Positions 1-59,791 of a DNA stretch of 59,791 bases are shown piece after piece; position 1 is the stretch's first letter, and each line of letters opens with the position of its first letter. Source of the DNA: Thermoplasmata archaeon (lineage in GTDB: Archaea; Thermoplasmatota; Thermoplasmata; Lutacidiplasmatales; UBA184). The position numbers were made by a program, and so were the translations under genes. The stretch is from the NCBI GenBank assembly GCA_022749935.1, contig JAKIWQ010000007.1:1-59791 (forward strand), read 5' to 3'. The notes beneath the pieces were generated by a model that saw only the letters and a program-made list of their open reading frames with translations, was not told the DNA's origin and did no database searches.

Positions 1-2
1 CG

Positions 3-527
3 ATCGACCCCGCCGCGCTCCACCTGTTGAATCGGCCGAATCCCGCCCTTCAACAGGCGGCCGGCAACCCTTGGTTCTTCGTCGCGCTCTCGTTCGTGAT
101 CGGTGCGTTCGAGGAGACGATCTTCCGGGGATGGATCTTCGGGTTCTGGCGGAACCACTCCGGCTCCTGGCTGATCCCCGCCGTGGGGAGCAGCGCCCTG
201 TTTGCCGGTATTCACCTGTACTACGCTACGACCTACGGGGCCGCGGCACCGCTCATCTTCCCTACGCTTTTTCTTCTCGGATTTGCGTTCGCGGCCGCGT
301 ATCGGGCGTCGGGGGGGAACCTGGTCGTGGTCGCCCTCTTGCACGGCACCAACGACGCGACCGCCTTCCTCGGGATCGTCAACCCCACGCTCGGTCTCGG
401 GCTCCACTATCTGGTCATCCTCGTGGGAGCGGTGGTCGCTCTAGCCCTGTACTTGCGTCGCAGCGACCCGCCTCCGGGAGGCCTCCCCATCCTGGAGCGG
501 CCGTTCGACGGAGGGCCGGTTCGCTAG
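3..527 (+). CDS. CPBP family intramembrane metalloprotease (5' truncated)
   Basis: This is the C-terminal part of a CAAX-protease/bacteriocin-processing (CPBP, Abi) membrane protein. The frame is open to the first base of the window, so the start lies upstream; the TTG at 27 is only the first internal start-like codon. The diagnostic motifs are visible: an EExxxR motif (FEETIFRGW), a second histidine motif (FAGIHLYY) and a third motif with His and Asn (LLHGTNDATAF). These residues form the presumed intramembrane metal site of the family. At least three hydrophobic helices are present in the 174 visible residues; full family members are usually about 200-300 aa. The substrate cannot be told. 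The stop overlaps the end of the convergent VOC gene by 4 nt. Confidence 0.85.
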   Translation: MDPAALHLLNRPNPALQQAAGNPWFFVALSFVIGAFEETIFRGWIFGFWRNHSGSWLIPAVGSSALFAGIHLYYATTYGAAAPLIFPTLFLLGFAFAAAYRASGGNLVVVALLHGTNDATAFLGIVNPTLGLGLHYLVILVGAVVALALYLRRSDPPPGGLPILERPFDGGPVR

Positions 528-910
528 ACGCCGGGGCTCGGGATCAGCTCGACCCAGATTCCGTCCGGGCCTTCGTAGTACTCCAGGGCGACCTTCCCTC
601 GGTACCTCAGTTGGTCGACCCGTTTGGCCCCAGCGGCTCGGAGCTGGCGCGCCGCGGCCGGTAGGCTCGTGACGCGCATTCCGAGGTGGTCCAACCCCTC
701 ACCGGGGACGAACGGGGTCGCGTACTTCGAACCCCGGGGATACCAGTTGAGCTCGACGTGCTGGTGCGATACCGGGTCTTCCATCAGCACCCAGATCCCC
801 TTGTGGGCCATCGTGCCCCGGCGGACCTCCCGGAGGCCCAGCCCTTGGGTGAAGAAGCGGAGGGATCGTGGGAGGTGGGTGACCCGTATTCCGACGTAGT
901 CGACGTACAT
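524..910 (-). CDS. VOC/glyoxalase-superfamily protein
   Basis: A 128-aa protein with one vicinal-oxygen-chelate fold, made of two beta-alpha-beta-beta-beta halves. The first half begins YVGIRVTHLPRSLRFF and the second DHLGMRVTSLPAAARQL. It ends with the usual YYEGPDGIWVELI strand. Candidate metal ligands are His51 or His74 and the final Glu121; the exact set is uncertain, so the substrate (glyoxalase, dioxygenase or resistance type) cannot be assigned. The open frame extends further upstream but would run into the divergent CoA-binding gene. The ATG at 910 is preferred because the fold begins there and a box A (GGATTATCG, minus strand, 934-942) lies about 28 nt upstream, consistent with a leaderless mRNA. 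Confidence 0.8.
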   Translation of the reverse strand: MYVDYVGIRVTHLPRSLRFFTQGLGLREVRRGTMAHKGIWVLMEDPVSHQHVELNWYPRGSKYATPFVPGEGLDHLGMRVTSLPAAARQLRAAGAKRVDQLRYRGKVALEYYEGPDGIWVELIPSPGV

Positions 911-933
911 CCCGCGGGAGAGAACACCGTCGG

Positions 934-942
934 CGATAATCC
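934..942 (-). promoter_or_regulatory. Putative box A for the VOC gene
   Basis: The minus strand reads GGATTATCG, a TATA-like element centred 28 nt upstream of the ATG at 910. That spacing suits leaderless archaeal transcription and supports the short VOC start. Confidence 0.45.
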
Positions 943-994
943 TTGGGCCGTCCGACCCCGCTAGCATCATGTAACGGACCCGTGTGCCTCGCGC

Positions 995-1429
995 ATGCAC
1001 CCGACCGACGACGAGATACGACGGGTGCTCACATCGGCTCGGACGATCGCGATCGTCGGCCTTTCCGACAAGCCGGACCGGGATTCGAACGAGATCGCCC
1101 GGTACCTTCGGACCCAGGGCTACACTGTCCTCCCGGTAAATCCGATGGTGCCGGAAATCCTCGGGGAGACTTCCTACCCCAGCCTCACGGCCATCCCTCC
1201 GGATCGACGGGTCGACGTCGTGGACGTCTTTCGTCGCTCCGACCAGGTTCCGCCGCTCGTGGACGAGGCGATCGCGCGCGGCGTTCCGGTCGTGTGGATG
1301 CAATTGGGTGTCTCGAGCCCGGAGGCGACCGCGCGCGGACGAGCCCACGGGCTCACCGTGTTCGAGGACCTCTGCATCATGACGCAGCACCGCCGACTCC
1401 GGATCGGACCGGTTGGAGCGGGCCGATGA
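995..1429 (+). CDS. CoA-binding domain protein (YccU-like)
   Basis: A 144-aa stand-alone CoA-binding protein with a Rossmann-like fold. The family hallmark is near the N-terminus: an IAIVGLSDKPDRDS loop followed by a helix, then GYTVLPVNPMVPEILGE and the strand/loop VDVVDVFRRSDQVPPLVDEA. The region VVWMQLGVSSPEA, usual in this family, is present. Members bind CoA or acyl-CoA and are often paired with metabolic or acetyltransferase genes; no precise role is known for the stand-alone form. The stop codon overlaps the start of the next gene (ATGA), so the two are translationally coupled. Confidence 0.85.
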   Translation: MHPTDDEIRRVLTSARTIAIVGLSDKPDRDSNEIARYLRTQGYTVLPVNPMVPEILGETSYPSLTAIPPDRRVDVVDVFRRSDQVPPLVDEAIARGVPVVWMQLGVSSPEATARGRAHGLTVFEDLCIMTQHRRLRIGPVGAGR

Positions 1430-2331
1430 CCGGACCCGCCGGCCCCAGCCCGGCGGCTCCGTCGCCTCCGGCCGCCTCGTCGGCGCCGGCCGCGGGTGCG
1501 ACCCCTCCCACTCCGACCCCAGCAACACCCACGCCGCCGCCGACGACTCGCCCGACGGTCACACCGGGAGCAGCTCCGGTCCCTTCCCCACACCCCGTCC
1601 CTCGGACGGAGGCCGTGAGGGACTCCGGGGTCGTGCGATGGGATTCAGTTCGTGCTCTCACGTGGGTGGCCGAGGGAGCGGTGAAGGTCACGGGCGAGGT
1701 CGACGTGGGCACCGGGACGATCCTGGGGGCCCTCTCCGTCGGCGGATCGCTCCGTGCCGACTCGTTCGATTGCCGGGGGCCGCTCGACGTCGAGGGTACC
1801 GTCACCGTCACCGGTCCCTTCTCGTTGGAGGGTCCCACCCATCTGGTCGGGGCGGTCCACGCGGGTCGGGCCACGTTCTCCGGCACGACCCGCTCCGCTC
1901 GGGACATCTCGGTGGACGGAATTCTCACGGTCCATGGCCACTTCGCCGCCCCTTCCCTGCACGTAGGAGAATTGCGCGTCGACGGGGCGCTCGACATCCC
2001 CGGGGAGATCGAGGCGGTGAACGTGGACGTGCGGATCCGAAAACCCAGCCGGCTCGGGACGATCCGGGCGCGCTCGGTCCGCCTTGTCCGCCAGGGACCG
2101 AACCCGGTCGAGCGGGTGCTCGGACGTGCCCCCCCTCCGGCCGTCGTTCGAATCGAGGCGGGGCGGGTCGAGTTGGAGGGCGTGGAGGTCGCGTTCGTAC
2201 GATCCCCCGAGATCGTCCTCGGCCGGGACGCTCAGGTCACCGAGTTCGAAGGCACGATCACTCGGCGTCACCCGACGGCCCGCGTGGGTCCGGAGTCGAG
2301 GTCCGCGCCGCCCCACGGCCTCTCGCGGTAG
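1426..2331 (+). CDS. Bactofilin-like polymer-forming beta-helix protein
   Basis: This 301-aa protein starts at an ATG inside the ATGA overlap with the CoA-binding gene. Residues about 1-70 are almost entirely Pro, Ala, Thr and Ser, a disordered linker. Residues about 80-280 are a right-handed beta-helix pattern of short strands spaced by Gly/Asp turns (for example VKVTGEVDVGTG, LSVGGSLRADSF, LDVEGTVTVTGP). This matches bactofilin/DUF583 proteins, which polymerise without nucleotide. No transmembrane segment or signal peptide is obvious, so it should be cytosolic or membrane-peripheral. It could instead be another beta-helix protein with no filament function; the fold is clearer than the role. 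Confidence 0.65.
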   Translation: MTGPAGPSPAAPSPPAASSAPAAGATPPTPTPATPTPPPTTRPTVTPGAAPVPSPHPVPRTEAVRDSGVVRWDSVRALTWVAEGAVKVTGEVDVGTGTILGALSVGGSLRADSFDCRGPLDVEGTVTVTGPFSLEGPTHLVGAVHAGRATFSGTTRSARDISVDGILTVHGHFAAPSLHVGELRVDGALDIPGEIEAVNVDVRIRKPSRLGTIRARSVRLVRQGPNPVERVLGRAPPPAVVRIEAGRVELEGVEVAFVRSPEIVLGRDAQVTEFEGTITRRHPTARVGPESRSAPPHGLSR

Positions 2332-2344
2332 GGCGCCCGGCCCG

Positions 2345-2352
2345 CTTTTATC
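2345..2352 (+). promoter_or_regulatory. Putative box A for ileS
   Basis: CTTTTATC stands out in GC-rich surroundings, centred about 29 nt before the ATG at 2378. This is consistent with a leaderless ileS mRNA. Confidence 0.6.
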
Positions 2353-2377
2353 TCCCGGCTGCGCGTCCGAACCGTCC

Positions 2378-5341
2378 ATGGTCCCCGAGGAGGTGAGCGT
2401 CGGCACCCCCTCCGCCCGGTCGATCCAGGATCGGGTGCTCGAGTACTGGGAGCGGTCGGGCGTCGTGGCCCGGGCGCTCGAGCTTCCGGGGTCGGGGCCC
2501 GTCTTCCGATTCACCGAAGGTCCTCCGACGGCGAACGGCGCCCCCCACGTCGGGCACCTGTGCTCTCGCACGTTCAAAGACCTGCAACTTCGGTACCGCC
2601 GGATGCGGGGCGACCGCGTCATCTCGATGATGGGAGGCTGGGATTGTCATGGACTCCCCGTCGAGCTCGAGATCGAAAAACGCCACGGACTGAAATCCAA
2701 AAAGGAGATTGAGACCTACGGCGTCGAGCGATTCTGCGAGGAGTGTCGGGTCGGCACCCTCGCCGTCGCGGACGTCTGGCGGGAGATGAGCCGACGCCTC
2801 GGATACTGGCTCGACTACGACCACGCCTACCGGACGATGGACGCGCCGTACATCGAGAGCGTCTGGTGGTCGCTGAAGACGCTCTTCGACCGGGGGCTCC
2901 TCGAGAAAGGCCACTACGTCCTCCCGTACTGCCCCCGATGCGAGACGCCGCTGGCCTCGCACGAAGTGGCGCAGGGGCACCGGGAGGCGACCGACCCCTC
3001 GGTCACGGTGCGCTTCCCGCTCCCCGCGGCCCCCCACCCCCGCGACCTCCTCGTGTGGACCACCACCCCGTGGACCCTTCCGGCGAACCTCCTCGTGGCC
3101 GTCCGGCCGGACCTCGAGTATGCGGTCGTCGAAGACGATCGGGGCGGGGAGGTCGTGTTGGCGTCCGTGGCCATCCCTCGGTATTTCCCCGGGACTCCCA
3201 CCGTACGAGAGCGGATGTCGGGTCGGGCCCTCGCCGGCCAGACGTATCGTCCCCCGTTCGACTCCGCGGGCCCGGGCGCCGGACGCTACCGCATCGTGCT
3301 GGACGAGTTCGTCACCGCCGAGGACGGGACCGGGATCGTCCACGTCGCCCCGAGCTTCGGGCCGGAGGACCAGCGGGTCGGAGCGCGGGAAAAGGTCGGA
3401 GTGTTCGACCCGCTCGACAGCCGCGGAGTCTTTGGCGACGAGGTCCCGCTCGTCCGGGGACGCTTCTTCAAGGCGGCGGACCCGATCCTCACCAAGGACC
3501 TCGCCGGTCGCGACCTCCTCTTTCGGTCCGAGACGGTCCGCCACACCTACCCGTTCTGCTGGCGGTGCGACACCCCCCTCCTCTACCGGGCGATCGACTC
3601 CTGGTTCGTCCGAACGTCCCGATTCACCGAGGCCCTGCAGCGGAACAACGGGACGGTGCACTGGGTCCCGGCCCACCTGCGCGACGGGCGGTTCGGCAAC
3701 TTCCTCACGGAGGCCAAGGACTGGGCCGTCTCGCGCAATCGGTACTGGGGGACGCCGCTCCCCATCTGGGTCTGCCCTCAGGGTCACGTGACCTGCGTAG
3801 GGAGTTTTTCGGAGCTCGCCCGCTACAACGAGGCCCCGCTCCCCGACGGCTTCGACCCCCATCGGGTGCAGACCGACCGGATCGTGTTCCCGTGCCCCCA
3901 CTGCCGGGAGCCGAGCCGAAGGGAACCGTACACGATCGACGCGTGGTACGACAGCGGCTCGGCCCCGTTCGCCCAGTTCCACCACCCGTTCGAGCCGAGC
4001 GCGTTCGACCCGAAGGCACCGCTCGACCACGTGGCGGAGGGCCTCGACCAGACGCGGGGATGGTTCTACACCATGCTCGTCCTCTCGACCGCCCTCTTCG
4101 ACCGACCGGCCTACCGCTCCTCGCTCACGCACGGGATGGTCCTCGACGAATCCGGCCGGAAGATGTCGAAGTCGAAAGGTAACGTCCTCGACCCGATCGC
4201 TCTCCTCGAAAAGGTCGGCGCCGACCCCGTCCGATGGACCCTCCTCTCGGTCGACTTCACCGAACCGATGCGACTCGGCGAGACGACCATCCAGAAGACC
4301 GCGGGTCGAACGCTCGGCACGCTGGCCAACCTCGTCGTCTTCCACCGGGAGAACGCCCGGGCCGACCTCCTCCCGCCCCGGTGGGTCCGACCGACGCCGA
4401 CCGCGGTGCTCGACCGATGGGTCCTCTCCCGATTGGAGGGGACCCGGGTCGCGGTCGAGGCGGCCCTCGACTCCTACGACCCGCGGCCCGGCGTCACCGC
4501 CCTGCGGGGTCTCGTGGACGACGTCTCGACCTGGTACGTTCGTCGATCGCGGCCGAGGTTCTGGGGCACAACCTCCCCGGAGGACCGCCGGGCCGCGCAC
4601 GACACGCTCTCCTACGTGTTGTTGAGTCTAGCCGGACTGATCGCGCCCCTCCTCCCGTTCACCGCCGAATGGGTGCACCAGGAGGTCGGCGAGCTCGGGT
4701 TCGGAGACCGGGACCGGTCGGTCCACCTCGCCCCCTGGGCCGGCGAGTTGGCCGCGCGCGACCTCTCCCTCGAAGCGGGGATGTCGGAGGTCCGCTCGCT
4801 GGTCGAAGTCGGCCGGGAACTCCGCCAGCGGGCCGAGGTGAAGGCCCGGATCCCCCTCGAAGAGTTTGTCGTCTTTGGCGATGCGTCGACCGCGCTCGCG
4901 GGGCTGGGTCCGGAAGGAGAGCTCCTCCTTGTCGATGAGTTGAACGTCAAGCGATTGCGGCGGCGGCCTACCTACCGAGCGGACGACTTCCCCGAAGGCG
5001 AGTGGGTCGTCCGGGAGGAGGGAGGGGGGGTCCTGGCCGCCCTCCCCCGTCACCCGACGCCCGAACTCCGAGCGGAAGGACTCTACCGGGAAGTGGCCCG
5101 TCGGCTCCAGCAGACCCGCAAGGAACTGGGGCTCCGCCCCACCGACCATGTGGAACTGACCCTGGCCGCGCGAGGGGAGTTGTTCCAGGCGCTCGCGCCC
5201 CGGCAAGACGCGCTCGCCCGGGACCTGCTCGCCGACCGGCTGGTGCTCGAGGAAGGGATGCTGGCGGACGCGGCCGATGTCCGCCGATGGGACCTGGACG
5301 GACTCGAGTTCAGCGCCCGGCTGGTCCGACGGGCGGCGTAG
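2378..5341 (+). CDS. ileS: Isoleucyl-tRNA synthetase
   Basis: A 987-aa class I aminoacyl-tRNA synthetase that charges tRNA-Ile with isoleucine in the cytosol. The HIGH signature is HVGH (57-60), preceded by PPTANGAP; the KMSKS loop is KMSKS (595-599). The CP1 editing domain is marked by WTTTPWTLPAN. The tRNA-binding C-terminal region contains WYVRRSRPRFW. Cysteine pairs in the CP insert (CPQG, CPHC) look like zinc ligands. Length and composition fit the archaeal/eukaryotic subtype. The frame is open much further upstream, but the ATG at 2378 is chosen because homology starts there and a box A lies about 29 nt before it. The last 32 nt overlap the convergent AMMECR1 gene. Confidence 0.96.
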   Translation: MVPEEVSVGTPSARSIQDRVLEYWERSGVVARALELPGSGPVFRFTEGPPTANGAPHVGHLCSRTFKDLQLRYRRMRGDRVISMMGGWDCHGLPVELEIEKRHGLKSKKEIETYGVERFCEECRVGTLAVADVWREMSRRLGYWLDYDHAYRTMDAPYIESVWWSLKTLFDRGLLEKGHYVLPYCPRCETPLASHEVAQGHREATDPSVTVRFPLPAAPHPRDLLVWTTTPWTLPANLLVAVRPDLEYAVVEDDRGGEVVLASVAIPRYFPGTPTVRERMSGRALAGQTYRPPFDSAGPGAGRYRIVLDEFVTAEDGTGIVHVAPSFGPEDQRVGAREKVGVFDPLDSRGVFGDEVPLVRGRFFKAADPILTKDLAGRDLLFRSETVRHTYPFCWRCDTPLLYRAIDSWFVRTSRFTEALQRNNGTVHWVPAHLRDGRFGNFLTEAKDWAVSRNRYWGTPLPIWVCPQGHVTCVGSFSELARYNEAPLPDGFDPHRVQTDRIVFPCPHCREPSRREPYTIDAWYDSGSAPFAQFHHPFEPSAFDPKAPLDHVAEGLDQTRGWFYTMLVLSTALFDRPAYRSSLTHGMVLDESGRKMSKSKGNVLDPIALLEKVGADPVRWTLLSVDFTEPMRLGETTIQKTAGRTLGTLANLVVFHRENARADLLPPRWVRPTPTAVLDRWVLSRLEGTRVAVEAALDSYDPRPGVTALRGLVDDVSTWYVRRSRPRFWGTTSPEDRRAAHDTLSYVLLSLAGLIAPLLPFTAEWVHQEVGELGFGDRDRSVHLAPWAGELAARDLSLEAGMSEVRSLVEVGRELRQRAEVKARIPLEEFVVFGDASTALAGLGPEGELLLVDELNVKRLRRRPTYRADDFPEGEWVVREEGGGVLAALPRHPTPELRAEGLYREVARRLQQTRKELGLRPTDHVELTLAARGELFQALAPRQDALARDLLADRLVLEEGMLADAADVRRWDLDGLEFSARLVRRAA

Positions 5342-5966
5342 ACGGGGGGGCTTCGCCCTCCACCTCGCCCCGGGGTTGCCGCTCGGCGAACCACTCGGCC
5401 TCGAATCGTCGCACCCGAACCCCGGGGTCACGCCACGCCCCGCGGGGGAGGCCGGCCTTCTCGCACGTTCCGGCCAAGAGCTCCTCGGCGTCCCAGCCTT
5501 GCTCGGTCGCCACCTGGGGGAGGAGCAGTCCGCTTCGCCCGAACCCTTCCACGATGAGGCCGTCCCTTCCGGTCCGGATGGCGGCGATGGTGGCCGCTGG
5601 GGTGCCCGAGGCTACGGCCACAGGCGGGGTCAGGATGGAGACTTCGAGGATGAGATGCGCCAGCTCCGCGCGATCCACCGGCGGAAAGCGCGGGTCCTCC
5701 GTGGCCGCCGCCACCGCGACTTCCGAGATCGCTTCTCCGAGAGGACGGACGGGCAGGGGGAAGCCGATGCACCCGCGCAACTCGCGCGTCGGGTACCGTC
5801 GCAGCGTTACGAACACGCCTCGCGGTTCCCGAAACATCGGCGGGAGGTCTCCCGTGCGGCCTGCGTCAGTACCGTGCGAGCCGTCCGGGTTGAGGGCATT
5901 TTCAATCGCGGCCCGGGCGAGCCGCACCGACCGTTCGCCGTCCGTCCGAGAGATCACGGGGCCCAC
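5310..5966 (-). CDS. AMMECR1-domain protein
   Basis: A 218-aa protein of the AMMECR1 family (TIGR00296), conserved in archaea and eukaryotes and of unknown biochemical function. The six-residue hallmark LRGCIG is present within RELRGCIGFPLPVRPL. Other family features follow: DPRFPPV, VSILTPPV, GLIVEGFGRSGLLLPQVA, and the end CEKAGLPRGAW. The start is GTG at 5966 or the TTG one codon earlier; no ATG is available. It shares its upstream region with the divergent L40e gene. Its 3' end runs 32 nt into ileS on the opposite strand. The C-terminus carries a short Pro/Glu-rich extension. Confidence 0.88.
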   Translation of the reverse strand: MGPVISRTDGERSVRLARAAIENALNPDGSHGTDAGRTGDLPPMFREPRGVFVTLRRYPTRELRGCIGFPLPVRPLGEAISEVAVAAATEDPRFPPVDRAELAHLILEVSILTPPVAVASGTPAATIAAIRTGRDGLIVEGFGRSGLLLPQVATEQGWDAEELLAGTCEKAGLPRGAWRDPGVRVRRFEAEWFAERQPRGEVEGEAPPSTPPVGPAGR

Positions 5967-6010
5967 CAAGGGGCTCGCCGAGAAAGCCGCTTCGTGGCGA
6001 GGGGACTTCG

Positions 6011-6018
6011 CTTTTATA
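6011..6018. promoter_or_regulatory. Putative bidirectional box A between AMMECR1 and L40e
   Basis: CTTTTATA on the plus strand is TATAAAAG on the minus strand. It lies about 29 nt before the L40e ATG (6044) and about 45 nt before the AMMECR1 start, so it may serve both genes. Confidence 0.6.
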
Positions 6019-6043
6019 GGACGGGGAGGGTCCCCCGCCTCCC

Positions 6044-6196
6044 ATGCCGTTTCCGGAGGCGGTCGAGCGACTGCTCAACAAGAAGATCTGCATGAACTGC
6101 TCGGCCCGGAACCCTCCCAAAGCCGTCCAGTGCCGGCGGTGTGGCTATCACGGCCTTCGGGTGAAATCCCGCGAGCGGTCCGGCAAGACCGCATAG
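6044..6196 (+). CDS. rpl40e: Large-subunit ribosomal protein eL40 (L40e)
   Basis: A 50-aa ribosomal protein. Translation begins [19 protein letters not shown] and contains a zinc finger of the form C16-x2-C19-x10-C30-x2-C33, followed by the basic segment [13 protein letters not shown]. This is the size and composition of archaeal L40e, which binds the large ribosomal subunit near the elongation-factor site. The box A at 6011-6018 implies a leaderless or nearly leaderless transcript. It ends 10 nt before the convergent glycosyltransferase stop. Confidence 0.95.
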
Positions 6197-6205
6197 GTCT
6201 CGAGT

Positions 6206-7000
6206 TTACGCCGGGGGCGCGCCCGCCTCGCGATCTCGCCCGAACGGGGTCGGGGCGCCCAACTTCAGTTCCCGCGCGACCGCGAGCCTCTTTTGCACGA
6301 GAAAAAGGAGGTTCGAGAGACCGTCCCGCCAGGTCGACAATTTCGGCGAGCCCCAACGCTCGCCGTACCGGATCGGCACTTCGACGACCTTCAGGCCCCG
6401 GAGGAACGCTTCGATCTTCAGCTCCTCGCTGAACGCCATCCCGTCCTGGGTGAGCGCGACCCGGTCGAGGACTTTCCGCCGGAACACCCAGAAACCGGAT
6501 TGGCTGTCGAGCAGGGTCCGGGCGGGCATCTCGTGGAGGTAGTGGTGGTAGGCGACCCGCAAGAGCGTGTTGAGGACCCGGTTCCCGATCTGGTGCTCGG
6601 TCGTCATGGCCCGGCGGTCAAGGAACGCCATCCGATTTCCCGTCAGGAAGTCGACCCCTTCGTCTAGCAGCTTCCGCACGAACCGGGGGATCTCTTCGAC
6701 CGGGTAGGTCCCGTCGCCGTCCGACGTCGCGATGACCTCCCCGTGGGTCGCCGCGAACCCGGTCTTGTACGCCCGCCCGTATCCCTTCCGTCGCTCGACC
6801 AGGACACGCGCCCCCTCGCGGGCCGCCCGGTCGGCCGTCCCGTCGGTCGAGCCTCCGTCCACGACCAGGATCTCCCATTCGATAGGGTCGTTCCGGAACA
6901 GCGTCGCGTTCGCCTCGGCGGCGGCCGACCGGAACGTCCGAAGGACCTCCCCGATCGACCCGCCCTCGTTAAGGGTCGGAATCACGAGGGAGGCGCGCAT
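6206..7000 (-). CDS. GT2 glycosyltransferase, dolichyl-phosphate-sugar synthase type
   Basis: A 264-aa GT-A fold enzyme resembling the catalytic domain of dolichyl-phosphate mannose/glucose synthases. It begins RASLVIPTLNEGGSI, has the nucleotide-binding VVDGGSTDGT and a metal-binding acidic motif SDGDGTYP. No transmembrane helix follows, so it is the short, peripheral form. It probably moves a sugar from a nucleotide sugar to a polyprenyl phosphate at the cytoplasmic membrane face. That donor would be needed to N-glycosylate the sequon-rich surface proteins in the right half of the window (inference). The ATG at 7000 is chosen over an upstream TTG because the GT2 fold starts there and a box A lies about 27 nt upstream. 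Confidence 0.87.
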   Translation of the reverse strand: MRASLVIPTLNEGGSIGEVLRTFRSAAAEANATLFRNDPIEWEILVVDGGSTDGTADRAAREGARVLVERRKGYGRAYKTGFAATHGEVIATSDGDGTYPVEEIPRFVRKLLDEGVDFLTGNRMAFLDRRAMTTEHQIGNRVLNTLLRVAYHHYLHEMPARTLLDSQSGFWVFRRKVLDRVALTQDGMAFSEELKIEAFLRGLKVVEVPIRYGERWGSPKLSTWRDGLSNLLFLVQKRLAVARELKLGAPTPFGRDREAGAPPA

Positions 7001-7024
7001 CGTCCGAGGAGGGGTTGGCCACCT

Positions 7025-7030
7025 CTTTAA
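7025..7030. promoter_or_regulatory. Putative bidirectional box A, glycosyltransferase/archease
   Basis: CTTTAA (TTAAAG on the minus strand) is centred at about 7027.5. The glycosyltransferase ATG is 27 nt away on one side; the ACG proposed as archease start is 27 nt away on the other. Confidence 0.5.
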
Positions 7031-7054
7031 CCCCTCCCGACCCATCCGCGCGCC

Positions 7055-7501
7055 ACGTCGCGGCGGGGTTCCACCGGCGCCCGCGCCCGCCGTTGGGGCC
7101 AGTTCCCGACCACCGCCGACGTCGGCATCTGGGCGAGCGGGCCGAACGCGGAAGCGCTGCTCGAAGGGCTCGGCCTCGGCCTCTTCGCGCTCATGACCGA
7201 CTTGCGGCGGGTGCGACCGACCGAGGAGCGGGCCGTCAGCGCCTCAGGGGATGACCCGCCCGCGCTGGTCGTGGCCTTCCTCTCCCAACTCCTCCTCCTC
7301 CACGAGCACGACCACTTTCTCGTCCGCCGGATCGAGGTGCGAGCCCTCGGCGCTCCCCCGACCGCGCTCGTGGCCCGGGTCGAGGGGGAACCGTTCGACG
7401 CCTCCCGCCACGCCGCCCGGACCGAGGTGAAGGCGATCACCCTGCACGCCCTCGTCTTTGACGCGGCGCGGGGTCAGGCCCGGGTCATCGTCGATATCTA
7501 G
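7055..7501 (+). CDS. Archease (tRNA-splicing ligase RtcB cofactor), start codon unusual
   Basis: About 148 aa. Archease activates the RNA ligase RtcB in tRNA splicing and repair. The N-terminal signature is present as TTADVGIWASG (family HTADVG), followed by the helix AEALLEGLGLGLFALMTD. The C-terminal signature VKAITLHALVFD is close to the family VKAxTxH motif. The frame is closed by a stop at 7028-7030, and no ATG, GTG or TTG occurs before the TADVG motif. The first usable one, ATG 7193, would delete that motif. I place the start at the ACG at 7055 because it lies 27 nt from the bidirectional box A, where a leaderless start should fall. A sequence error or another non-canonical codon is possible. 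Confidence 0.72.
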   Translation, partial: TSRRGSTGARARRWGQFPTTADVGIWASGPNAEALLEGLGLGLFALMTDLRRVRPTEERAVSASGDDPPALVVAFLSQLLLLHEHDHFLVRRIEVRALGAPPTALVARVEGEPFDASRHAARTEVKAITLHALVFDAARGQARVIVDI

Positions 7502-7515
7502 GGCGTCCGACCCGG

Positions 7516-8655
7516 TCAGGGCATCCGGTCGACGATCGCCCGCAGGGCGGCACCGGGGGTCGGGAGCCGGTCGGCCTTCCCGAGAATCCGTTCGAGGGCC
7601 GCGAAGGTGACGAGCAGGTCGGGCCACTCGGCGATCCCCATATGGCCGATACGGAAGATCTTGCCCGTGAGCGCTCCCTGTCCTCCCTGGAGCAAGATGT
7701 TGTACTCCTTCTCGAGGACCTTCCGAATCTCGGGGTCGCCCATCCCCGCGGGATTCCGGATCGCGGTCACGGTGTCCGACGCGTGGGTCGGGTCGGGGAA
7801 GAGCTCGAGGCCGAGGGCGGCCGTCGCCGCGCGCGTCGCCTCCGCGAGCCGACGGGTCCGCGCGAGGCGATTCTCGAGGCCCTCCTCCCGGAGGAGCAGG
7901 AGCGCTTCCCGGAGCGCGAGGAAGAGGGGGACGGCCGGAGTCCATGGCGTGTCGTTCTTCTCCAGGGGAGCGAGGTGGGCTTTCAGGTCGAGGTAGAAGG
8001 TACCGGGATGGAGCGCCTCCCGGGCCCGGTCGGAGAGGTGGACGAGCGCGAGACCGGCGGGGGAAGCGAGGCCCTTTTGCGGCCCTCCCACGATCGCATC
8101 GATGCCCCATCCGCGAATGTCGATGGGAATCCCGGCGACGGCGCTGATCCCGTCCACCAGCAACATCGGGGACCCCGCCCGCCGGACCTCGGCGCTGATC
8201 CCGGCGAGGTCGTTGGTGAGCCCCACGCTGGTCTCGTTGTACACCGCGCAGACCGCGCTGACGTCACCTCGCTCCAGCTCGACCCGAACGGCGGAGGGGG
8301 TGATCGGCTGGCCCCAGGGGGCGGTGAGGGTCGTCACGTGGGTCGCGTATCGACGGACGATCTGGTCGCCCCGCTCCCCGAAGTTCCCGTTCGAGAGGAC
8401 GAGGATCCGACCCTCGCGCGGGAGGAGCGAGGAATACATCGCCTCGAGTCCCGCCGTCCCGCTCCCGCTGAGGACGACCTGGTGGCCGGTCGTGCCGAAC
8501 GCAACCGGCAGGAGTTCCCGGATCTCCCGGACGACTCCGTGAAAGAACTCGCCCCGGTGGTTGAGCGAGGACATCGACATCGCCCGGAGGACCCGGGGGT
8601 GGATACGGACCGGTCCGGCGATCAGGAAGGTCGCCGTCTCCGGGTCGAACGTCAT
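7516..8655 (-). CDS. Class V aminotransferase (alanine-glyoxylate/phosphoserine aminotransferase type)
   Basis: A 379-aa PLP enzyme. The start FLIAGPVRIHPRVL is typical of the alanine-glyoxylate/serine-pyruvate aminotransferase group. The PLP lysine is Lys194 in GGPQKGLASPAG, with an upstream cofactor aspartate in LLVDGISAVAG. The C-terminus carries the substrate-binding arginine region KIFRIGHMG. Its ATG overlaps the last 4 nt of the SerA-like gene, so the two are coupled. In several archaea enzymes of this class serve as the phosphoserine aminotransferase, so conversion of 3-phosphohydroxypyruvate to phosphoserine is the likely role here (inference from context). Alanine-glyoxylate transamination is the alternative. 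Confidence 0.85.
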   Translation of the reverse strand: MTFDPETATFLIAGPVRIHPRVLRAMSMSSLNHRGEFFHGVVREIRELLPVAFGTTGHQVVLSGSGTAGLEAMYSSLLPREGRILVLSNGNFGERGDQIVRRYATHVTTLTAPWGQPITPSAVRVELERGDVSAVCAVYNETSVGLTNDLAGISAEVRRAGSPMLLVDGISAVAGIPIDIRGWGIDAIVGGPQKGLASPAGLALVHLSDRAREALHPGTFYLDLKAHLAPLEKNDTPWTPAVPLFLALREALLLLREEGLENRLARTRRLAEATRAATAALGLELFPDPTHASDTVTAIRNPAGMGDPEIRKVLEKEYNILLQGGQGALTGKIFRIGHMGIAEWPDLLVTFAALERILGKADRLPTPGAALRAIVDRMP

Positions 8656-9602
8656 CGGGATCCCCCCGGCGGCGAGACCACCGCGACCAACGGCTCTCCG
8701 CGGAGCGCCCGGAGCACCTCGTCCACGACGTCCGCCCCCGCACGGGCCTGGGCTTCGGCCGTGGAGGCGCCGAGGTGAGGGGTCGCGATCACGTGCGGGT
8801 GGTCCAGTAAGGCTCGATTCGTGGGCGGCTCCTGCTCAAAGACATCCAGGGCGGCGCCCCCGACTCGTCCGGAGTGGAGCGCTTCCAAGAGGGCCACCTC
8901 GTCGACGAGCGCTCCCCGCGCGACGTTGACGAGGAACGCGCCCGGTTTCATCTGGGCGAAGGCTCGCGCGTCGAGCAGGTGATGGTTCTCGGCGGTCAGC
9001 GCTGCATGGACGCTCACGATATCGCTCCGCGCCAGAAGGTCGTTGAGAGGCACGATCTCGGTCGTGTCGACCGCGCGGGGAACGAACGGGTCGAAGGCGA
9101 GGGTTCTGGCGCCGAGCAGTGCAAGCCGCCGGGCGATCTCGCGGGCGATCCGACCGTAACCCACGAACCCGACGGTCCGGCCGGCAAGCTCGTGACCGGA
9201 GGTCCCGCGCTCCCACTTTCCCGACTTGGTCGAGCTGATCTTGGGAAGGAGACCCCGAACCAGCAGTAGATAGAAGGTGAGGGAGAGCTCGGCGACGCTG
9301 GCGGTGGCCGCCGCCGGCGCGTTGACGACCCGTACCCCCCGCTCCCCGGCGGCGACCATGTCGACGTTGTCCACGCCGACCCCGGCGCGAGCGACCAGCC
9401 TGAGCCGAGGGGCCGCGGCGAGGAGGTTGCGGTCGACCTTGGTCCGGCTCCGCACCAGGATCGCCCAGGCCGTCGGAAGCAGCGGAGGTAGACGGGACGG
9501 GTCCCCGCTGACGTCCTCCACGGTGCATGGACCGGCCCGGAGACGGGCGATGGCACCGGCGTCGATGGGATCGGCGACCACGACCTGCCGCGTCGCCTCC
9601 AT
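8652..9602 (-). CDS. serA: D-3-phosphoglycerate dehydrogenase-like 2-hydroxyacid dehydrogenase
   Basis: A 316-aa NAD-dependent dehydrogenase, probably oxidising 3-phosphoglycerate to 3-phosphohydroxypyruvate, the first step of serine synthesis. It has the N-terminal RSRTKVD and AGVGVDNVD motifs, the dinucleotide-binding GFVGYGRIAREIA, catalytic Arg in NVARGALVDE, Glu in DVFEQEP and His in TPHLGAS. It is the short form: the C-terminal ACT regulatory domain of many SerA proteins is absent, so serine feedback through that domain is not expected. The ATG at 9602 has a weak AT-rich element about 26 nt upstream. The stop overlaps the aminotransferase start by 4 nt. Confidence 0.87.
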   Translation of the reverse strand: MEATRQVVVADPIDAGAIARLRAGPCTVEDVSGDPSRLPPLLPTAWAILVRSRTKVDRNLLAAAPRLRLVARAGVGVDNVDMVAAGERGVRVVNAPAAATASVAELSLTFYLLLVRGLLPKISSTKSGKWERGTSGHELAGRTVGFVGYGRIAREIARRLALLGARTLAFDPFVPRAVDTTEIVPLNDLLARSDIVSVHAALTAENHHLLDARAFAQMKPGAFLVNVARGALVDEVALLEALHSGRVGGAALDVFEQEPPTNRALLDHPHVIATPHLGASTAEAQARAGADVVDEVLRALRGEPLVAVVSPPGGSR

Positions 9603-9650
9603 CCCGAGGCCGACCCCGGCCCGCTTGAAAAGAGTTGCCCGGCGACCGAC

Positions 9651-10601
9651 TCAGCCGATCTTGGGAACGGGGGTCTTCTCGACCGCGTTCCGTACGACGT
9701 CCTCGCCGCGGATGCCCCGGATCCATGGCTCGGGTTTCACGACGATCCGATGGGCGAGGGCGGGGAGGGCGAGGGCCTTCACGTCATCCGGAAGCACGAA
9801 ATCCCGCCCGCGGAGCAAGGCCCTCGCCCGGACCAGCTTCTGCAGGGCGAGCGAGCCCCGCGGCGAGGCCCCGACCTCCGCCCGGGAATCTTCCCGCGTC
9901 GCACGGACGATATCGATCACGTACCCCGCGACGGTCGGTTCGAGCTCGATGTCCTCGACCGAACGTTGCAGGTCGAGGAACGTGGCCACGTCCGTGACCG
10001 CGGCTACGTCCACGGTCTCGACCTTGCGAGTACGTCGCCGCTCGAGGATGGTCCGCTCTTCCTCCAGGGTCGGGTACCCGATCCGCAATCGAAGCAGGAA
10101 CCGGTCGACCTGGGCCTCGGGCAGCGCGTATGTCCCCTCGAGCTCGATGGGATTCTCGGTGGCGAGAACCAGGAACGGCCGGGGGAGCGGGTAGGTCGTC
10201 CGCTCGCTCGTGACCTGATACTCCTGCATCGCCTCGAGCAGCGCGGACTGGACCTTCGGGGGGGCCCGGTTGATCTCGTCGGCGAGCAGGATGTGGGAGA
10301 AGATCGGCCCGGGCCGGAAGACGAACGAGCCCCCCTTCGGGTCGAGGACCTCCGCTCCGGTGATGTCGTGCGGGAGGAGGTCCGCGGTGAACTGCACCCG
10401 TTGGAAGTCGAGCCCGAGCGCGGCGGCGAATGATTTCGCCATCAGGGTCTTTCCGAGCCCTGGGAGGTCTTCGAGGAGGATGTGCCCGTCGGCGAGGAGC
10501 CCGATGAGGATCTGGTCGACCGCGAGGTCGCGACCCACGACCGCGGTCTGCACCGCCGTCCGCACCTTTTCCGCCAGGGCGGCAGCCTCCGCGGCCTTCA
10601 T
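9651..10601 (-). CDS. MoxR-family AAA+ ATPase
   Basis: A 316-aa AAA+ chaperone of the MoxR group. Walker A is GLPGLGKTLMAKS, Walker B is LLADEINRAPPKVQ, and the sensor/lid segment includes TENPIELEGTYALPEAQ. MoxR proteins typically act with DUF58 and vWA proteins to mature or insert protein complexes. The matching DUF58/DUF4129 operon lies just upstream on the same strand (10860-13994). Here moxR is separated from it by 258 nt and has its own box A (CCTTATACGG, minus strand, 10631-10640), about 34 nt before the ATG. In many genomes moxR comes first in the operon; here it is downstream. Confidence 0.93.
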   Translation of the reverse strand: MKAAEAAALAEKVRTAVQTAVVGRDLAVDQILIGLLADGHILLEDLPGLGKTLMAKSFAAALGLDFQRVQFTADLLPHDITGAEVLDPKGGSFVFRPGPIFSHILLADEINRAPPKVQSALLEAMQEYQVTSERTTYPLPRPFLVLATENPIELEGTYALPEAQVDRFLLRLRIGYPTLEEERTILERRRTRKVETVDVAAVTDVATFLDLQRSVEDIELEPTVAGYVIDIVRATREDSRAEVGASPRGSLALQKLVRARALLRGRDFVLPDDVKALALPALAHRIVVKPEPWIRGIRGEDVVRNAVEKTPVPKIG

Positions 10602-10630
10602 CGGTGACCCTCGGGAGGCGAGGGCGGACT

Positions 10631-10640
10631 CCGTATAAGG
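10631..10640 (-). promoter_or_regulatory. Putative box A for moxR
   Basis: The minus strand reads CCTTATACGG, centred about 34 nt upstream of the ATG at 10601. The rest of the 258-nt gap (10602-10859) holds only GC-rich inverted repeats and no gene that I can support. Confidence 0.5.
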
Positions 10641-10859
10641 CCGGGGACCCCGGGTTCGGTTGTTCCCCGGCCGTAACGATCCGCTTCATGGCTAGGCGCA
10701 CGCCGTCTCCGCGGTCTGACCCCGGCCGGGGGTGTCGGACACCGGGGTTGTCCTCACGTCATTCTCTGCGGACGACCCGTCCGCGTTGAGTCAAGAGGGA
10801 CCCTTCGACGGTACCCGGGCGCAGCCGTAGCCGCACCGAAGGGAGCACTCTCGCGGCCG

Positions 10860-11387
10860 CTAAGAGGTTGCCGCCGAGTCCCGGTCGAACGCCGCCGGGA
10901 CCCGGAGCACGAGGATCATCGCGGCGGCACTGAGGACCAGCAACGCCGCGGCGACCCCGACGCTGCCGAGGCCGGAAGGGAGCAAGAGAGAGCTCGCCCA
11001 GGCGATCCCGAACCCGGCCGCCGGGACCGCGAGGGCGCCCACGGCCCGTCCGAGGGCCCCAGGGTACCGCGCGGGGTCTTCGCCGCACCAGAGGAGCAAC
11101 GCGAGGCCGACCAACCCGGCGGCCAGCTCCCCGGGGATCCCGACCGGACAGTACGCCGCGAGGATGCCGAGCGCGAGGAGCGGGGGCACGAGCCCCAGGG
11201 ACCGGCCCAGTCGTGGGGACACCCCACGGACCACGCTCCCGAGCGTAGCCCCGCCTACAATGAGGGCGATCCCCGACCCCCCAGAAAGCCCTACGACGAG
11301 GGCGAAGACGACACCGGCGCCGACCAGCACCCCGTAGGCGGGCCCGAACCACCTCGTCAGCTCCCGCCCGAGGGTTGGCCCGTTCAT
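10860..11387 (-). CDS. Multi-pass membrane protein of the DUF58 operon
   Basis: A 175-aa hydrophobic protein with about six predicted transmembrane helices. Examples are YGVLVGAGVVFALVVGL near the N-terminus and VGVAAALLVLSAAAMILVL near the end. I recognise no family motif. The ATG at 11387 overlaps the DUF58 stop (ATGA), which fixes the start and makes this the last gene of a four-gene coupled operon. A role as a membrane partner of the DUF58/DUF4129/MoxR system is inferred from position only. Confidence 0.75.
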   Translation of the reverse strand: MNGPTLGRELTRWFGPAYGVLVGAGVVFALVVGLSGGSGIALIVGGATLGSVVRGVSPRLGRSLGLVPPLLALGILAAYCPVGIPGELAAGLVGLALLLWCGEDPARYPGALGRAVGALAVPAAGFGIAWASSLLLPSGLGSVGVAAALLVLSAAAMILVLRVPAAFDRDSAATS

Positions 11388-12673
11388 ACCGCTCTCTCCC
11401 GGGGGAGGGGTCGACGCAGGAAGTCCACGAAGCCGCCGAGCGACCAGTAGTCTTCCCAGTCGACCACCGGGGCGTCCCGCCAAGCCCGGCCGACCTGTTG
11501 CCTTCGGCGGAGCCGGGTGAACTGTTGGACCAGTTCCTCGTCCTCGACCGCGAGGTCCCAGCCGGTCCGAACCATCGGCACCGGCGACGGGCTGAGGACC
11601 ACGACCGGGTACCCTCGGCGACGGACATGCGAGACCAGGTCAAGCTGATCGTCTCCCACCAGCGTCGAGAGGACGATCGTCGTCGTGCGGGAAGGGAAGT
11701 AGCGTCGCAGCGAGACCGCACACCGTTCCGCGGGCCCGCCGAGACTCGCGAGCTGCGTTCGCAGCAAGAGGTTCCTCAACCGGACCCGCTGGGTCCGGCC
11801 GGTGGCGAGCGGGACCGCCTCCAGGAATTCGCCGAACACCCCGATACCGACCCGGCTCTTGTCGCGGAGGAAGGCTTCCGCGAGGCCGAACGCGGCGGCC
11901 CGTGAGATCGCGAGCAGACGCCCATCGGCGTAGGCGCCGAGGGTCGACGGTCGGGCGTCCAGCAGGATCACGAGGTCCCCGGTCCGGTCGAGCGCGTACT
12001 CATTCGCCAACCGCCGGCCGGCGCGGGCGGTCGCCCGCCAGTTGATCCGTCGCGGGGGGTCGCCAGGTTCCGCGTCGCGGATCCCGAAGAACTCTCCCGA
12101 TTCGCCTACCGACCGGGACCGGGTCTCCCCGGGAAGGGCCAGGGTGCGTCGTAACCGAACCGCCCCGACCCGGTGGAGCTCGGGGGGGTACCGTTCGACG
12201 AAGAGGTCGGCCGGTGTGAGCGAGACCGGTCGCTCCACCAATCCGAGTGGGTCTCGCCAGAGAATCTCCGGGTTCGGGACGACCGCCACAACCGGGTCGG
12301 GGACCGTCCACGAGAGTTTCACCGTCAGTGCGCCCCCGCTCACACGGGTCACCGGCGGCCCGGTCTCTCCGACCCCGGCAGGAGGCGGGAGGACCACCTC
12401 GAGATCCTGGGGACGAACCGGCGGGTCGGGCGTCAACCGCTCGGTGACCTCGACGGAGCGCCCTAGTCCTTCGGTCCGACCCTCGACTCGGACGCGCGGA
12501 GTGCCGCGGGGCCCGAAGAGTGGGGCGGTGATCGGTGCGAGAAGAAGCGGAAACGCCAGCAGCACCGGCACCGGACTGCGAACGAGGACTCCTACCGCGA
12601 AGAGCACGACCGACGCCGCCAGGAGGACGAACGAGGTCGGCCTCCAACGGACGATGGCGGGGCCAGCCGTCAC
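11384..12673 (-). CDS. DUF58 domain membrane protein
   Basis: A 429-aa protein. Two N-terminal transmembrane helices (about residues 10-50) precede an extracellular-type beta-rich region. The DUF58 domain is marked by RINWRATARAGRRL followed by a vWA-like segment (DLVILLDARPSTLG, with a later TTIVLSTLVGDDQ). The MIDAS-like DxS element is present as DARPS. DUF58 proteins work with MoxR ATPases in many bacteria and archaea. The GTG at 12673 is chosen because it forms a GTGA overlap with the preceding gene, as elsewhere in this operon; a GTG nine bases further upstream is also possible. Confidence 0.85.
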   Translation of the reverse strand: MTAGPAIVRWRPTSFVLLAASVVLFAVGVLVRSPVPVLLAFPLLLAPITAPLFGPRGTPRVRVEGRTEGLGRSVEVTERLTPDPPVRPQDLEVVLPPPAGVGETGPPVTRVSGGALTVKLSWTVPDPVVAVVPNPEILWRDPLGLVERPVSLTPADLFVERYPPELHRVGAVRLRRTLALPGETRSRSVGESGEFFGIRDAEPGDPPRRINWRATARAGRRLANEYALDRTGDLVILLDARPSTLGAYADGRLLAISRAAAFGLAEAFLRDKSRVGIGVFGEFLEAVPLATGRTQRVRLRNLLLRTQLASLGGPAERCAVSLRRYFPSRTTTIVLSTLVGDDQLDLVSHVRRRGYPVVVLSPSPVPMVRTGWDLAVEDEELVQQFTRLRRRQQVGRAWRDAPVVDWEDYWSLGGFVDFLRRPLPRERAV

Positions 12674-13080
12674 GAGTACCACCGTTCGATCGCGTCGAGG
12701 CGTTCCTGGACGTACTCCCGGAACTCGGGACGAGGCAGCCCCCGCAGGCGACTCAGCTCATCGCCCGGCGTGTGGGGAAGGTCGGGGCGGGACGTCTTCC
12801 GTTCCAACTCATCGATTAGCGCCACGACCTCGCTGCGCCCGGAACGACCGGCGCGAAGGGCGGCTCCCAGGGGCGAAGGAGCGTAGAGCCAGGACCCGTG
12901 GCCGGGGACATTCGTGGCTACAGCCCGCCGTTGGGCCGGCCAGAGGAGGAGGCCCCCGATGGCGAGCAGCGCGAGGAACGCCAGCGGTATGGCCACGGCT
13001 TGATCGTCGCCCGCGTAGATCGCCGTAGCCACCGCGCCCCCCGCGAGGACGATCAGGGGCCAGCCGGCGGGGACCCTCAC
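12670..13080 (-). CDS. Small two-helix membrane protein in DUF58 operon
   Basis: A 136-aa protein with two N-terminal transmembrane helices (about residues 7-24 and 29-48) and a soluble, charged C-terminal half rich in Arg and Glu (EFREYVQERLDAIERWYS). I do not recognise a family. The start is GTG within a GTGA overlap with the DUF4129 gene, and its own stop overlaps the DUF58 start. It is probably a structural part of the same membrane complex, on context alone. Confidence 0.72.
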   Translation of the reverse strand: MRVPAGWPLIVLAGGAVATAIYAGDDQAVAIPLAFLALLAIGGLLLWPAQRRAVATNVPGHGSWLYAPSPLGAALRAGRSGRSEVVALIDELERKTSRPDLPHTPGDELSRLRGLPRPEFREYVQERLDAIERWYS

Positions 13081-13994
13081 GGAACTGCCCCGGCCCGGCG
13101 AAGGTCGTCCTCCGCCTCCCGGATCGCCTCCGAGGCTCGCAGGACCGCGGGTGGCCCGAGGGGGTGACTCGAATACCGCGCCTCTTCAAACACGCGGGTG
13201 AGATCCTCGGCCGCGGTGGGGCGGATCCCGAGCCGCGTGAGGTGCAACGCCCGGATCTCCTCCGGCGTGGCACGGTCGAGGTCGGTCGCGAGCGGGCCGA
13301 TCCGCACCAGCAACGTGGCATACAGGGCGAGGATGGTGGCCCGGGGATCGAGGCCGGCCCCCAAGTCCCGCGCGGCGTCCCGCAGGGCCTTCTGGACCCG
13401 GGTGGCGACCTGATCGGCCCGGCGCCGGGCCCACCGGGCCTCCTGACGGTCTTGCAGGTACTCCGAGAGGCGGGGAAATCCGACCACGGTGACCCCCACG
13501 ATCGCCAGCACCAGCGCGACGAACACGGCCCACGGGGGGAGATTGAAGGGCGCGAGGACGCCACCGGGTCCCCCCGCCGGGGGAAGCGTCCCGTTCGGGA
13601 CCGGCGTCGTCCCTCCGCCGGGGCTCGTCGTATTGCCTCCGCTCACCAGCGAAAGTCCCCCGGTCGGGTGGATCAGGCGGGTGATGACCACGAAGATCAC
13701 CATGGACAGGATGAGTGCTGTCGCGATGACGACGAACCGACCCGGCACGTCGTTGGAGGCGTATCGGATCCGAAAGTAGAGCACGGGCCCGATGATCGCG
13801 AGGGCGAAACCGAGGATCGCAACCGAGACCACCCACGAGGGGAGGATGACCTCGGAGGTCGGCCCGACCGGCGGGGGGGGCCCGGCGGTCCGGGCCGAAA
13901 CGAGGAGACTGACCGCGGCACCCACCGCAAGGGCGGCCAGGAGGATGACGAGCAGGAGCGGGGAAGCCCGAGTCCGGTGCGGACGCCCTGCCAT
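13077..13994 (-). CDS. DUF4129 domain membrane protein
   Basis: A 305-aa protein. A first transmembrane helix (about 12-33) is followed by two more (about 53-75 and 85-105), a low-complexity Gly/Pro/Thr loop and a fourth helix (about 155-175). The C-terminal cytosolic domain carries the DUF4129 pattern: TPEEIRALHLTRLGI, DLTRVFEEARYSSHPL, EAIREAEDDLRR. DUF4129 proteins usually accompany DUF58 and MoxR genes and sometimes transglutaminases. This is the first gene of the operon. A box A (GGTTAATC, minus strand, 14021-14028) lies about 30 nt before the ATG and overlaps the stop codon of the upstream GNAT gene. Confidence 0.85.
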   Translation of the reverse strand: MAGRPHRTRASPLLLVILLAALAVGAAVSLLVSARTAGPPPPVGPTSEVILPSWVVSVAILGFALAIIGPVLYFRIRYASNDVPGRFVVIATALILSMVIFVVITRLIHPTGGLSLVSGGNTTSPGGGTTPVPNGTLPPAGGPGGVLAPFNLPPWAVFVALVLAIVGVTVVGFPRLSEYLQDRQEARWARRRADQVATRVQKALRDAARDLGAGLDPRATILALYATLLVRIGPLATDLDRATPEEIRALHLTRLGIRPTAAEDLTRVFEEARYSSHPLGPPAVLRASEAIREAEDDLRRAGAVP

Positions 13995-14022
13995 GGTGTC
14001 CGTACCGAGCGTGGGGGCGAGA

Positions 14023-14934
14023 TTAACCCCTTCCGGGGGCCCCGACCACCTCGGCCGGCGGGGGAGCGTCGGGGGTAGGGGTCAGCAGGTAGAAACTCCG
14101 ACGTTCGTGGTCGACCATGACCACGACGAAATCGTCGACCGAGTACCCCAGGTCCGCGGCCGCCCGAAAGGCGTCGCGGGAGGCGTGACGCCACCGGGTC
14201 AGAGCCCCGGGCTCGTGTTCCCGGACCAGGCCGAGGTCGAAGGGCACTTCGAGTTGGGCGACCGGCCCCTGAGGTTCCTGCACTTCAATTGGAAGGCGCA
14301 TTCCGCTCTCGCCCGGCTCGGTGCGGATCAGCTCCGTCGCGGACTTCCAGCGCGCGTCGTCCTCGGTGCGCGTCGGATAACGGCCCCCCATCCGCGCCTC
14401 GACGCGCGGGCTCGCTAACGACCAGACCAGCCGGATCCGGTCCGACTCCATCCCCCGGTTGATCGCGTCGGGAAGCTGGCCGTAGTAGTGGTGAAGGTAT
14501 CGGTCGGGCAGCCCTCCGAGACGTCGGACGAACAACCAGGCGTTTCGGCTCTGGAGCGGGTCGAACGCAAGCCGGACCTCCGATAGCCCAAGCCGAAGCA
14601 CCTCGTCCCGGAGGGTGGTCTGGAGCTGGAACCCGAGGTGGTGGTTCTGGTACTCGGGGCGTACGGCCGTTTCGTGGACGTAGAGGTAGAGCGCCGTGCC
14701 GTCCCACCCGAGGAAGGCGACCGTGAAACCGGCCAGGTGGATGTCCGCGAACGCCCCGAGGACAAGACCCCCGTTGTCCTGGACCGCTCGCTGGAGCGGA
14801 GTGGGGACTGCGTCGGTCGCCGCATCCCCCCAGACCGCCCGGTGCACGTCGTCGACCTGACGGAACTCTTCCGGCTTTTCGAGCCGACGGAGACGGAACC
14901 CCGTCGCTCCCGTCCGGGTCGAGGGCGCCGCCAC
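14023..14934 (-). CDS. GNAT-superfamily predicted acetyltransferase (COG3375 type)
   Basis: A 303-aa protein of the large, uncharacterised GNAT group found in archaea and actinobacteria. It begins with RLRRLEKPEEFRQVDDVHRAVWG. The acyl-CoA-binding region is around AVRPEYQNHHLGFQLQ, and the group-specific RLAFDPLQSRNAWLF follows. The C-terminal third is a second domain with no assignable motif. The substrate is unknown. The box A GTTAAGTACC (minus strand, 14954-14963) is centred 25 nt before the ATG, so the mRNA is probably leaderless. Confidence 0.82.
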   Translation of the reverse strand: MAAPSTRTGATGFRLRRLEKPEEFRQVDDVHRAVWGDAATDAVPTPLQRAVQDNGGLVLGAFADIHLAGFTVAFLGWDGTALYLYVHETAVRPEYQNHHLGFQLQTTLRDEVLRLGLSEVRLAFDPLQSRNAWLFVRRLGGLPDRYLHHYYGQLPDAINRGMESDRIRLVWSLASPRVEARMGGRYPTRTEDDARWKSATELIRTEPGESGMRLPIEVQEPQGPVAQLEVPFDLGLVREHEPGALTRWRHASRDAFRAAADLGYSVDDFVVVMVDHERRSFYLLTPTPDAPPPAEVVGAPGRG

Positions 14935-14987
14935 GACGCGAGAATCGGGGCGCGGTACTTAACTCGGGCGCCGAGGCTGGGGAAACG

Positions 14988-15413
14988 TCAGCGCCGCACC
15001 CGCAGTTCGGCCCGCTTCGTCTCGTACCGGACTTCGTCGATGGGAGTGAGCTCCCAGAGGATCTCTTCGAGCTCCGGGATGTTCCGTAGGAACTCGGCCT
15101 TGCTTTTCGTGACCATGAGATGCTCGAATTTCCGCCGAGCATAGTAGTACGCCCCGACGAGATACATGCCGACGATAGCGATGATCGGTCCGACGATCAC
15201 GAACACGAGGTTGTAGTTCGCGTTTGGTTGGTTCGTCGCCGAGTTGATCGAACTGAACGTCGGGAGGTTCGAGAGCGGAGTGAAGAACCCGATCGCGAGC
15301 ACGGTGAGGAGCGCCCCCACCGCCAGCACGACCACCGAGATGGCCGCCCGATGCACCCGCATCCCGCGTCGGAATCTGCGGTCCAACGAGACCTTTGGAG
15401 GCTCGTCCGGCAT
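14988..15413 (-). CDS. Two-helix membrane protein with cytosolic tail
   Basis: A 141-aa protein with transmembrane helices at about residues 24-45 and 68-91, a short polar extracellular loop rich in Asn/Ser/Thr between them, and a charged C-terminal tail (about 92-141) that could form a helix. I recognise no family. It is transcribed divergently from the next membrane-protein gene, sharing a CTTAAG box A, so the two may be co-regulated. Confidence 0.7.
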   Translation of the reverse strand: MPDEPPKVSLDRRFRRGMRVHRAAISVVVLAVGALLTVLAIGFFTPLSNLPTFSSINSATNQPNANYNLVFVIVGPIIAIVGMYLVGAYYYARRKFEHLMVTKSKAEFLRNIPELEEILWELTPIDEVRYETKRAELRVRR

Positions 15414-15436
15414 CTCGAGGGCGGGAGGCGGTTTCG

Positions 15437-15442
15437 CTTAAG
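15437..15442. promoter_or_regulatory. Putative bidirectional box A between two membrane-protein genes
   Basis: The palindromic CTTAAG is centred at 15439.5. The minus-strand start (15413) is 26 nt away; the plus-strand start (15471) is 31 nt away. Confidence 0.5.
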
Positions 15443-15470
15443 AGCCTATGCGGCGTCCGCCCCCGAAGCC

Positions 15471-16004
15471 ATGTCGGTACCGGATGCCATACCGCCGCCA
15501 CCTCCGCCGCCGCCACCGGCCGGAACGAGCTCCAACTGGATGCCTCCGCCGCCCCCGTATTCGGGCGCGGACAAGGCCTCGATGGGCCAGCGGTTCACGC
15601 CGGAGTCGCTCGCGGCGCGACTCCCGTGGGCCTTCCTCGCGTTCCTCGCCCAGTCGATCGGGCTCCTCCTCATCTTTGTCGCCGGCCTGATCGCCGTCAC
15701 GGGCGCGGTGATCCCGGCGAACTGCTACAACAGCCTGACGACCTGCAACACGGGGACCGCGGTCAACCTGGCCTACGGCATCATGGTCACCCGCCTCCTC
15801 CTCGTGCTGGGGTTGTTCGGGCTCGCGGCAGGAGCCGGTCTCCACCTTCAGTTCCGTCCCGAGCTCCGGGCGGGCGCGACCCCCGAGGAGACCCGCGTCT
15901 ACCTCTCCCGGCGGCGGGGCGAGTTCGTCCTCTTGGTGCTCACGCTCGTTTTCGTCTTCCTCATCATCTGGTGGTCGGTCGCATCGCCGACCGCCATCCC
16001 GTAA
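15471..16004 (+). CDS. Proline-rich N-terminus, three-helix membrane protein
   Basis: A 177-aa protein. Residues about 7-30 are dominated by proline (nine Pro in a row, then five), a disordered cytosolic arm like the one on the AAA+ protein further along the window. Three transmembrane helices follow at about 52-80, 100-125 and 150-172. The first extracellular loop carries two cysteines (Cys85, Cys92) that could form a disulfide. No family is recognised. The ATG at 15471 is chosen over an out-of-frame ATG at 15448; the box A lies 31 nt upstream. Confidence 0.7.
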   Translation: MSVPDAIPPPPPPPPPAGTSSNWMPPPPPYSGADKASMGQRFTPESLAARLPWAFLAFLAQSIGLLLIFVAGLIAVTGAVIPANCYNSLTTCNTGTAVNLAYGIMVTRLLLVLGLFGLAAGAGLHLQFRPELRAGATPEETRVYLSRRRGEFVLLVLTLVFVFLIIWWSVASPTAIP

Positions 16005-16035
16005 CCAGACGATCGAATCGGGGAGACCCGGCCGG

Positions 16036-16788
16036 TTACCGGACTCCCTTCGTCCGGCCGTAGGCCGCTGGTTCGTCCACAGGCTCGGACCGGAGTCGCG
16101 CGGTAGGGGGAGGGATCCGGGCCAGTCGAAGCCGGAGTCGACGGTACACGAAGAAGGCCCCCAGGGCGGCGAACGCGGCTCCGCCGAAGCTTCCCGCCTC
16201 GCCCGCCACCGTGCCGATTCCGATGAGGAAGAATCCGAACGCGGCGAACACTCCCGCCGCGAGCGGACCCCCTCCCGTGCGTCCTTCGGCGCCCCCCGGT
16301 GGTAGGGACAGAAGCGCGCCCGTCACTTCGAGCGCCACCACCGCGACCGACTGGACCAGGGCGAGAAGGATGCTGTCCCAGCGGAGGGACGGAACACCGA
16401 GGACCTGGGCGACCACCGCGAGGGCGATGATCCCCCCGATGGCCGCCCGAAATCCGAGGGCATAGAACGGGCCGCTCGCGGTCCGACCCCAATACGCGCT
16501 GCGTAGGAGGACCCACTGGGCGAGCTCGGCGCCTCCGACCAGGAGGGCCAAGAAGACCAGGGCCCCCGGAAGGGCCCCGTTTCCCATCGCCAGGATGTAC
16601 AGGACGTAGATCACGGCGAAAGGGATTCCGACGAACAGACCCGCGGTGTATGCAAAGATCTCCCTCCGCTCGTCAAAGAGCGTCGTGGGGACCTGAGGGG
16701 TTGCGTACCGCCCGACTTCGAAGTAGACGAATCCGGCCGACAGGATCACGCCGACCGTCGCCCCGATGGAAAGGGAGGGCAGCACCAT
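16036..16788 (-). CDS. Multi-pass membrane protein downstream of trmI
   Basis: A 250-aa hydrophobic protein with about seven predicted transmembrane helices (first: LSIGATVGVILSAGFVYFEV) and a basic C-terminal tail (FVYRRLRLRLARI). No recognised motif. The open frame extends further upstream in shadow sequence, but the ATG at 16788 begins just 2 nt after the trmI stop, which suits co-transcription with trmI. Function unknown. Confidence 0.7.
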   Translation of the reverse strand: MVLPSLSIGATVGVILSAGFVYFEVGRYATPQVPTTLFDERREIFAYTAGLFVGIPFAVIYVLYILAMGNGALPGALVFLALLVGGAELAQWVLLRSAYWGRTASGPFYALGFRAAIGGIIALAVVAQVLGVPSLRWDSILLALVQSVAVVALEVTGALLSLPPGGAEGRTGGGPLAAGVFAAFGFFLIGIGTVAGEAGSFGGAAFAALGAFFVYRRLRLRLARIPPPTARLRSEPVDEPAAYGRTKGVR

Positions 16789-16790
16789 GC

Positions 16791-17576
16791 CTAGTCGACC
16801 TTCCGTCCGGCCGCGAGAAACCCCGTGTGCCCGAGCATCTCGAATTCCGGTCGGGTGCCCCCGTCTCCGACGTGGATTCCCCGCTCGATCAATTCCGTCG
16901 CACGGACCTCCGCGAAGCCGAGCTCGCGGAGACGCCGAACCGTCCGTTCCAGCTGATTGTAGGTGGGCGTGTAGGTCGCCACGTACCCACCGGTGACGAG
17001 CGCACCCCGGCTGGCGGCGAGCACCTCCCACGGTTCGGCGAGGTCGAGTACCACGCTCGTGAACCCAGTCCGGCCCCATCCGTCCTTGGCCACATCCCGC
17101 TCCACAAACTCGACCCGATCCCCCCACCCGGAACGGGCCACGTTCGACCGGGCGTTCTCCAGAAACTCGGGACGCCGATCGCACGAGACGACGTGGCCCG
17201 CGGGGCCGACCGCGGTCGCGAGGACGATCGTGAGCGCGCCGCTCCCCGACCCGGCCTCCGCGACGGAGCCCCCGGGACCGACGCCCGCGAGGAGAACGAG
17301 TTGGGCCGCGTCCTTCGCCGTCACGATCTGCGCGCCTCGACGCACCTGGGACAACAGGTCGGATACCGACGGTCGGACCGCGCGGTAGGTCGCACCGAGC
17401 CAGGTGACGACGCCGCCGACCGGCCGTCCGATCTGGTCGGTGAGGTCAAGAACGCTGTCCCCGCCGACCTTCTGGGGCCCTCGGTGCAGGCGCGTGACCC
17501 GGGTCGAGACTCCGGGCCCCACGAGAGCAATGGCGTCCCCTTCGGCCCAACAGTCGGCCGCCCGTTCGTCGCCCAC
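16791..17576 (-). CDS. trmI: tRNA (adenine-N1)-methyltransferase TrmI
   Basis: A 261-aa SAM-dependent methyltransferase that makes m1A in the T-loop of tRNA (positions 57/58 in archaea). Motif I appears as VAEAGSGSGALTIVLA, followed by VVSCDRRPEFLENA, the catalytic-domain aspartate in TSVVLDLAEPW, and ATYTPTYNQLERTV, all typical of TrmI. A small N-terminal beta domain precedes it. The start is set at GTG 17576: the minus-strand box A GTTATTAC (17603-17610) is about 30 nt upstream and homology begins there; the longer open frame upstream has no family similarity. The tRNA-Gly gene lies about 210 nt away on the opposite strand. Confidence 0.9.
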   Translation of the reverse strand: MGDERAADCWAEGDAIALVGPGVSTRVTRLHRGPQKVGGDSVLDLTDQIGRPVGGVVTWLGATYRAVRPSVSDLLSQVRRGAQIVTAKDAAQLVLLAGVGPGGSVAEAGSGSGALTIVLATAVGPAGHVVSCDRRPEFLENARSNVARSGWGDRVEFVERDVAKDGWGRTGFTSVVLDLAEPWEVLAASRGALVTGGYVATYTPTYNQLERTVRRLRELGFAEVRATELIERGIHVGDGGTRPEFEMLGHTGFLAAGRKVD

Positions 17577-17732
17577 GGTTCCGTCTCCACGGCGCGTCAG
17601 GCGTAATAACGGCCCGGAGGCGCGCTTGGGCGAGATCTTCCCGCGGTCCCCGCCCCGGCCCCATCGGGACGGCCCTCGCGCGGCCGCTATGAGCCGGTTC
17701 GGTCCCTCGAGTCCGACAGCGACCCGAGGTAG

Positions 17733-17740
17733 TTTATATT
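17733..17740 (+). promoter_or_regulatory. Putative box A for tRNA-Gly
   Basis: TTTATATT is the best TATA match in the 17577-17789 gap. The expected transcription start is about 17762, giving a pre-tRNA leader of about 28 nt. That leader contains a perfect hairpin (TCGGGG-AA-CCCCGA, 17772-17785) just before the mature 5' end. Confidence 0.55.
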
Positions 17741-17789
17741 GGTCGGAAAGGTGGCGCTCGCGGTCCTCCGGTCGGGGAACCCCGAGAAC

Positions 17790-17863
17790 GCGGGCATAGT
17801 GTAGTCTGGTTATCACATAGGCTTGCCAAGCCTATAACCCGGGTTCAAATCCCGGTGCCCGCA
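17790..17863 (+). tRNA. tRNA-Gly (GCC anticodon)
   Basis: A complete cloverleaf can be drawn. The acceptor stem pairs GCGGGCA with TGCCCGC; the anticodon stem TAGGC/GCCTA encloses the loop TTGCCAA with anticodon GCC; the T arm CCGGG-TTCAAAT-CCCGG is perfect. The discriminator base is A and is followed by CCC, so the CCA end is not encoded and must be added. No intron is present. Confidence 0.96.
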
Positions 17864-17990
17864 CCCTTCGAGGATCCCCCGACCCTCTCCCACGTCGCCT
17901 CGGCGGGGGGGACGGTCTTCCGTGCGTCCCCGTCGGCCATGGACCGGAAGAAGGAGCATTGCTTTTCTCCCGAACGTGATACCTCGGTCG

Positions 17991-18863
17991 ATGGCCCGAC
18001 TCCGCCGCGTGACGGTTCCCGGTCGACGCTCGTTCGAGTACGTCTCCCAAGGAAAGGGCCCGGCGACCTTGCTCGTACACCCGGGCGGCCCCGGCCTCAC
18101 CTACCATTACCTCCGGGGACTCCTCCGTCTCGCGAACGCCCACCTTCGTGTGATCCTCTTCAACCCTCGGGGGGTCGGCCACAGCTGGGCCCCGAGACGG
18201 CCGGCCGACTACACCGTCCCGCAGATGGCGGAGGACGTCGAAGCGATCCGCAAGGCGCTTCGGATCAAGGAGCTCCACCTGCTCGGCTTCTCGGCCGGCG
18301 GGTTCGTCGCCCTCGAGTACGCCCACCGGTACCCCGACCACCTCACGTCCCTCCTGATGTGCAATACCGCGGGCGGCGCGGAGGAGGTGGTGCAGTCGAA
18401 CCGCATGGTCCTCGGGGCGGCCTCGCCCCGGCAGCGGACCCGATTGAGGGAACTGACCCGGGCCAAGGCGTTCGACTCTCCCGAGTACAAGACCCTCTCC
18501 GAGGAGGTCTTCCGACCGTTCCAGACCCGGTTCCTGTCCGGGATCCACCCGGACTGGAAGGCGACCCGGGCGAGTCCCCTCGTCTACCGGACGATGATGT
18601 GCCGCACCGGCGATGAGTTCGCCGTGGACGGCACGCTGGCCAAGTGGGACGGGCGAAAGTACTACTCGAAGATCGAACTCCCGACCCTCGTCCTCGTCGG
18701 CCGGTACGACTTCTTCCTGAACGCCTCGGTCGAGATGGACCAGCGGATCGAGCCCGCGCATCTCCGGGTGCTCTCGCACTCGAGCCACATGGCGATCCTG
18801 GAACAACCCAAGGAGTACCTCGGGGCGGTCCGGGAGTTCCTCAACGACGTAACGGGCGACTGA
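17991..18863 (+). CDS. Alpha/beta hydrolase, proline iminopeptidase-like
   Basis: A 290-aa alpha/beta hydrolase. The oxyanion-hole motif HPGGPG (30-35) is the HGGPG signature of proline iminopeptidases and related hydrolases. The nucleophile elbow is GFSAGG with Ser101. A late Asp in VGRYDFFLNAS and His in SHSSHMAILEQP complete the likely triad. It may remove N-terminal proline from peptides, fitting with the M1 aminopeptidase elsewhere in the window, or be an esterase of the same fold. The ATG at 17991 is chosen; a start 23 codons upstream would add a basic extension without homology. Confidence 0.8.
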   Translation: MARLRRVTVPGRRSFEYVSQGKGPATLLVHPGGPGLTYHYLRGLLRLANAHLRVILFNPRGVGHSWAPRRPADYTVPQMAEDVEAIRKALRIKELHLLGFSAGGFVALEYAHRYPDHLTSLLMCNTAGGAEEVVQSNRMVLGAASPRQRTRLRELTRAKAFDSPEYKTLSEEVFRPFQTRFLSGIHPDWKATRASPLVYRTMMCRTGDEFAVDGTLAKWDGRKYYSKIELPTLVLVGRYDFFLNASVEMDQRIEPAHLRVLSHSSHMAILEQPKEYLGAVREFLNDVTGD

Positions 18864-18874
18864 ATCGATCTCCC

Positions 18875-19690
18875 TCAGTCCAGGGGGCGCAAGGCCCGCC
18901 GGACCAGGACGATTGCGATCCCGACCAGGACGACTGTCCAGGCGAGCAGACCGGCCAGGTAGACGCCCGGGGCGTACGGATACGTTCCCGACCCGAAGAA
19001 CACCTCCCGCAGCACGTTGACGGCGAGCGAGATGGGATTGAACTGTGAGGTAGTCTGGAGCCAGGGAGGCATGGAACCCCACGGGTAGAGCGCGTCGGAG
19101 GTCAGCAGCACCGGGAGGTTGATCAGGTTCACGACGGCAAAGTACACCTGCGGTACGTCCAGCAGGATCCCGATCGTCAGGAAGACGGTCGCGAACATGA
19201 GCGCGAGAAGGACGATGGCGAGCAGGACTTCCACCGCCCCGACCACTCCGACCGACGCGGTGACGTCGAGACCCGTGAGCCCGGGCACGTGGGAAAAGAG
19301 GATCGCCAGACCGAGGACGAAGAACGCGAGAAGGATGGGCTGGGCGGCCCCCGCGATAAGCCGGGAGCCGAACACGGCCGCGGATGGCGCCGGCGTTCCC
19401 CGGGTCCGCTTGAAGATCCCGAACAGCTTGTCGAAGATGACGTTCGCCCCGATGAACAGCGTGGACGTGACCGAGACGAACCCGACCATTCCCGCGGCGA
19501 AGTACGAGTAATAGTTCGGGGCGCCGCGGAAGTAGTACTGGAGCAGGTCGGGTGGGGGTTTGACATTGAAGCCTTGTCCGAACAGCAGCAGGTACAGGAG
19601 GGGCAGGAGGAGCGACGTGAAGATCGCCTGGGGGTTCCGGGCGAGCTTGAGGAATTCGCGCCGGGTGAGCGCGGACAACTCGCGCAGCAT
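18875..19690 (-). CDS. ABC-2 type transporter permease
   Basis: A 271-aa membrane subunit of a DrrB/ABC-2 type exporter. The N-terminus LTRREFLKLARNPQAIF is typical, followed by six hydrophobic segments and the conserved ALYPWGSMPPWLQ region before the last helices. It should form the membrane channel with the adjacent ATPase. The ATG at 19690 shares a base with the ATPase stop (TGATG), so the two are coupled. The substrate is unknown; DrrAB-type pumps export drugs or lipids. Confidence 0.88.
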   Translation of the reverse strand: MLRELSALTRREFLKLARNPQAIFTSLLLPLLYLLLFGQGFNVKPPPDLLQYYFRGAPNYYSYFAAGMVGFVSVTSTLFIGANVIFDKLFGIFKRTRGTPAPSAAVFGSRLIAGAAQPILLAFFVLGLAILFSHVPGLTGLDVTASVGVVGAVEVLLAIVLLALMFATVFLTIGILLDVPQVYFAVVNLINLPVLLTSDALYPWGSMPPWLQTTSQFNPISLAVNVLREVFFGSGTYPYAPGVYLAGLLAWTVVLVGIAIVLVRRALRPLD

Positions 19691-20709
19691 CAGCGCCTCC
19701 CCTGGAGGGCCCCGCGGACGCGCTGCATCATCACGGCCTTGTCGGTCGCCGTCGGCCCTTCCTCTTCCCGGAACTCCCGACCCGTGAACTCGAGGAATAC
19801 CTCGTCCAGGCTGGGTCGCTTGACGGTGACGCCCGTCACACCCGCTCCGGCCCGATAGCAAGCCTCCACCGCGAGGGGGACGAGGGTTTCCCCGCTGGTG
19901 CACTTGACCCGATACGAGTCCCCCTGCCGTTGGACCGCCGAGACGCCCGCGAGCGGACGGATCACCTCCGACATGTCGCTGGCTCCCGCGGCCGTCTTGA
20001 CCGTGACCACGTCGCCACCGAGCTTGTCCTTCAACTCATTCGGCGTCCCACGTGCGACGATCTTCCCGTGGTCGATGATCGCGATGCGGTCGCACATGGT
20101 GTCCGCCTCGTCCAGGTAATGGGTCGTGACGAACACCGTCATCCCCGTCTCCGCCCGGAGCTTCTGCACGAATCCCCAGAAACCGGCCCGCCCCTGGGGG
20201 TCGAGGCCGAGCGTGGGCTCGTCCAGGAAGAGGATCTTCGGCCGGTGGACCAGGCCCACCGCGAGCTCGAGCCGGCGGCGCATCCCTCCGGAATAGGTCT
20301 TCGCGTACCGGTCGGCTGCATCGGAGAGGTGCATCTCCTCGATCAGGGTCTTCGCACGGAAGTGGCCTTCCGAACGGGAGATGCCGTACGTGCCGGAGGC
20401 GACCTCGAGATTCTCCCGGCCGGTCAGGTCGCCGTCGGCGGTCGATTCCTGGAAGATGACCCCGATCCTCCGCTTGACGGCTTCGGCGTTCTGGCTGACC
20501 TCGAGACCGTCGATCACCGCGCGCCCCCCCGTCGGGCGGAGTCCGGCGGAGAGCATCGAGACGGTCGTCGTCTTGCCGGCCCCGTTCGGGCCAAGGAAGC
20601 CGAAGATCTGACCGTGAGGAACCTCGAACGAGACGCCGTCGACCGCGGTGACCTTTCCGCCGTAGACCTTGACGAGGTCTTCGGCAACGATGGCACCGCT
20701 CGCTTGCAT
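19690..20709 (-). CDS. ABC transporter ATP-binding protein (DrrA type)
   Basis: A 339-aa ATPase. Walker A is GPNGAGKTT, the Q-loop lies in GVIFQEST, the signature is YSGGMRRRLELA, and Walker B is ILFLDEPTLGLDP, followed by the H-loop in VTTHYLDEAD. A C-terminal extension of about 100 residues, ending in a GVTVKRPSLDEVFLEFTGRE element, is typical of DrrA proteins. It powers the adjacent permease. It lies 11 nt downstream of a PadR regulator, and the three genes appear to be one operon under PadR control. Confidence 0.93.
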   Translation of the reverse strand: MQASGAIVAEDLVKVYGGKVTAVDGVSFEVPHGQIFGFLGPNGAGKTTTVSMLSAGLRPTGGRAVIDGLEVSQNAEAVKRRIGVIFQESTADGDLTGRENLEVASGTYGISRSEGHFRAKTLIEEMHLSDAADRYAKTYSGGMRRRLELAVGLVHRPKILFLDEPTLGLDPQGRAGFWGFVQKLRAETGMTVFVTTHYLDEADTMCDRIAIIDHGKIVARGTPNELKDKLGGDVVTVKTAAGASDMSEVIRPLAGVSAVQRQGDSYRVKCTSGETLVPLAVEACYRAGAGVTGVTVKRPSLDEVFLEFTGREFREEEGPTATDKAVMMQRVRGALQGRR

Positions 20710-20720
20710 TTTCTTACCTC

Positions 20721-21122
20721 TCAGTTCTTGAGCCGGCGAAGTCGCTCCGCGACGGCGTCGAGTTCGGATTGGATCGGTTGGGTGGCGTGAGGCTCCGTCC
20801 TATTGAGGTCTTCGAGGTAGGCGGTCAGCCCCGAGAGCTCGCGCACCACCTCTTTCGGCGTGCGCGGCCCCGGGGCCGGCGGCCACCCCCACCCTCGGGT
20901 GGACGACTCGATGGGCACATACCGGCCGTCGTCCTGCTTTCGGAGAGAACCCTCCCCGACCATCTCTTCGAGCAACGGGTAGACCGAGCCGGGAGACGGA
21001 CGCCACCAGCCGTGGGTCATCACTTCCATGTCGTCCATGATCTCCGCGCCGTTCCGGGGCGCGTGCTGAAGGATCATCAAGACCCAGTTCCGAAGGCCCC
21101 GCTTCTTCCGCATGCCCCACAT
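20721..21122 (-). CDS. PadR-family transcriptional regulator
   Basis: A 133-aa winged-helix regulator. The PadR domain is clear: LRNWVLMILQHAPRNGAEIMD, then WRPSPGSVYPLLEEMVGEG and a wing LRKQDDGRYVP. A C-terminal helix (about 105-133) is likely for dimerisation. It heads an operon with a DrrAB-like exporter, the usual arrangement in which PadR represses its own operon until a toxic ligand binds. The ATG at 21122 is used; a second ATG nine bases later is also possible. Tandem palindromes between its box A and start codon are likely operators. Confidence 0.9.
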   Translation of the reverse strand: MWGMRKKRGLRNWVLMILQHAPRNGAEIMDDMEVMTHGWWRPSPGSVYPLLEEMVGEGSLRKQDDGRYVPIESSTRGWGWPPAPGPRTPKEVVRELSGLTAYLEDLNRTEPHATQPIQSELDAVAERLRRLKN

Positions 21123-21130
21123 GGGTCGCT

Positions 21131-21159
21131 TTTCCGATATCGGAAATCCGATTCATCGG
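21131..21159 (-). promoter_or_regulatory. Tandem palindromic operator for PadR
   Basis: The 16-bp perfect palindrome TTTCCGATATCGGAAA (21131-21146) is followed at once by a second inverted repeat CCGAT-TC-ATCGG (21148-21159). Both use the half-site CCGAT/ATCGG. They lie between the minus-strand box A CTTAAACC (21158-21165) and the PadR start, over the expected transcription start, so a bound dimer would block initiation. Confidence 0.75.
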
Positions 21160-21266
21160 TTTAAGCTTGACTCACCTCAGCGACCTACGTGTCTTTCGCT
21201 GCGAACGACGAGGGGGGGCTCGGAAACGAGCGGCGACCTCACTCAGACGGAGTCTCGAATCTTCGG

Positions 21267-22544
21267 CTAGTGAACGAACCACCACACCAAGTTGGCCGTG
21301 GCGAGGCACGCGAGCATGATGGGAAACGAACGACGAACGAAGGTTCTCCACGAAATCGGGGTGCCGCTCTCCCTCGCTACGCCGAGCCCCACGAGGTTGG
21401 CCGACGCACCGATCGGGGTTCCGTTCCCACCGATGTCGTTCCCGAGCGCGACGGCGTAGACGAGGGAGGAGGCGGAGAGTCCGGTCGCCGCACTGAGTCG
21501 GCCGATCAGCGGTGCCGCGGCCGCGGCGAGCGGCACACTGTTGACGACCGAAGAAAGCAGTCCAAAGGTCCAGAGGAGCAAGGTGCCCGTGAGGAGGAGG
21601 TTGCTCGGTCCGACCTGTTGCACCGCGTGCGCGAGAGAGTCGATGACGCCCGTCGTCTCGAGACTCCCGACGAGCAGGAAGAGGAACAGGAAGAACACGA
21701 GCGTGCGGAAGTCGACTTTCCCAAGGAGTAACCGGAGGTATCGGGGGCCGGCGAGACCCATCCCGAGGGCGGCCATGGCCAGGCCAACCGCCCACACCGG
21801 AATCCCCAGGGGGCCCTGAAAGGCCAAAACTCCGAGGAGAACCCCGAACGCGGACAGCGTGACGAGGACCGGTCCCCGGGCGAGAGGCACGGCCGGTGGG
21901 GGGCGGGGGACCTGGGTGGAGGGGTCGTCCTCACGACCGCGGGAGAACAGGAGGATTGCGACTCCGAGGGCGGCCAACGCGGGGAGGCCGGTGTGGACGA
22001 GAAAGTCCGAGAACGAGAGGTGAAAGTAGGTTCCCAGGATCAGGTTCGGAGGATCGCCGATGAGGGTCGCTGCTCCCCCGAGGTTGGCTGCCGAGATTTC
22101 TGCGATGACGAGCGGGATCGGGTCCCGCCCGAGAGCTCGGCAAGCCTCCAGGGTCACCGCGGCGAGGATGAGCATGACCACGATCGAGTCGAGGAGCGCC
22201 GAGAGGGCGAAGGCGATCCCGACCAACCCGAGGAACATCGGTACGGGCCGCCCGTGAGCGCGTCGGGCGATGGACGAGCCCGCCCATCGAAAAAATCCTA
22301 GGACGCTGAGCAGGGTCGCGACCACGAAGAGGCCGAACAGGAGGGCGAGTGTGTTCCACTGGAGGATTCCCCCTTGACCGGAGCTACCGGTCGGGGGGAG
22401 CGCTCCCAGCGGGACGAGTCCAGAAACGAGGACGAGCCCCGCACCGGCCGCGGCCAACTCCACCCGATGGCGATCGTAGATGGCGACCAGGACGAGGGTG
22501 CCCACAACGATGGCAATCGCGGCCGCCCCCGCCGCGCCCATCAT
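21267..22544 (-). CDS. SLC13/ArsB/NhaD-type ion or anion permease
   Basis: A 425-aa membrane transporter with about eleven helices. The conserved inverted-repeat hairpin motifs are visible: [19 protein letters not shown] in the first half and [20 protein letters not shown] in the second. These match the ArsB, P-protein and NhaD branch of the ion transporter superfamily. Substrate choices are arsenite, sodium/proton exchange or dicarboxylate/anion; the sequence alone does not decide. No ArsR or ArsA gene is nearby, which weakens the arsenite option. Two adjacent ATG codons offer starts at 22544 and 22541. A small reading frame ends 9 nt upstream and may be co-transcribed. Confidence 0.86.
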
Positions 22545-22553
22545 GGGTTGGGC

Positions 22554-22718
22554 CTAGCCCCCCACCTGGATGCCGATCCACTGTTGCAGGCGCGGGAGGT
22601 TCTGGGCGGAGCCGAGAAGGATGTTCGCGACCCCCGGTGGGAACCGAAACGTGGAGTGCGGATCGAGGAGGGTCACAAACGTACCGCAGGCGTCCTTCTC
22701 AGCGTATCCAACCACCAT
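22554..22718 (-). CDS. Small protein of 54 aa upstream of the permease
   Basis: A 54-aa frame starting [12 protein letters not shown] and ending [11 protein letters not shown], with no recognised family and no signal peptide. In favour: codon third positions are GC-rich like neighbouring genes, the stop lies 9 nt before the permease start, and a minus-strand box A-like CTATTTACC lies at about 22787-22795. Against: its length and the lack of similarity known to me. It may be a regulatory leader peptide or a real small cytosolic protein. Confidence 0.42.
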
Positions 22719-22856
22719 ACAATCCGTCTGCCGACCGGTTTCTGGCCGGGCTCTAGTTCTCCTGCAAAGCCTTGGGCTCAGCAAAGGGTAAATAGGGTGC
22801 CCCAAGTCCCCGACCCCTTGACGGCTGCCGTACCCTCTGCGGCGCCGCGAGAATCT

Positions 22857-23075
22857 ATGGTCTCCATCCGTACTCCACCCCCGCCCATCGGTTCGGAAAA
22901 GTACACGCGCTTTGAGAAAGCGCGCATCCTCGGGGCCCGCGCTCTACAGATCTCGCTGGGGGCTCCCATCCTGATCGACATCCTGGCCACGCTCGTCGAC
23001 CCGGTGGACATCGCGGAGCTCGAGTTCGCCGCGGGACGGATCCCGATTACGGTCCGCCGCGCCCCGACCGACTGA
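22857..23075 (+). CDS. rpoK: RNA polymerase subunit K (Rpo6/Rpb6)
   Basis: A 72-aa subunit homologous to eukaryotic Rpb6 and bacterial omega, which helps assemble and stabilise the largest polymerase subunit. The core is highly conserved: [19 protein letters not shown], then GAPILI, and [21 protein letters not shown] (split here by one variable residue). The N-terminal 14 residues are a Pro-rich variable arm. The ATG at 22857 follows a leader with an AT-rich patch at 22788-22795. It ends 6 nt before the convergent MTA phosphorylase stop. Confidence 0.95.
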
Positions 23076-23081
23076 CGTCGG

Positions 23082-23876
23082 CTAGACGCTGGCGTCGTCC
23101 AACGCCCGAGCGCACCGACACGTGGGTGCGGCGGACAGCGTCGGCAGGAGCTGGCGGAGCAACCGGCCCATCCGGTCGGCGTTCGCCTTCATGACGGCAA
23201 TGATCTCTTTGGTCTCGACCGGGCGCTCGGCCCAGACGTCGTAATCCGTGACCATGGCGAGGCACACGTAGCACAGGGCCCGTTCGCGCGCGAGCGTCAC
23301 CTCGGGGACCAAGGTCATCCCGATCACGTCGGCGAAGCCGCGAAAGAAGGCCGACTCCGCCCGAGTACTGAACCGCGGCCCCTCGACGCACACATAGGTC
23401 CTTCCCTCAACGAACGGCGTGCCCACGGTCCGGCCCGCCTCCGCCGCATGGCGGGTCAGGTCGGGGCAGAACGGGTCGGCGAGCGATACATGGAACACCC
23501 GGCCCCCGTCGTAGAAGGTGGTAGGTCGGCTCTTGGTGAAATCCACGAATTGGTTCGGCAGAACGAAGGTGCCCGGGGCCAGCTCCTCCCGGAGGGAGCC
23601 GACCGAGCTCACCGTGACGATCGCATCGACCCCCAGGGATCGGAGCGCGTCGACGTTCGCGCGGTAATTGACCCGGTGCGGAGGGATGGAGTGGCCGGGC
23701 CCGTGTCGGGCCAGGAAGAAGACTCGGGTGCCGCCGACCTCCCCCTCCTCGATCGGACCCGACGGGGCGCCCCACGGAGTGGTCACGCGGTGGGAACGCT
23801 TCGCTCCGCCCTCGAGGATCCCCTCGATGCCGGAACCTCCGATGACCCCTACGACCCGGGGTCCTCCGCTCGTCAT
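23082..23876 (-). CDS. mtnP: S-methyl-5'-thioadenosine phosphorylase
   Basis: A 264-aa purine nucleoside phosphorylase-family enzyme that splits methylthioadenosine into adenine and 5-methylthioribose-1-phosphate. Diagnostic stretches are VIGGSGIEG, RHGPGHSIPPHRVNYRAN, VSSVGSLREELAPGTFVLP, a VCVEGPRFSTRAE phosphate/purine site and TDYDVW near the end. The C-terminus adds a Cys-containing tail (APTCRCARALD). Some archaeal members also accept adenosine or hypoxanthine-type substrates. The start (ATG 23876) overlaps the translin-like stop by 4 nt. Confidence 0.92.
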   Translation of the reverse strand: MTSGGPRVVGVIGGSGIEGILEGGAKRSHRVTTPWGAPSGPIEEGEVGGTRVFFLARHGPGHSIPPHRVNYRANVDALRSLGVDAIVTVSSVGSLREELAPGTFVLPNQFVDFTKSRPTTFYDGGRVFHVSLADPFCPDLTRHAAEAGRTVGTPFVEGRTYVCVEGPRFSTRAESAFFRGFADVIGMTLVPEVTLARERALCYVCLAMVTDYDVWAERPVETKEIIAVMKANADRMGRLLRQLLPTLSAAPTCRCARALDDASV

Positions 23877-24535
23877 GTGCCCTCGCCCGTCGGTCCGGGT
23901 TCGAGTCGGGTCCGGACCCGAACGAGGTGGCGCGCCATCACGACCTCTCCGCGCGTTCGCTCGAGCAGGGCCCGCGCGGTGTCCTGCTTCGGCTTCAGGG
24001 GGACGATGGCGCGGGTCGTGTCGAAGCGAAGGAGCGCGTGGGTGAGCTGCTCCATCAGGATCATTTCCCGTTCGGCCGCCGGGAGGTCGTCGCGCCCCAG
24101 CCGGTCGAGCACGCGGCGCCGGATCTCCCCCACCACGTCGCCCAGACCGAGGAGGTACGGTTCCGGATCGACGCCCAACTCGGAAGGCCCGGGAAACACG
24201 ACGTGGGTCGCCGCACACGCCAGCAGGACCGCCTCCACCGCCTCTTGCAACGCATCGGAGGCCATCGGTTCGTCTCCCCGACCTTCCCGGCGCAACCAAT
24301 CCGACAGCTCCGCCATACCACGACGGATCTCCGCATCATCCGGCGGAACGACGCCGGTCGAATGGATCCGGGTCATCGTGGTCTGCGCCAGGCGACGGAG
24401 CCGCCGGGCCCGCTGGTAGAGGTCCTCTCGCCGCATCTCGCGCTGGCGCAGGTGGGTCTCGATGGACACGAGCACGGATTCTGGGATACCGGGAGAGACC
24501 GGAGCGTCACCGGAAGAGGGTGAACCGTTGGTCAT
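23873..24535 (-). CDS. Translin-family RNA/ssDNA-binding protein
   Basis: A 220-aa all-helical protein of the archaeal translin-like group. Family features are REDLYQRARRLRRLAQ in the first helix, YLLGLGDVVGEIRRRVLD in the middle, and a C-terminal RTRGEVVMARHL. Eukaryotic translin and TRAX form RNase complexes acting on RNAs, including tRNA 5' leaders. Archaeal members have been suggested to bind or cut RNA, but I cannot confirm catalytic residues here. The ATG at 24535 overlaps the DUF357 gene by 29 nt; the longer upstream start would overlap even more. Confidence 0.8.
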   Translation of the reverse strand: MTNGSPSSGDAPVSPGIPESVLVSIETHLRQREMRREDLYQRARRLRRLAQTTMTRIHSTGVVPPDDAEIRRGMAELSDWLRREGRGDEPMASDALQEAVEAVLLACAATHVVFPGPSELGVDPEPYLLGLGDVVGEIRRRVLDRLGRDDLPAAEREMILMEQLTHALLRFDTTRAIVPLKPKQDTARALLERTRGEVVMARHLVRVRTRLEPGPTGEGT

Positions 24536-24791
24536 CGTCACCTCCGTCCAGCAGGCCGAGCCGGACCCCGGCATCCAGCCAACCGTGCGCGTAGCTCGCG
24601 GCGGCGAGGGCCCGTTCCGCGTCTCCCTTCTCCGCGAAATGCTCGGCGTCCGCGAGGTAGGCCCGGGCCATGGAGAGGAAGTCCTCGCTCGCTCCCGAAA
24701 GGAACGAGCGGGCCGGCGGTGTGGACCGGACGCGGGTCAGTGCTTCGCGGGTCAGGCGGAGGTACTTCTCCGCCAAGGTTGCCTCCGCCAT
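24507..24791 (-). CDS. DUF357 domain protein
   Basis: A 94-aa helical protein of the archaeal DUF357 family, whose function is unknown. It shows the family pattern: LAEKYLRLTREAL, then FLSMARAYLADAEHFAEKGD, and the signature AAASYAHGWLDAGVRLGLL. It is the first of three overlapping genes with translin and MTA phosphorylase. Linkage of DUF357 with translin hints at a shared nucleic-acid role (inference). Confidence 0.85.
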   Translation of the reverse strand: MAEATLAEKYLRLTREALTRVRSTPPARSFLSGASEDFLSMARAYLADAEHFAEKGDAERALAAASYAHGWLDAGVRLGLLDGGDDDQRFTLFR

Positions 24792-24818
24792 CGATCGACC
24801 CGCGCGCCCGGACGACCT

Positions 24819-25466
24819 TCAGCTCTTGGGGACTTTTTCCCAGTCCTTGAGGAATCGGGCAAGACCGAGGTCGGTGAGCGGGTGCTGCACCAGTTTCTCC
24901 ATCACCCCGTAGGGCATCGTGGCGATGTCCGCCCCGATCTTGGCGGCGTCCAGGACATGGATCGGGTGACGCACGCTCGCCACCAGTACCTTGGTCGGGA
25001 ACGAATAGTTGCGGTAGATCTGGACGATGTCCCGAATGAGCTCCATCCCGTCCTGACCCTGGTCGTCTAGCCGCCCGATGAACGGGCTGACGTACGCAGC
25101 CCCTACCTTCGCCGCGAGCAGGGCCTGGTTGGCGCTGAAGACGAGCGTCATGTTCACCCGGGTCCCTTCCTTCGCGAGTACTTTCGTTGCCCGGAGCCCG
25201 GCCGGGGTCATGGGGGTCTTGACGTAGATGGACGGGTGGATCTCCCGGAGGTGGCGTCCCTCGCGAAGCATCCCCTCGGTGTCGGTGGCGACGACCTCGG
25301 CCGAAACGGACGGGACCCCCAACGCACAGACCTCCCGGAGGACGTCCTCGAATTTTCGGCCCTCTTTGGCCACCAGAGTCGGGTTCGTGGTCACCCCGTC
25401 GAGGATGCCAATCTCCCACATCGTCCGGATCTCGGTCACGCTCGCCGTATCGAGGAAAAGCTGCAT
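24819..25466 (-). CDS. Transaldolase (TalC/fructose-6-phosphate aldolase-like)
   Basis: A 215-aa short transaldolase. It begins [13 protein letters not shown] and has the TTNPTL motif (26-31). The Schiff-base lysine is Lys83 in IYVKTPMT, and the family segment [19 protein letters not shown] follows. It moves a dihydroxyacetone unit between sugar phosphates in the non-oxidative pentose pathway; short members can also act as fructose-6-phosphate aldolases. The ATG at 25466 matches the family N-terminus. The gene follows two transketolase-like genes on the same strand with a 26-nt gap, consistent with a pentose-phosphate cluster. Confidence 0.92.
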
Positions 25467-25492
25467 CGTCCCGAGCCCCGTAGGTCTTCCCC

Positions 25493-26446
25493 CTACTGAA
25501 CCTTGCCTCGGAGCCGGAGGAGCTCCCACGCTTCGTCCCGCACCCGTTCGGTCGCCAATCCATACCGCTCAGAGGGCGAGGCCGGTCCCTCGAACTCGCC
25601 GAGCAAGTCCGCGACCCCCACCCGGCGTACCGGGACCGGATAATTCTCCGAAGTCGTGGACGCGACCAGGGCCCCGACGCCCGTCAGGACCGAATGATCT
25701 TCGAGGACCAGCAGGGCGCCGGTGTCGCGCGCCGCCCTCAGAAGGGAGGGTTCGTCGAACGGCTTGACCGAGGCGAAATCGAGGACCCGGGTCGAGACCC
25801 CGACCCGCGCCAGGGCTTCGGCCGCTTCCAACGCTCGCGCGACGAGGGGGCCGACGGCGATGATCGTGAGGTCGCTCCCCGCACGGAGCTCCGGCGCGTG
25901 GCCCACCTGGAACGAACCGTCGGTGACGTTCGGGACGCGACCCGCGGCGAGCCGCAGGTAGGCCGGGCCCTCCCGGGAATGGATCGCGAGCAGGGCGATT
26001 TGAGCGGAGGGAGCGTCGGCCGGCACGAGGACCATCATCCCCGGCAGACCGCGCATGAGGCCGATGTCCTCGAGGACCGGGTGCGAACCTCCCACCCCTC
26101 CCGCTCCGAGACCTCCGTGGGTCGCGATCACCTTGACCCTCGCACGGAAATGACACGCCGTAGAACGGAGGGCGGGATATCCGGGCCCGGCGGCGGAGAC
26201 GGCCCGCGTGCTTGCGTAGACGGTCCTACCACGCAGGGCGAGTCCCGTGGCCGCCGACATCATCGTCGCCTCCTGATGAGGGAGGTCCAGATACCGGTCG
26301 GGGAATCGCTTCCCGAAGGGCCGAACCACGTTCACGTCCTCGGGGTCCCCGGAAAGAGCGAAGAGGTTCGGATCCCGACCCCCGAGGTCGGTGAGGGTCC
26401 TTCCGCAGGACTCCTCCATGCTCTCGGAGCGAGTCGGTTCGGTCAC
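25493..26446 (-). CDS. Transketolase C-terminal (PYR/C-domain) subunit
   Basis: A 317-aa subunit of a split archaeal-type transketolase. The catalytic glutamate that activates thiamine diphosphate is retained as Glu59 ([16 protein letters not shown]). Other conserved parts are [32 protein letters not shown] and [18 protein letters not shown], then a C-domain ending with LLGEFE and SERYGLATE. The start is GTG 26446, in a GTGA overlap with the N-terminal subunit gene, so the pair is translationally coupled. This half looks intact while its partner does not. Confidence 0.85.
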
Positions 26447-27297
26447 GCGGGGGGCCCCCCGGCCGGTCCGCTGAGCTCGACCAGCGCCCGCTCATACTCC
26501 TCGTCCGACGGAGGTCTCGACTGAGATGCGTGGGGGTCTTCCATGAAGGAAACTCCTCTTCCCCTCACGGTGTGGGCCACCAGGGCGTGGGGGCCGGTCC
26601 CCGCCCCGCGACACCGTTCCAATCCCCGCAAGATCTCACGGAGGTCGTGTCCGTCCACGCCAATCGTCTCGTAACCGAACGATCGAAGCCTCCCCTCGAT
26701 CGCACCGGGGGTCGCGTGAGGGTCCGGCGATGGATCACCTTCGGGACGGTCGAGGTCGAGCACCGCGACCAGGTTGTGGAGTCGATGCTCTCCCGCGACG
26801 AGGAGGGCTTCCCACGTTCCCCCGGCGGCGCACTCCCGCTCGCCCAGCAGGGCATAGACCGGACCCGGACGGCGGGCAATCCGGGCGTCGACGGCGAGTC
26901 CGACGGCGATGCCCATCCCGTGGGCCCGGCCCGTGGGTGAAGTGTCGATCAGACGCGGGTCCGCCCCGGGGCCGTCCCCCTCGTTTCCCCCGGTCCCTTC
27001 GAGCGCCACTCGAGGCTCACCGCCCGCCGAGGTACACCTCAGCCGGAGGGCGGCACGGAGTGCCGGGCCGGCTTCACCGTGGGCGAAGACGAGCCTATCC
27101 ACCCTCGGGAACGGGAGGGTCGGAGGTCGCTCCGGGAGTTCGTGGAAGAGGAGGGCCGTCAGGAGGTCCGCGGCCGCGAGCGGTCGGGCCGGACGCTCGG
27201 CCCCCGAGGCGCGGGCCTCCAGGAGAATCTCGCGTCGAAGGGCTCGTGCGGTCGCTTCGAGGGACCGGACCACCTCGTCCGGGACGTCTTCCCCCAT
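26443..27297 (-). CDS. Transketolase N-terminal (PP-domain) subunit, cofactor site degenerate
   Basis: A 284-aa homologue of the thiamine-diphosphate-binding half of split transketolase. The overall pattern is clear: LAAADLLTALLFHELPER, AHGMGIAVGLAVDARIA, GVDGHDLREILRGLER, VAHTVRGRGVSFMEDP. Key residues are changed. The SGHPG site reads SGAER (31-35), the KGHA site reads AHGEA (72-76), the metal-binding GDG reads GER (152-154), and the paired DxN reads DLD (181-183). The enzyme may be inactive, work on another cofactor or substrate, or be a regulatory partner. An AT-rich box A (about 27322-27330, minus strand) precedes the ATG by about 29 nt. Confidence 0.78.
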   Translation of the reverse strand: MGEDVPDEVVRSLEATARALRREILLEARASGAERPARPLAAADLLTALLFHELPERPPTLPFPRVDRLVFAHGEAGPALRAALRLRCTSAGGEPRVALEGTGGNEGDGPGADPRLIDTSPTGRAHGMGIAVGLAVDARIARRPGPVYALLGERECAAGGTWEALLVAGEHRLHNLVAVLDLDRPEGDPSPDPHATPGAIEGRLRSFGYETIGVDGHDLREILRGLERCRGAGTGPHALVAHTVRGRGVSFMEDPHASQSRPPSDEEYERALVELSGPAGGPPA

Positions 27298-27369
27298 GAG
27301 TCGGCGGTCGAGGCGGCCCTTTCTATTTGAGGGTTGGGAACGCAGGATCCCGGAAGGCGGAATCGATCG

Positions 27370-28275
27370 CTACGAGGGGGGCGGGCTCGCCGTGCGACGG
27401 CGTTTGGGCGGAGATCGCTCGGGTCCCGTCGGAGAGACCGAGCGAAGCACCGTGAGGTCCTCCACGTACCGGGCATAGCCCTCCTCATCGAGCGGGGTCT
27501 CGAGGTATCCCGGAACATTCACCCAGCGGCTGTCCGATAGTAAGGGTCGGAACCCGTCGCGTCCGATCTCTCCCTTGCCGATGTTCTCGTGACGGTCCAG
27601 ATGGGACCCGAGCGGGGCCCGCGCATCGTTCAGATGGAACGCGCGGACGGCGTCCCGCCCGATCGTTGCTTCCATCTGGTCCATGACGGCGCCGTACCCT
27701 TCGTCCGACCGGAAGTCAAATCCCGCGGCGAGCAGATGGCAGGTGTCGAGCGTGACCCCGACCCGATCGGGCGCGTCGATCGCTACTAGGGCGCTCTTCA
27801 GTTCCTCGAACGAGGAGCCGATGGCCGTACCCTGGCCCGCGGCGTTCTCGAGCAACACCCGGACCTTCCCCTCGGGTACTTTGTCCAGGGTGTCGCGGAC
27901 GCTCGCCGCGATCGACCGGATCCCGGCCTCGGGCCCCGAACCCAGGTGGGCGCCCGGATGGAAGATGAGGCCATCGACCCCGAGGAGCTCGGCCCGCTGG
28001 ATCTCGTCCAGGAACGCCGTGCGGGACCGCTTCAACATGAACGCCTTCGGAGTCGCGAGATTCATGAGGTAGCCGTGATGGACCGCCGTGTGGGTGAGCC
28101 CCTCAGCTCGGGCCGCCTCGCGGAACGCGGTGGCCGCCTCGGGAGCGATCGCAGGCCCGGCCCACATCTTGGGACTCTTGGAAAAGATCTGGATCGCTTC
28201 GGCCCCGATCGCCTTCCCCTGTCGGACGGCCTCCGGCAGACCCTTCGAGGTACCGATGTGGGCACCGAGCCGCAT
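27370..28275 (-). CDS. nfo: Endonuclease IV (AP endonuclease)
   Basis: A 301-aa base-excision-repair enzyme that cuts DNA at abasic sites. It has the TIM-barrel zinc ligand set of the family: His in AVHHGYLMN, His in IFHPGAHLG, Glu in LLENAAGQG, Asp and His in TLDTCHLLAAGFD, His in FHLNDARAP, Asp and His in LDRHENIG, and a late Glu in YLETPLD. The C-terminus adds a short basic Pro/Arg tail (about 275-301). A box A (GGTTAATC, minus strand, 28299-28306) is centred 27 nt before the ATG, implying a leaderless mRNA. The 5S rRNA gene lies directly upstream on the same strand. Confidence 0.95.
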   Translation of the reverse strand: MRLGAHIGTSKGLPEAVRQGKAIGAEAIQIFSKSPKMWAGPAIAPEAATAFREAARAEGLTHTAVHHGYLMNLATPKAFMLKRSRTAFLDEIQRAELLGVDGLIFHPGAHLGSGPEAGIRSIAASVRDTLDKVPEGKVRVLLENAAGQGTAIGSSFEELKSALVAIDAPDRVGVTLDTCHLLAAGFDFRSDEGYGAVMDQMEATIGRDAVRAFHLNDARAPLGSHLDRHENIGKGEIGRDGFRPLLSDSRWVNVPGYLETPLDEEGYARYVEDLTVLRSVSPTGPERSPPKRRRTASPPPS

Positions 28276-28298
28276 CGGCGGCGGGACGGCGGTCGGGG

Positions 28299-28306
28299 GA
28301 TTAACC
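28299..28306 (-). promoter_or_regulatory. Putative box A for nfo
   Basis: The minus strand reads GGTTAATC, centred 27 nt before the nfo ATG and located between nfo and the 3' end of the 5S gene. Confidence 0.55.
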
Positions 28307-28334
28307 TAGCGGAGCTCACCCGAGGAGCGGGGGA

Positions 28335-28457
28335 GGCTGACAGCTTTCCGCGTTTCCCGTAGGCTCGCGCACTTCAGTACCGCGCGGAACGCCAGTGGGC
28401 TTAACTGCCGGGTTCGGAATGGGACCGGGTGTTTCCCCACCGCTTTGGCCGTCAGCC
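28335..28457 (-). rRNA. rrf: 5S ribosomal RNA
   Basis: Read on the minus strand, the ends GGCTGAC and GTCAGCC pair as the terminal helix I, giving a 123-nt RNA. The loop B/C region contains the near-universal CCATTCCGAACCCGGCAGTT and AAGCCC, followed by GGTACTG. No 16S, 23S or tRNA gene is adjacent, so it is an isolated 5S gene with its own promoter. Confidence 0.96.
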
Positions 28458-28476
28458 AATCCCGCGACAAATCCCC

Positions 28477-28486
28477 GGTATTTAAC
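28477..28486 (-). promoter_or_regulatory. Putative box A for 5S rRNA
   Basis: The minus strand reads GTTAAATACC, centred 25 nt before the 5' end of the 5S gene, the expected distance from a TATA box to an archaeal transcription start. Confidence 0.7.
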
Positions 28487-28603
28487 GTTGGTTTCGGCGC
28501 GACGTGACGGGAACTCCGGGGCGCTTCCTCCGAACCTTCATTTCGTCCACCGACTCCTTTCACTCGACCGGACGGGTGCGTCCGGCCCCCCTGGGGCGAT
28601 CGG

Positions 28604-31036
28604 TTGCGCGCGAGGGACCCACCGCAGATCCCCGAATACTGGCTTCGTCTCGAGGTCGACTTCGACCGGGGGAGCTGGACGGGGGCGGTGGAATTCCCCG
28701 GCGCACCTCCGGTGGGGGCCTTCGACCTGGATTCCGAGGGACTCGAGATCCGCGACGTCCGGCGGGGTTCCCGGAAACTGGAACACTCCCTCGACCCGGT
28801 CGCGGGTCGTCTTTCGATCCCGGTCGTAGGGGAGGGGCCGGACGCCCTCGTGGTCGAGTTCGCTGGTACTCTCCGACCGAAGGGACTCCTCGGCTTGTAT
28901 CGATGCCGACACGGGGAAGGGACCGTACTGACGACCCAATGCGAGCCGGTGGGGGCGCGTAGGATCTTCCCCTGCCTCGATCGCCCCGACCGAAAATCCC
29001 GCGTCCGCCTCACGGTGCGGACCCAGCCCGGCCTCGAGGTCATCTCGAACACGACCGCCTCGCCCCCCCGGCTCGTGGGTGGCCTCTCAGAATGGTCGTT
29101 CGAGACGACTCCCCCGATGGCGTCGTACCTGTTCTACCTGGCCATCGGTCGATTCGACCGTGCGGAGGGCCACTCAGGCTCTGTACGGGTCCGTGTCCTG
29201 GCGGCTCCGGGTCGGGCGGCCGACTGCGCCTATTCTCTCGATGCCGCGATCCGCATCGTGAAAGGCTGTGAGGACTACTACGCCGTCCCCTTCCCGCTCC
29301 CCAAGCTCGACCTGGTCGCCGTGGCCGAACACGCGTTCGGGGCGATGGAGAACTGGGGGGCCATGAGCTTCCGGGAGGTCCGGCTCCTCATCGACCGCGG
29401 GGCGACCACCCTCCAGCGTCGGGACGTCTTCGAAACGGTCGCGCACGAGATCGCGCACCAGTGGTTCGGGGACCTCGTGACCATGTCCGATTGGGACGAG
29501 GTCTGGCTCAACGAGAGTTTCGCCTCGTTCGTCGAGACGCGGATCACCGAGCGGCTCGAGCCGACCCTCGACGCAAGGACGGATGCCTTCCTTCGGGTCG
29601 CGGGGACGACCGCGGCCCTGGACGCCGACAGTCTGCCGTCGACGCACCCCGTCCGAACGCACCTCGAGCGGCCGGAGGAGCTCAGCCAGATCTTCGACGA
29701 GATCAGCTACGGTAAGGGATGCGCCGTCCTCGGGATGGTCGAGGCGTTCCTCGGGGAGGGTCGATTCCGCGCCGGCGTGACGGACTACCTCCACCGATTC
29801 CGCTTCGGAAACGCTCGGACCCAGGACCTCTGGGACGCGCTGGGCCGGGCGAGCGGGGAGGCGGTCGCGGGACTCATCTCGCCGTGGATCGACCGCCCGG
29901 GTCATCCCGTGATCCGGTTGGAGACCGGGACCGGGGCGCTCACGCTCCGTCAGGAGCGCTTTTCGTTCCTCGGGTCGGCCGCCGAGGATCCCTGGCCGAT
30001 CCCGCTTCGCTTCGACATCGACGGGGAGAGCCGCCGCATGGTGATGAATTCCTCCGAGGCGGCCATCCCGATCCCCTCGGGAGCGACGGTCCACCTCAAC
30101 CCGGGGGCGGTGGGGTTCTACCGGGTTCGGTACGACCCGACGATGTACGAACGGCTGTTCGCCGTCCTCCCCGGGCGACCCCCGGCGGACCGCTGGAGCG
30201 TGGTCGAGGACCTCGGGGCCTTCCTCCTTTCCGGGGACATCGACTGGTCGCTCTACGCCCGCGCGGTCGGACTTCTCGGAGCCACCACGGACCGGTTGGT
30301 CCTCGAGTCGTTCGCTTCGACCCTTCTCTGGCTCGGCCTTCTCTACCCCGACGTGGGAGCGGTGCAGGACGTCGTGCACCGATTCTTCGCCCAACGCCTC
30401 GCGGCGGTCGGCTCCGACGCGATGCCCGGCGAAAACCCGACGAACGGCGTGCTGCGGGAGCGCCTCACGGTCTGTCGGGTTCGACTCGACCTCGAGTACG
30501 CGCGCGACCTCGAACGACGGTTCGCCGACTGGGACCATCTCGACCCCGACCTCCGGGCGGGGGTCGCCGTCGCGCGCGGCCGTGTCGGGGGCCACGCCGG
30601 CTGGGACGAGCTGCGACGCGCCCTCGAGCAGTCTCCTACGGAGGCGGAGTGGACGCAACTCGAACGGGGCCTCGCCTGGGCGGGGGACGCCGACGGGATC
30701 GTCGCGACCCTTCACCTGGTGGAATCCGGTGCGATCATTCGGAGCCACCTCGGTTCCACGCTCGCGCAAGTGGCCGCGAACCCGGTCGGTCGACCGGTGC
30801 TCTGGCCATGGCTCCAGCAGCACCTGCCGATGCTGGAGGAACACTTTCGGGGTTCGGGCTCGCTCTCGCTGCTGCTGGAGGCGGTCACACCGACCCTGGG
30901 ATTCGGTCGGGGGGACGAACTCCGGACGTACTACCGAAACCACCCCTTCCCCGAAGGGAGCCGGGGTCTGGCCAAGGGACTCTACCGGCTCGAAGTGTAC
31001 GAACGGTTGGGCGCTCGGCTGCACCGGCTCGGCTAA
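28604..31036 (+). CDS. M1-family aminopeptidase (aminopeptidase N/tricorn-interacting factor type)
   Basis: An 810-aa zinc metallopeptidase. The substrate-binding GAMEN motif is at 246-250, the zinc site HEIAH at 281-285 (within HEIAHQWFGDLVT), and the third zinc ligand is Glu304 in WLNESFAS. The N-terminal beta-sandwich and the long helical C-terminal domain (to about 810) are of normal size. In Thermoplasma such enzymes (tricorn factors F2/F3) finish peptide breakdown in the cytosol. There is no signal peptide. The start is TTG 28604, the best in-frame option; the preceding 146 nt hold the 5S promoter. The stop region overlaps the convergent thioesterase by 4 nt. Confidence 0.94.
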   Translation: MRARDPPQIPEYWLRLEVDFDRGSWTGAVEFPGAPPVGAFDLDSEGLEIRDVRRGSRKLEHSLDPVAGRLSIPVVGEGPDALVVEFAGTLRPKGLLGLYRCRHGEGTVLTTQCEPVGARRIFPCLDRPDRKSRVRLTVRTQPGLEVISNTTASPPRLVGGLSEWSFETTPPMASYLFYLAIGRFDRAEGHSGSVRVRVLAAPGRAADCAYSLDAAIRIVKGCEDYYAVPFPLPKLDLVAVAEHAFGAMENWGAMSFREVRLLIDRGATTLQRRDVFETVAHEIAHQWFGDLVTMSDWDEVWLNESFASFVETRITERLEPTLDARTDAFLRVAGTTAALDADSLPSTHPVRTHLERPEELSQIFDEISYGKGCAVLGMVEAFLGEGRFRAGVTDYLHRFRFGNARTQDLWDALGRASGEAVAGLISPWIDRPGHPVIRLETGTGALTLRQERFSFLGSAAEDPWPIPLRFDIDGESRRMVMNSSEAAIPIPSGATVHLNPGAVGFYRVRYDPTMYERLFAVLPGRPPADRWSVVEDLGAFLLSGDIDWSLYARAVGLLGATTDRLVLESFASTLLWLGLLYPDVGAVQDVVHRFFAQRLAAVGSDAMPGENPTNGVLRERLTVCRVRLDLEYARDLERRFADWDHLDPDLRAGVAVARGRVGGHAGWDELRRALEQSPTEAEWTQLERGLAWAGDADGIVATLHLVESGAIIRSHLGSTLAQVAANPVGRPVLWPWLQQHLPMLEEHFRGSGSLSLLLEAVTPTLGFGRGDELRTYYRNHPFPEGSRGLAKGLYRLEVYERLGARLHRLG

Positions 31037-31533
31037 CGGCGCGAGCCGGGGGCCCTACGGGCCGAGGCCGGCGGCGAAGTGGCCAGGTCGGACCAGATGT
31101 ACCAGGTGCCTCGCGCCTGGCTCAGCCGACGGCCGTCGGCGCCGACCAGGTTCCCCTCCGCGAATGCGATGTGCCGGCCGCGTCGGAGGACCCTGCCCCG
31201 AGCGGTGAGGGTGTCCCCCTCGCGCGCGGCGCGCAGGAACTCGACGTAGAGGGAGGTCGTCGCGGTGGTCTCTCCTTCCCGCAGGAGGGAGACGACCGAG
31301 GCACCCATGGCCGTGTCGAGAATGGTCGCATAGACTCCTCCATGCACGACCCCGTTGATGTTGAGGTGCCGGTGCTCGACCCGTCCGGTCACGGTGCACA
31401 CTCCTCGGCGGCTCGCGGCGGGGTCGATCCGGAATCCCACCTCGTGGTGAAAGCCACCGAGCCGGGCCGCGCGAAGGAGGGTCGGCATCGGGACGATCGG
31501 TCGCGGGTCGGCGCGGGCCGTTCGTCGGGGCAC
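31033..31533 (-). CDS. PaaI-like hotdog-fold thioesterase
   Basis: A 166-aa acyl-CoA thioesterase-like protein. The hotdog helix and active-site motif NGVVHGGVYATILDTAMG is present, with the expected ATTSLYVEFLRAAREGD strand after it. The substrate is unknown; PaaI-like proteins hydrolyse varied acyl- or aryl-CoAs. The GTG at 31533 is chosen because it lies 27 nt from a shared box A; an internal ATG at 31488 is the alternative. It is divergent from the mevalonate-pathway decarboxylase. Confidence 0.85.
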   Translation of the reverse strand: MPRRTARADPRPIVPMPTLLRAARLGGFHHEVGFRIDPAASRRGVCTVTGRVEHRHLNINGVVHGGVYATILDTAMGASVVSLLREGETTATTSLYVEFLRAAREGDTLTARGRVLRRGRHIAFAEGNLVGADGRRLSQARGTWYIWSDLATSPPASARRAPGSRR

Positions 31534-31555
31534 GGGACGTACGAGGGGTCGTCGC

Positions 31556-31565
31556 GGATAAGTAC
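31556..31565. promoter_or_regulatory. Shared, symmetric bidirectional box A
   Basis: GGATAAGTAC on the plus strand is GTACTTATCC on the minus strand, centred at 31560.5. The thioesterase GTG (31533) and the decarboxylase GTG (31587) each lie about 27 nt away, so one element could start two leaderless mRNAs. Confidence 0.6.
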
Positions 31566-31586
31566 TGTGCGGGACCCTGCGCGGGC

Positions 31587-32648
31587 GTGACGGGGAGCGC
31601 CGCGCCGTCTCGGAGTGCGACCTTCGAGGCGCCCCCCAACATCGCCCTGGTGAAATACTGGGGGATGCGGGACCGCGACCTCGCGATTCCGTACAATTCC
31701 TCCCTCAGCGTGACCCTCGACCGATTCCGTTCCCGGACGACGGTCCGGTTCGACCCGTCGCTCGACCGGGACGTGGTCGAGCTCAACGGGGAACCCGCGG
31801 TCGGTGGACCCCGGGAGGCGGTCGTTCGGTTTCTCGACCGGGTCCGCTCGCTCGCCGCGCTGGAGGCGGGGGCTTCGGTCGTGAGCGAGAACAACTTCCC
31901 GACCGCGAGCGGTCTGGCTTCGAGTGCGAGCGGGTTCGCCGCCCTCGCCGGAGCGGCCACGCGCGCGGCCGGGCTGCGGGTCTCGGACCGCGAGCTCTCT
32001 CAACTTGCCCGCTTCGGTTCCGGGAGCGCCGCCCGGTCGGTGTACGGGGGGTTCGTCGAGTGGCAGGCGGGCCGTCGGGCCGACGGGAGCGACTGCTACG
32101 CCCGCCCGGTGTTTCCCGCCGACCACTGGCCGGAGCTCCGGGACGTGGTCCTGCTCGTCGAAGGGGCCCCGGTGAAGGAAGTCCGCTCGGCGGACGCGAT
32201 GCAGTCCTCCGTCTCCACGAGCCCGCTCTACGCCCGGCGGCTGGAGCACGTACCGGGCCGCCTTACCCGGATCCGATCGGCGATCCGCGCCCGCGACCCG
32301 GCCCGACTCTTCCCGCTCGTGATGGAAGAGTGTGATGAGTTCCGGGCGGTGTGCGAGACCACCCGCCCCAGCCTCGACTACCTGACGACCACGTCCCGGG
32401 CGATCCTCGGGGAGGTTCGCGCGCTCAATCGCGAGGCGGGCCACCCGCTCGCAGGATACACCCACGACGCGGGCGCCCACGTGCACGTCTTCACGCTCCA
32501 GCGGCACGCCCCACGCGTCCGCGCCCGCCTCGCCCACCTCACCGGGGTTCGCTCGACGCTCATCGTTCGCCCCGGGCCGGGGGGTCATCCCATCGCACCT
32601 CGGCCCCGGCGGGCCCCTCCCTCCTCCCGCCGACGAACGGGCCGCTAG
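31587..32648 (+). CDS. Mevalonate-pathway GHMP decarboxylase (diphosphomevalonate decarboxylase type)
   Basis: A 353-aa GHMP-superfamily protein that makes an isoprenoid precursor by ATP-dependent decarboxylation. It has the N-terminal NIALVKYWGMRD with the conserved Lys, IPYNSSLSVTLD, the phosphate loop NNFPTASGLASSASG, and the catalytic Asp in YTHDAGAHVHVF. These fit diphosphomevalonate decarboxylase. In Thermoplasma the pathway goes through mevalonate-3,5-bisphosphate and uses a paralogous decarboxylase, so the exact substrate is open. The start is GTG 31587, leaderless from the shared box A. The C-terminal 25 residues are a basic Pro/Arg tail not usual in the family. Confidence 0.87.
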   Translation: MTGSAAPSRSATFEAPPNIALVKYWGMRDRDLAIPYNSSLSVTLDRFRSRTTVRFDPSLDRDVVELNGEPAVGGPREAVVRFLDRVRSLAALEAGASVVSENNFPTASGLASSASGFAALAGAATRAAGLRVSDRELSQLARFGSGSAARSVYGGFVEWQAGRRADGSDCYARPVFPADHWPELRDVVLLVEGAPVKEVRSADAMQSSVSTSPLYARRLEHVPGRLTRIRSAIRARDPARLFPLVMEECDEFRAVCETTRPSLDYLTTTSRAILGEVRALNREAGHPLAGYTHDAGAHVHVFTLQRHAPRVRARLAHLTGVRSTLIVRPGPGGHPIAPRPRRAPPSSRRRTGR

Positions 32649-32657
32649 GAGGGCTCC

Positions 32658-34100
32658 GTGGCGCCCCGACCCCGGGTACCTCGGCCGGGCCGCGCGACCG
32701 ACGGGGTCCGCGAGTACCTCGAAGGCCACCCCAGCGTCCGGCGGGCGCTCGCGCTCGGACTGGTCAACGACGCCGCGCTCGCACGGCGGATACGGACGGA
32801 GTCGGGGGACCGGCTCTCGTTCGAAGCGGTCGCGGTCGCCCTGCGGCGTTCCGAGCGGACCGCCACCTCGGCCGACTCCTCGCACGTGGCCGTCTCTCTC
32901 CTCACGGGCGGGATCACCCTCGAACTCCGCACCGGCTACTCGGTCCTGCGGCTGCCCGACGAGGACCCGGTCCTCTCGGCCCTTCTCGCAGGACCCTGGA
33001 GCCACGGACCCCGGGGCCGCCCCGACCGGACGTTGATCCACGTCGAGGAAGGAATGCCGTACATCTCGGTCGCCCTCCCGACGGAGGCGCTCCCGCGCGT
33101 CGTCCGGACCCTTCCTCCCGGGGTCCGTCGCACGACCACCGACGGACTCGCCCTCGTGGTCCTCGAGACCCAGGGAGCGGCGAGCGATACCCCCGGGGTC
33201 ATCGCCTTCCTCTCCGACCTGCTCGGCGAACACAACCTGGTCCCGCGCCTCCTCGCCGCCGCCGGCGACCGGGTGGAGTTCCTGGCGCCGGACGCGGACG
33301 CGCGACGGATCTTCGACCTGCTGCATCGCCTGCGTCGCTCGCCCCTCCCGGCGCCCGTCCCCGAGCCCCCGCAGAAGGGTTCAAGCCCGTCCGGGGCTCG
33401 TCCGGCCCCGGGGGGACCTCCGATCGACGCGGGCGCGGAGCTTCGGACGGGGGCGGAGGTCGCCCGCCACTACGTCGCGGGCCACCCGAGCGTGGCGGAC
33501 TGCCTCGCCTACGGGGTCGTGAACGTCACCGCGCTCGCCCGACGCATCGGGGACGAGGTCGGGTTCGCCCACACCGAGGCGATCGAGGCCGCGCTCCGGC
33601 GGTGGAAACCGGAGCGAGGCCCGGCGACCAGCGTCGAGGGGCGCGTCCTTTCGGTCGTGCGAGAAAGCCGGATCGAGGTGCGCACCCGCGTCGCGCTCGT
33701 GACCGCGCCCCCGAACTGGGAGCTCCTCGCCCGCCTGGTGGAGGTCGGCCCGGCTCCGCCGGCGAACCGGCGTCGGCTCTTCCAGGTGCTGCAGAGCCCG
33801 ACCGCGGTCACCGTCCTCTGCGAAGAGGACCTCCTCGAGCCGATCCTCCAGGCGATCGGCCCTCGCCACTCGATCGTGGCCGAGCGGGGGCTCGCCGCGG
33901 TCGCGGTCCACAGCCCGGAGGCGATCCTCGAGACGCCCGGGGTCCTCGCGTTCCTCTCCGGCGCGCTCTACCGGGCCGGGCTCAACTGCCTCGAGCTCAT
34001 GAGCCTCCACCTCGAGTCGACCTTCGTCGTTCGGCAAGCGGACGCGCTCGCGACGTTCCGGGTGCTCTCCGACCTCATCCACCCCACCGCCGCGCCCTAG
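32658..34100 (+). CDS. Internally duplicated HTH-like/ACT-like protein
   Basis: A 480-aa cytosolic protein formed by tandem duplication. Each half begins with a short helical module (VREYLEGHPSVRRALALG and VARHYVAGHPSVADCLAYG, both followed by a VN.(A/T)ALARRI helix). An ACT-like alpha/beta region follows; the best conserved part is DTPGVIAFLSDLLGEHN in the first half and ETPGVLAFLSGALYRAG in the second. A Pro/Ser-rich linker (about 233-260) joins them. ACT domains usually bind small ligands such as amino acids and the helical module could bind DNA, so a ligand-responsive regulator is a reasonable guess. The start is GTG with a good Shine-Dalgarno (AGGAGG, 32647-32652), unusual in this mostly leaderless window. 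Confidence 0.75.
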   Translation: MAPRPRVPRPGRATDGVREYLEGHPSVRRALALGLVNDAALARRIRTESGDRLSFEAVAVALRRSERTATSADSSHVAVSLLTGGITLELRTGYSVLRLPDEDPVLSALLAGPWSHGPRGRPDRTLIHVEEGMPYISVALPTEALPRVVRTLPPGVRRTTTDGLALVVLETQGAASDTPGVIAFLSDLLGEHNLVPRLLAAAGDRVEFLAPDADARRIFDLLHRLRRSPLPAPVPEPPQKGSSPSGARPAPGGPPIDAGAELRTGAEVARHYVAGHPSVADCLAYGVVNVTALARRIGDEVGFAHTEAIEAALRRWKPERGPATSVEGRVLSVVRESRIEVRTRVALVTAPPNWELLARLVEVGPAPPANRRRLFQVLQSPTAVTVLCEEDLLEPILQAIGPRHSIVAERGLAAVAVHSPEAILETPGVLAFLSGALYRAGLNCLELMSLHLESTFVVRQADALATFRVLSDLIHPTAAP

Positions 34101-34110
34101 CGGCGGAGGG

Positions 34111-37100
34111 TTACCCTTCGTCCGGGGTCTCCGGCGCCGGGAGGTCGTACTCGGACGGCAGCGGGGCCGGTTCCGCCGCGGGCACCGGCTCCGATTCGGC
34201 CCCGGACCCCGGGGGGGGCTCGCGCCGGCGCCCGACCAGCCAGATGACCGCGAGCGCGAGCGCGGCGACCCCGAGGACGAGCGCTCCGGTCTCGAGGGCG
34301 CCCGTGTAGCTTACCTTGGCTTGCGCGACGACCGTCACGGCGAGCGACGCGTTCGCCGAGCGGTGGAACGGGTCGATCACCTCGACCGAGACGGTGTAGG
34401 TGCCGCTCGCGACGTAGACGTGGGTGGTCGTGTTGTCGACCGAGGTGTTGAACACGCCGTCCCCGAAGTTCCACAGGTAGGTGTACCCGGACGACGCGAC
34501 CAGCACCGCCACCTGGGCGTAGAACAACGCAGCCCCCCCGACGAAATCCCCGCTGGTCCCGCCGAGCGTGACGACGGGCGGGATGGGGATGAAGGTCGCG
34601 GAGAGGTTGCCGCTGCCGTTGACGAACAGGTGGGTCCCTCCGACCGCGACGCTGCCGCCGGTCACGAACCCCACGAACTCGCTCGTGAGGCACGGCGTCT
34701 CGGTGAGCGTGTAGTTGCCGTAGGCGAGCCCCACGACCGCCCCGTTCTGGGTCGGGACCCCGTTCAGGTCGACCCTCCCGCACCCGAGGCCATAGATCCC
34801 GACCGCCACCGGGTAGACGACCGGTACGAAGACCGCCGTGACGGTGCTCGGCCCGTTGGGGTCGATGGTGTTGTTCGCGATCTGGACGTAGGGGCTCGAC
34901 TCGAAGTAGGCGAGCTCGTAGTGGGGGCAGGCCGCCCCGGTGATGGTGTAGGTCCGGCCGTTGATGAGGCTCGCGCTCCCTCCGTTGGTGTAGGGGACGC
35001 CGTCGATGACCGCCGACCCGCACGTCGCAGGCACGGTGTCGATGAGGATGGGGACGATCGCCCCGAAGATGGCGATGATCGCGCCCGAGCCGTTCAGCGT
35101 CACCTGGCCGCCGGAGATGTTGATCGCGCCGGTGACCGACCAGGCGACGTTGCCGTACGCGGGACACGGGATGGCCTGGATCGACTCGACCGTCCCTGGG
35201 CTCAAAGTGACGAACGCGCCGTTGATGTAGTCGGTCCCGCCGAGTTCCACCGCTCCGCACCGACCGGGCTCCGTGACGATCCCGACGTAGATGGTCGGGG
35301 TCCCGAGGAGCGACACCACGAGGAGCGCGCCGGAGCCGTTGACCGTGAGGAGCGAGCCCGAGAGCGTGAGACCGCCGGAGGCCGTGAGCCCCTCCAGGTA
35401 GTGGCCGGAGCAGCTGAAGCCGGTGACGGTGTAGGAGGAGTGGTTCGAGACCGGCACGTAGACCCCGTTCGTGTAGGTCGTCCCGTCCAGCACGATCCCC
35501 CCGCACGTGGCGGGGTTCGTGTCGACGTAGACCTCGGTGAGCGCGAAGTTGTTCTCCACGACGGTCCCACCCGCGCCGGAGGCGTCGACGGTGAGGGAGG
35601 TGCCCGACACGGAGACCCCGGTCCCGACGGTGGTGAAGTTGGCCAACCCATAATGCCGGCACGGCGAGGCCGTGAGCGCGTACGCCCCCGGATAGAGGTA
35701 GAGCGACTCGCCGGTGGTGTAGACCGCTCCTCCGAGGGCGACCCCGCCGCAGGCCGCGGGGTTGGTCGCAAACGCGACCGGGGCGGTCGTGGAGGTCGGG
35801 ACGAACGTGGCGGTGAGCGTCCCGTTGCCGATCGCGACCAGGGTGTCTCCGGCGACGCTGACGTTCGCGCTCGGCGTCCATCCCCCGAACGCGTATCCGG
35901 CGCAGAGGACCGTCTGGGCGAGCGCGTGCGAGAGGCCGAAGGAGACGAGGGCGGCCGTCGCATTGGCGTACGGGGTCCCGTCGATCACGACGTTGCCGCA
36001 CGCCGCGGGAGCCACCGTGATGTCCAGGCGCTCGTTCGGGCGGACGTACGTGAAGACGGCGGTGAGATTCCCCGGCCCGGCGACGAGCAGAGTGGCGCTC
36101 TGGGACCCCCCCGCGCGGACGGAGAGGCCGCCGGTCGTCTGCCAGTACGTGAAGTTGAAGGGGTAGCAACCCGACGCGGAGATCGGCACCGGGCCCGGCC
36201 CGATCGAGAACGACGAGCCGTTCGGTCGGGGCGTACCCGCGACCGTGATGGTGCCGCACGTCCCGGGGACGATCCCGAGGTGGACCGTGAACGAAGGGAG
36301 CGGACCCCGGACCACGCGCTCGACCGCGCTCGAGATCACGATGCCCACCGCGTTGGTCGAGTTGACCTGGTAGAGGAGGACCCCGTTCGGGCCGGTGGGG
36401 ATGGTACCCGTGTACGTCGCGCCGGAGGGGCCGCCCACGCCCGTCATCGTGTCGGTGGTCCACGCGCTGCCGTTGGCCGACCAGGCGAGCGTCGTACTCC
36501 CGATCGTCCCGAGATCGGTGACGTTCACCGAGACGTTGACCGCCGTGTTCGGGCTCACGAAGCCCGCGAGGCTCGAGTCGGCGAGCCCGGTCTCGACGAA
36601 CGGGAGGAGGTCCTGGGTCCCCGGGGTGTCGAGGAACTGACGGTACGCGCCTCCCCAACTCGTGACCGTCGCGGGGTAGGTCGTCCCGAAGTCGAGCCCG
36701 GACCGGGTGAGGCTGAAGTAGGGGTAGAAGCCGTCCCCCCCGCTGTTCGTGTACTCGTAGCAGGCCGCGACCGTCACTCCGTTCGGCGGGTTCAGGTTGC
36801 ACACCCCCGACGCGGACTCGGGCAGCAGGTAGTGGTAGTCGCCCCCGTAGGTGGTCGCGTTGTAGTACTCCGGGATCCCCCAGTTCACCGGCGGGAGGGT
36901 CGGGTAGGCCGACCCGTTGTACGCGTCGCACGCGGCGAACGCGGCGCCCCCGGACGGGCAGATGTCGACCCCGACCCCGAGGCCGTACGTCTCGCCCCAC
37001 GTGAGGGAACAGCCGGACGCGCACGAGGTCCCGAACGTGGGTTCGAACGTGTAGTTCCCGGTCGTGTTGGCGTCCAGGTGGACCATCGAGGTGTTGAGGG

Positions 37101-37866
37101 TCCCGCTCGTCTCGTTGACCCACACCCGCATCCCCGTGGTCCCTTGCACCGTCCCGTCAAAGGTGACCACGAGCGGGGTTCCCCCCGTGAGGTTGGAGAA
37201 GAGCGAGATCCCCTGGTTGTTCGCCACGTCGTCGACCTCACAGTAGTACGTGCCGTTCCACGAGAGGTTCATGGTGGACGGCGGGCACCCCACCGGATGG
37301 AACGCCGTCATGTTCTCGAAGGAGAGGACCGCGAGGTGGACGCCCCACGTGAGGTTCCCCGACGAGTTGAGGCCGGGGGTGGCGAGGACTTCGAGGTAGG
37401 ATTGGTTCCACATCGAGTGCGGGTCGCCGGAGACGACCATCCCCACGTAGAGTCCTTGCTCGACCGCCTGTTGCCCCGCCGCCCCCTGGGACGGGAGCGT
37501 CCAGGGGATCGACCAGCGAGCGGCCGATCCGGCGGTTCCCGAGGCGAAGGAGGCGTGGATCTCGTCGACCGCGATGAGATGGCACGGTCCCTGGAAGTTG
37601 AAGTTGGGGTCGAGCGGCCAGACCCCGCCGGGGAGCTGCAAGTAGACCGGATAGCCGTTCGGACACGCGAGCGGCGGCGGGAGGCCCCGGGGAGCGGGGG
37701 TCGCCGTGGGAGCGGCGGGGGTTCCCGAGGTCGGCGTCAGCTCGTTCGGGTGGGCCGGGGAGGCCGAGGAGGTGGCCGCGACGAGGGGCACGGTCCCGAG
37801 GAACGAGAGGACGACCACCAGGGCGACCGCGACCCCCCGGAACCCGCGAATCCGCACGTCCTTCAC
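34111..37866 (-). CDS. Giant surface protein with seven cysteine-pair repeats and PKD domain
   Basis: A 1251-aa secreted, membrane-anchored protein. A signal peptide (about 8-32, GVAVALVVVLSFLGTVPLV) is followed by a Thr/Pro/Ala linker and a large N-terminal domain (about 65-430) with many N-x-S/T sequons. Residues about 527-1095 are seven repeats of about 80 aa, each with CG..(V/L)..(D/G)G..Y.NG and a second Cys about 30 residues later, suggesting one disulfide per repeat. A PKD domain (NFGDG, HVYVASGTYTVSV) precedes a transmembrane helix (about 1195-1215) and an acidic, Pro-rich cytosolic tail. The start is GTG in a GTGA overlap with the small gene upstream. It is the last gene of the AAA+ surface operon. 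Function unknown; adhesion or cell-wall structure is likely. Confidence 0.82.
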   Translation of the reverse strand: MKDVRIRGFRGVAVALVVVLSFLGTVPLVAATSSASPAHPNELTPTSGTPAAPTATPAPRGLPPPLACPNGYPVYLQLPGGVWPLDPNFNFQGPCHLIAVDEIHASFASGTAGSAARWSIPWTLPSQGAAGQQAVEQGLYVGMVVSGDPHSMWNQSYLEVLATPGLNSSGNLTWGVHLAVLSFENMTAFHPVGCPPSTMNLSWNGTYYCEVDDVANNQGISLFSNLTGGTPLVVTFDGTVQGTTGMRVWVNETSGTLNTSMVHLDANTTGNYTFEPTFGTSCASGCSLTWGETYGLGVGVDICPSGGAAFAACDAYNGSAYPTLPPVNWGIPEYYNATTYGGDYHYLLPESASGVCNLNPPNGVTVAACYEYTNSGGDGFYPYFSLTRSGLDFGTTYPATVTSWGGAYRQFLDTPGTQDLLPFVETGLADSSLAGFVSPNTAVNVSVNVTDLGTIGSTTLAWSANGSAWTTDTMTGVGGPSGATYTGTIPTGPNGVLLYQVNSTNAVGIVISSAVERVVRGPLPSFTVHLGIVPGTCGTITVAGTPRPNGSSFSIGPGPVPISASGCYPFNFTYWQTTGGLSVRAGGSQSATLLVAGPGNLTAVFTYVRPNERLDITVAPAACGNVVIDGTPYANATAALVSFGLSHALAQTVLCAGYAFGGWTPSANVSVAGDTLVAIGNGTLTATFVPTSTTAPVAFATNPAACGGVALGGAVYTTGESLYLYPGAYALTASPCRHYGLANFTTVGTGVSVSGTSLTVDASGAGGTVVENNFALTEVYVDTNPATCGGIVLDGTTYTNGVYVPVSNHSSYTVTGFSCSGHYLEGLTASGGLTLSGSLLTVNGSGALLVVSLLGTPTIYVGIVTEPGRCGAVELGGTDYINGAFVTLSPGTVESIQAIPCPAYGNVAWSVTGAINISGGQVTLNGSGAIIAIFGAIVPILIDTVPATCGSAVIDGVPYTNGGSASLINGRTYTITGAACPHYELAYFESSPYVQIANNTIDPNGPSTVTAVFVPVVYPVAVGIYGLGCGRVDLNGVPTQNGAVVGLAYGNYTLTETPCLTSEFVGFVTGGSVAVGGTHLFVNGSGNLSATFIPIPPVVTLGGTSGDFVGGAALFYAQVAVLVASSGYTYLWNFGDGVFNTSVDNTTTHVYVASGTYTVSVEVIDPFHRSANASLAVTVVAQAKVSYTGALETGALVLGVAALALAVIWLVGRRREPPPGSGAESEPVPAAEPAPLPSEYDLPAPETPDEG

Positions 37867-38219
37867 CCCTGGTCCTCGTCGAGGGCCGGCTCGGTCGAGG
37901 CGACCCGGCCCCGCGCGGGCGGGTGGTAGACCTCCACGCCGGGCATCTCCACGACCGGGGTCGGCCGGGGCCGGTGCCGCGCCCGTTCCGCGAGGGTGAG
38001 TCCGGCGATGAAGAGGACGGCCCCGCCGATCGCCGCGAGGTAGGAGAGGAGGACGCCGAACGGCACGCCCCGCCAGGCGGGCATCCAGATCCCGAGGACG
38101 AAGACGGCCGCCCCGATCACCGCGACGCCGAGCCAGGTGGAGGCCGGGACCGCCGACGCGCGGTCCGGCCCCCGACCCCGGGTCGGGTCCACTTCGGGGT
38201 CGCCCTCGTCGCCATCCAT
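37863..38219 (-). CDS. Small two-helix membrane protein in AAA+ surface operon
   Basis: A 118-aa protein with an acidic N-terminus (MDGDEGDPEVDP), two transmembrane helices (about 28-47 and 55-76) and a basic then acidic C-terminal tail with EVYHPPARG. No family is recognised. It starts 4 nt after the AAA+ gene stop and overlaps the start of the 1251-aa giant, so it is locked between the motor and a surface substrate candidate. An adaptor role is a guess from this position. Confidence 0.72.
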   Translation of the reverse strand: MDGDEGDPEVDPTRGRGPDRASAVPASTWLGVAVIGAAVFVLGIWMPAWRGVPFGVLLSYLAAIGGAVLFIAGLTLAERARHRPRPTPVVEMPGVEVYHPPARGRVASTEPALDEDQG

Positions 38220-38223
38220 CGTC

Positions 38224-41200
38224 CTAACCGCGCGTACCGTAGGTGCGGATGAACTCTTGGGCCCAGGTCAAGGTCTCCACCGTGATCGAGCTCTTCGTCC
38301 GTCCGAGCGCCTCGATGAGGTTCGCCATCATGACGCCCTTCACGTCCACCGCCTGGGCGACCGCGGCCGCCGAGCCGGGCGCGGCGTGGATCATGCCGGG
38401 GAGCTCCGTGAGGAGCTGGGTCCGCAGCGCGATGAGCTTGGCCTCGTCCACGAGTCCCGCGATGTCGGCGCCCGAGAACCCCGCGCTCTTCTCCGCCAGC
38501 AGGTCGAAATCGATCGGTCCCTCGACCGGCGTCCCCTTCATGTGGATCTTGAAGATGTCGCGTCGGGCATCCAGGTCCGGCGGCGGCACGTAGAAGATCT
38601 TGTCGAAACGGCCCGGCCGCAAGAGCGCCGGGTCGAGGGTCTGGGGCCGGTTGGTGGTGGCGATGATGATGACCTTGTCCTTCGGGCGCAGGCCGTCCAT
38701 CTCCGTCAGGAACTGGCTCACGGCCCGGGACACCTCGGGGGTCCGCATCGAGTCCTTGGACGCGAGCGCGTCGATCTCGTCGAAGAAGATGATGGACGGC
38801 GCGTTCTCCCGACCCCGGTAGAGGACCTCCCGGATGGCGGCCTCGCTCTGACCGGCCAGCGCGCTCACGAGCTCGGGCCCGCTCACGATCTGCATCGGGA
38901 CGTTCAACTCGTTCGCGGCGGCCCGCATGAGGTGGGTCTTCCCGCACCCGGGCGGGCCGAACAGGAGGATCCCCCGGCCCGTCTTGATCCGGTAGCTCTC
39001 CATGAGCTCCGGACGGGTGAGCGGCAATTCGACGTATTCCCGGATGGCGCTCTTGATGTCCTCGAGCCCTCCGACGTCGTCCCAGCGGACGACGATCTTC
39101 CGCTCGGTCCGCTGCGTCTGGTGCATCTTCCGCTCGTAGTCGAGCTTCATCGTGTCGTAGTCGGCGATCATCCGCAGCGAGATGGACGGCTTCATCCGGG
39201 GCGTGACGGCCCGGAAGTCGTCCATGGAGATGGCGGCGCGGGCGCCGCTCGTCATCTGCCGCCGGACGGCCACGGTGGTCGCTTCCCGGACCAAGTTCGC
39301 GAGGTCGGCGCCGGAGAACCGCTCGGTCTTCCGGGCGATCTCGGCGAGATCGATGTCGCCCTTCACCGGGCGTCCGACCAGGTGGACGTGGAGGATCTCG
39401 GTCCGCTCCTGGAAGTCGGGGGGCGGCACGTAGATGATCTTGTCGAGACGGCCCGGCCGGAGCATCGCCTGGTCGATCAGGTCGGGCTTGTTGGTCGAAC
39501 CGACGACGATGACCCCCGCCGACTTGTCGATCCCGTCCATCTCGGCGAGCAGGATCGAGAGGAGCCGGGGCGTGACGTCGTCCGCGCTGTACATGTCCCG
39601 ACGCTTGGCGATCGCGTCGATCTCATCCATGAAGAGGATGCACGGGGCCCGTTCCCGGGCCGTCCGGAGGAGCTCGGCGATCTTCCCTTCGCTCTCCCCG
39701 TACCACTTCGACATCACGTCCGAGCACTTGATCGAGATCATCTCGACGCCGAGCTCGGTCGCGAGCGCCTTCATGAGCATCGTCTTGCCGCACCCGGGCG
39801 GCCCGAAGAGCAGGATCCCCTTCGGCGGGTCGAGCTTGAACCGGGTCGTGACGTCGCGCCGGAGCAAGGGCACGATCATCGACTCCTTGATGTCGGCCTT
39901 CACGTCGTGGAGCCCACCGACCATGTCGAAGGTGACCTTGGAGAGCCCCTTCATGTCGGCGACGCGGGTCCCGACGTTCGTGCCTCCCAGCCGGGAGGTG
40001 AAGTACGCTTCGAACGCGTCGCGCAGGATGAGCGAGGCGACCACGGTCGTGATCATCGCGGGCACGAGCAGGACGACCGCGATCGACTCCCAGCCGAGGT
40101 AGCCGAAGGCGATCAGGCCACCGACCGTGCCGCCGGCGACGAGCGCGCCGGAGTAGGTCGAGGTCCGAAGCACCTTGTCGGTCGTCAGGTGGGCCCGGTC
40201 CTTCATGATGGACGTGATGAGCCAGATGGCGAGACACCAGACCCCGATCTCGGCGAGCGGGATGGGGAGCGCGCCCAGACCCCCGCCGCCGTTGGCGAGC
40301 TGGGAAAGGTTGGGGTTCAGGACGGAGGCGTACGCCGAGCCGATCGCGTTCGCCGTGAAGAACGGGAGCGGGAGCGTGGGAAGGAGCGGCGCCGAGTGCC
40401 CCGAGACGAGGCTCACGGTACCGTTCCCCCCCGGTCCGGTGAGGTAGCCGAACACCGGGAAGTTCCCGAGCGTGACGAAGAGGCTCACCAGCAGCCCTCC
40501 GGCCACGGCGACGGCGAGGCCGAGGTAGAGCGAGAACACCACCGCGAAGAACACGGGTCCCACGAACGAGAGCCCGAACGGGGCGAGGAGCAGCGTCAGG
40601 AAGACTCCCGCGCCGAACCGCCAGTCGAGCAACGAGGCGAACAGGATGGGGATGGTGGCGAACAGGAAGACGAGGCCGAGCGCCCCGGACTGGTACGCGA
40701 CGGCGGGCGTGATGAACAGGACGAGGATCAGGAGCGAGAGCTGCGGATACTTCCACGCGACCAGCATCACGGCGCCGGCGATGAGGAGGACGAACGGCCA
40801 CGGGTAGAACGGGACGAACGAGCCACCGAGGACCCCGAGGAAGCCGATGAAGAGGACCGGCAGCGTCTTCGGTTCCTTCGTCTCCTTGAGCAACCAGGCC
40901 TCGATCTTGGCGGCGTAGAGCCGTCCGATCGCAAAGAGCACGACGCCGACGCCGATGAGGAAGTAGAACAACCCGTCGTACTGGAGCGCGGGGTACCCTT
41001 GGACGTACTGGGGGGCGATGGCCGCGCCCTGCGGACCGGAAAGCCCCTGGCTCAACGCCCGGTAGCTCGCGTCGGCGGCCGCGTCGAGGGTGAGGTAGGT
41101 GCCGCTGCCGGAGGGGCCCCCGGGCAGCTGGACCGAGACGACCGTGAACGATAGGACCACCGGGGTGTTCGAGCCGATCCAGCTGACCTTCCCCTGGAGG

Positions 41201-41772
41201 GTACCGAACAGGTCGGCCGCGATCGGACCGAGGACCGGCGCGAGGGCCCCGTTGTTCTGGATGGAGGCGAACGAGAGGCTGGTCGTACCGCTCGTGGCGT
41301 TGTAGGTCGCCGACTTCACCGTATCTTGAACGACGACGGTCTGGCCGGCATGGTAGTACGAGCTTCCGAAGTAGACGTAGTTCGTCCCCTGGTCGGTCGT
41401 CAGGGTCGCGTCGGCCTGCACGAGGAAGGTCGCCGCGTCGGTCGAGTGGACGACGAGCGGATACCAGGTCACCGCGAGGCCCGCGCCCACACCGATGAAG
41501 ACGAGGGCGATGACGGCGAACGTGAGGTAGGTCCGCTGGCCGGGTCGGCGGGGCTTGCCGGTCGCGCCCGGACGGGGCGGCGCGGGGCGGCCCCCGGTCG
41601 GAGGGCGCACGGGGCCGGGAGCGCCCTTCGTCCGGGCGGCGACCGGCGCGCGCGTCGGCGGAGGTGGGGGAGGAGGGGGCGGGGGAAGGGGCTCGAGGGT
41701 CGGGTCCATCGGGTCCATCGGGACCATCGGTTCGTCGGCGGGAGCTCCCGGAGGGTTGTTTTCTGCCATCAT
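38224..41772 (-). CDS. Polytopic membrane protein fused to two CDC48-like AAA+ modules
   Basis: A 1182-aa protein. Residues 1-79 are cytosolic and Pro-rich (a run of 10 Pro near 32-41). Transmembrane helix 1 (about 83-105) is followed by an outside domain of about 160 residues with few sequons, then about nine to ten more helices (about 268-585). Two tandem AAA+ modules fill the C-terminal half. D1: Walker A GPPGCGKT (Lys663), Walker B LFMDEID (Asp716/Glu717), arginine-finger region LRPGRLDK. D2: Walker A GPPGCGKT (Lys945), Walker B FFDEID (Asp998/Glu999), LRPGRFDK. The D1 pore loop has the substrate-gripping aromatics (SKWYGESE); the D2 loop reads SALAGQSE without them. The p97-type N domain is absent. 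ATG 41772 is used; GTG 41778 and ATG 41769 are alternatives. Confidence 0.85.
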   Translation of the reverse strand: MMAENNPPGAPADEPMVPMDPMDPTLEPLPPPPPPPPPPTRAPVAARTKGAPGPVRPPTGGRPAPPRPGATGKPRRPGQRTYLTFAVIALVFIGVGAGLAVTWYPLVVHSTDAATFLVQADATLTTDQGTNYVYFGSSYYHAGQTVVVQDTVKSATYNATSGTTSLSFASIQNNGALAPVLGPIAADLFGTLQGKVSWIGSNTPVVLSFTVVSVQLPGGPSGSGTYLTLDAAADASYRALSQGLSGPQGAAIAPQYVQGYPALQYDGLFYFLIGVGVVLFAIGRLYAAKIEAWLLKETKEPKTLPVLFIGFLGVLGGSFVPFYPWPFVLLIAGAVMLVAWKYPQLSLLILVLFITPAVAYQSGALGLVFLFATIPILFASLLDWRFGAGVFLTLLLAPFGLSFVGPVFFAVVFSLYLGLAVAVAGGLLVSLFVTLGNFPVFGYLTGPGGNGTVSLVSGHSAPLLPTLPLPFFTANAIGSAYASVLNPNLSQLANGGGGLGALPIPLAEIGVWCLAIWLITSIMKDRAHLTTDKVLRTSTYSGALVAGGTVGGLIAFGYLGWESIAVVLLVPAMITTVVASLILRDAFEAYFTSRLGGTNVGTRVADMKGLSKVTFDMVGGLHDVKADIKESMIVPLLRRDVTTRFKLDPPKGILLFGPPGCGKTMLMKALATELGVEMISIKCSDVMSKWYGESEGKIAELLRTARERAPCILFMDEIDAIAKRRDMYSADDVTPRLLSILLAEMDGIDKSAGVIVVGSTNKPDLIDQAMLRPGRLDKIIYVPPPDFQERTEILHVHLVGRPVKGDIDLAEIARKTERFSGADLANLVREATTVAVRRQMTSGARAAISMDDFRAVTPRMKPSISLRMIADYDTMKLDYERKMHQTQRTERKIVVRWDDVGGLEDIKSAIREYVELPLTRPELMESYRIKTGRGILLFGPPGCGKTHLMRAAANELNVPMQIVSGPELVSALAGQSEAAIREVLYRGRENAPSIIFFDEIDALASKDSMRTPEVSRAVSQFLTEMDGLRPKDKVIIIATTNRPQTLDPALLRPGRFDKIFYVPPPDLDARRDIFKIHMKGTPVEGPIDFDLLAEKSAGFSGADIAGLVDEAKLIALRTQLLTELPGMIHAAPGSAAAVAQAVDVKGVMMANLIEALGRTKSSITVETLTWAQEFIRTYGTRG

Positions 41773-41830
41773 CGTCACACCGCGTTCTTCGTTCTCGTGC
41801 CCACGTTCACGTTCGTCCTCGCACGGACCC

Positions 41831-43705
41831 TCACAGCGTCACCCGGGTCCGCTCGGCCTCGGCCTTCTTCAGGCGTTCCTTGAACCATCGGAGCAGTGGG
41901 AAGAGCGCGACCGTCACCAGCACGAGTCCGGCGACCAGGCCGACGGTGAGGGAGGAGAGCGGCACGTCGGAGCTGGCCGCGACGGGGCCGTTGGCAAACC
42001 AGAACCGGACCGTGATCGGGTTGGAGGAGACGAGCGACACCTTCGCCGTCTGCATGTGCTCGAGCGCGTGCATCGAGACCGAGTAGGTCCCGAAGGGGAG
42101 CTGGAGGTTCCCGCCGCCGTTCGGGATGACGAGGATGCCGAAGCCGAGGACGCCGGTGACCCCCGACTGGGACCACGACGCGTTCGAGACGGTGAACGAC
42201 GCACCGGTGAGGAGCGTGTCGGTGGTCGCGTTGATCCCCTCGATGTAGAAGAACGACGCGAACGGCGTGAGGGTCGCGGTCGGGGTCCCGGTCTCGACGT
42301 AGGTGTAGTTGCCCGAGGTGAGGGGGTTGTCGAACACGTCCTTGGCGAGGACCGAGAACGTGAGCCGGGCCCCGGCGGGAAGGCCGGGAATGACCACGTA
42401 GGTCGTGTGCTGACCCGCGGGGTGCATCGGGAGGACTCCGGTGACCCCTCCGTAGGCGTCCGCGTAGTGGAACCGGACGATGGAGGAGTCGATCGTGACG
42501 TTGGGCAGGGATTCGGTAACGGTGAGATTGACGGGCGTCGCGGTCGCGAGCGTGGTGGTCGTGGGGGTGAGGACGTTGGGGTTGGCCGAGATGAGCGCGT
42601 TCGACTCGAGGCCCAGCGAGGGCGCGGGCCAGCCGCCGCCCCGGGACCAGTTGAACCAGTAGTCCGGGCTCGTGATCTTGTCGATCGCCCCGTTCTCCCA
42701 CGGGAGCCACGCCGAGATGTTGAACTCGATCGTGGCCCCAGGGTATTGGCCGATCGGGTTCGTGAGGTTCTGGAAGGTGTGATTGCCGGGACCGAAGCTG
42801 ACCCCGTACGTTCCGTTGAGACCGGGGTCGTTGGAGATGATGAAATTGAGCGTCGCGGTCGGGATCGCGGTCCCGGGGAGTCCGCTCGGCGCGAGGCTCT
42901 CCAGCGTCACCCCGAGCGACTGGTTCACGTTCGGGTCGTAGACCGGGCTGCTGAGCACGGACGGGGTCGTCAGGACCGCGATGTCGGAGGCGAACGTCGG
43001 CGACCACCAGGGGGCGTTCATCGTGAACTGCCAGGTCGCGTTCAAGTTGACGCCGGGGATCGGCGGGAGGACCGAGCTCAGCTCGTTCGCCGAGTTGATG
43101 GTGCTCGGGGTCGCCGCCGCCGACTTCAGGGTGACGTTGAAGTAGACGGTCGAGCCCGGGAAGAAGAAGCGGTGGGTGTTGAAGTAGAACGAGGCCTGGT
43201 CCGGGGCACCGGGCGCGATGTACATCGGGAGCGTCGTCACGGTCGTCTGGTCGTACGGGAACCCGGGGAGGTCGGCGAGCGTCACGTGCGGCGTCGGCCA
43301 GAGGGTTCCCCAGACGTTGAGGTACGCCTGCGTGAGCGGAACGTTGGTCGAGATGTTCATCCAAAAGCCCGGCAGGTACGTGGGAAGGTTGTTGTCGCAC
43401 GGGACCGTCTCGAAGTTCGCCCCGGAGAGGTTGGAGTACCCGGGGACGGTGAAGGCGACGAGCGCGTCATCGAAGAAGATGGAGCTCGTCCAGTCGGCCA
43501 GGTTCTGGGGAGTCGGGCACAGGTTGGACGCGGGAGGGTGGGGGGCGGCGGGGGAGGCCGGTCTCGCGAGCGGGGCGGCCACGGCCCCGGCCGCGACGGG
43601 AACGACCCCGGCGTGGGCCGACGGAACGGCGGCGGTCGCGGTGGGGGCGACGAGCGGGACGAGGAGGAAGAGGAGCGCGACGCCGAGGACGAACGACCCC
43701 TTCAC
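41831..43705 (-). CDS. Surface protein, C-terminal anchor, tail ending RVTL (paralogue 1)
   Basis: A 624-aa secreted protein. The signal peptide is FVLGVALLFLLVPLVAPTATA. The ectodomain is beta-rich, with at least fifteen N-x-S/T sequons and paired cysteines near its start (Cys63, Cys103 area). A transmembrane helix (LTVGLVAGLVLVTVALFPLL) is followed by a short basic tail RWFKERLKKAEAERTRVTL. The C-terminal third resembles the next upstream gene product, including PGLPAGARLTFSVLAKD against PGLPVGSGMNFTIEAWD, so the two are tandem paralogues. The start is GTG in a GTGA overlap. The AAA+ gene begins about 58 nt downstream. Function unknown. Confidence 0.8.
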   Translation of the reverse strand: MKGSFVLGVALLFLLVPLVAPTATAAVPSAHAGVVPVAAGAVAAPLARPASPAAPHPPASNLCPTPQNLADWTSSIFFDDALVAFTVPGYSNLSGANFETVPCDNNLPTYLPGFWMNISTNVPLTQAYLNVWGTLWPTPHVTLADLPGFPYDQTTVTTLPMYIAPGAPDQASFYFNTHRFFFPGSTVYFNVTLKSAAATPSTINSANELSSVLPPIPGVNLNATWQFTMNAPWWSPTFASDIAVLTTPSVLSSPVYDPNVNQSLGVTLESLAPSGLPGTAIPTATLNFIISNDPGLNGTYGVSFGPGNHTFQNLTNPIGQYPGATIEFNISAWLPWENGAIDKITSPDYWFNWSRGGGWPAPSLGLESNALISANPNVLTPTTTTLATATPVNLTVTESLPNVTIDSSIVRFHYADAYGGVTGVLPMHPAGQHTTYVVIPGLPAGARLTFSVLAKDVFDNPLTSGNYTYVETGTPTATLTPFASFFYIEGINATTDTLLTGASFTVSNASWSQSGVTGVLGFGILVIPNGGGNLQLPFGTYSVSMHALEHMQTAKVSLVSSNPITVRFWFANGPVAASSDVPLSSLTVGLVAGLVLVTVALFPLLRWFKERLKKAEAERTRVTL

Positions 43706-45684
43706 AGCGTGACCCTCTTCGTCTCTTCCTCGCGTCGCTTGACGATCCGCTTCCACCAACCAAAGAGGGGGATGAAGGCGAGCGCGGCGGCGCCGAGGCC
43801 GAGGACGCTGGCGAGCACGACGGACGTCGAGTCCGGGTTGGCCGAGCTCGCCGCGATCGCGGTCGAATTGAGGTAGAAGATCACCAGGTTGCCGTCCAGG
43901 ACGACCGAGTAGGTGCTCCCCGTCGCGAGGATGGCGTGGTTCCCCATCAGATGGGTCGCCGCCACGAGTACCGACACGGAGACCGCGGAGCCCGTCCCGT
44001 TCGGACGGAAGGTCGGGTCGGCGACGTTCACGATGTAGGTGGACCCGGCCGGCACGACCACGGGCAGGAACGGTCCTCCGGTCTCGTTGGGGTAATCGAG
44101 CCCGGCGAGCGTGGTCCCCACGGACCGGAAATAACCGGCCGGTCCCGCCACCGTCACGACGGCCCCGGTGACCCACTGGTTCAAACCGGCGTCGTGGACC
44201 GCGACGTAGAAGAAGGTCCCGTTCTCGGCGATGGAGGGGAGGACGGTCTCGAGCGGGGCGATCGAGTAGTTGTAGTCGGAGGAGATCTCACCGACCGAGG
44301 AAAAGTCCCACGCCTCGATCGTGAAATTCATCCCGGAGCCGACCGGAAGACCGGGCAGCCTCCCGACGAACGAGGTCGAGTTGACCCGGCTCAGGCGCGA
44401 GGAGTACGAACTCGTTTCCTTCAGCAAGGGGACGTTCACCGAGTAGAACACGGTCGCGGACGCGATCGCCGTACGGGCGTTGGTGCTGGTGAGATGGAGC
44501 GCGACCGGGGTCCCCGGGCCCAGCAGCGTCGGGAGGTTGACCGAGGGGGAGGTGAGGAGCGAGAGGTCGTTCCCGAACTGGCCCGAGGCGAACGAGCCGT
44601 TCCCCCCGACCTTGTAGGTCGCCGGACCGGAGGCGATCCAGTCCCCCCACACGTCCGACGCGTGGAACTCGTACCGTACGGTCGCGTTGGCCTCCTGGGC
44701 GAACGACGCCGGGATGGTGAAATTCACCTTGGTCACGCCCTGACCGGGCCCGGTACCGGTGATGGCCGTCAACGTGGTCGCCGCGACGAACGTGCCGTTG
44801 GCCGCGGTTTCCGAGACGTCCAGGTACGCCGAGCCGATGGAGGCGTTCGCGACCTTGTCGGCCGGGGTGGCGTTGAGGGAGAGGGCGAGCGAGTCGTTCC
44901 AGTTCGGCTGGGAGGGGATGATGGTCGAGGTGAGGTCTTGCGCGAACGCCGCCGCGCCCGCGTACTTCTTCGCTCCGGCGTACGGCGCCCAGGGCCACGC
45001 GCCCTTGTACGAGAACTGGAAGACGGGGCCGTTCTCGTGGATGAAGTTCCCCGATACGTTGTAGGTGATCTCGATCGACCAGGAGATGTTCATCCCCGGG
45101 AAGAAGTCGGGCTGCCCGCTCGTCGCGATGGCCGAGATATTGACCAGATACCAGTACGGATAGGTCGTGTTGGTGGTCGCCAGCGGACCGTCCCACCACT
45201 GCTGAGTCGAGGAGTGATAGACCGACCCGTCGTAGGTCGAGTAGTAGGGAACTCCGTCCCAGAGATTGCCCGTCACGTTGAGGATCACCGGCGCGTCCGG
45301 ACCGCTCCGGGGGCTCGAACTGGTGGTCCCGTTGAGGGTTCCTTGCGACTTCACGATGAGCGGCAGACTGACGGTCGAACTCGGGGTGACGCTCGAGACG
45401 AACGTCCCCGGCGCGGGGACGATGTCCGGCTCGCTCGCGTTCGCGATCGACACGCACACGCCGGTCACCACCGGGGCGCAGGGCGGGTTGAACGTGACGG
45501 AGGCCGGGGTCGCCGCGGAGGGCGTTGCCGCCACCGCCGCGGACGGAGGTAGCGCGGCCGCCGTCGGGAGCGAACTGACGAGGACGACCGCGAGGAGGGC
45601 GAGGATCCCGAGGGCCGGTCCGAGGCGCCCGGGGCGTTGCGTCGGAACGACAGGTGCCCTACGATGCGTGGTCAGTTGGATCAC
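43702..45684 (-). CDS. Surface protein, C-terminal anchor, tail ending RVTL (paralogue 2)
   Basis: A 660-aa secreted protein. The signal helix lies at about 21-43 (LGPALGILALLAVVLVSSLP), after a basic N-terminus. The ectodomain is beta-rich with many sequons and an early Cys pair (about 69 and 77). The C-terminal helix VLASVLGLGAAALAFIPLFG is followed by a basic tail WWKRIVKRREEETKRVTL, almost the same ending as its neighbour. Its middle and C-terminal parts align with the 624-aa paralogue. The start is GTG in a GTGA overlap, and its stop overlaps the paralogue start. No enzymatic motif is visible. Confidence 0.8.
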   Translation of the reverse strand: MIQLTTHRRAPVVPTQRPGRLGPALGILALLAVVLVSSLPTAAALPPSAAVAATPSAATPASVTFNPPCAPVVTGVCVSIANASEPDIVPAPGTFVSSVTPSSTVSLPLIVKSQGTLNGTTSSSPRSGPDAPVILNVTGNLWDGVPYYSTYDGSVYHSSTQQWWDGPLATTNTTYPYWYLVNISAIATSGQPDFFPGMNISWSIEITYNVSGNFIHENGPVFQFSYKGAWPWAPYAGAKKYAGAAAFAQDLTSTIIPSQPNWNDSLALSLNATPADKVANASIGSAYLDVSETAANGTFVAATTLTAITGTGPGQGVTKVNFTIPASFAQEANATVRYEFHASDVWGDWIASGPATYKVGGNGSFASGQFGNDLSLLTSPSVNLPTLLGPGTPVALHLTSTNARTAIASATVFYSVNVPLLKETSSYSSRLSRVNSTSFVGRLPGLPVGSGMNFTIEAWDFSSVGEISSDYNYSIAPLETVLPSIAENGTFFYVAVHDAGLNQWVTGAVVTVAGPAGYFRSVGTTLAGLDYPNETGGPFLPVVVPAGSTYIVNVADPTFRPNGTGSAVSVSVLVAATHLMGNHAILATGSTYSVVLDGNLVIFYLNSTAIAASSANPDSTSVVLASVLGLGAAALAFIPLFGWWKRIVKRREEETKRVTL

Positions 45685-47783
45685 CCCCAGCGGCCGAAGC
45701 TCGTGCTCTTATGAATGGCGTCGGACGCCAGGGCGGCCTTCATCTTACCGGAAAGCGTCGCGATACGGAGGGGTTTGTTCTTCATCCCGATCCGGGTGGC
45801 TCCCGCCGCGATAGCGCCGGCGGCGACGCCCTGGAGCGAGACGTTCGACACGCTCACCGACTGACCGATCCCGATCTGCTGGGGAATGCCGACCGGGGTC
45901 GTGACCGCGATCCCCGGCGGAGGAGGGGCCGCCGGCGGCGGGGACGGCGGGGGCGGCACGTTGAACCCGGTGAGGGCGGTCTCGACCGTGACCTCGGCGA
46001 GGGGGAACGACTGGAGCGCCACGGTCGCGTTGTTGTTGCTGAGATAATCGGCCCACGTGAAGATGCCGGCGAGCGCGCCACTGCCGCCCGCCTTGCAATT
46101 GTCGGTGGTGCAGGCGTCGACCGGCACGACGGCGTACGGCGGGCCGGCCGCCAGGACGTTGAACGACGCGCTCCACGAGTCCCCGACGTACATCACATTG
46201 GTGGAGGAGTTGGTCGACCAGTTCCACGCGAGGTAGGTGAACCCGCCCCGGGTCAGGATGGTCGGCACGGTCTGGCAGGTCGGGAACACGACGCCCACCC
46301 GGATGCAGGAGGCGGTCGCGTTGAGTTCCCCGGTGGGGGCGAGCTGGATCTTCCCGAAGGGGACGAACGTGAACACGGGAGAGCCCGTTCCCTTGGCGAC
46401 CTGACTCACGCTGACCGGACCGAAACCGACCCCCCGCAACGCCTGGAGGAGGTAGGGGTTGGCGGTGTTGGGTTGGTTCGCGAGCCCGTGGGGGACGTAC
46501 TGGAGGCTGCCGGACTGGCCGTTCGGGCACGTGAACCAGGACGGACCGTTCCAGGTCCCGCCGGTCGCCGCCGCGAGGTCGCAGCCGGCGAGCAGGATGT
46601 GGTCGATGTCGGTGATGACCCCGAGGCTCCCCGGCCCCGAGTTCTGTCCCCGGCCCGAGGGCCAGGCCTTGCAGTACGGGTCGGTGATGCAGTTGTTGTA
46701 GTCGATCACGTCGATCGTGCAGGTGTGCCCGATCGAGCCGGTGCACGCGGGCGCCGTCCGGGCGAGGGCCGCGATCGAGTGGGTCTGGTTGCCGTCCTGG
46801 CTCGTGACCCACCCCTCGCACTGGGGCTGGACGCCGTTCGCGAAGATGTAGGCCGGCTCGCACGTGGCGCTGTAGCAGGACGGGCCGGCGCACGTGGTGA
46901 AGAGACCGTACTGGCTCATCGAGATCCGGTAGTTCTCCACGTACGCCGGGTCCTGCGGGGCCGTGGTGCCCATGTAGACGATGACGTGGTGGGTGCTGTT
47001 GGTCCAGCTGAGCCCGCTCCCGATGATCGTCCCGTAGAGGGCCGTGATGGAGGACGAGTCGAGCATGTTGTCGGCCAGGTCGTTGTCTCCGTAGATCCAC
47101 CCACCGCCGAGGACGCTCGCCTGGAAGGTCGCCCGGACGTCGGGTCCGAACGAACTCGCCGGGACGAACTGCTGGATGTCGACGTGGTACTCCGCTCCGT
47201 CCGGGTCGTTCCAGCCGTCGTCGTAGGTGGCGAAGAAGTCGACCAGCGCGAACGAGACCGCGCTGTGGGGATTGGCGGCCTGGATCGCGTTGGCGATCGT
47301 CTGGGAGTTGGCGATGAAGAACGGGACGCCGTTCGATTCCTCGCAGAAGGGGCTGTACTGGGTCGGGTTGGCGGCGCACGGGTCGCTGCCCGGCTCGCCC
47401 GCTGTCGGGTCGCCGGTCCCGGTGTAGGGAGTGGTCTCGATGACGAACGCCACCTGGACGGCCGGCCAAGCGAGCGCCCCGTTGGTGGCCGGGGCCGCGG
47501 TCAGCGTCGTCCGAGCGATCCCGATGCCCGCCGGACAGTTGGTACTGCCCCCGGCGCAGATCGCGGCCGGGATCGTCTGGATCCCGAGTGCGAGGTCGCC
47601 GACGGAGCTCGTGACGGCCGGGGCCGCGGAGGGCGCGGGAGTGACGGCCGCTACAGAACGGGATCCCGTCGCGGGGGGCGACGCCGCGTGCGTCGGCACG
47701 AGGGCGCCGAGCATCGTGAGCCCGACCGCCGCGAGGGCGAGGGCCAGCAGGGCGGTCCGGAGACCGGCGTTCGCCCGGCTCAC
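45681..47783 (-). CDS. Secreted cysteine-rich protein with vWA-like domain
   Basis: A 700-aa exported protein. A signal peptide (TALLALALAAVGLTMLGALV) precedes a Thr/Pro/Ala stretch. Residues about 105-290 look like a divergent von Willebrand A fold: core strand VQVAFVIETTPYTGTG where the MIDAS DxSxS would be, AVSFALVDFFATYDDG, the helix DNDLADNMLDSSSI and strand HHVIVYMGTT. The MIDAS residues are not canonical. The mature protein has 18 cysteines, many closely paired, unusual for an archaeal cytosol and consistent with extracellular disulfides. A Pro-rich segment leads to a C-terminal region without a clear transmembrane helix, so it may be released or held by partners. The start is GTG in a GTGA overlap. 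Confidence 0.72.
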   Translation of the reverse strand: MSRANAGLRTALLALALAAVGLTMLGALVPTHAASPPATGSRSVAAVTPAPSAAPAVTSSVGDLALGIQTIPAAICAGGSTNCPAGIGIARTTLTAAPATNGALAWPAVQVAFVIETTPYTGTGDPTAGEPGSDPCAANPTQYSPFCEESNGVPFFIANSQTIANAIQAANPHSAVSFALVDFFATYDDGWNDPDGAEYHVDIQQFVPASSFGPDVRATFQASVLGGGWIYGDNDLADNMLDSSSITALYGTIIGSGLSWTNSTHHVIVYMGTTAPQDPAYVENYRISMSQYGLFTTCAGPSCYSATCEPAYIFANGVQPQCEGWVTSQDGNQTHSIAALARTAPACTGSIGHTCTIDVIDYNNCITDPYCKAWPSGRGQNSGPGSLGVITDIDHILLAGCDLAAATGGTWNGPSWFTCPNGQSGSLQYVPHGLANQPNTANPYLLQALRGVGFGPVSVSQVAKGTGSPVFTFVPFGKIQLAPTGELNATASCIRVGVVFPTCQTVPTILTRGGFTYLAWNWSTNSSTNVMYVGDSWSASFNVLAAGPPYAVVPVDACTTDNCKAGGSGALAGIFTWADYLSNNNATVALQSFPLAEVTVETALTGFNVPPPPSPPPAAPPPPGIAVTTPVGIPQQIGIGQSVSVSNVSLQGVAAGAIAAGATRIGMKNKPLRIATLSGKMKAALASDAIHKSTSFGRWG

Positions 47784-50700
47784 GGGGCCCCCTTCTTGGG
47801 GCGGCGGCCCGCGAGGGCAACTCCGGCGACGGCCGCACCGATGAGGACGAGCCCGATGGCCCCGTACGACCACGGGGCGAGACCGGCGGCGTGGGCGCCC
47901 GACGAGGAAGGCGAGAGCTGGACGACGAGGGGAGCGTTGGTGAGCCCGGCCGTGACGGTCAGGATCGCCATCTGGTAGCCGGGCGCAGTGACCGTGACCG
48001 TGTAGGTGCCGACGTACGCCGCGAACTGGAATCCGCCGGAGGGGTCGACCGGCCCGGCCTTGGCCAGTTGAGCGCCGTCGATGGCAGCGCCCGAGATGGT
48101 GACGTGAGCGCTGACGACCGCGCTCTGGTTGACCGCGCTCTCGACCGTGACCGAGAGGGTCGCGGGGTTGGGGTAGAGGTTGACCGACCGGACCACTGCG
48201 GCGGACGCCACGTCGACCTCGAAGCTCACCGGAGCGTACATGCCGCCCGCGGTGCCGCCCGCGATGGCTTCGAGCGAGTAGGTGCCGTTGGCGAGGGAGG
48301 CGGAGTAGGTGCCCGCAGCGCCCGTGAGGGCGACGACCGAGGAGCCCGACCAGATCGCGACCCCGGAGATCGGTGCGCCGGTGAGTCCGTCCGTGACGGC
48401 GCCAGAGACGGTCCAACCGAACGGCGCGAGCGAGAGGACGAGCCCCGAGAGGGGCTCGATCAGGACCAGGTTTTGCGCGGCCGGCACGTACCCGGGCGCG
48501 CTGGCCCGGAGGACGTAGGAGCCCGTCGTGACCGCGAGCGAGAACGTGCCACTGGCCCCGGTGGACATCGAGGCCGCCACGGTCTGGCCGTTCCAGAGGG
48601 CGACCGTCGCGCCGGCAATCGGGCCGCCGACGGCGGTACCGATCACGACCTTCCCCGAGACATGCACCGTCGACTCGGTCACGATCGGGGTGAGGGAAAC
48701 GGTCGCGACGGTCTTGGTCGCGCCGCTCACCGCGATCGCGCTCGTGTACCCGTCCAGGTAGTTGGCCAGACTCATCACGAGGTGGTTCCCGCCCGGAGGA
48801 GCGGCCACATGGTACGTCCCCGTGAGGTCCGTGACGCCGGGGACGAGGCAGGGGAGGAGGGTGTCGACCGGGCAGCCGCCGACCGTGACGTTCGCGAGCG
48901 GGAGGCCCGTCGCGTTGTCGACCACGCTACCGGTGAGGATCCCGTACTCGGTGAGGAGGACGAGACCGAGGTCGACCGTCTCTCCGGGCTGGACCGAGAC
49001 GGGCAGGTAGGAGGTGTTGAAATTGACCGCCGAGGTCGCGAGGATGTAGGTGCTCGGCACGACGGGGAGGGAGAACGTTCCGTCGGCCAGCGCGGTGACG
49101 ATGAACGAACACGGTCCGGTCGGCACCCCGCCGATCGGGGAGCAGGCCTTCACCGTCGCGCCCCCGATCGCGAGGCCGATGGGGACCCCGCGGACGGTCC
49201 CCGTGATGACCCCGTCCTCGACCACCTGGATCGCGGGGACCGCCTCCCAGACGTCGGAGTACGCGGTGACGAGCTCCGTGTAGTTCGAGACGAACCCGGT
49301 CGCCTTGACCGAGATCGAGAGTCGGCCCGGCGGGACGTTGGCCCAGTAGCGGCCCGTGGCGTTCGTGATCGTCTGCTCGCACGAGGGGCTATGGGTCGTC
49401 CCGTTCGCACCGGTGCAGATCGTCACCGTCGCCGCCGGGACGGGGAGCCCGCTCGGCTCGGCGATGACCTGGCTCGCGATGACCCCGTTACCGACCAGTC
49501 GGATGAGGGGCGCGACGTACTGCTCGCCCGGTGTGATGTTGAGGGGATGCGTCGTGTTCGACTGGTACGCCGGGAGGTTGATGACGAGGCTGTCGGACGG
49601 CCCGAGCGGCGCGTCGGAGACGAACTCACCGAGGAAGTTGGTCGTCTGGCTGGACGAACCCGAGGGGAGGTTTGGGTTGGCCGTGCTGACGGAGACGGAC
49701 GCCCCGGGAAGCGGCTGGCCGTTCACAGCGTCGATGACCCCACCGACGTACCCCCCGGGCGCCGAGTAGTTGACGTAGAGGCTCTCGACCCATCCCCAGG
49801 GCGGGAGGAGGACCGGCCCGCCGAGGTGGGAGAAGTACGTGTCGAGGTTGGTCGCGTTCCCGATCGGCACCGGCGCGGCAAAGCTCGTGTTGTTGTAGTC
49901 GTTGGACCCGCCGATATTGAAGTCGACGGAGGCCCCCGACGGGGCCGTGATGTTGGCAAAGCCGGCCCCGTTGGTCTCGCCGGTCGTCGAGCCGGAATTC
50001 CCGTTGATGGGGTCGTTGAACTTCGAGGTGACGCCCACGTTCGCGACGGGGAGTCCGGTCTTCGAGTCGACCACGAAAGCGTACCCGTACCCGAACTGGG
50101 TGAGCTCCAGCGGGGGGGCCACGTAGGTCAGGTTCTGGCCGGGGCCAACTCCCAGCGAGGCGTTGACGACCTCGAACCGGGAGAAGTACATCGTCGGGTC
50201 GGTCGCGGTCACGCGGGTCGCGCCGGGGTCGTCCCCACCCGGGACGAACGCCCAGTACTCCCCCCCGCCGTTGCTCGAGACGATGGCCACCCCGTTGACC
50301 GTCCGGCCCGAGGTCTGGACCTGTACCGAGACCCAGCGGGCGGGGTCGGTGCACGACTGGAGTCCGATCGGACCGGTGCAGCTCGCGGCATTGTAGATGA
50401 TCCCGGAGACCCCGACGAAGATCGGGAGCGCCGGACCGGGCGTGAGGTTCGTGAGCCGTTGGGTGTCGTTGAACGTGATGGTGCCGGCGATGAACCCGCC
50501 CGCTGCGCTCACGAACGAGCCGGGGTAGGAGGGGTTGACGAACAGCGTGTCCCCGAAGCCGGGGTAGGTCTGGACCTGGTACGTCCCCGAGCTCGAGTCG
50601 GGCGTGGCTTGCCCGCAAAAGATGGCGCACCCGAGCACGGTCGCCGGGGGAGCGAGAGCGAGGAACACCGGGTTGACGAGCCCGGTCACGTTGACCTCGA

Positions 50701-53563
50701 TGGTCGACCACGGAGCGAGGAGGACCTGCCCGAACACCCAGGGGAGCGGCGTGAGGAGGATCGTACCGATGAAGAAGAGCGGGACGCCGGCCGGCACCGT
50801 GACCAGGATCGTGATCGAGGTGTAGCCGTTCGCCGCGACCGTCAAGTTGTACACCCCGGTCGGCAGGCTCCCGTTGAGGACCCCCCCGGTGTTGGACGAG
50901 TCGAGGAACGGCGTGCAGAGCCCGGAGGAGACCGCACACGCCTGGACTCCGCTCGTCATGACCCCCTTGCCGGTCGAGTTGTCGATCAGCAGCGCGCCGA
51001 CCCACGTCCCCGCGGGGTTCGTGACGGAGAGCGGTCGGTCCCCGTGGGACGGTATGGAACCGCCGACCGGCGCGAGGACGAAATTCGGCACCACGGTGGT
51101 CCCGTTGGTGGAGGCGTTCACCCACGTCCAGTCGGGCATGAAGCCGGGAGCGCTGGCGTAGACCTCGTACGTCGCCCACGGCAGCCAGCCTCCGACCACG
51201 AGCCCCTGGTAGTACCCTTCCGAGGTCGTGAGTCCGCTTCCGAGCTGTTGACGACAGCTCTGGCTGGAGACTCCCTGCGCGATCGTGCAGTAGTCGATCG
51301 AGGCGTCAATGATTGCCGATCCGTTGGTCGCCGTCACCAGTCCTTCCAGGGTAGCGAGCGGCGCGAGCGGTAACGGGGGGGCGACGATCGTTCCCCCTCC
51401 GACGAAGAGCCACTCGGAGTTGGACGCGTATCCGCTCCCGGAACCGTGCAACACGTCCCACCCGAGTGGTGCGGCGAGGACCGAGAAGCCGCCCGACGCG
51501 TTGACCAAGCCCTCCGCGCACGTGGCGAGGGACGTGGGCGAGGCGGGACAGACGGTGACGGACGCGAACGGGACCGGCGCGGTGCCGCCCGCGATGATCA
51601 CGGTGCCGTTGACGGTGGCTTGCGCCGTGAGATTGATGGCGTTGAACGAGGGGATCGTGGCCTGACTGAGGAGGATCGCTCCGAGCTGGGCGCTGCAGCA
51701 GACCCACGGAACCGACAGCTCGGTCGCGTTCGCCGGGAACCCTCCCGCGGAGGCTTGGATGATGTCCGGACCGGGGGGTGCCGGTGCGCAGAAGGCGGTC
51801 GGACCGAACGTCCCACACATGTTCGGGCTGGTGCCCGAGTTGAACGGGTAGGTCGAGAGCGTAGGAGAGATCCGGCTTTGGACCTGAACCGCGAACCCAC
51901 CGGCGGGAGCGGCGCTGGTCCCGGCGACGTAGACGTTCCCTCCGATGTAGCTCCCGGGCGTGAGGTCGACCGAGTACGGCACGACCGTCATTTCGTCCGG
52001 GGTCGCGTTCGCGGCCGTCTCGTTCCCCCACACCGGGAGGTCACCGGGGATGGGCCACTGGGGTCCAAACCCGCAGAGCCCGGTCGTATCGGGGAACACT
52101 TGGATATCGTTGCGAAGCGGGAACGCCGCCGCGATGGTCGTCCCGCCCGGGCCGAGACACCCTCCGTCCAGGCAGTCGGTGACGGTGTTGTTGTAGGTGA
52201 ACGTGACGGGGTTGAACTTGGGGATCCCGACCTCGTAGCCGTCCATCCCGCAGTCTTGGAGCACCCAGAGGCCGAGCCCGAACGCGGGGCTCGGAGACCC
52301 AGAGACGTCGACCTTGACCTCGACGGCTCCCATCGGGACGAGGAAGATCTTGCAGCTGTTCGGCACGCAGAACGGGTTCCCGGGCGACGTGCCCGGTACG
52401 TACCCTATGGGGGACTGGTTCTGGAGGTACCCGACCGCCTGAGCGTCGACGAAGTCGTACCCGGGAGGCCCTTCGGCCTGGACGATGTTCCCGGAGCTCC
52501 CCGGGGGCCCCTGGGTCCCACAGCTCCCCGTGACCGAGGAGCAGACGGTCAGGGAGTTCGGGGTCTGGAAGGCCCCGTTGATCGGAAGGCCGGTCACCGC
52601 GTCGTACAACTTCGCTTCGACGAGCGAGTTCGGCTCGAGGTAGATCTTCCCGAGGTCGGCGTGTCCGCCCGCGGGGACCGAAATGAACGTGAAGTTATTC
52701 TGGAACCCTTGCCCCGGCGCGGTGAAGTCGATGCGGCCCGCGACCCCCGGAGGGATCGGGACGTCGAAGCCGCCGGTCGTGTTGGTCGTGACCCCCGGAT
52801 TCGAGACGATCGAGTAGTCCCGGGATTCCCCCTGGGCGAGCACGCCGGTGATCGCGGGGGTCCCCGCGATATCGGCCAACACCCGGCCGGAGACGGTCCC
52901 ATCCTGGAGGAGGTAGACGGTCCCGAGGGTCACCGTCTGGTTGAGCTGACAGGTCGAGTACGTCTGGTTCTCGGCCCAGAACGACTTCGTGAAAGTGACA
53001 TACGATTTGCCGACCGGGCAGGTCACGTTGACCTCCCCGTTCGAACCGGTCGGCTGGGGGCTGCAGAGGAAGCTCGGGCAGAACTGGCCTCCTTGCTCCG
53101 GGTACGCTTGGACTGTGATGCCGGAGAGGAAGTCGTTGTGGTCGCTCGAATTGGCCACGAACGCGTTGAAGGTGCCCGTGGGGATGTACGGCGACTGAGG
53201 TGAGGGGGTGAGCGGGGCCGCCGCGTGGGGGTGGTGCCAGGCTGCGCTGGCTGCGAGGGATTGGTTGGCGAAACGAACATACTGGGCGTGGTTGAACAAG
53301 TTGGAATAGGGGAGGTTCGCCCCGGTTCCAGGGAGGACCGAAGCGTGGGCGACCGGCGTCACCGGGGTCGCAGCCGGTACGGGGGTGACAGCCGGGGAGG
53401 CGGAGCTCCCGGACGCACCGGTGTGCGGGAACGCGCCCACTGTCGGACCGGGGACCATGAGCAGGGCCACCGCGACCACGAGCACGCCCACCGCGAACGA
53501 GGATTGGCGACCGGCCCTCGGTCCTGCGCGACCGAGTACTCGGGAGACGAGGTCGCGCAGCAT
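47780..53563 (-). CDS. Giant surface protein with carboxypeptidase-regulatory-like repeats
   Basis: A 1927-aa protein, the largest here. The N-terminus is basic, with a signal helix (FAVGVLVVAVALLMVPGP, about 23-42). Most of the ectodomain is a string of beta-sandwich units like carboxypeptidase regulatory (CarboxypepD_reg) domains: G.V......P...A.V..C......C...T...G.Y....PPG......A.GY. At least eight can be picked out between about 640 and 1870, several with a cysteine pair. Sequons are frequent. A C-terminal transmembrane helix (YGAIGLVLIGAAVAGVALAG) ends in a very short basic tail (RRPKKGAP). Such repeats usually form stalks for adhesion. The ATG at 53563 follows the zinc-finger gene stop by 7 nt. 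Confidence 0.82.
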   Translation of the reverse strand: MLRDLVSRVLGRAGPRAGRQSSFAVGVLVVAVALLMVPGPTVGAFPHTGASGSSASPAVTPVPAATPVTPVAHASVLPGTGANLPYSNLFNHAQYVRFANQSLAASAAWHHPHAAAPLTPSPQSPYIPTGTFNAFVANSSDHNDFLSGITVQAYPEQGGQFCPSFLCSPQPTGSNGEVNVTCPVGKSYVTFTKSFWAENQTYSTCQLNQTVTLGTVYLLQDGTVSGRVLADIAGTPAITGVLAQGESRDYSIVSNPGVTTNTTGGFDVPIPPGVAGRIDFTAPGQGFQNNFTFISVPAGGHADLGKIYLEPNSLVEAKLYDAVTGLPINGAFQTPNSLTVCSSVTGSCGTQGPPGSSGNIVQAEGPPGYDFVDAQAVGYLQNQSPIGYVPGTSPGNPFCVPNSCKIFLVPMGAVEVKVDVSGSPSPAFGLGLWVLQDCGMDGYEVGIPKFNPVTFTYNNTVTDCLDGGCLGPGGTTIAAAFPLRNDIQVFPDTTGLCGFGPQWPIPGDLPVWGNETAANATPDEMTVVPYSVDLTPGSYIGGNVYVAGTSAAPAGGFAVQVQSRISPTLSTYPFNSGTSPNMCGTFGPTAFCAPAPPGPDIIQASAGGFPANATELSVPWVCCSAQLGAILLSQATIPSFNAINLTAQATVNGTVIIAGGTAPVPFASVTVCPASPTSLATCAEGLVNASGGFSVLAAPLGWDVLHGSGSGYASNSEWLFVGGGTIVAPPLPLAPLATLEGLVTATNGSAIIDASIDYCTIAQGVSSQSCRQQLGSGLTTSEGYYQGLVVGGWLPWATYEVYASAPGFMPDWTWVNASTNGTTVVPNFVLAPVGGSIPSHGDRPLSVTNPAGTWVGALLIDNSTGKGVMTSGVQACAVSSGLCTPFLDSSNTGGVLNGSLPTGVYNLTVAANGYTSITILVTVPAGVPLFFIGTILLTPLPWVFGQVLLAPWSTIEVNVTGLVNPVFLALAPPATVLGCAIFCGQATPDSSSGTYQVQTYPGFGDTLFVNPSYPGSFVSAAGGFIAGTITFNDTQRLTNLTPGPALPIFVGVSGIIYNAASCTGPIGLQSCTDPARWVSVQVQTSGRTVNGVAIVSSNGGGEYWAFVPGGDDPGATRVTATDPTMYFSRFEVVNASLGVGPGQNLTYVAPPLELTQFGYGYAFVVDSKTGLPVANVGVTSKFNDPINGNSGSTTGETNGAGFANITAPSGASVDFNIGGSNDYNNTSFAAPVPIGNATNLDTYFSHLGGPVLLPPWGWVESLYVNYSAPGGYVGGVIDAVNGQPLPGASVSVSTANPNLPSGSSSQTTNFLGEFVSDAPLGPSDSLVINLPAYQSNTTHPLNITPGEQYVAPLIRLVGNGVIASQVIAEPSGLPVPAATVTICTGANGTTHSPSCEQTITNATGRYWANVPPGRLSISVKATGFVSNYTELVTAYSDVWEAVPAIQVVEDGVITGTVRGVPIGLAIGGATVKACSPIGGVPTGPCSFIVTALADGTFSLPVVPSTYILATSAVNFNTSYLPVSVQPGETVDLGLVLLTEYGILTGSVVDNATGLPLANVTVGGCPVDTLLPCLVPGVTDLTGTYHVAAPPGGNHLVMSLANYLDGYTSAIAVSGATKTVATVSLTPIVTESTVHVSGKVVIGTAVGGPIAGATVALWNGQTVAASMSTGASGTFSLAVTTGSYVLRASAPGYVPAAQNLVLIEPLSGLVLSLAPFGWTVSGAVTDGLTGAPISGVAIWSGSSVVALTGAAGTYSASLANGTYSLEAIAGGTAGGMYAPVSFEVDVASAAVVRSVNLYPNPATLSVTVESAVNQSAVVSAHVTISGAAIDGAQLAKAGPVDPSGGFQFAAYVGTYTVTVTAPGYQMAILTVTAGLTNAPLVVQLSPSSSGAHAAGLAPWSYGAIGLVLIGAAVAGVALAGRRPKKGAP

Positions 53564-53570
53564 CAGGTCC

Positions 53571-53897
53571 TCATACCACCATATTCAGCGTCGCGGCCAA
53601 GAGGTTCGAACGCTCCCGGGGCGCGAGACCGGCGTGGACCTTGGAGAGGTGGACCTCGAGGCTGGTGCGCGTGAGGTAGACCCGGGAGCAGACCGGACAC
53701 GGGAGGTCCGGTGGAGAGTCGAAAAAGCCCGCGCATCCGCACTGGACGACGTGACAGGTCATCGGGTCCGAGTTCCATGGCCGGGAGGTGGGGTGCCGCT
53801 GACGCGAGCCACCGCCTGCGCTCAGATAATGACTCCCCCGGAGGTGCCCGCATCCGCCGCAAGCTCGCAAGCGAAGCAGCTTGCGCTGACCTACCAT
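53571..53897 (-). CDS. Zinc-ribbon/C2H2 zinc-finger protein heading the surface operon
   Basis: A 108-aa cytosolic protein with two metal sites. The first has C13-x2-C16, H18 and H23, then C48, C53 and C55 (RACGGCGHLRGSHYL and CHVVQCGCAGF). The second is a classic C2H2 finger C67-x2-C70-x12-H83-x4-H88 (CPVCSRVYLTRTSLEVHLSK). It may be a DNA-binding regulator of the operon it leads. ATG 53897 is the first in-frame start. The frame upstream is well formed (VSDLFGVGPKK), and a more natural ATG at 53950 is one base out of frame across a run of eight C (plus strand, 53936-53943). The true N-terminus could therefore be longer if the run is miscalled. Confidence 0.78.
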   Translation of the reverse strand: MVGQRKLLRLRACGGCGHLRGSHYLSAGGGSRQRHPTSRPWNSDPMTCHVVQCGCAGFFDSPPDLPCPVCSRVYLTRTSLEVHLSKVHAGLAPRERSNLLAATLNMVV

Positions 53898-53950
53898 CTT
53901 TTTGGGTCCGACCCCGAAAAGGTCGGAGACCGCGGCCCCCCCCGTGCCAT
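53894..53950 (-). other. Possible 18-19-codon upstream reading frame (leaderless uORF)
   Basis: From the ATG at 53950 the frame reads MARGGPRSPTFSGSDPKRW and stops with TAG overlapping the zinc-finger start (ATGGTAG). It starts about 31 nt after the box A. It is either a coupled leader peptide or the displaced true start of the zinc-finger gene. Confidence 0.4.
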
Positions 53951-53975
53951 GGTTTCGCGAGGCAGACCCGGTCAC

Positions 53976-53985
53976 GGTATAAGTA
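53976..53985 (-). promoter_or_regulatory. Putative box A for the zinc-finger/AAA+ surface operon
   Basis: The minus strand reads TACTTATACC, centred near 53981, a good TATA match. The predicted transcription start is about 53955, next to the ATG at 53950. A second, palindromic TATA (CTATATAG, 54007-54014) lies 30 nt further upstream. The 53898-54101 gap holds nothing else that I can support. Confidence 0.6.
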
Positions 53986-54101
53986 GAGCGTGTGGCGGAA
54001 CTGGCACTATATAGGACGCGTGTCCGGAAACCGGCGCGATTGCGATACACCGGTTCGGCGCCCGGGGCCGGATCCGACCGGGGTTTCTCTCCGTCGGTGC
54101 T

Positions 54102-57100
54102 CTACCCAGACCCCCCACCATACACCGACTCGTCGTCCCCGCCACCCGATGGGGGCGGCGTCGATATCGGCTCCGACTCCTCGTTCCACTGCGGTACGCT
54201 GGAGGTGTCGGTCGTCGGCTCGGTCTCCTCCTCCGCGGCCGCCGCCGGGGGTCGACCCCCGCTGGAACGACCCAAGACCAGTCCCACGATCAGCCCCACC
54301 ACCAACAGCACCACCAGCAGCGCGATCGGAAGGAGCCACGGGCCGATCCCGCCCGACGTGCCACTCTTCGCGGTCGACGCATGCGGCGCGAAGGTCGCGA
54401 ATTCGGTCACGGGTCCCGTCACCGTCAGCGATGTGCTCGCGCTCGTCCCCGAGTACGAACCTATCCCCGTACCGCTCCAGTTCACGAACTCGCTCGTCGA
54501 GTTCGCCGTCGCGCTCAGGGCCAGCACCGCACCGGAGTCGGCCCACTCCGACCCCGGCGTGACCGTCCCGCCCGCCGAGGCGAGCACGTTCACCTCATAC
54601 TGCGTCGTAAACACGACCTGAAGACCCCGGTTCTGCGTCGCGGAGTCCGAGAAGGTCCCGTTGCTGGAGGGAACGTACCGAACCCCCGTCGCGCCGGGGA
54701 CGATGGGAACGTGGACCACAAGGGTGCCGTTGAGCCCTGCGAGGACGAGGGACCCGGTGCCCGAGACGCCGTTCGAGCCGATCGACGCCGACCAGGTCGT
54801 CCCGCTCGGCAGACCGGTCTCGGTGAGGGTGAGCGTGTACGTCGCCGGCGGGACGGTCGCATTGGTCGTGAAGTACGCCGTCTCGGTGACCGGCCCGGTC
54901 GGCGTGACCGAGATGGACGCGCTCGGTCCGGAGACCGAGCCCGTGCCGAGGCCGATCCAATCCGCGAAGGAGTGGTCCGGGAGCGGCGTGGCGGTGAGTC
55001 CCACCGGCGACCCCGCCACTTCCCAATAGGTCCCCGATCCGGGAGCGGTCGTCCCGTTCGCCGTGGGTGCGAGGGTCAGGGCGAACGACGTCGTGTAGCC
55101 GAGCGTCAGCGTGCCGTTGGCCGTCACGTCCAGCGAACTCCCCGAGAACCCGAGCGACGAGGAAATGGAGCTCGCGTCGTACCGGACCCCGACCGTACCG
55201 CTCGGGTAGACGGTCGGGACCCGGATCGGGTAGTGGTTGGCGAGGAGCCCGGTGACGTTGAACGGAGCCGGCGCGGTGAACGTCTGGGCGCCGACCGTCA
55301 CGGTGACCGGAACGCTCGGCTGGATCCCCGAGGCCACGACCTCGACCTGGAAGGTCGGTACGACGGCCGAGAACGTCGCGAGCTCGGTGATCGGACCGGT
55401 CGGGTTGGCGGTGATCGAGTTGGCGTTCGAACTGACCGACCCCGGACCGGTGCCGGTCCACCCGACGAACGCGAAGCCGGTCGCGTGCGTCGCATCCAGC
55501 AACACGTCCGCGCCGGAGGGGGTCCATCCGACCGAGGCCGGTGAGACCGTACCGCCCGAACTGGCGGTCACCGTCACCCAGTACTCCGGGGAGAAGAGGG
55601 CGGTCACGAGGGCCGGCCCGGAGAAGTTGACCGTGGCCCCCGGGAGGACCGTGAAGGCGCTCGCCCCGACGGCGTCGGGCACGACGCGGAATCCGGTGAG
55701 GTAGGCCCCGACCCCGTTCGAACCATAGACCGCGCTCGCGTTGAGCACGTGGCTCCCCCCGCCCAGGTCGAGGGTCGTGTTCGCGAGCGGAACCCCGTAG
55801 TGGGTCGCGTCCACGTTGAGCCCCCAGTTCGTGACGCCCGCGGGGAGGCCGCTCGCGTCGAACGTCACTTCGGAGGGGATGGCGGTGAGCGGGGTCAGCG
55901 CGAACCGGATCGTCTCGATCGACCCCTGGAGCGACGTGATGGGCGACGGGTAGCTCGGGACCCCGTACCACGACTCCGTCGCGTTGTACGGAATGGTCCA
56001 GACAGTAAAGAAGTACGGACCGGTGCCCGCGGAGAAGGTGAGCGACGTGGTGGTGGCCGCGAGCGTCTGGTTGCCGAGCGTGACCGTCCAGTTGGTGCCC
56101 GCAGGGAGTCCGACCTCGGTGAAGTTGTAGCTGTAGGTGACGTTCTGGCACGACCCGTACGAACAGACGTTCAGGAGCGAGAAGCTCGCGGTCTCGTTCA
56201 CCGGGCCGTTGAGGGTCGACGTGCCGTTCGGGTTGGTCGTGTTCCAGCTGCCGGACCCCACCCCGGTCCACGAGAGGAAGGTGAGGTTGAAGCAGTTCGG
56301 CCCGCAGAATTGGGGGAGCCCCGTGTCCGTCACATTGTAGTCGATCAACGAGTGCAGTCGGACCCAGTTGGGGCCCGGGGTCGGGTAGACCTCCATGTTG
56401 CCGCAGTACTCCGGACCGAAGACGAACGTGCCGCCGCACCAGAACGGATAGTTGTGCTGCGCCGGCGGGACGGTGAGGAGGTTCAACCGCACGTACGGGT
56501 CGAACGTGGTGTGGACGGTTGTGTTCGCCGCGAAGGCGCCGGGCGAGACGGGGACGACGGTCGACCCGTAGGCGTGGCCGTACGACACGTTCACCCACGG
56601 GACCGACCACGCCATCGATAGGCCGGTCGGCACGCCGGAGACGGTGAGGGCGGAGCCGGAGAGACCGGAGCGGAGGTTCCCGTCGAGGTTGGCGTTCCAA
56701 GGCGCGCCGGCGGGGAGGCCGGACTCGTTGAAGGTGACGGTGACGCCCGTCCCTTCGAACAGGGAGGTGACGACAACTTGCGAGTAGGCGAACCCGAACC
56801 CGAACGTCGAGGTGCAGCCGCCCCCGAGACCGTTCATGGGGCACACCTCGTGCGTCCACGCCATGAACGGGACTCCCTGAAGGATGGTCATGGACGTCTG
56901 GATCCCGTCCCATAGGGGGTACGGATAGATCGAACCCATCCCGTCGGGGCTGTAGACGGTGGGGAACGTGAGGCCGCGGTCGGTTGAGACGAACACCAAC
57001 TCCGTCTGCTGGTCGCAGTTCCCCGGACCGAGGCAGACCGACTCGTTGGTGTAGGCGACGTCGACGTAGAGGGTGCCGTTCGTCCCCACTCCGAGGGACG

Positions 57101-58604
57101 GCGTGTAGAGGTCCTCCTGGCCGGTGGCACCGCCGTTCGGTTGCAGGATCGACGTCCCCAGGGGTACCGGGCTCGACCAGGTCGACCCGCCGTTGGTCGA
57201 GTGGCCCACCCAGACGTTTTCGAAGTTCGCCTGGACGAAACAGAACGTGACGAAGGGGCAACTCTCTCCGACCGTCGCCCCCGACCAGGCCACGTAGAGC
57301 TCCCCGGAGGTCGGGTCCTGCGCGATGGTCGGCTCCGGGCTGAGGAGCGACGCGGAGCTGATCCACGTGTACCCGTTCGAAAGGACGGGGACGTTCCGGG
57401 CGACGGTCGAGAGAGAGAACGAGCTCCCGTTGGTGGACGAGGAGGCGACGACGACGTCCATCGTATCGGGCGGGAGGAGGCCCGCGCAGCCGGCGGGCAG
57501 GCAGAGGAGCGTCGTGTTCTCCTGCAGATTCGTAGCGTAGGTCACGTAGAGGACCCCCGAGAGGCCGACCAGGACGGAGGGCGCATACGCCGTGTACGTG
57601 GTCGACCCGAAGTACGCCCCGTGCTCGACGGGAAGCAAGATCGGTGCGCCCCATGTCTGCGCCCCGTTGGTGGAGACGACGAGGTTGAGGCCGATCGACG
57701 GGGGTCGGGTGGAACCGTCGAACACGGGGTACGTGAAGTTGGTCCACGCGAGGTAGACCGTGTCGCCGGTTGCGGCGATGGACGGTTGGGCCGGCATCCA
57801 GGAGGTTACGTTCAGCAAGGTGTTGGACGAGGCGTTGATGACCGAGGGCGCTGTCCAGGTGGTCCCGTTGTCGTAGCTCTCGGTCACCACCAGGCGGTCG
57901 TACTGGACGTAGCAGGGAAGGAGGGCCGGGAACCACAGGTACCAGATGCAGGGGCCGTTGGTCCCGTTGGTGTCGTTGTACTCGGTGTAGGCGAGCACGA
58001 GGGTCCCGTTGCCGAGCGCGGTGATCGCGGGCGAGATGGCGCTCGTGTAGTTATGGGCCGATGAACAGTCCGGATTCCCGATGTAGGTAGGGACGTTCCA
58101 GCCGGCGCCTCCGTTGGTCGAGACCGAGATCCCGATCTCGGTATTCGTCCAGTTCGCGTACCCCGGACACGCCGTCGCGTTCGTGAACGTCGTGTAAGCG
58201 GTCGCGATCACTCCACTCGGCGTCGAGACGATGGACGGGGCGCCGGTGTTGTTGAGACAACCGGTGTACGGATAGGGTTGGTACGCGCAACTCCAACTGG
58301 CCGCGGGGGCGGTGGGGAGCGGGCTGTTCAAGAAGAAGATGCCCCGCCCGGAGGACGGCGCCGCGTGAACGGTCGTGGGAGGGGGAGCGACCGCCGCAAT
58401 CGCGGGGGGCGTCGTCGGCGTGGGGCTCACCGCCGGGATGGCGGCCGGGGTGCCTGGGTGGGCTCCTCCGACCACGCCGTTCGTCGCTCCGGCCCACGGG
58501 AGGAGCGTAGCCGCGACGAGCACGACCACGACGCCGAGAGCCATCCCTCCGTGTCGACCCCAGCAGCGCTGGAGGAAGTCGGCGAGCGGCCCGTGGATCG
58601 TCAT
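54102..58604 (-). CDS. Giant surface protein with sialidase-fold (BNR) propeller and repeat modules
   Basis: A 1500-aa exported protein. A signal helix (about 20-40) is followed by a Pro/Thr/Ala linker. Residues about 105-610 carry five Asp-box/BNR-like motifs (STNGGAGW, SYDNGTTW, STNGAQTW, STNGGSTW, STDRGLTF), the pattern of a sialidase-type beta-propeller. Two repeat types follow: a GLPAGT.W module (starting FNESGLPAG, FTEVGLPAG, FDASGLPAG, LTETGLPSG) and a W.G.G.GS.S....S....GP.TE.A.F module. A C-terminal transmembrane helix (about 1425-1450) precedes an acidic tail with ESVYGG. Sialidase activity is not shown: the arginine triad cannot be identified. The ATG overlaps the upstream gene stop by 4 nt. 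Confidence 0.82.
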   Translation of the reverse strand: MTIHGPLADFLQRCWGRHGGMALGVVVVLVAATLLPWAGATNGVVGGAHPGTPAAIPAVSPTPTTPPAIAAVAPPPTTVHAAPSSGRGIFFLNSPLPTAPAASWSCAYQPYPYTGCLNNTGAPSIVSTPSGVIATAYTTFTNATACPGYANWTNTEIGISVSTNGGAGWNVPTYIGNPDCSSAHNYTSAISPAITALGNGTLVLAYTEYNDTNGTNGPCIWYLWFPALLPCYVQYDRLVVTESYDNGTTWTAPSVINASSNTLLNVTSWMPAQPSIAATGDTVYLAWTNFTYPVFDGSTRPPSIGLNLVVSTNGAQTWGAPILLPVEHGAYFGSTTYTAYAPSVLVGLSGVLYVTYATNLQENTTLLCLPAGCAGLLPPDTMDVVVASSSTNGSSFSLSTVARNVPVLSNGYTWISSASLLSPEPTIAQDPTSGELYVAWSGATVGESCPFVTFCFVQANFENVWVGHSTNGGSTWSSPVPLGTSILQPNGGATGQEDLYTPSLGVGTNGTLYVDVAYTNESVCLGPGNCDQQTELVFVSTDRGLTFPTVYSPDGMGSIYPYPLWDGIQTSMTILQGVPFMAWTHEVCPMNGLGGGCTSTFGFGFAYSQVVVTSLFEGTGVTVTFNESGLPAGAPWNANLDGNLRSGLSGSALTVSGVPTGLSMAWSVPWVNVSYGHAYGSTVVPVSPGAFAANTTVHTTFDPYVRLNLLTVPPAQHNYPFWCGGTFVFGPEYCGNMEVYPTPGPNWVRLHSLIDYNVTDTGLPQFCGPNCFNLTFLSWTGVGSGSWNTTNPNGTSTLNGPVNETASFSLLNVCSYGSCQNVTYSYNFTEVGLPAGTNWTVTLGNQTLAATTTSLTFSAGTGPYFFTVWTIPYNATESWYGVPSYPSPITSLQGSIETIRFALTPLTAIPSEVTFDASGLPAGVTNWGLNVDATHYGVPLANTTLDLGGGSHVLNASAVYGSNGVGAYLTGFRVVPDAVGASAFTVLPGATVNFSGPALVTALFSPEYWVTVTASSGGTVSPASVGWTPSGADVLLDATHATGFAFVGWTGTGPGSVSSNANSITANPTGPITELATFSAVVPTFQVEVVASGIQPSVPVTVTVGAQTFTAPAPFNVTGLLANHYPIRVPTVYPSGTVGVRYDASSISSSLGFSGSSLDVTANGTLTLGYTTSFALTLAPTANGTTAPGSGTYWEVAGSPVGLTATPLPDHSFADWIGLGTGSVSGPSASISVTPTGPVTETAYFTTNATVPPATYTLTLTETGLPSGTTWSASIGSNGVSGTGSLVLAGLNGTLVVHVPIVPGATGVRYVPSSNGTFSDSATQNRGLQVVFTTQYEVNVLASAGGTVTPGSEWADSGAVLALSATANSTSEFVNWSGTGIGSYSGTSASTSLTVTGPVTEFATFAPHASTAKSGTSGGIGPWLLPIALLVVLLVVGLIVGLVLGRSSGGRPPAAAAEEETEPTTDTSSVPQWNEESEPISTPPPSGGGDDESVYGGGSG

Positions 58605-59791
58605 GAGGATCCTCCGGTCGATTCCTCGGCCGGCGGCGCGCCGCCCCTCCCCCGCCGGAACGCAACGTATCCGACCGCAAGACCGATCACGAGCCCAACG
58701 ACCGCGAGTCCGATCAGGATCGCCGTCGAGTTCGAACCGAGACCGTTATTGGCCGGAGCCGCCGCCGGGACCGGGGCGAACGTCGCCACTTCCGAGATCG
58801 GTGCCGTCACCGTCAGCGTCGTCACTCCCACCGACCCGCTGTACGACCCCGTCCCCGTCCCCGTCCAGCCCACCAGCAGGTAGCCGAGGTTCGGTGTCGC
58901 GTTGAGCGTGACCGTCTTCCCACTCGCCACCCAACCGCTCACCGGCGACACCACCGTCCCACCCTGCGTCCCGTGGACGCTCACGTAGTACGACGGGGTG
59001 AACGCGACCGCCTCGTCCGTCAGGTTCGCCACGACCCGGAGCGACGTCGTCGCTACCGTCGGGACGAACTCCGTCAGGTGGTCGCTCGAAAACACCGTCG
59101 GTACCGTCAGCGAATACGACCCGACCTCGAGTCCCGAGACGTTGATCCACGCCGACGTGGAGGCATACGCCGTCCCGTTGAACGTCAGCATCCACGGAGT
59201 CCCTGCGACCAGACCGCTCCCCGCGTGGAAGTCGACATTGTATGTCGGTAACGGGGGGATGATGATCAGCGCGAACGACGCGACCTCCGTGATCGGTCCC
59301 GACGGCGTCAGCTCGTCATTCAGCGCCGGACCCGTGTAGTTCCCTGCTCCCTCGCCGACCCACCCCGAGAACGCGTAGCCGCTCGCCGGCTGCGCCTCGA
59401 TCCCCGCGGTCGTCCCCTTCGTCACCCACGCCGGCGTCGACTGCGGAACCCCGTTGACCTGCACCGCCGCCGTCCCTCCACCGGTGGTCACCGGGGTCAC
59501 CAGGTACTGCTCGGTGAACGTGAACGTCACCTGCGTGGTACCGGTCGTGCAGATCGACGTCGGGTACCCCGACGGGACGAATCGAATCCCGCTCGTCCCG
59601 TTGAGGTAGGCGGTCGGCACCGCGACCGTGTACGTGCCGGCGGAACCCGCCGAGCACGGATACAGGTTCGGCACCAGCAAGCTCGCGCCCGAGCTCGAGT
59701 ATCCATACCCGTTCAACTGCACCGTCCACCAGACCCCGCTCGAAAGCCCCGTCTCGTTGAACGTCAGGTTGAACCGGGCCACCGGGAGGGC
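58601..59791 (-). CDS. Repeat-bearing surface protein, N-terminus outside the window
   Basis: At least 396 residues. The frame is open to the last base, and the visible N-terminus has no signal peptide, so the gene begins beyond the window; the GTG at 59782 is probably internal. The visible part has two copies of the same module pair seen in the downstream giant: FNETGLSSGVWW followed by WVGEGAGNYTG and GPITEVASF, then SGLVAGTPW followed by WTGTGTGSYSG and APISEVATF. A transmembrane helix (AILIGLAVVGLVIGLAVGYVAF) and a short polar tail end the protein. It is translationally coupled to the BNR giant (ATGA). Confidence 0.8.
   Translation of the reverse strand, partial: ALPVARFNLTFNETGLSSGVWWTVQLNGYGYSSSGASLLVPNLYPCSAGSAGTYTVAVPTAYLNGTSGIRFVPSGYPTSICTTGTTQVTFTFTEQYLVTPVTTGGGTAAVQVNGVPQSTPAWVTKGTTAGIEAQPASGYAFSGWVGEGAGNYTGPALNDELTPSGPITEVASFALIIIPPLPTYNVDFHAGSGLVAGTPWMLTFNGTAYASTSAWINVSGLEVGSYSLTVPTVFSSDHLTEFVPTVATTSLRVVANLTDEAVAFTPSYYVSVHGTQGGTVVSPVSGWVASGKTVTLNATPNLGYLLVGWTGTGTGSYSGSVGVTTLTVTAPISEVATFAPVPAAAPANNGLGSNSTAILIGLAVVGLVIGLAVGYVAFRRGRGGAPPAEESTGGSS

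Follow-up and report, generated by a model that had tools for sequence, protein, structure and literature searches.

AAA+ proteins that combine an N-terminal membrane domain with aromatic pore loops, such as FtsH and Msp1, pull substrates from the membrane into the cytosol. Msp1 has one transmembrane segment and one AAA domain, and FtsH and LonB carry a protease domain; to our knowledge, none of the three has a domain of about 10 helices or dedicated secreted partners. As far as we know, archaea commonly lack FtsH, and the extraction and renewal of archaeal surface proteins are largely unknown outside work on LonB and archaeosortase in haloarchaea. Archaeal LonB is membrane anchored (PMC9263693). 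The arCOG01314 system for secretion or membrane remodeling, which so far is a prediction only (Makarova, Galperin and Koonin 2015, PMC5898192), comprises a MoxR/COG0714 ATPase, the hallmark DUF4350, and Ig-like membrane-associated proteins (pfam07760 in the original) and is marked absent in Thermoplasmata.

Here we analyze a 59,791-nucleotide stretch of a Thermoplasmata archaeon genome (the window), in which a membrane-embedded relative of Cdc48 is encoded among secreted and anchored surface proteins. Literature searches returned no published description of such a system, and the machine appears to be undescribed.

Gene content of the locus and its AAA+ membrane protein

The locus consists of eight tightly packed genes, g1 to g8, all on the minus strand:

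53571..53762, minus strand: g1, small C2H2 zinc-finger protein of 63 aa, present only in nearest relatives
47780..53563, minus strand: g2, 1927-aa surface protein with CarboxypepD_reg repeats (Pfam, E 7e-53) and a C-terminal transmembrane segment
45681..47783, minus strand: g3, X protein, with signal peptide, putative degenerate vWA-like ectodomain, proline-rich linker, and C-terminal tail module
45681..45896, minus strand: X tail module of g3, SLQGVAAGAIAAGATRIGMKNKP...SFGRWG, common to X paralogues encoded elsewhere in related genomes
43702..45684, minus strand: g4, second Y protein, with C-terminal transmembrane segment and a tail ending KRVTL
43702..43719, minus strand: KRVTL-stop tail of g4 (pattern search of its own genome)
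41831..43705, minus strand: g5, Y protein, with signal peptide, Ig-like ectodomain, C-terminal transmembrane segment, and a predicted cytosolic tail ending RVTL
41831..41845, minus strand: RVTL-stop tail of g5 (pattern search of its own genome)
38224..41778, minus strand: g6, polytopic membrane protein of 1184 aa with two Cdc48-like AAA+ domains (Pfam)
39919..40881, minus strand: membrane core of g6, about 10 helices (alignment A1)
39424-39816 (first) and 38584-38970 (second), minus strand: AAA matches of g6 (Pfam, PF00004 twice)
37863..38219, minus strand: g7, small two-transmembrane protein occupying the place that the small membrane gene S holds across the phylum
34111..37866, minus strand: g8, 1251-aa surface protein with a PKD domain (Pfam) and a C-terminal transmembrane segment, at the same place in near genera

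By gene calls and coordinates, the genes, the 4-nt GTGA overlaps (at 47780, 45681, 43702, and 37863), and the junction gaps are as the original prediction had described them; g1 and g2 are 7 nt apart, g6 and g7 are 4 nt apart, and the gap between g5 and g6 is 52 nt from the GTG start of g6 or 58 nt from its ATG start. The picture of a near-gapless operon holds for this genome but not for its relatives, where gaps of up to ~400 nt precede the AAA+ gene, and such spacing is a peculiarity of this genome. Hydropathy, the sole basis of all transmembrane and signal calls reported here, places N-terminal signal-like segments in g2, g3, g4, g5, and g8 and C-terminal anchors in g2, g4, g5, and g8, bearing out the claim of five signal peptides, four of them accompanied by an anchor. 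The zinc finger proposed for g1 is reflected in a C2H2 match, but this match is below the Pfam cutoff and the gene start had to be corrected, most likely to the ATG at 53762 (63 aa), since the orthologue in a near relative begins there. Surface-protein genes are abundant around the locus (e.g., 54102-59791), and the window contains a MoxR gene at another place (9651-10601).

Hydropathy and Pfam likewise agree with the earlier description of g6 as a polytopic tandem AAA+ protein, with two AAA domains represented by PF00004 and AAA_lid_3, each twice. Residues 1-610 comprise proline-rich sequence, an ectodomain, and membrane helices; this N-terminal half is polytopic by hydropathy, and the membrane core is the part of it that is conserved across the phylum (alignment A1). 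A structural model of the core (pLDDT 77.5, pTM 0.76) had no match below E=1 in a PDB fold search, and the core had no PDB sequence match. Walker A and B motifs are intact in both rings of g6, and the KWYG pore loop occurs in the first ring only. Every first ring that we read has Walker A and a WYG loop, which is RWYG in one family and KWYG otherwise, while several families have a degenerate second ring or none. The tandem AAA+ arrangement is therefore not universal, and the single or degenerate second rings of other classes rule it out as a defining feature.

Among solved structures, both AAA domains of g6 are closest to VAT/p97/Cdc48, and the tandem arrangement seen in this genome is a further likeness to CDC48/VAT. 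Unlike these proteins, g6 has a polytopic membrane domain instead of a double-psi barrel N domain (no double-psi barrel is among the 25 best-scoring Pfam families listed), has an aromatic pore loop in its first ring but not in its second, and contributes AAA domains that form their own clades apart from VAT D1 and D2 in a tree of AAA domains other than those of PAN. Its score against NCBIfam TIGR01243 is 525.4 bits, below the curated cutoff of 802.65. It also differs from PAN and VAT in having no C-terminal HbYX proteasome-docking end: g6 terminates in FIRTYGTRG, whereas a separate VAT/Cdc48 encoded in the same genome ends in GIYR, which is HbYX-like. Because the genome has this separate VAT/Cdc48, g6 is not the housekeeping copy. 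With FtsH, Msp1/ATAD1, and LonB, g6 shares membrane anchoring and an aromatic pore loop facing the cytosol, and the extraction of membrane proteins would be the natural parallel. It differs from FtsH in having no HExxH motif (M41 zinc peptidase) and in scoring below the cutoff of TIGR01241, and from Msp1/ATAD1 in being polytopic with two AAA+ domains. No Lon protease domain (S16) is among the best-scoring Pfam and NCBIfam families listed for g6, and a weak lon hit (31.9 bits versus a cutoff of 608) lies over the AAA region.

The locus resembles the arCOG01314 system in bringing together an AAA+ ATPase, extracellular vWA and small membrane proteins, and anchored proteins that read as Ig-like, but its ATPase is Cdc48-like and membrane embedded rather than of the MoxR/COG0714 type. 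A secreted vWA protein is represented by the X protein of another locus, L055, and in the window only by a degenerate profile relative. DUF4350 (PF14258), the domain of a flavodoxin-like anchored protein in that system, had no match in g3 (E<=1) or in the X proteins of L065 and L068 (E<=0.5).

Linkage across Thermoplasmatota

Across Thermoplasmatota, 43 of 44 loci have an X or Y gene directly upstream of the AAA+ gene, and 41 of 45 have a small membrane gene downstream of it. The linkage spans many families of the phylum with gene order kept across families and classes, and chance is excluded because this order is conserved in dozens of genomes. A check for an AAA+ gene occurring mostly without these neighbors thus came out the other way. 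In the genus, 17, 16, and 17 of the 18 AAA+-bearing genomes encode X, Y, and g8, respectively, against none of the 23 genomes without the AAA+ gene (Fisher p 1e-10 to 1e-9, uncorrected for kinship). On a poorly resolved VAT tree this co-occurrence amounts to about 4 changes (bootstrap 3-5, at least 1 forced), and the Fisher p therefore overstates independence. Taken with the fusion of Y described below and the separate VAT, the linkage and the genus co-occurrence support the proposed dedication of the AAA+ protein to these surface proteins.

The eight genes as one conserved system, in contrast, did not survive the comparison, as g1, g2, g7, and g8 are lineage specific and the zinc finger extends to the nearest relatives only. 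Both g2 and g8 are conserved only in part of the family, g2 being kept at the same place in near genera only. No homology was detected between g7 and the phylum-wide small membrane protein S, and g7 is not supported as its ortholog; in this genus, the true S ortholog is encoded upstream of g2 or at another place, and none was found in this genome. In other classes, a giant anchored Ig-repeat protein is encoded directly upstream of X (L054, L109, L111), and L055 and L113 have a giant upstream of X by position. The giants as one conserved family are ruled out, with CarboxypepD_reg in family f1 and Big_7 repeats elsewhere. What is conserved is a smaller and older unit than these eight genes.

X and Y proteins and their C-terminal tails

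The X protein g3 has no Pfam hit, vWA included, but its profile (A2) matches that of vWA-bearing homologues (A4) at 98.5% in hhalign over the N-terminal 96 columns; its vWA-like character is read from this match, and the ectodomain looks like a degenerate vWA. The X protein of L055 matches PF00092 at 8e-12. Between X proteins of the vWA type and those of the other type, similarity is confined to the C-terminal 38 residues, so that the tail is kept and the ectodomain differs. The tail module is ~70 residues long with the end motif GxGRFE, and, given its short hydrophobic stretch, it could lie on either side of the membrane. A profile of the tail found 1-7 copies in all 15 AAA+-bearing genomes from three genera and none in 10 AAA+-negative genomes. 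The operons of two genera of the family, and those of families f2 and f9a, lack X, which therefore cannot be the sole client. A model of an X ectodomain was weak (pLDDT 55) and gave no significant match in a fold search; neither a flavodoxin nor a GATase fold is claimed.

The two Y proteins of the window, g4 and g5, are about 23% identical, and g5 is homologous to Y of other families (hhalign 99.7%). Their Ig-like character is read from repeats and profile comparison, with no Pfam match for Y in the window. An R-[VI]-T-[LV] end is kept in 14 of 14 sequences covering both Y paralogues, and in Y pairs whose bodies are <25% identical, the last six residues average 64% identity. The RVTL tail is restricted to families f1 and f2; in this genome, a pattern search found R[VI]TL-stop on g4 and g5 only, which rules out RVTL as a genome-wide sorting signal. 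Elsewhere the Y profile matches the N terminus of the AAA+ protein itself (L054, L055, L057, L058, L107-L109, L111, and L114-L116; E 1e-28 to 1e-49), and this fusion in several lineages argues for a single physical complex. The role of Y may differ between lineages, being that of a client in some and of a subunit in others.

A candidate machine for surface proteins

We give an even chance to a membrane complex that threads the tails of X-type surface proteins to extract, remodel, or turn them over. Here g6, the Ig-like Y proteins (g4, g5), and a small membrane protein would form one membrane complex, whose polytopic domain would span the membrane between the ectodomains outside and the AAA+ ring on the cytosolic side. 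The threading motor would be the first ring, which is proximal to the membrane and conserves the KWYG pore loop, and the second ring would be auxiliary and undergoing loss in many lineages. In this genome the second ring retains Walker motifs and may not be merely auxiliary. The complex would recognize the conserved C-terminal tail module of secreted X-type proteins at the membrane (g3 and, in relatives, X paralogues encoded elsewhere) and pull on it, and surface proteins would be extracted, remodeled, or turned over as a result. That the complex forms in this species, that the AAA+ protein recognizes the tails, in which direction substrates move, and what purpose this serves are inferred. The machine apparently handles its own set of surface proteins by their C-terminal tails. 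The original prediction of a role in "export, assembly, extraction or turnover" was too broad, as the anatomy favors tail engagement and extraction or remodeling.

Extraction or remodeling is likelier than export. We regard as doubtful a reading in which the AAA+ complex exports the giant repeat proteins or assembles them on the surface and X and Y are components of the envelope, in the manner of the predicted arCOG01314/MoxR system. It would account for the giants directly upstream of X in other classes and for the same kinds of parts (extracellular vWA, apparently Ig-like membrane, small membrane, and AAA+ proteins) as in the arCOG01314 system, whose recorded absence from Thermoplasmata leaves room for a counterpart (PMC5898192). 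The secreted parts, however, have N-terminal signal-like segments of their own, and the giants encoded beside X do not form a single homologous family. AAA+ proteins of the FtsH and Msp1 type, moreover, are generally known to pull substrates into the cytosol, not outwards.

Fusion of Y to the AAA+ protein and the confinement of RVTL tails to the operon in this genome would also suit a force generator that holds or switches a permanent, adhesin-like envelope complex of vWA and Ig proteins, with X and Y tails docking and no extraction taking place. We consider this improbable: the strict conservation of the WYG pore loop speaks for threading, and tail-bearing X paralogues encoded alone elsewhere look more like clients than fixed subunits. 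Surface-protein genes are plentiful enough around the locus that some might by coincidence be transcribed from the promoter of a general AAA+ protein for membrane quality control, but gene order across families and classes, co-occurrence, fusion, and tail conservation make this very improbable, and coincidental neighbors are largely refuted by the phylum-wide linkage.

A membrane-embedded Cdc48 relative that is fused to Y in some lineages and linked to tailed secreted proteins would be a new arrangement of the Cdc48 motor. The tail-threading complex offers a short candidate signal, either RVTL or the X tail ending in GxGRFE, and suggests a way in which an AAA+ ring might be coupled to extracellular vWA- and Ig-type proteins; in archaea, such a pairing has so far been predicted with MoxR ATPases. 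More tentatively, we propose a system that sorts archaeal surface proteins or turns them over, in which a membrane-embedded motor of the Cdc48 type, equipped with outer subunits of its own, reads a C-terminal tail module on secreted proteins. If true, this would mean sortase-independent, ATP-driven control of surface retention, with a membrane domain of no known fold, in several classes of Thermoplasmatota.

Gene content of the surface operon and its motor

The original prediction of eight minus-strand genes at positions 34111 to 53897 (g1 to g8) holds, and the overlaps and gaps described for them are present in the window. Domain scans detect a weak C2H2 match in g1, CarboxypepD_reg repeats in g2, a PKD domain in g8 and, in g6, a pair of AAA domains with lids; g3, g4 and g5 have no matches, and for g7 no family reaches its cut-off. 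Orthologs of the g1 zinc finger occupy the same place in the nearest relatives only (locus L199, 4428 to 4619; L190, near 5954). Directly adjoining the operon upstream (54102 to 59791) are two further large surface-type proteins, one of which (1500 aa) matches Flg_new_2 repeats. Elsewhere, the window carries two RNA genes:
17790-17865, tRNA-Gly(gcc)
28335-28456, 5S rRNA

From its N-terminus, the AAA+ protein g6 comprises a proline-rich region, a single hydrophobic segment, an ectodomain, about 10 membrane helices and two AAA domains, for both of which VAT/p97/Cdc48 are the nearest solved structures. The genome also encodes a separate tandem VAT, making g6 an additional, dedicated paralogue. 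In an AAA-domain tree with long branches and an arbitrary root, first domains of the g6 type form one clade and second domains another, both apart from VAT domains. In the first ring, G[PA]PGCGKT and a WYG pore loop (KWYG; RWYG in one family) are conserved in every protein read. The second ring lacks an aromatic pore loop in these proteins, and in several families Walker residues are lost or the whole ring is missing. We found neither a protease motif nor an HbYX end in g6. Its membrane core (modeled at pLDDT 77.5, pTM 0.76) has no match in sequence searches and none below E = 1 in a Foldseek search of the PDB.

Distribution and gene neighborhood

Of 300 genomes of the class, 50 carry the membrane part of g6; a profile search across the phylum detects it in 30 of 390. 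The closest named records are Thermoplasmata MAGs that encode this membrane core with identities of up to 85%. One of them, AcS1-67, is placed among Ca. Lutacidiplasmatales (PMC9287336), and the window therefore most probably derives from this order. A scan of named genomes, of limited reach with its single peptide pattern, yielded no records beyond those titled Thermoplasmata, Methanomassiliicoccales, Thermoplasmatota or Euryarchaeota.

Scoring of the AAA+ gene together with its partners covered 41 genomes of the genus (18 AAA+-bearing, 23 others). X (the g3 type, with a vWA-like or other ectodomain) occurs in 17/18 AAA+-bearing versus 0/23 other genomes, Y (the Ig-like, anchored g4/g5 type) in 16/18 versus 0/23, and g8 in 17/18 versus 0/23. 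Where X, Y or g8 is missing despite the AAA+ gene, that gene lies at or near a contig end. Fisher p values are 1e-10 to 1e-9, with the independence of genomes limited because the VAT tree is poorly resolved and the genus distribution needs only about four changes.

Neighborhoods of 48 AAA+ loci were fetched, genes were called by a codon-score script, and labels were assigned with profiles; these labels are descriptive, since some profiles were built from the same loci. X or Y lies directly upstream on the same strand in 43 of the 44 loci with an upstream gene available, at spacings from overlaps to about 400 nt, the sole exception being a 76-aa fragment at a contig end. A small membrane gene is next downstream in 41 of the 45 loci with a downstream gene available; of the four others, three belong to family f25 and the fourth is L108, where an AAA-like piece lies in between. 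In the window's family (f1), the small gene (g7 type) has no detectable homology to that of other families. The true ortholog of S, the phylum-wide small membrane protein whose position g7 holds here, lies upstream of g2 or elsewhere in the window's genus and was found in 5/7 AAA+-bearing versus 0/7 AAA+-lacking genomes tested; it was not found in the window's own genome. In family f13, a membrane protein reading like signal peptidase lies directly upstream of X (L065, 6857 to 7852; L069, 5993 to 6985), and the L065 protein has no significant Pfam match.

S orthologs in related loci
L191, 6752-7192
L192, 7824-8279
L193, 2590-3036
L195, 1567-2025
L196, 5651-6112
L199, 3691-4119

Conserved tails and the Y-AAA+ fusion

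In both Y paralogues, a C-terminal membrane segment is followed by a basic stretch and then by a terminal R-[VI]-T-[LV] (14/14 aligned sequences). Mean Y identity is 26% in the body versus 66% in the last six residues, and tail identity still averages 64% in pairs less than 25% identical. Across the 1.79-Mb genome, an exact R[VI]TL-stop occurs in g4 and g5 only, the three remaining pattern matches being SVTL or RMTL.

The C-terminal module of X is longer than the Y tail. In the window's family it is common to X paralogues encoded away from the operon, and it occurs in 15/15 AAA+-bearing genomes of three genera (1 to 7 copies each), in 0/10 AAA+-negative genomes and in 0/5 AAA+-bearing genomes whose operon lacks X. 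The X paralogues of L155, L156 and L159 carry an ordinary C-terminal membrane anchor without the module. In other classes, similarity between the vWA-type X and a second type of X is confined to the last 38 residues; thus, the ectodomain differs and the tail stays.

Y proteins of other families are homologous to g4 and g5 (hhalign, 99.7%). Some lineages have no separate Y gene (L054, L055, L057, L058, L107 to L109, L111, L114 to L116); in these, the Y profile matches the AAA+ protein itself at its N-terminus (E = 1e-28 to 1e-49), and because of this match we read Y as a putative subunit of the machine.

A candidate tail-gripping machine

The best reading of the AAA+ system is a dedicated machine that would grip the tails of its clients and extract or remodel them: its membrane-proximal ring keeps an intact threading loop with no protease motif or HbYX end, an outer ectodomain is fused or coupled to it, and the proteins linked to it have conserved tails. 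FtsH and Msp1 suggest, by analogy, a pull that would probably be directed into the cytosol. The main rival is that the AAA+ complex instead drives export or assembly, as has been proposed for the arCOG01314/MoxR system (PMC5898192). A separate observation in the window is a MoxR-type AAA+ gene (PF07726; 9651 to 10601, minus strand); among six nearby genes scanned the only Pfam families are one acetyltransferase and one ABC-2 transporter. A literature search, with most subscription journals outside its scope, returned no description of a system like that of g6. The motor family and membrane AAA+ extractors are already known; their combination here appears to be new and may constitute a dedicated machine for tailed surface proteins.
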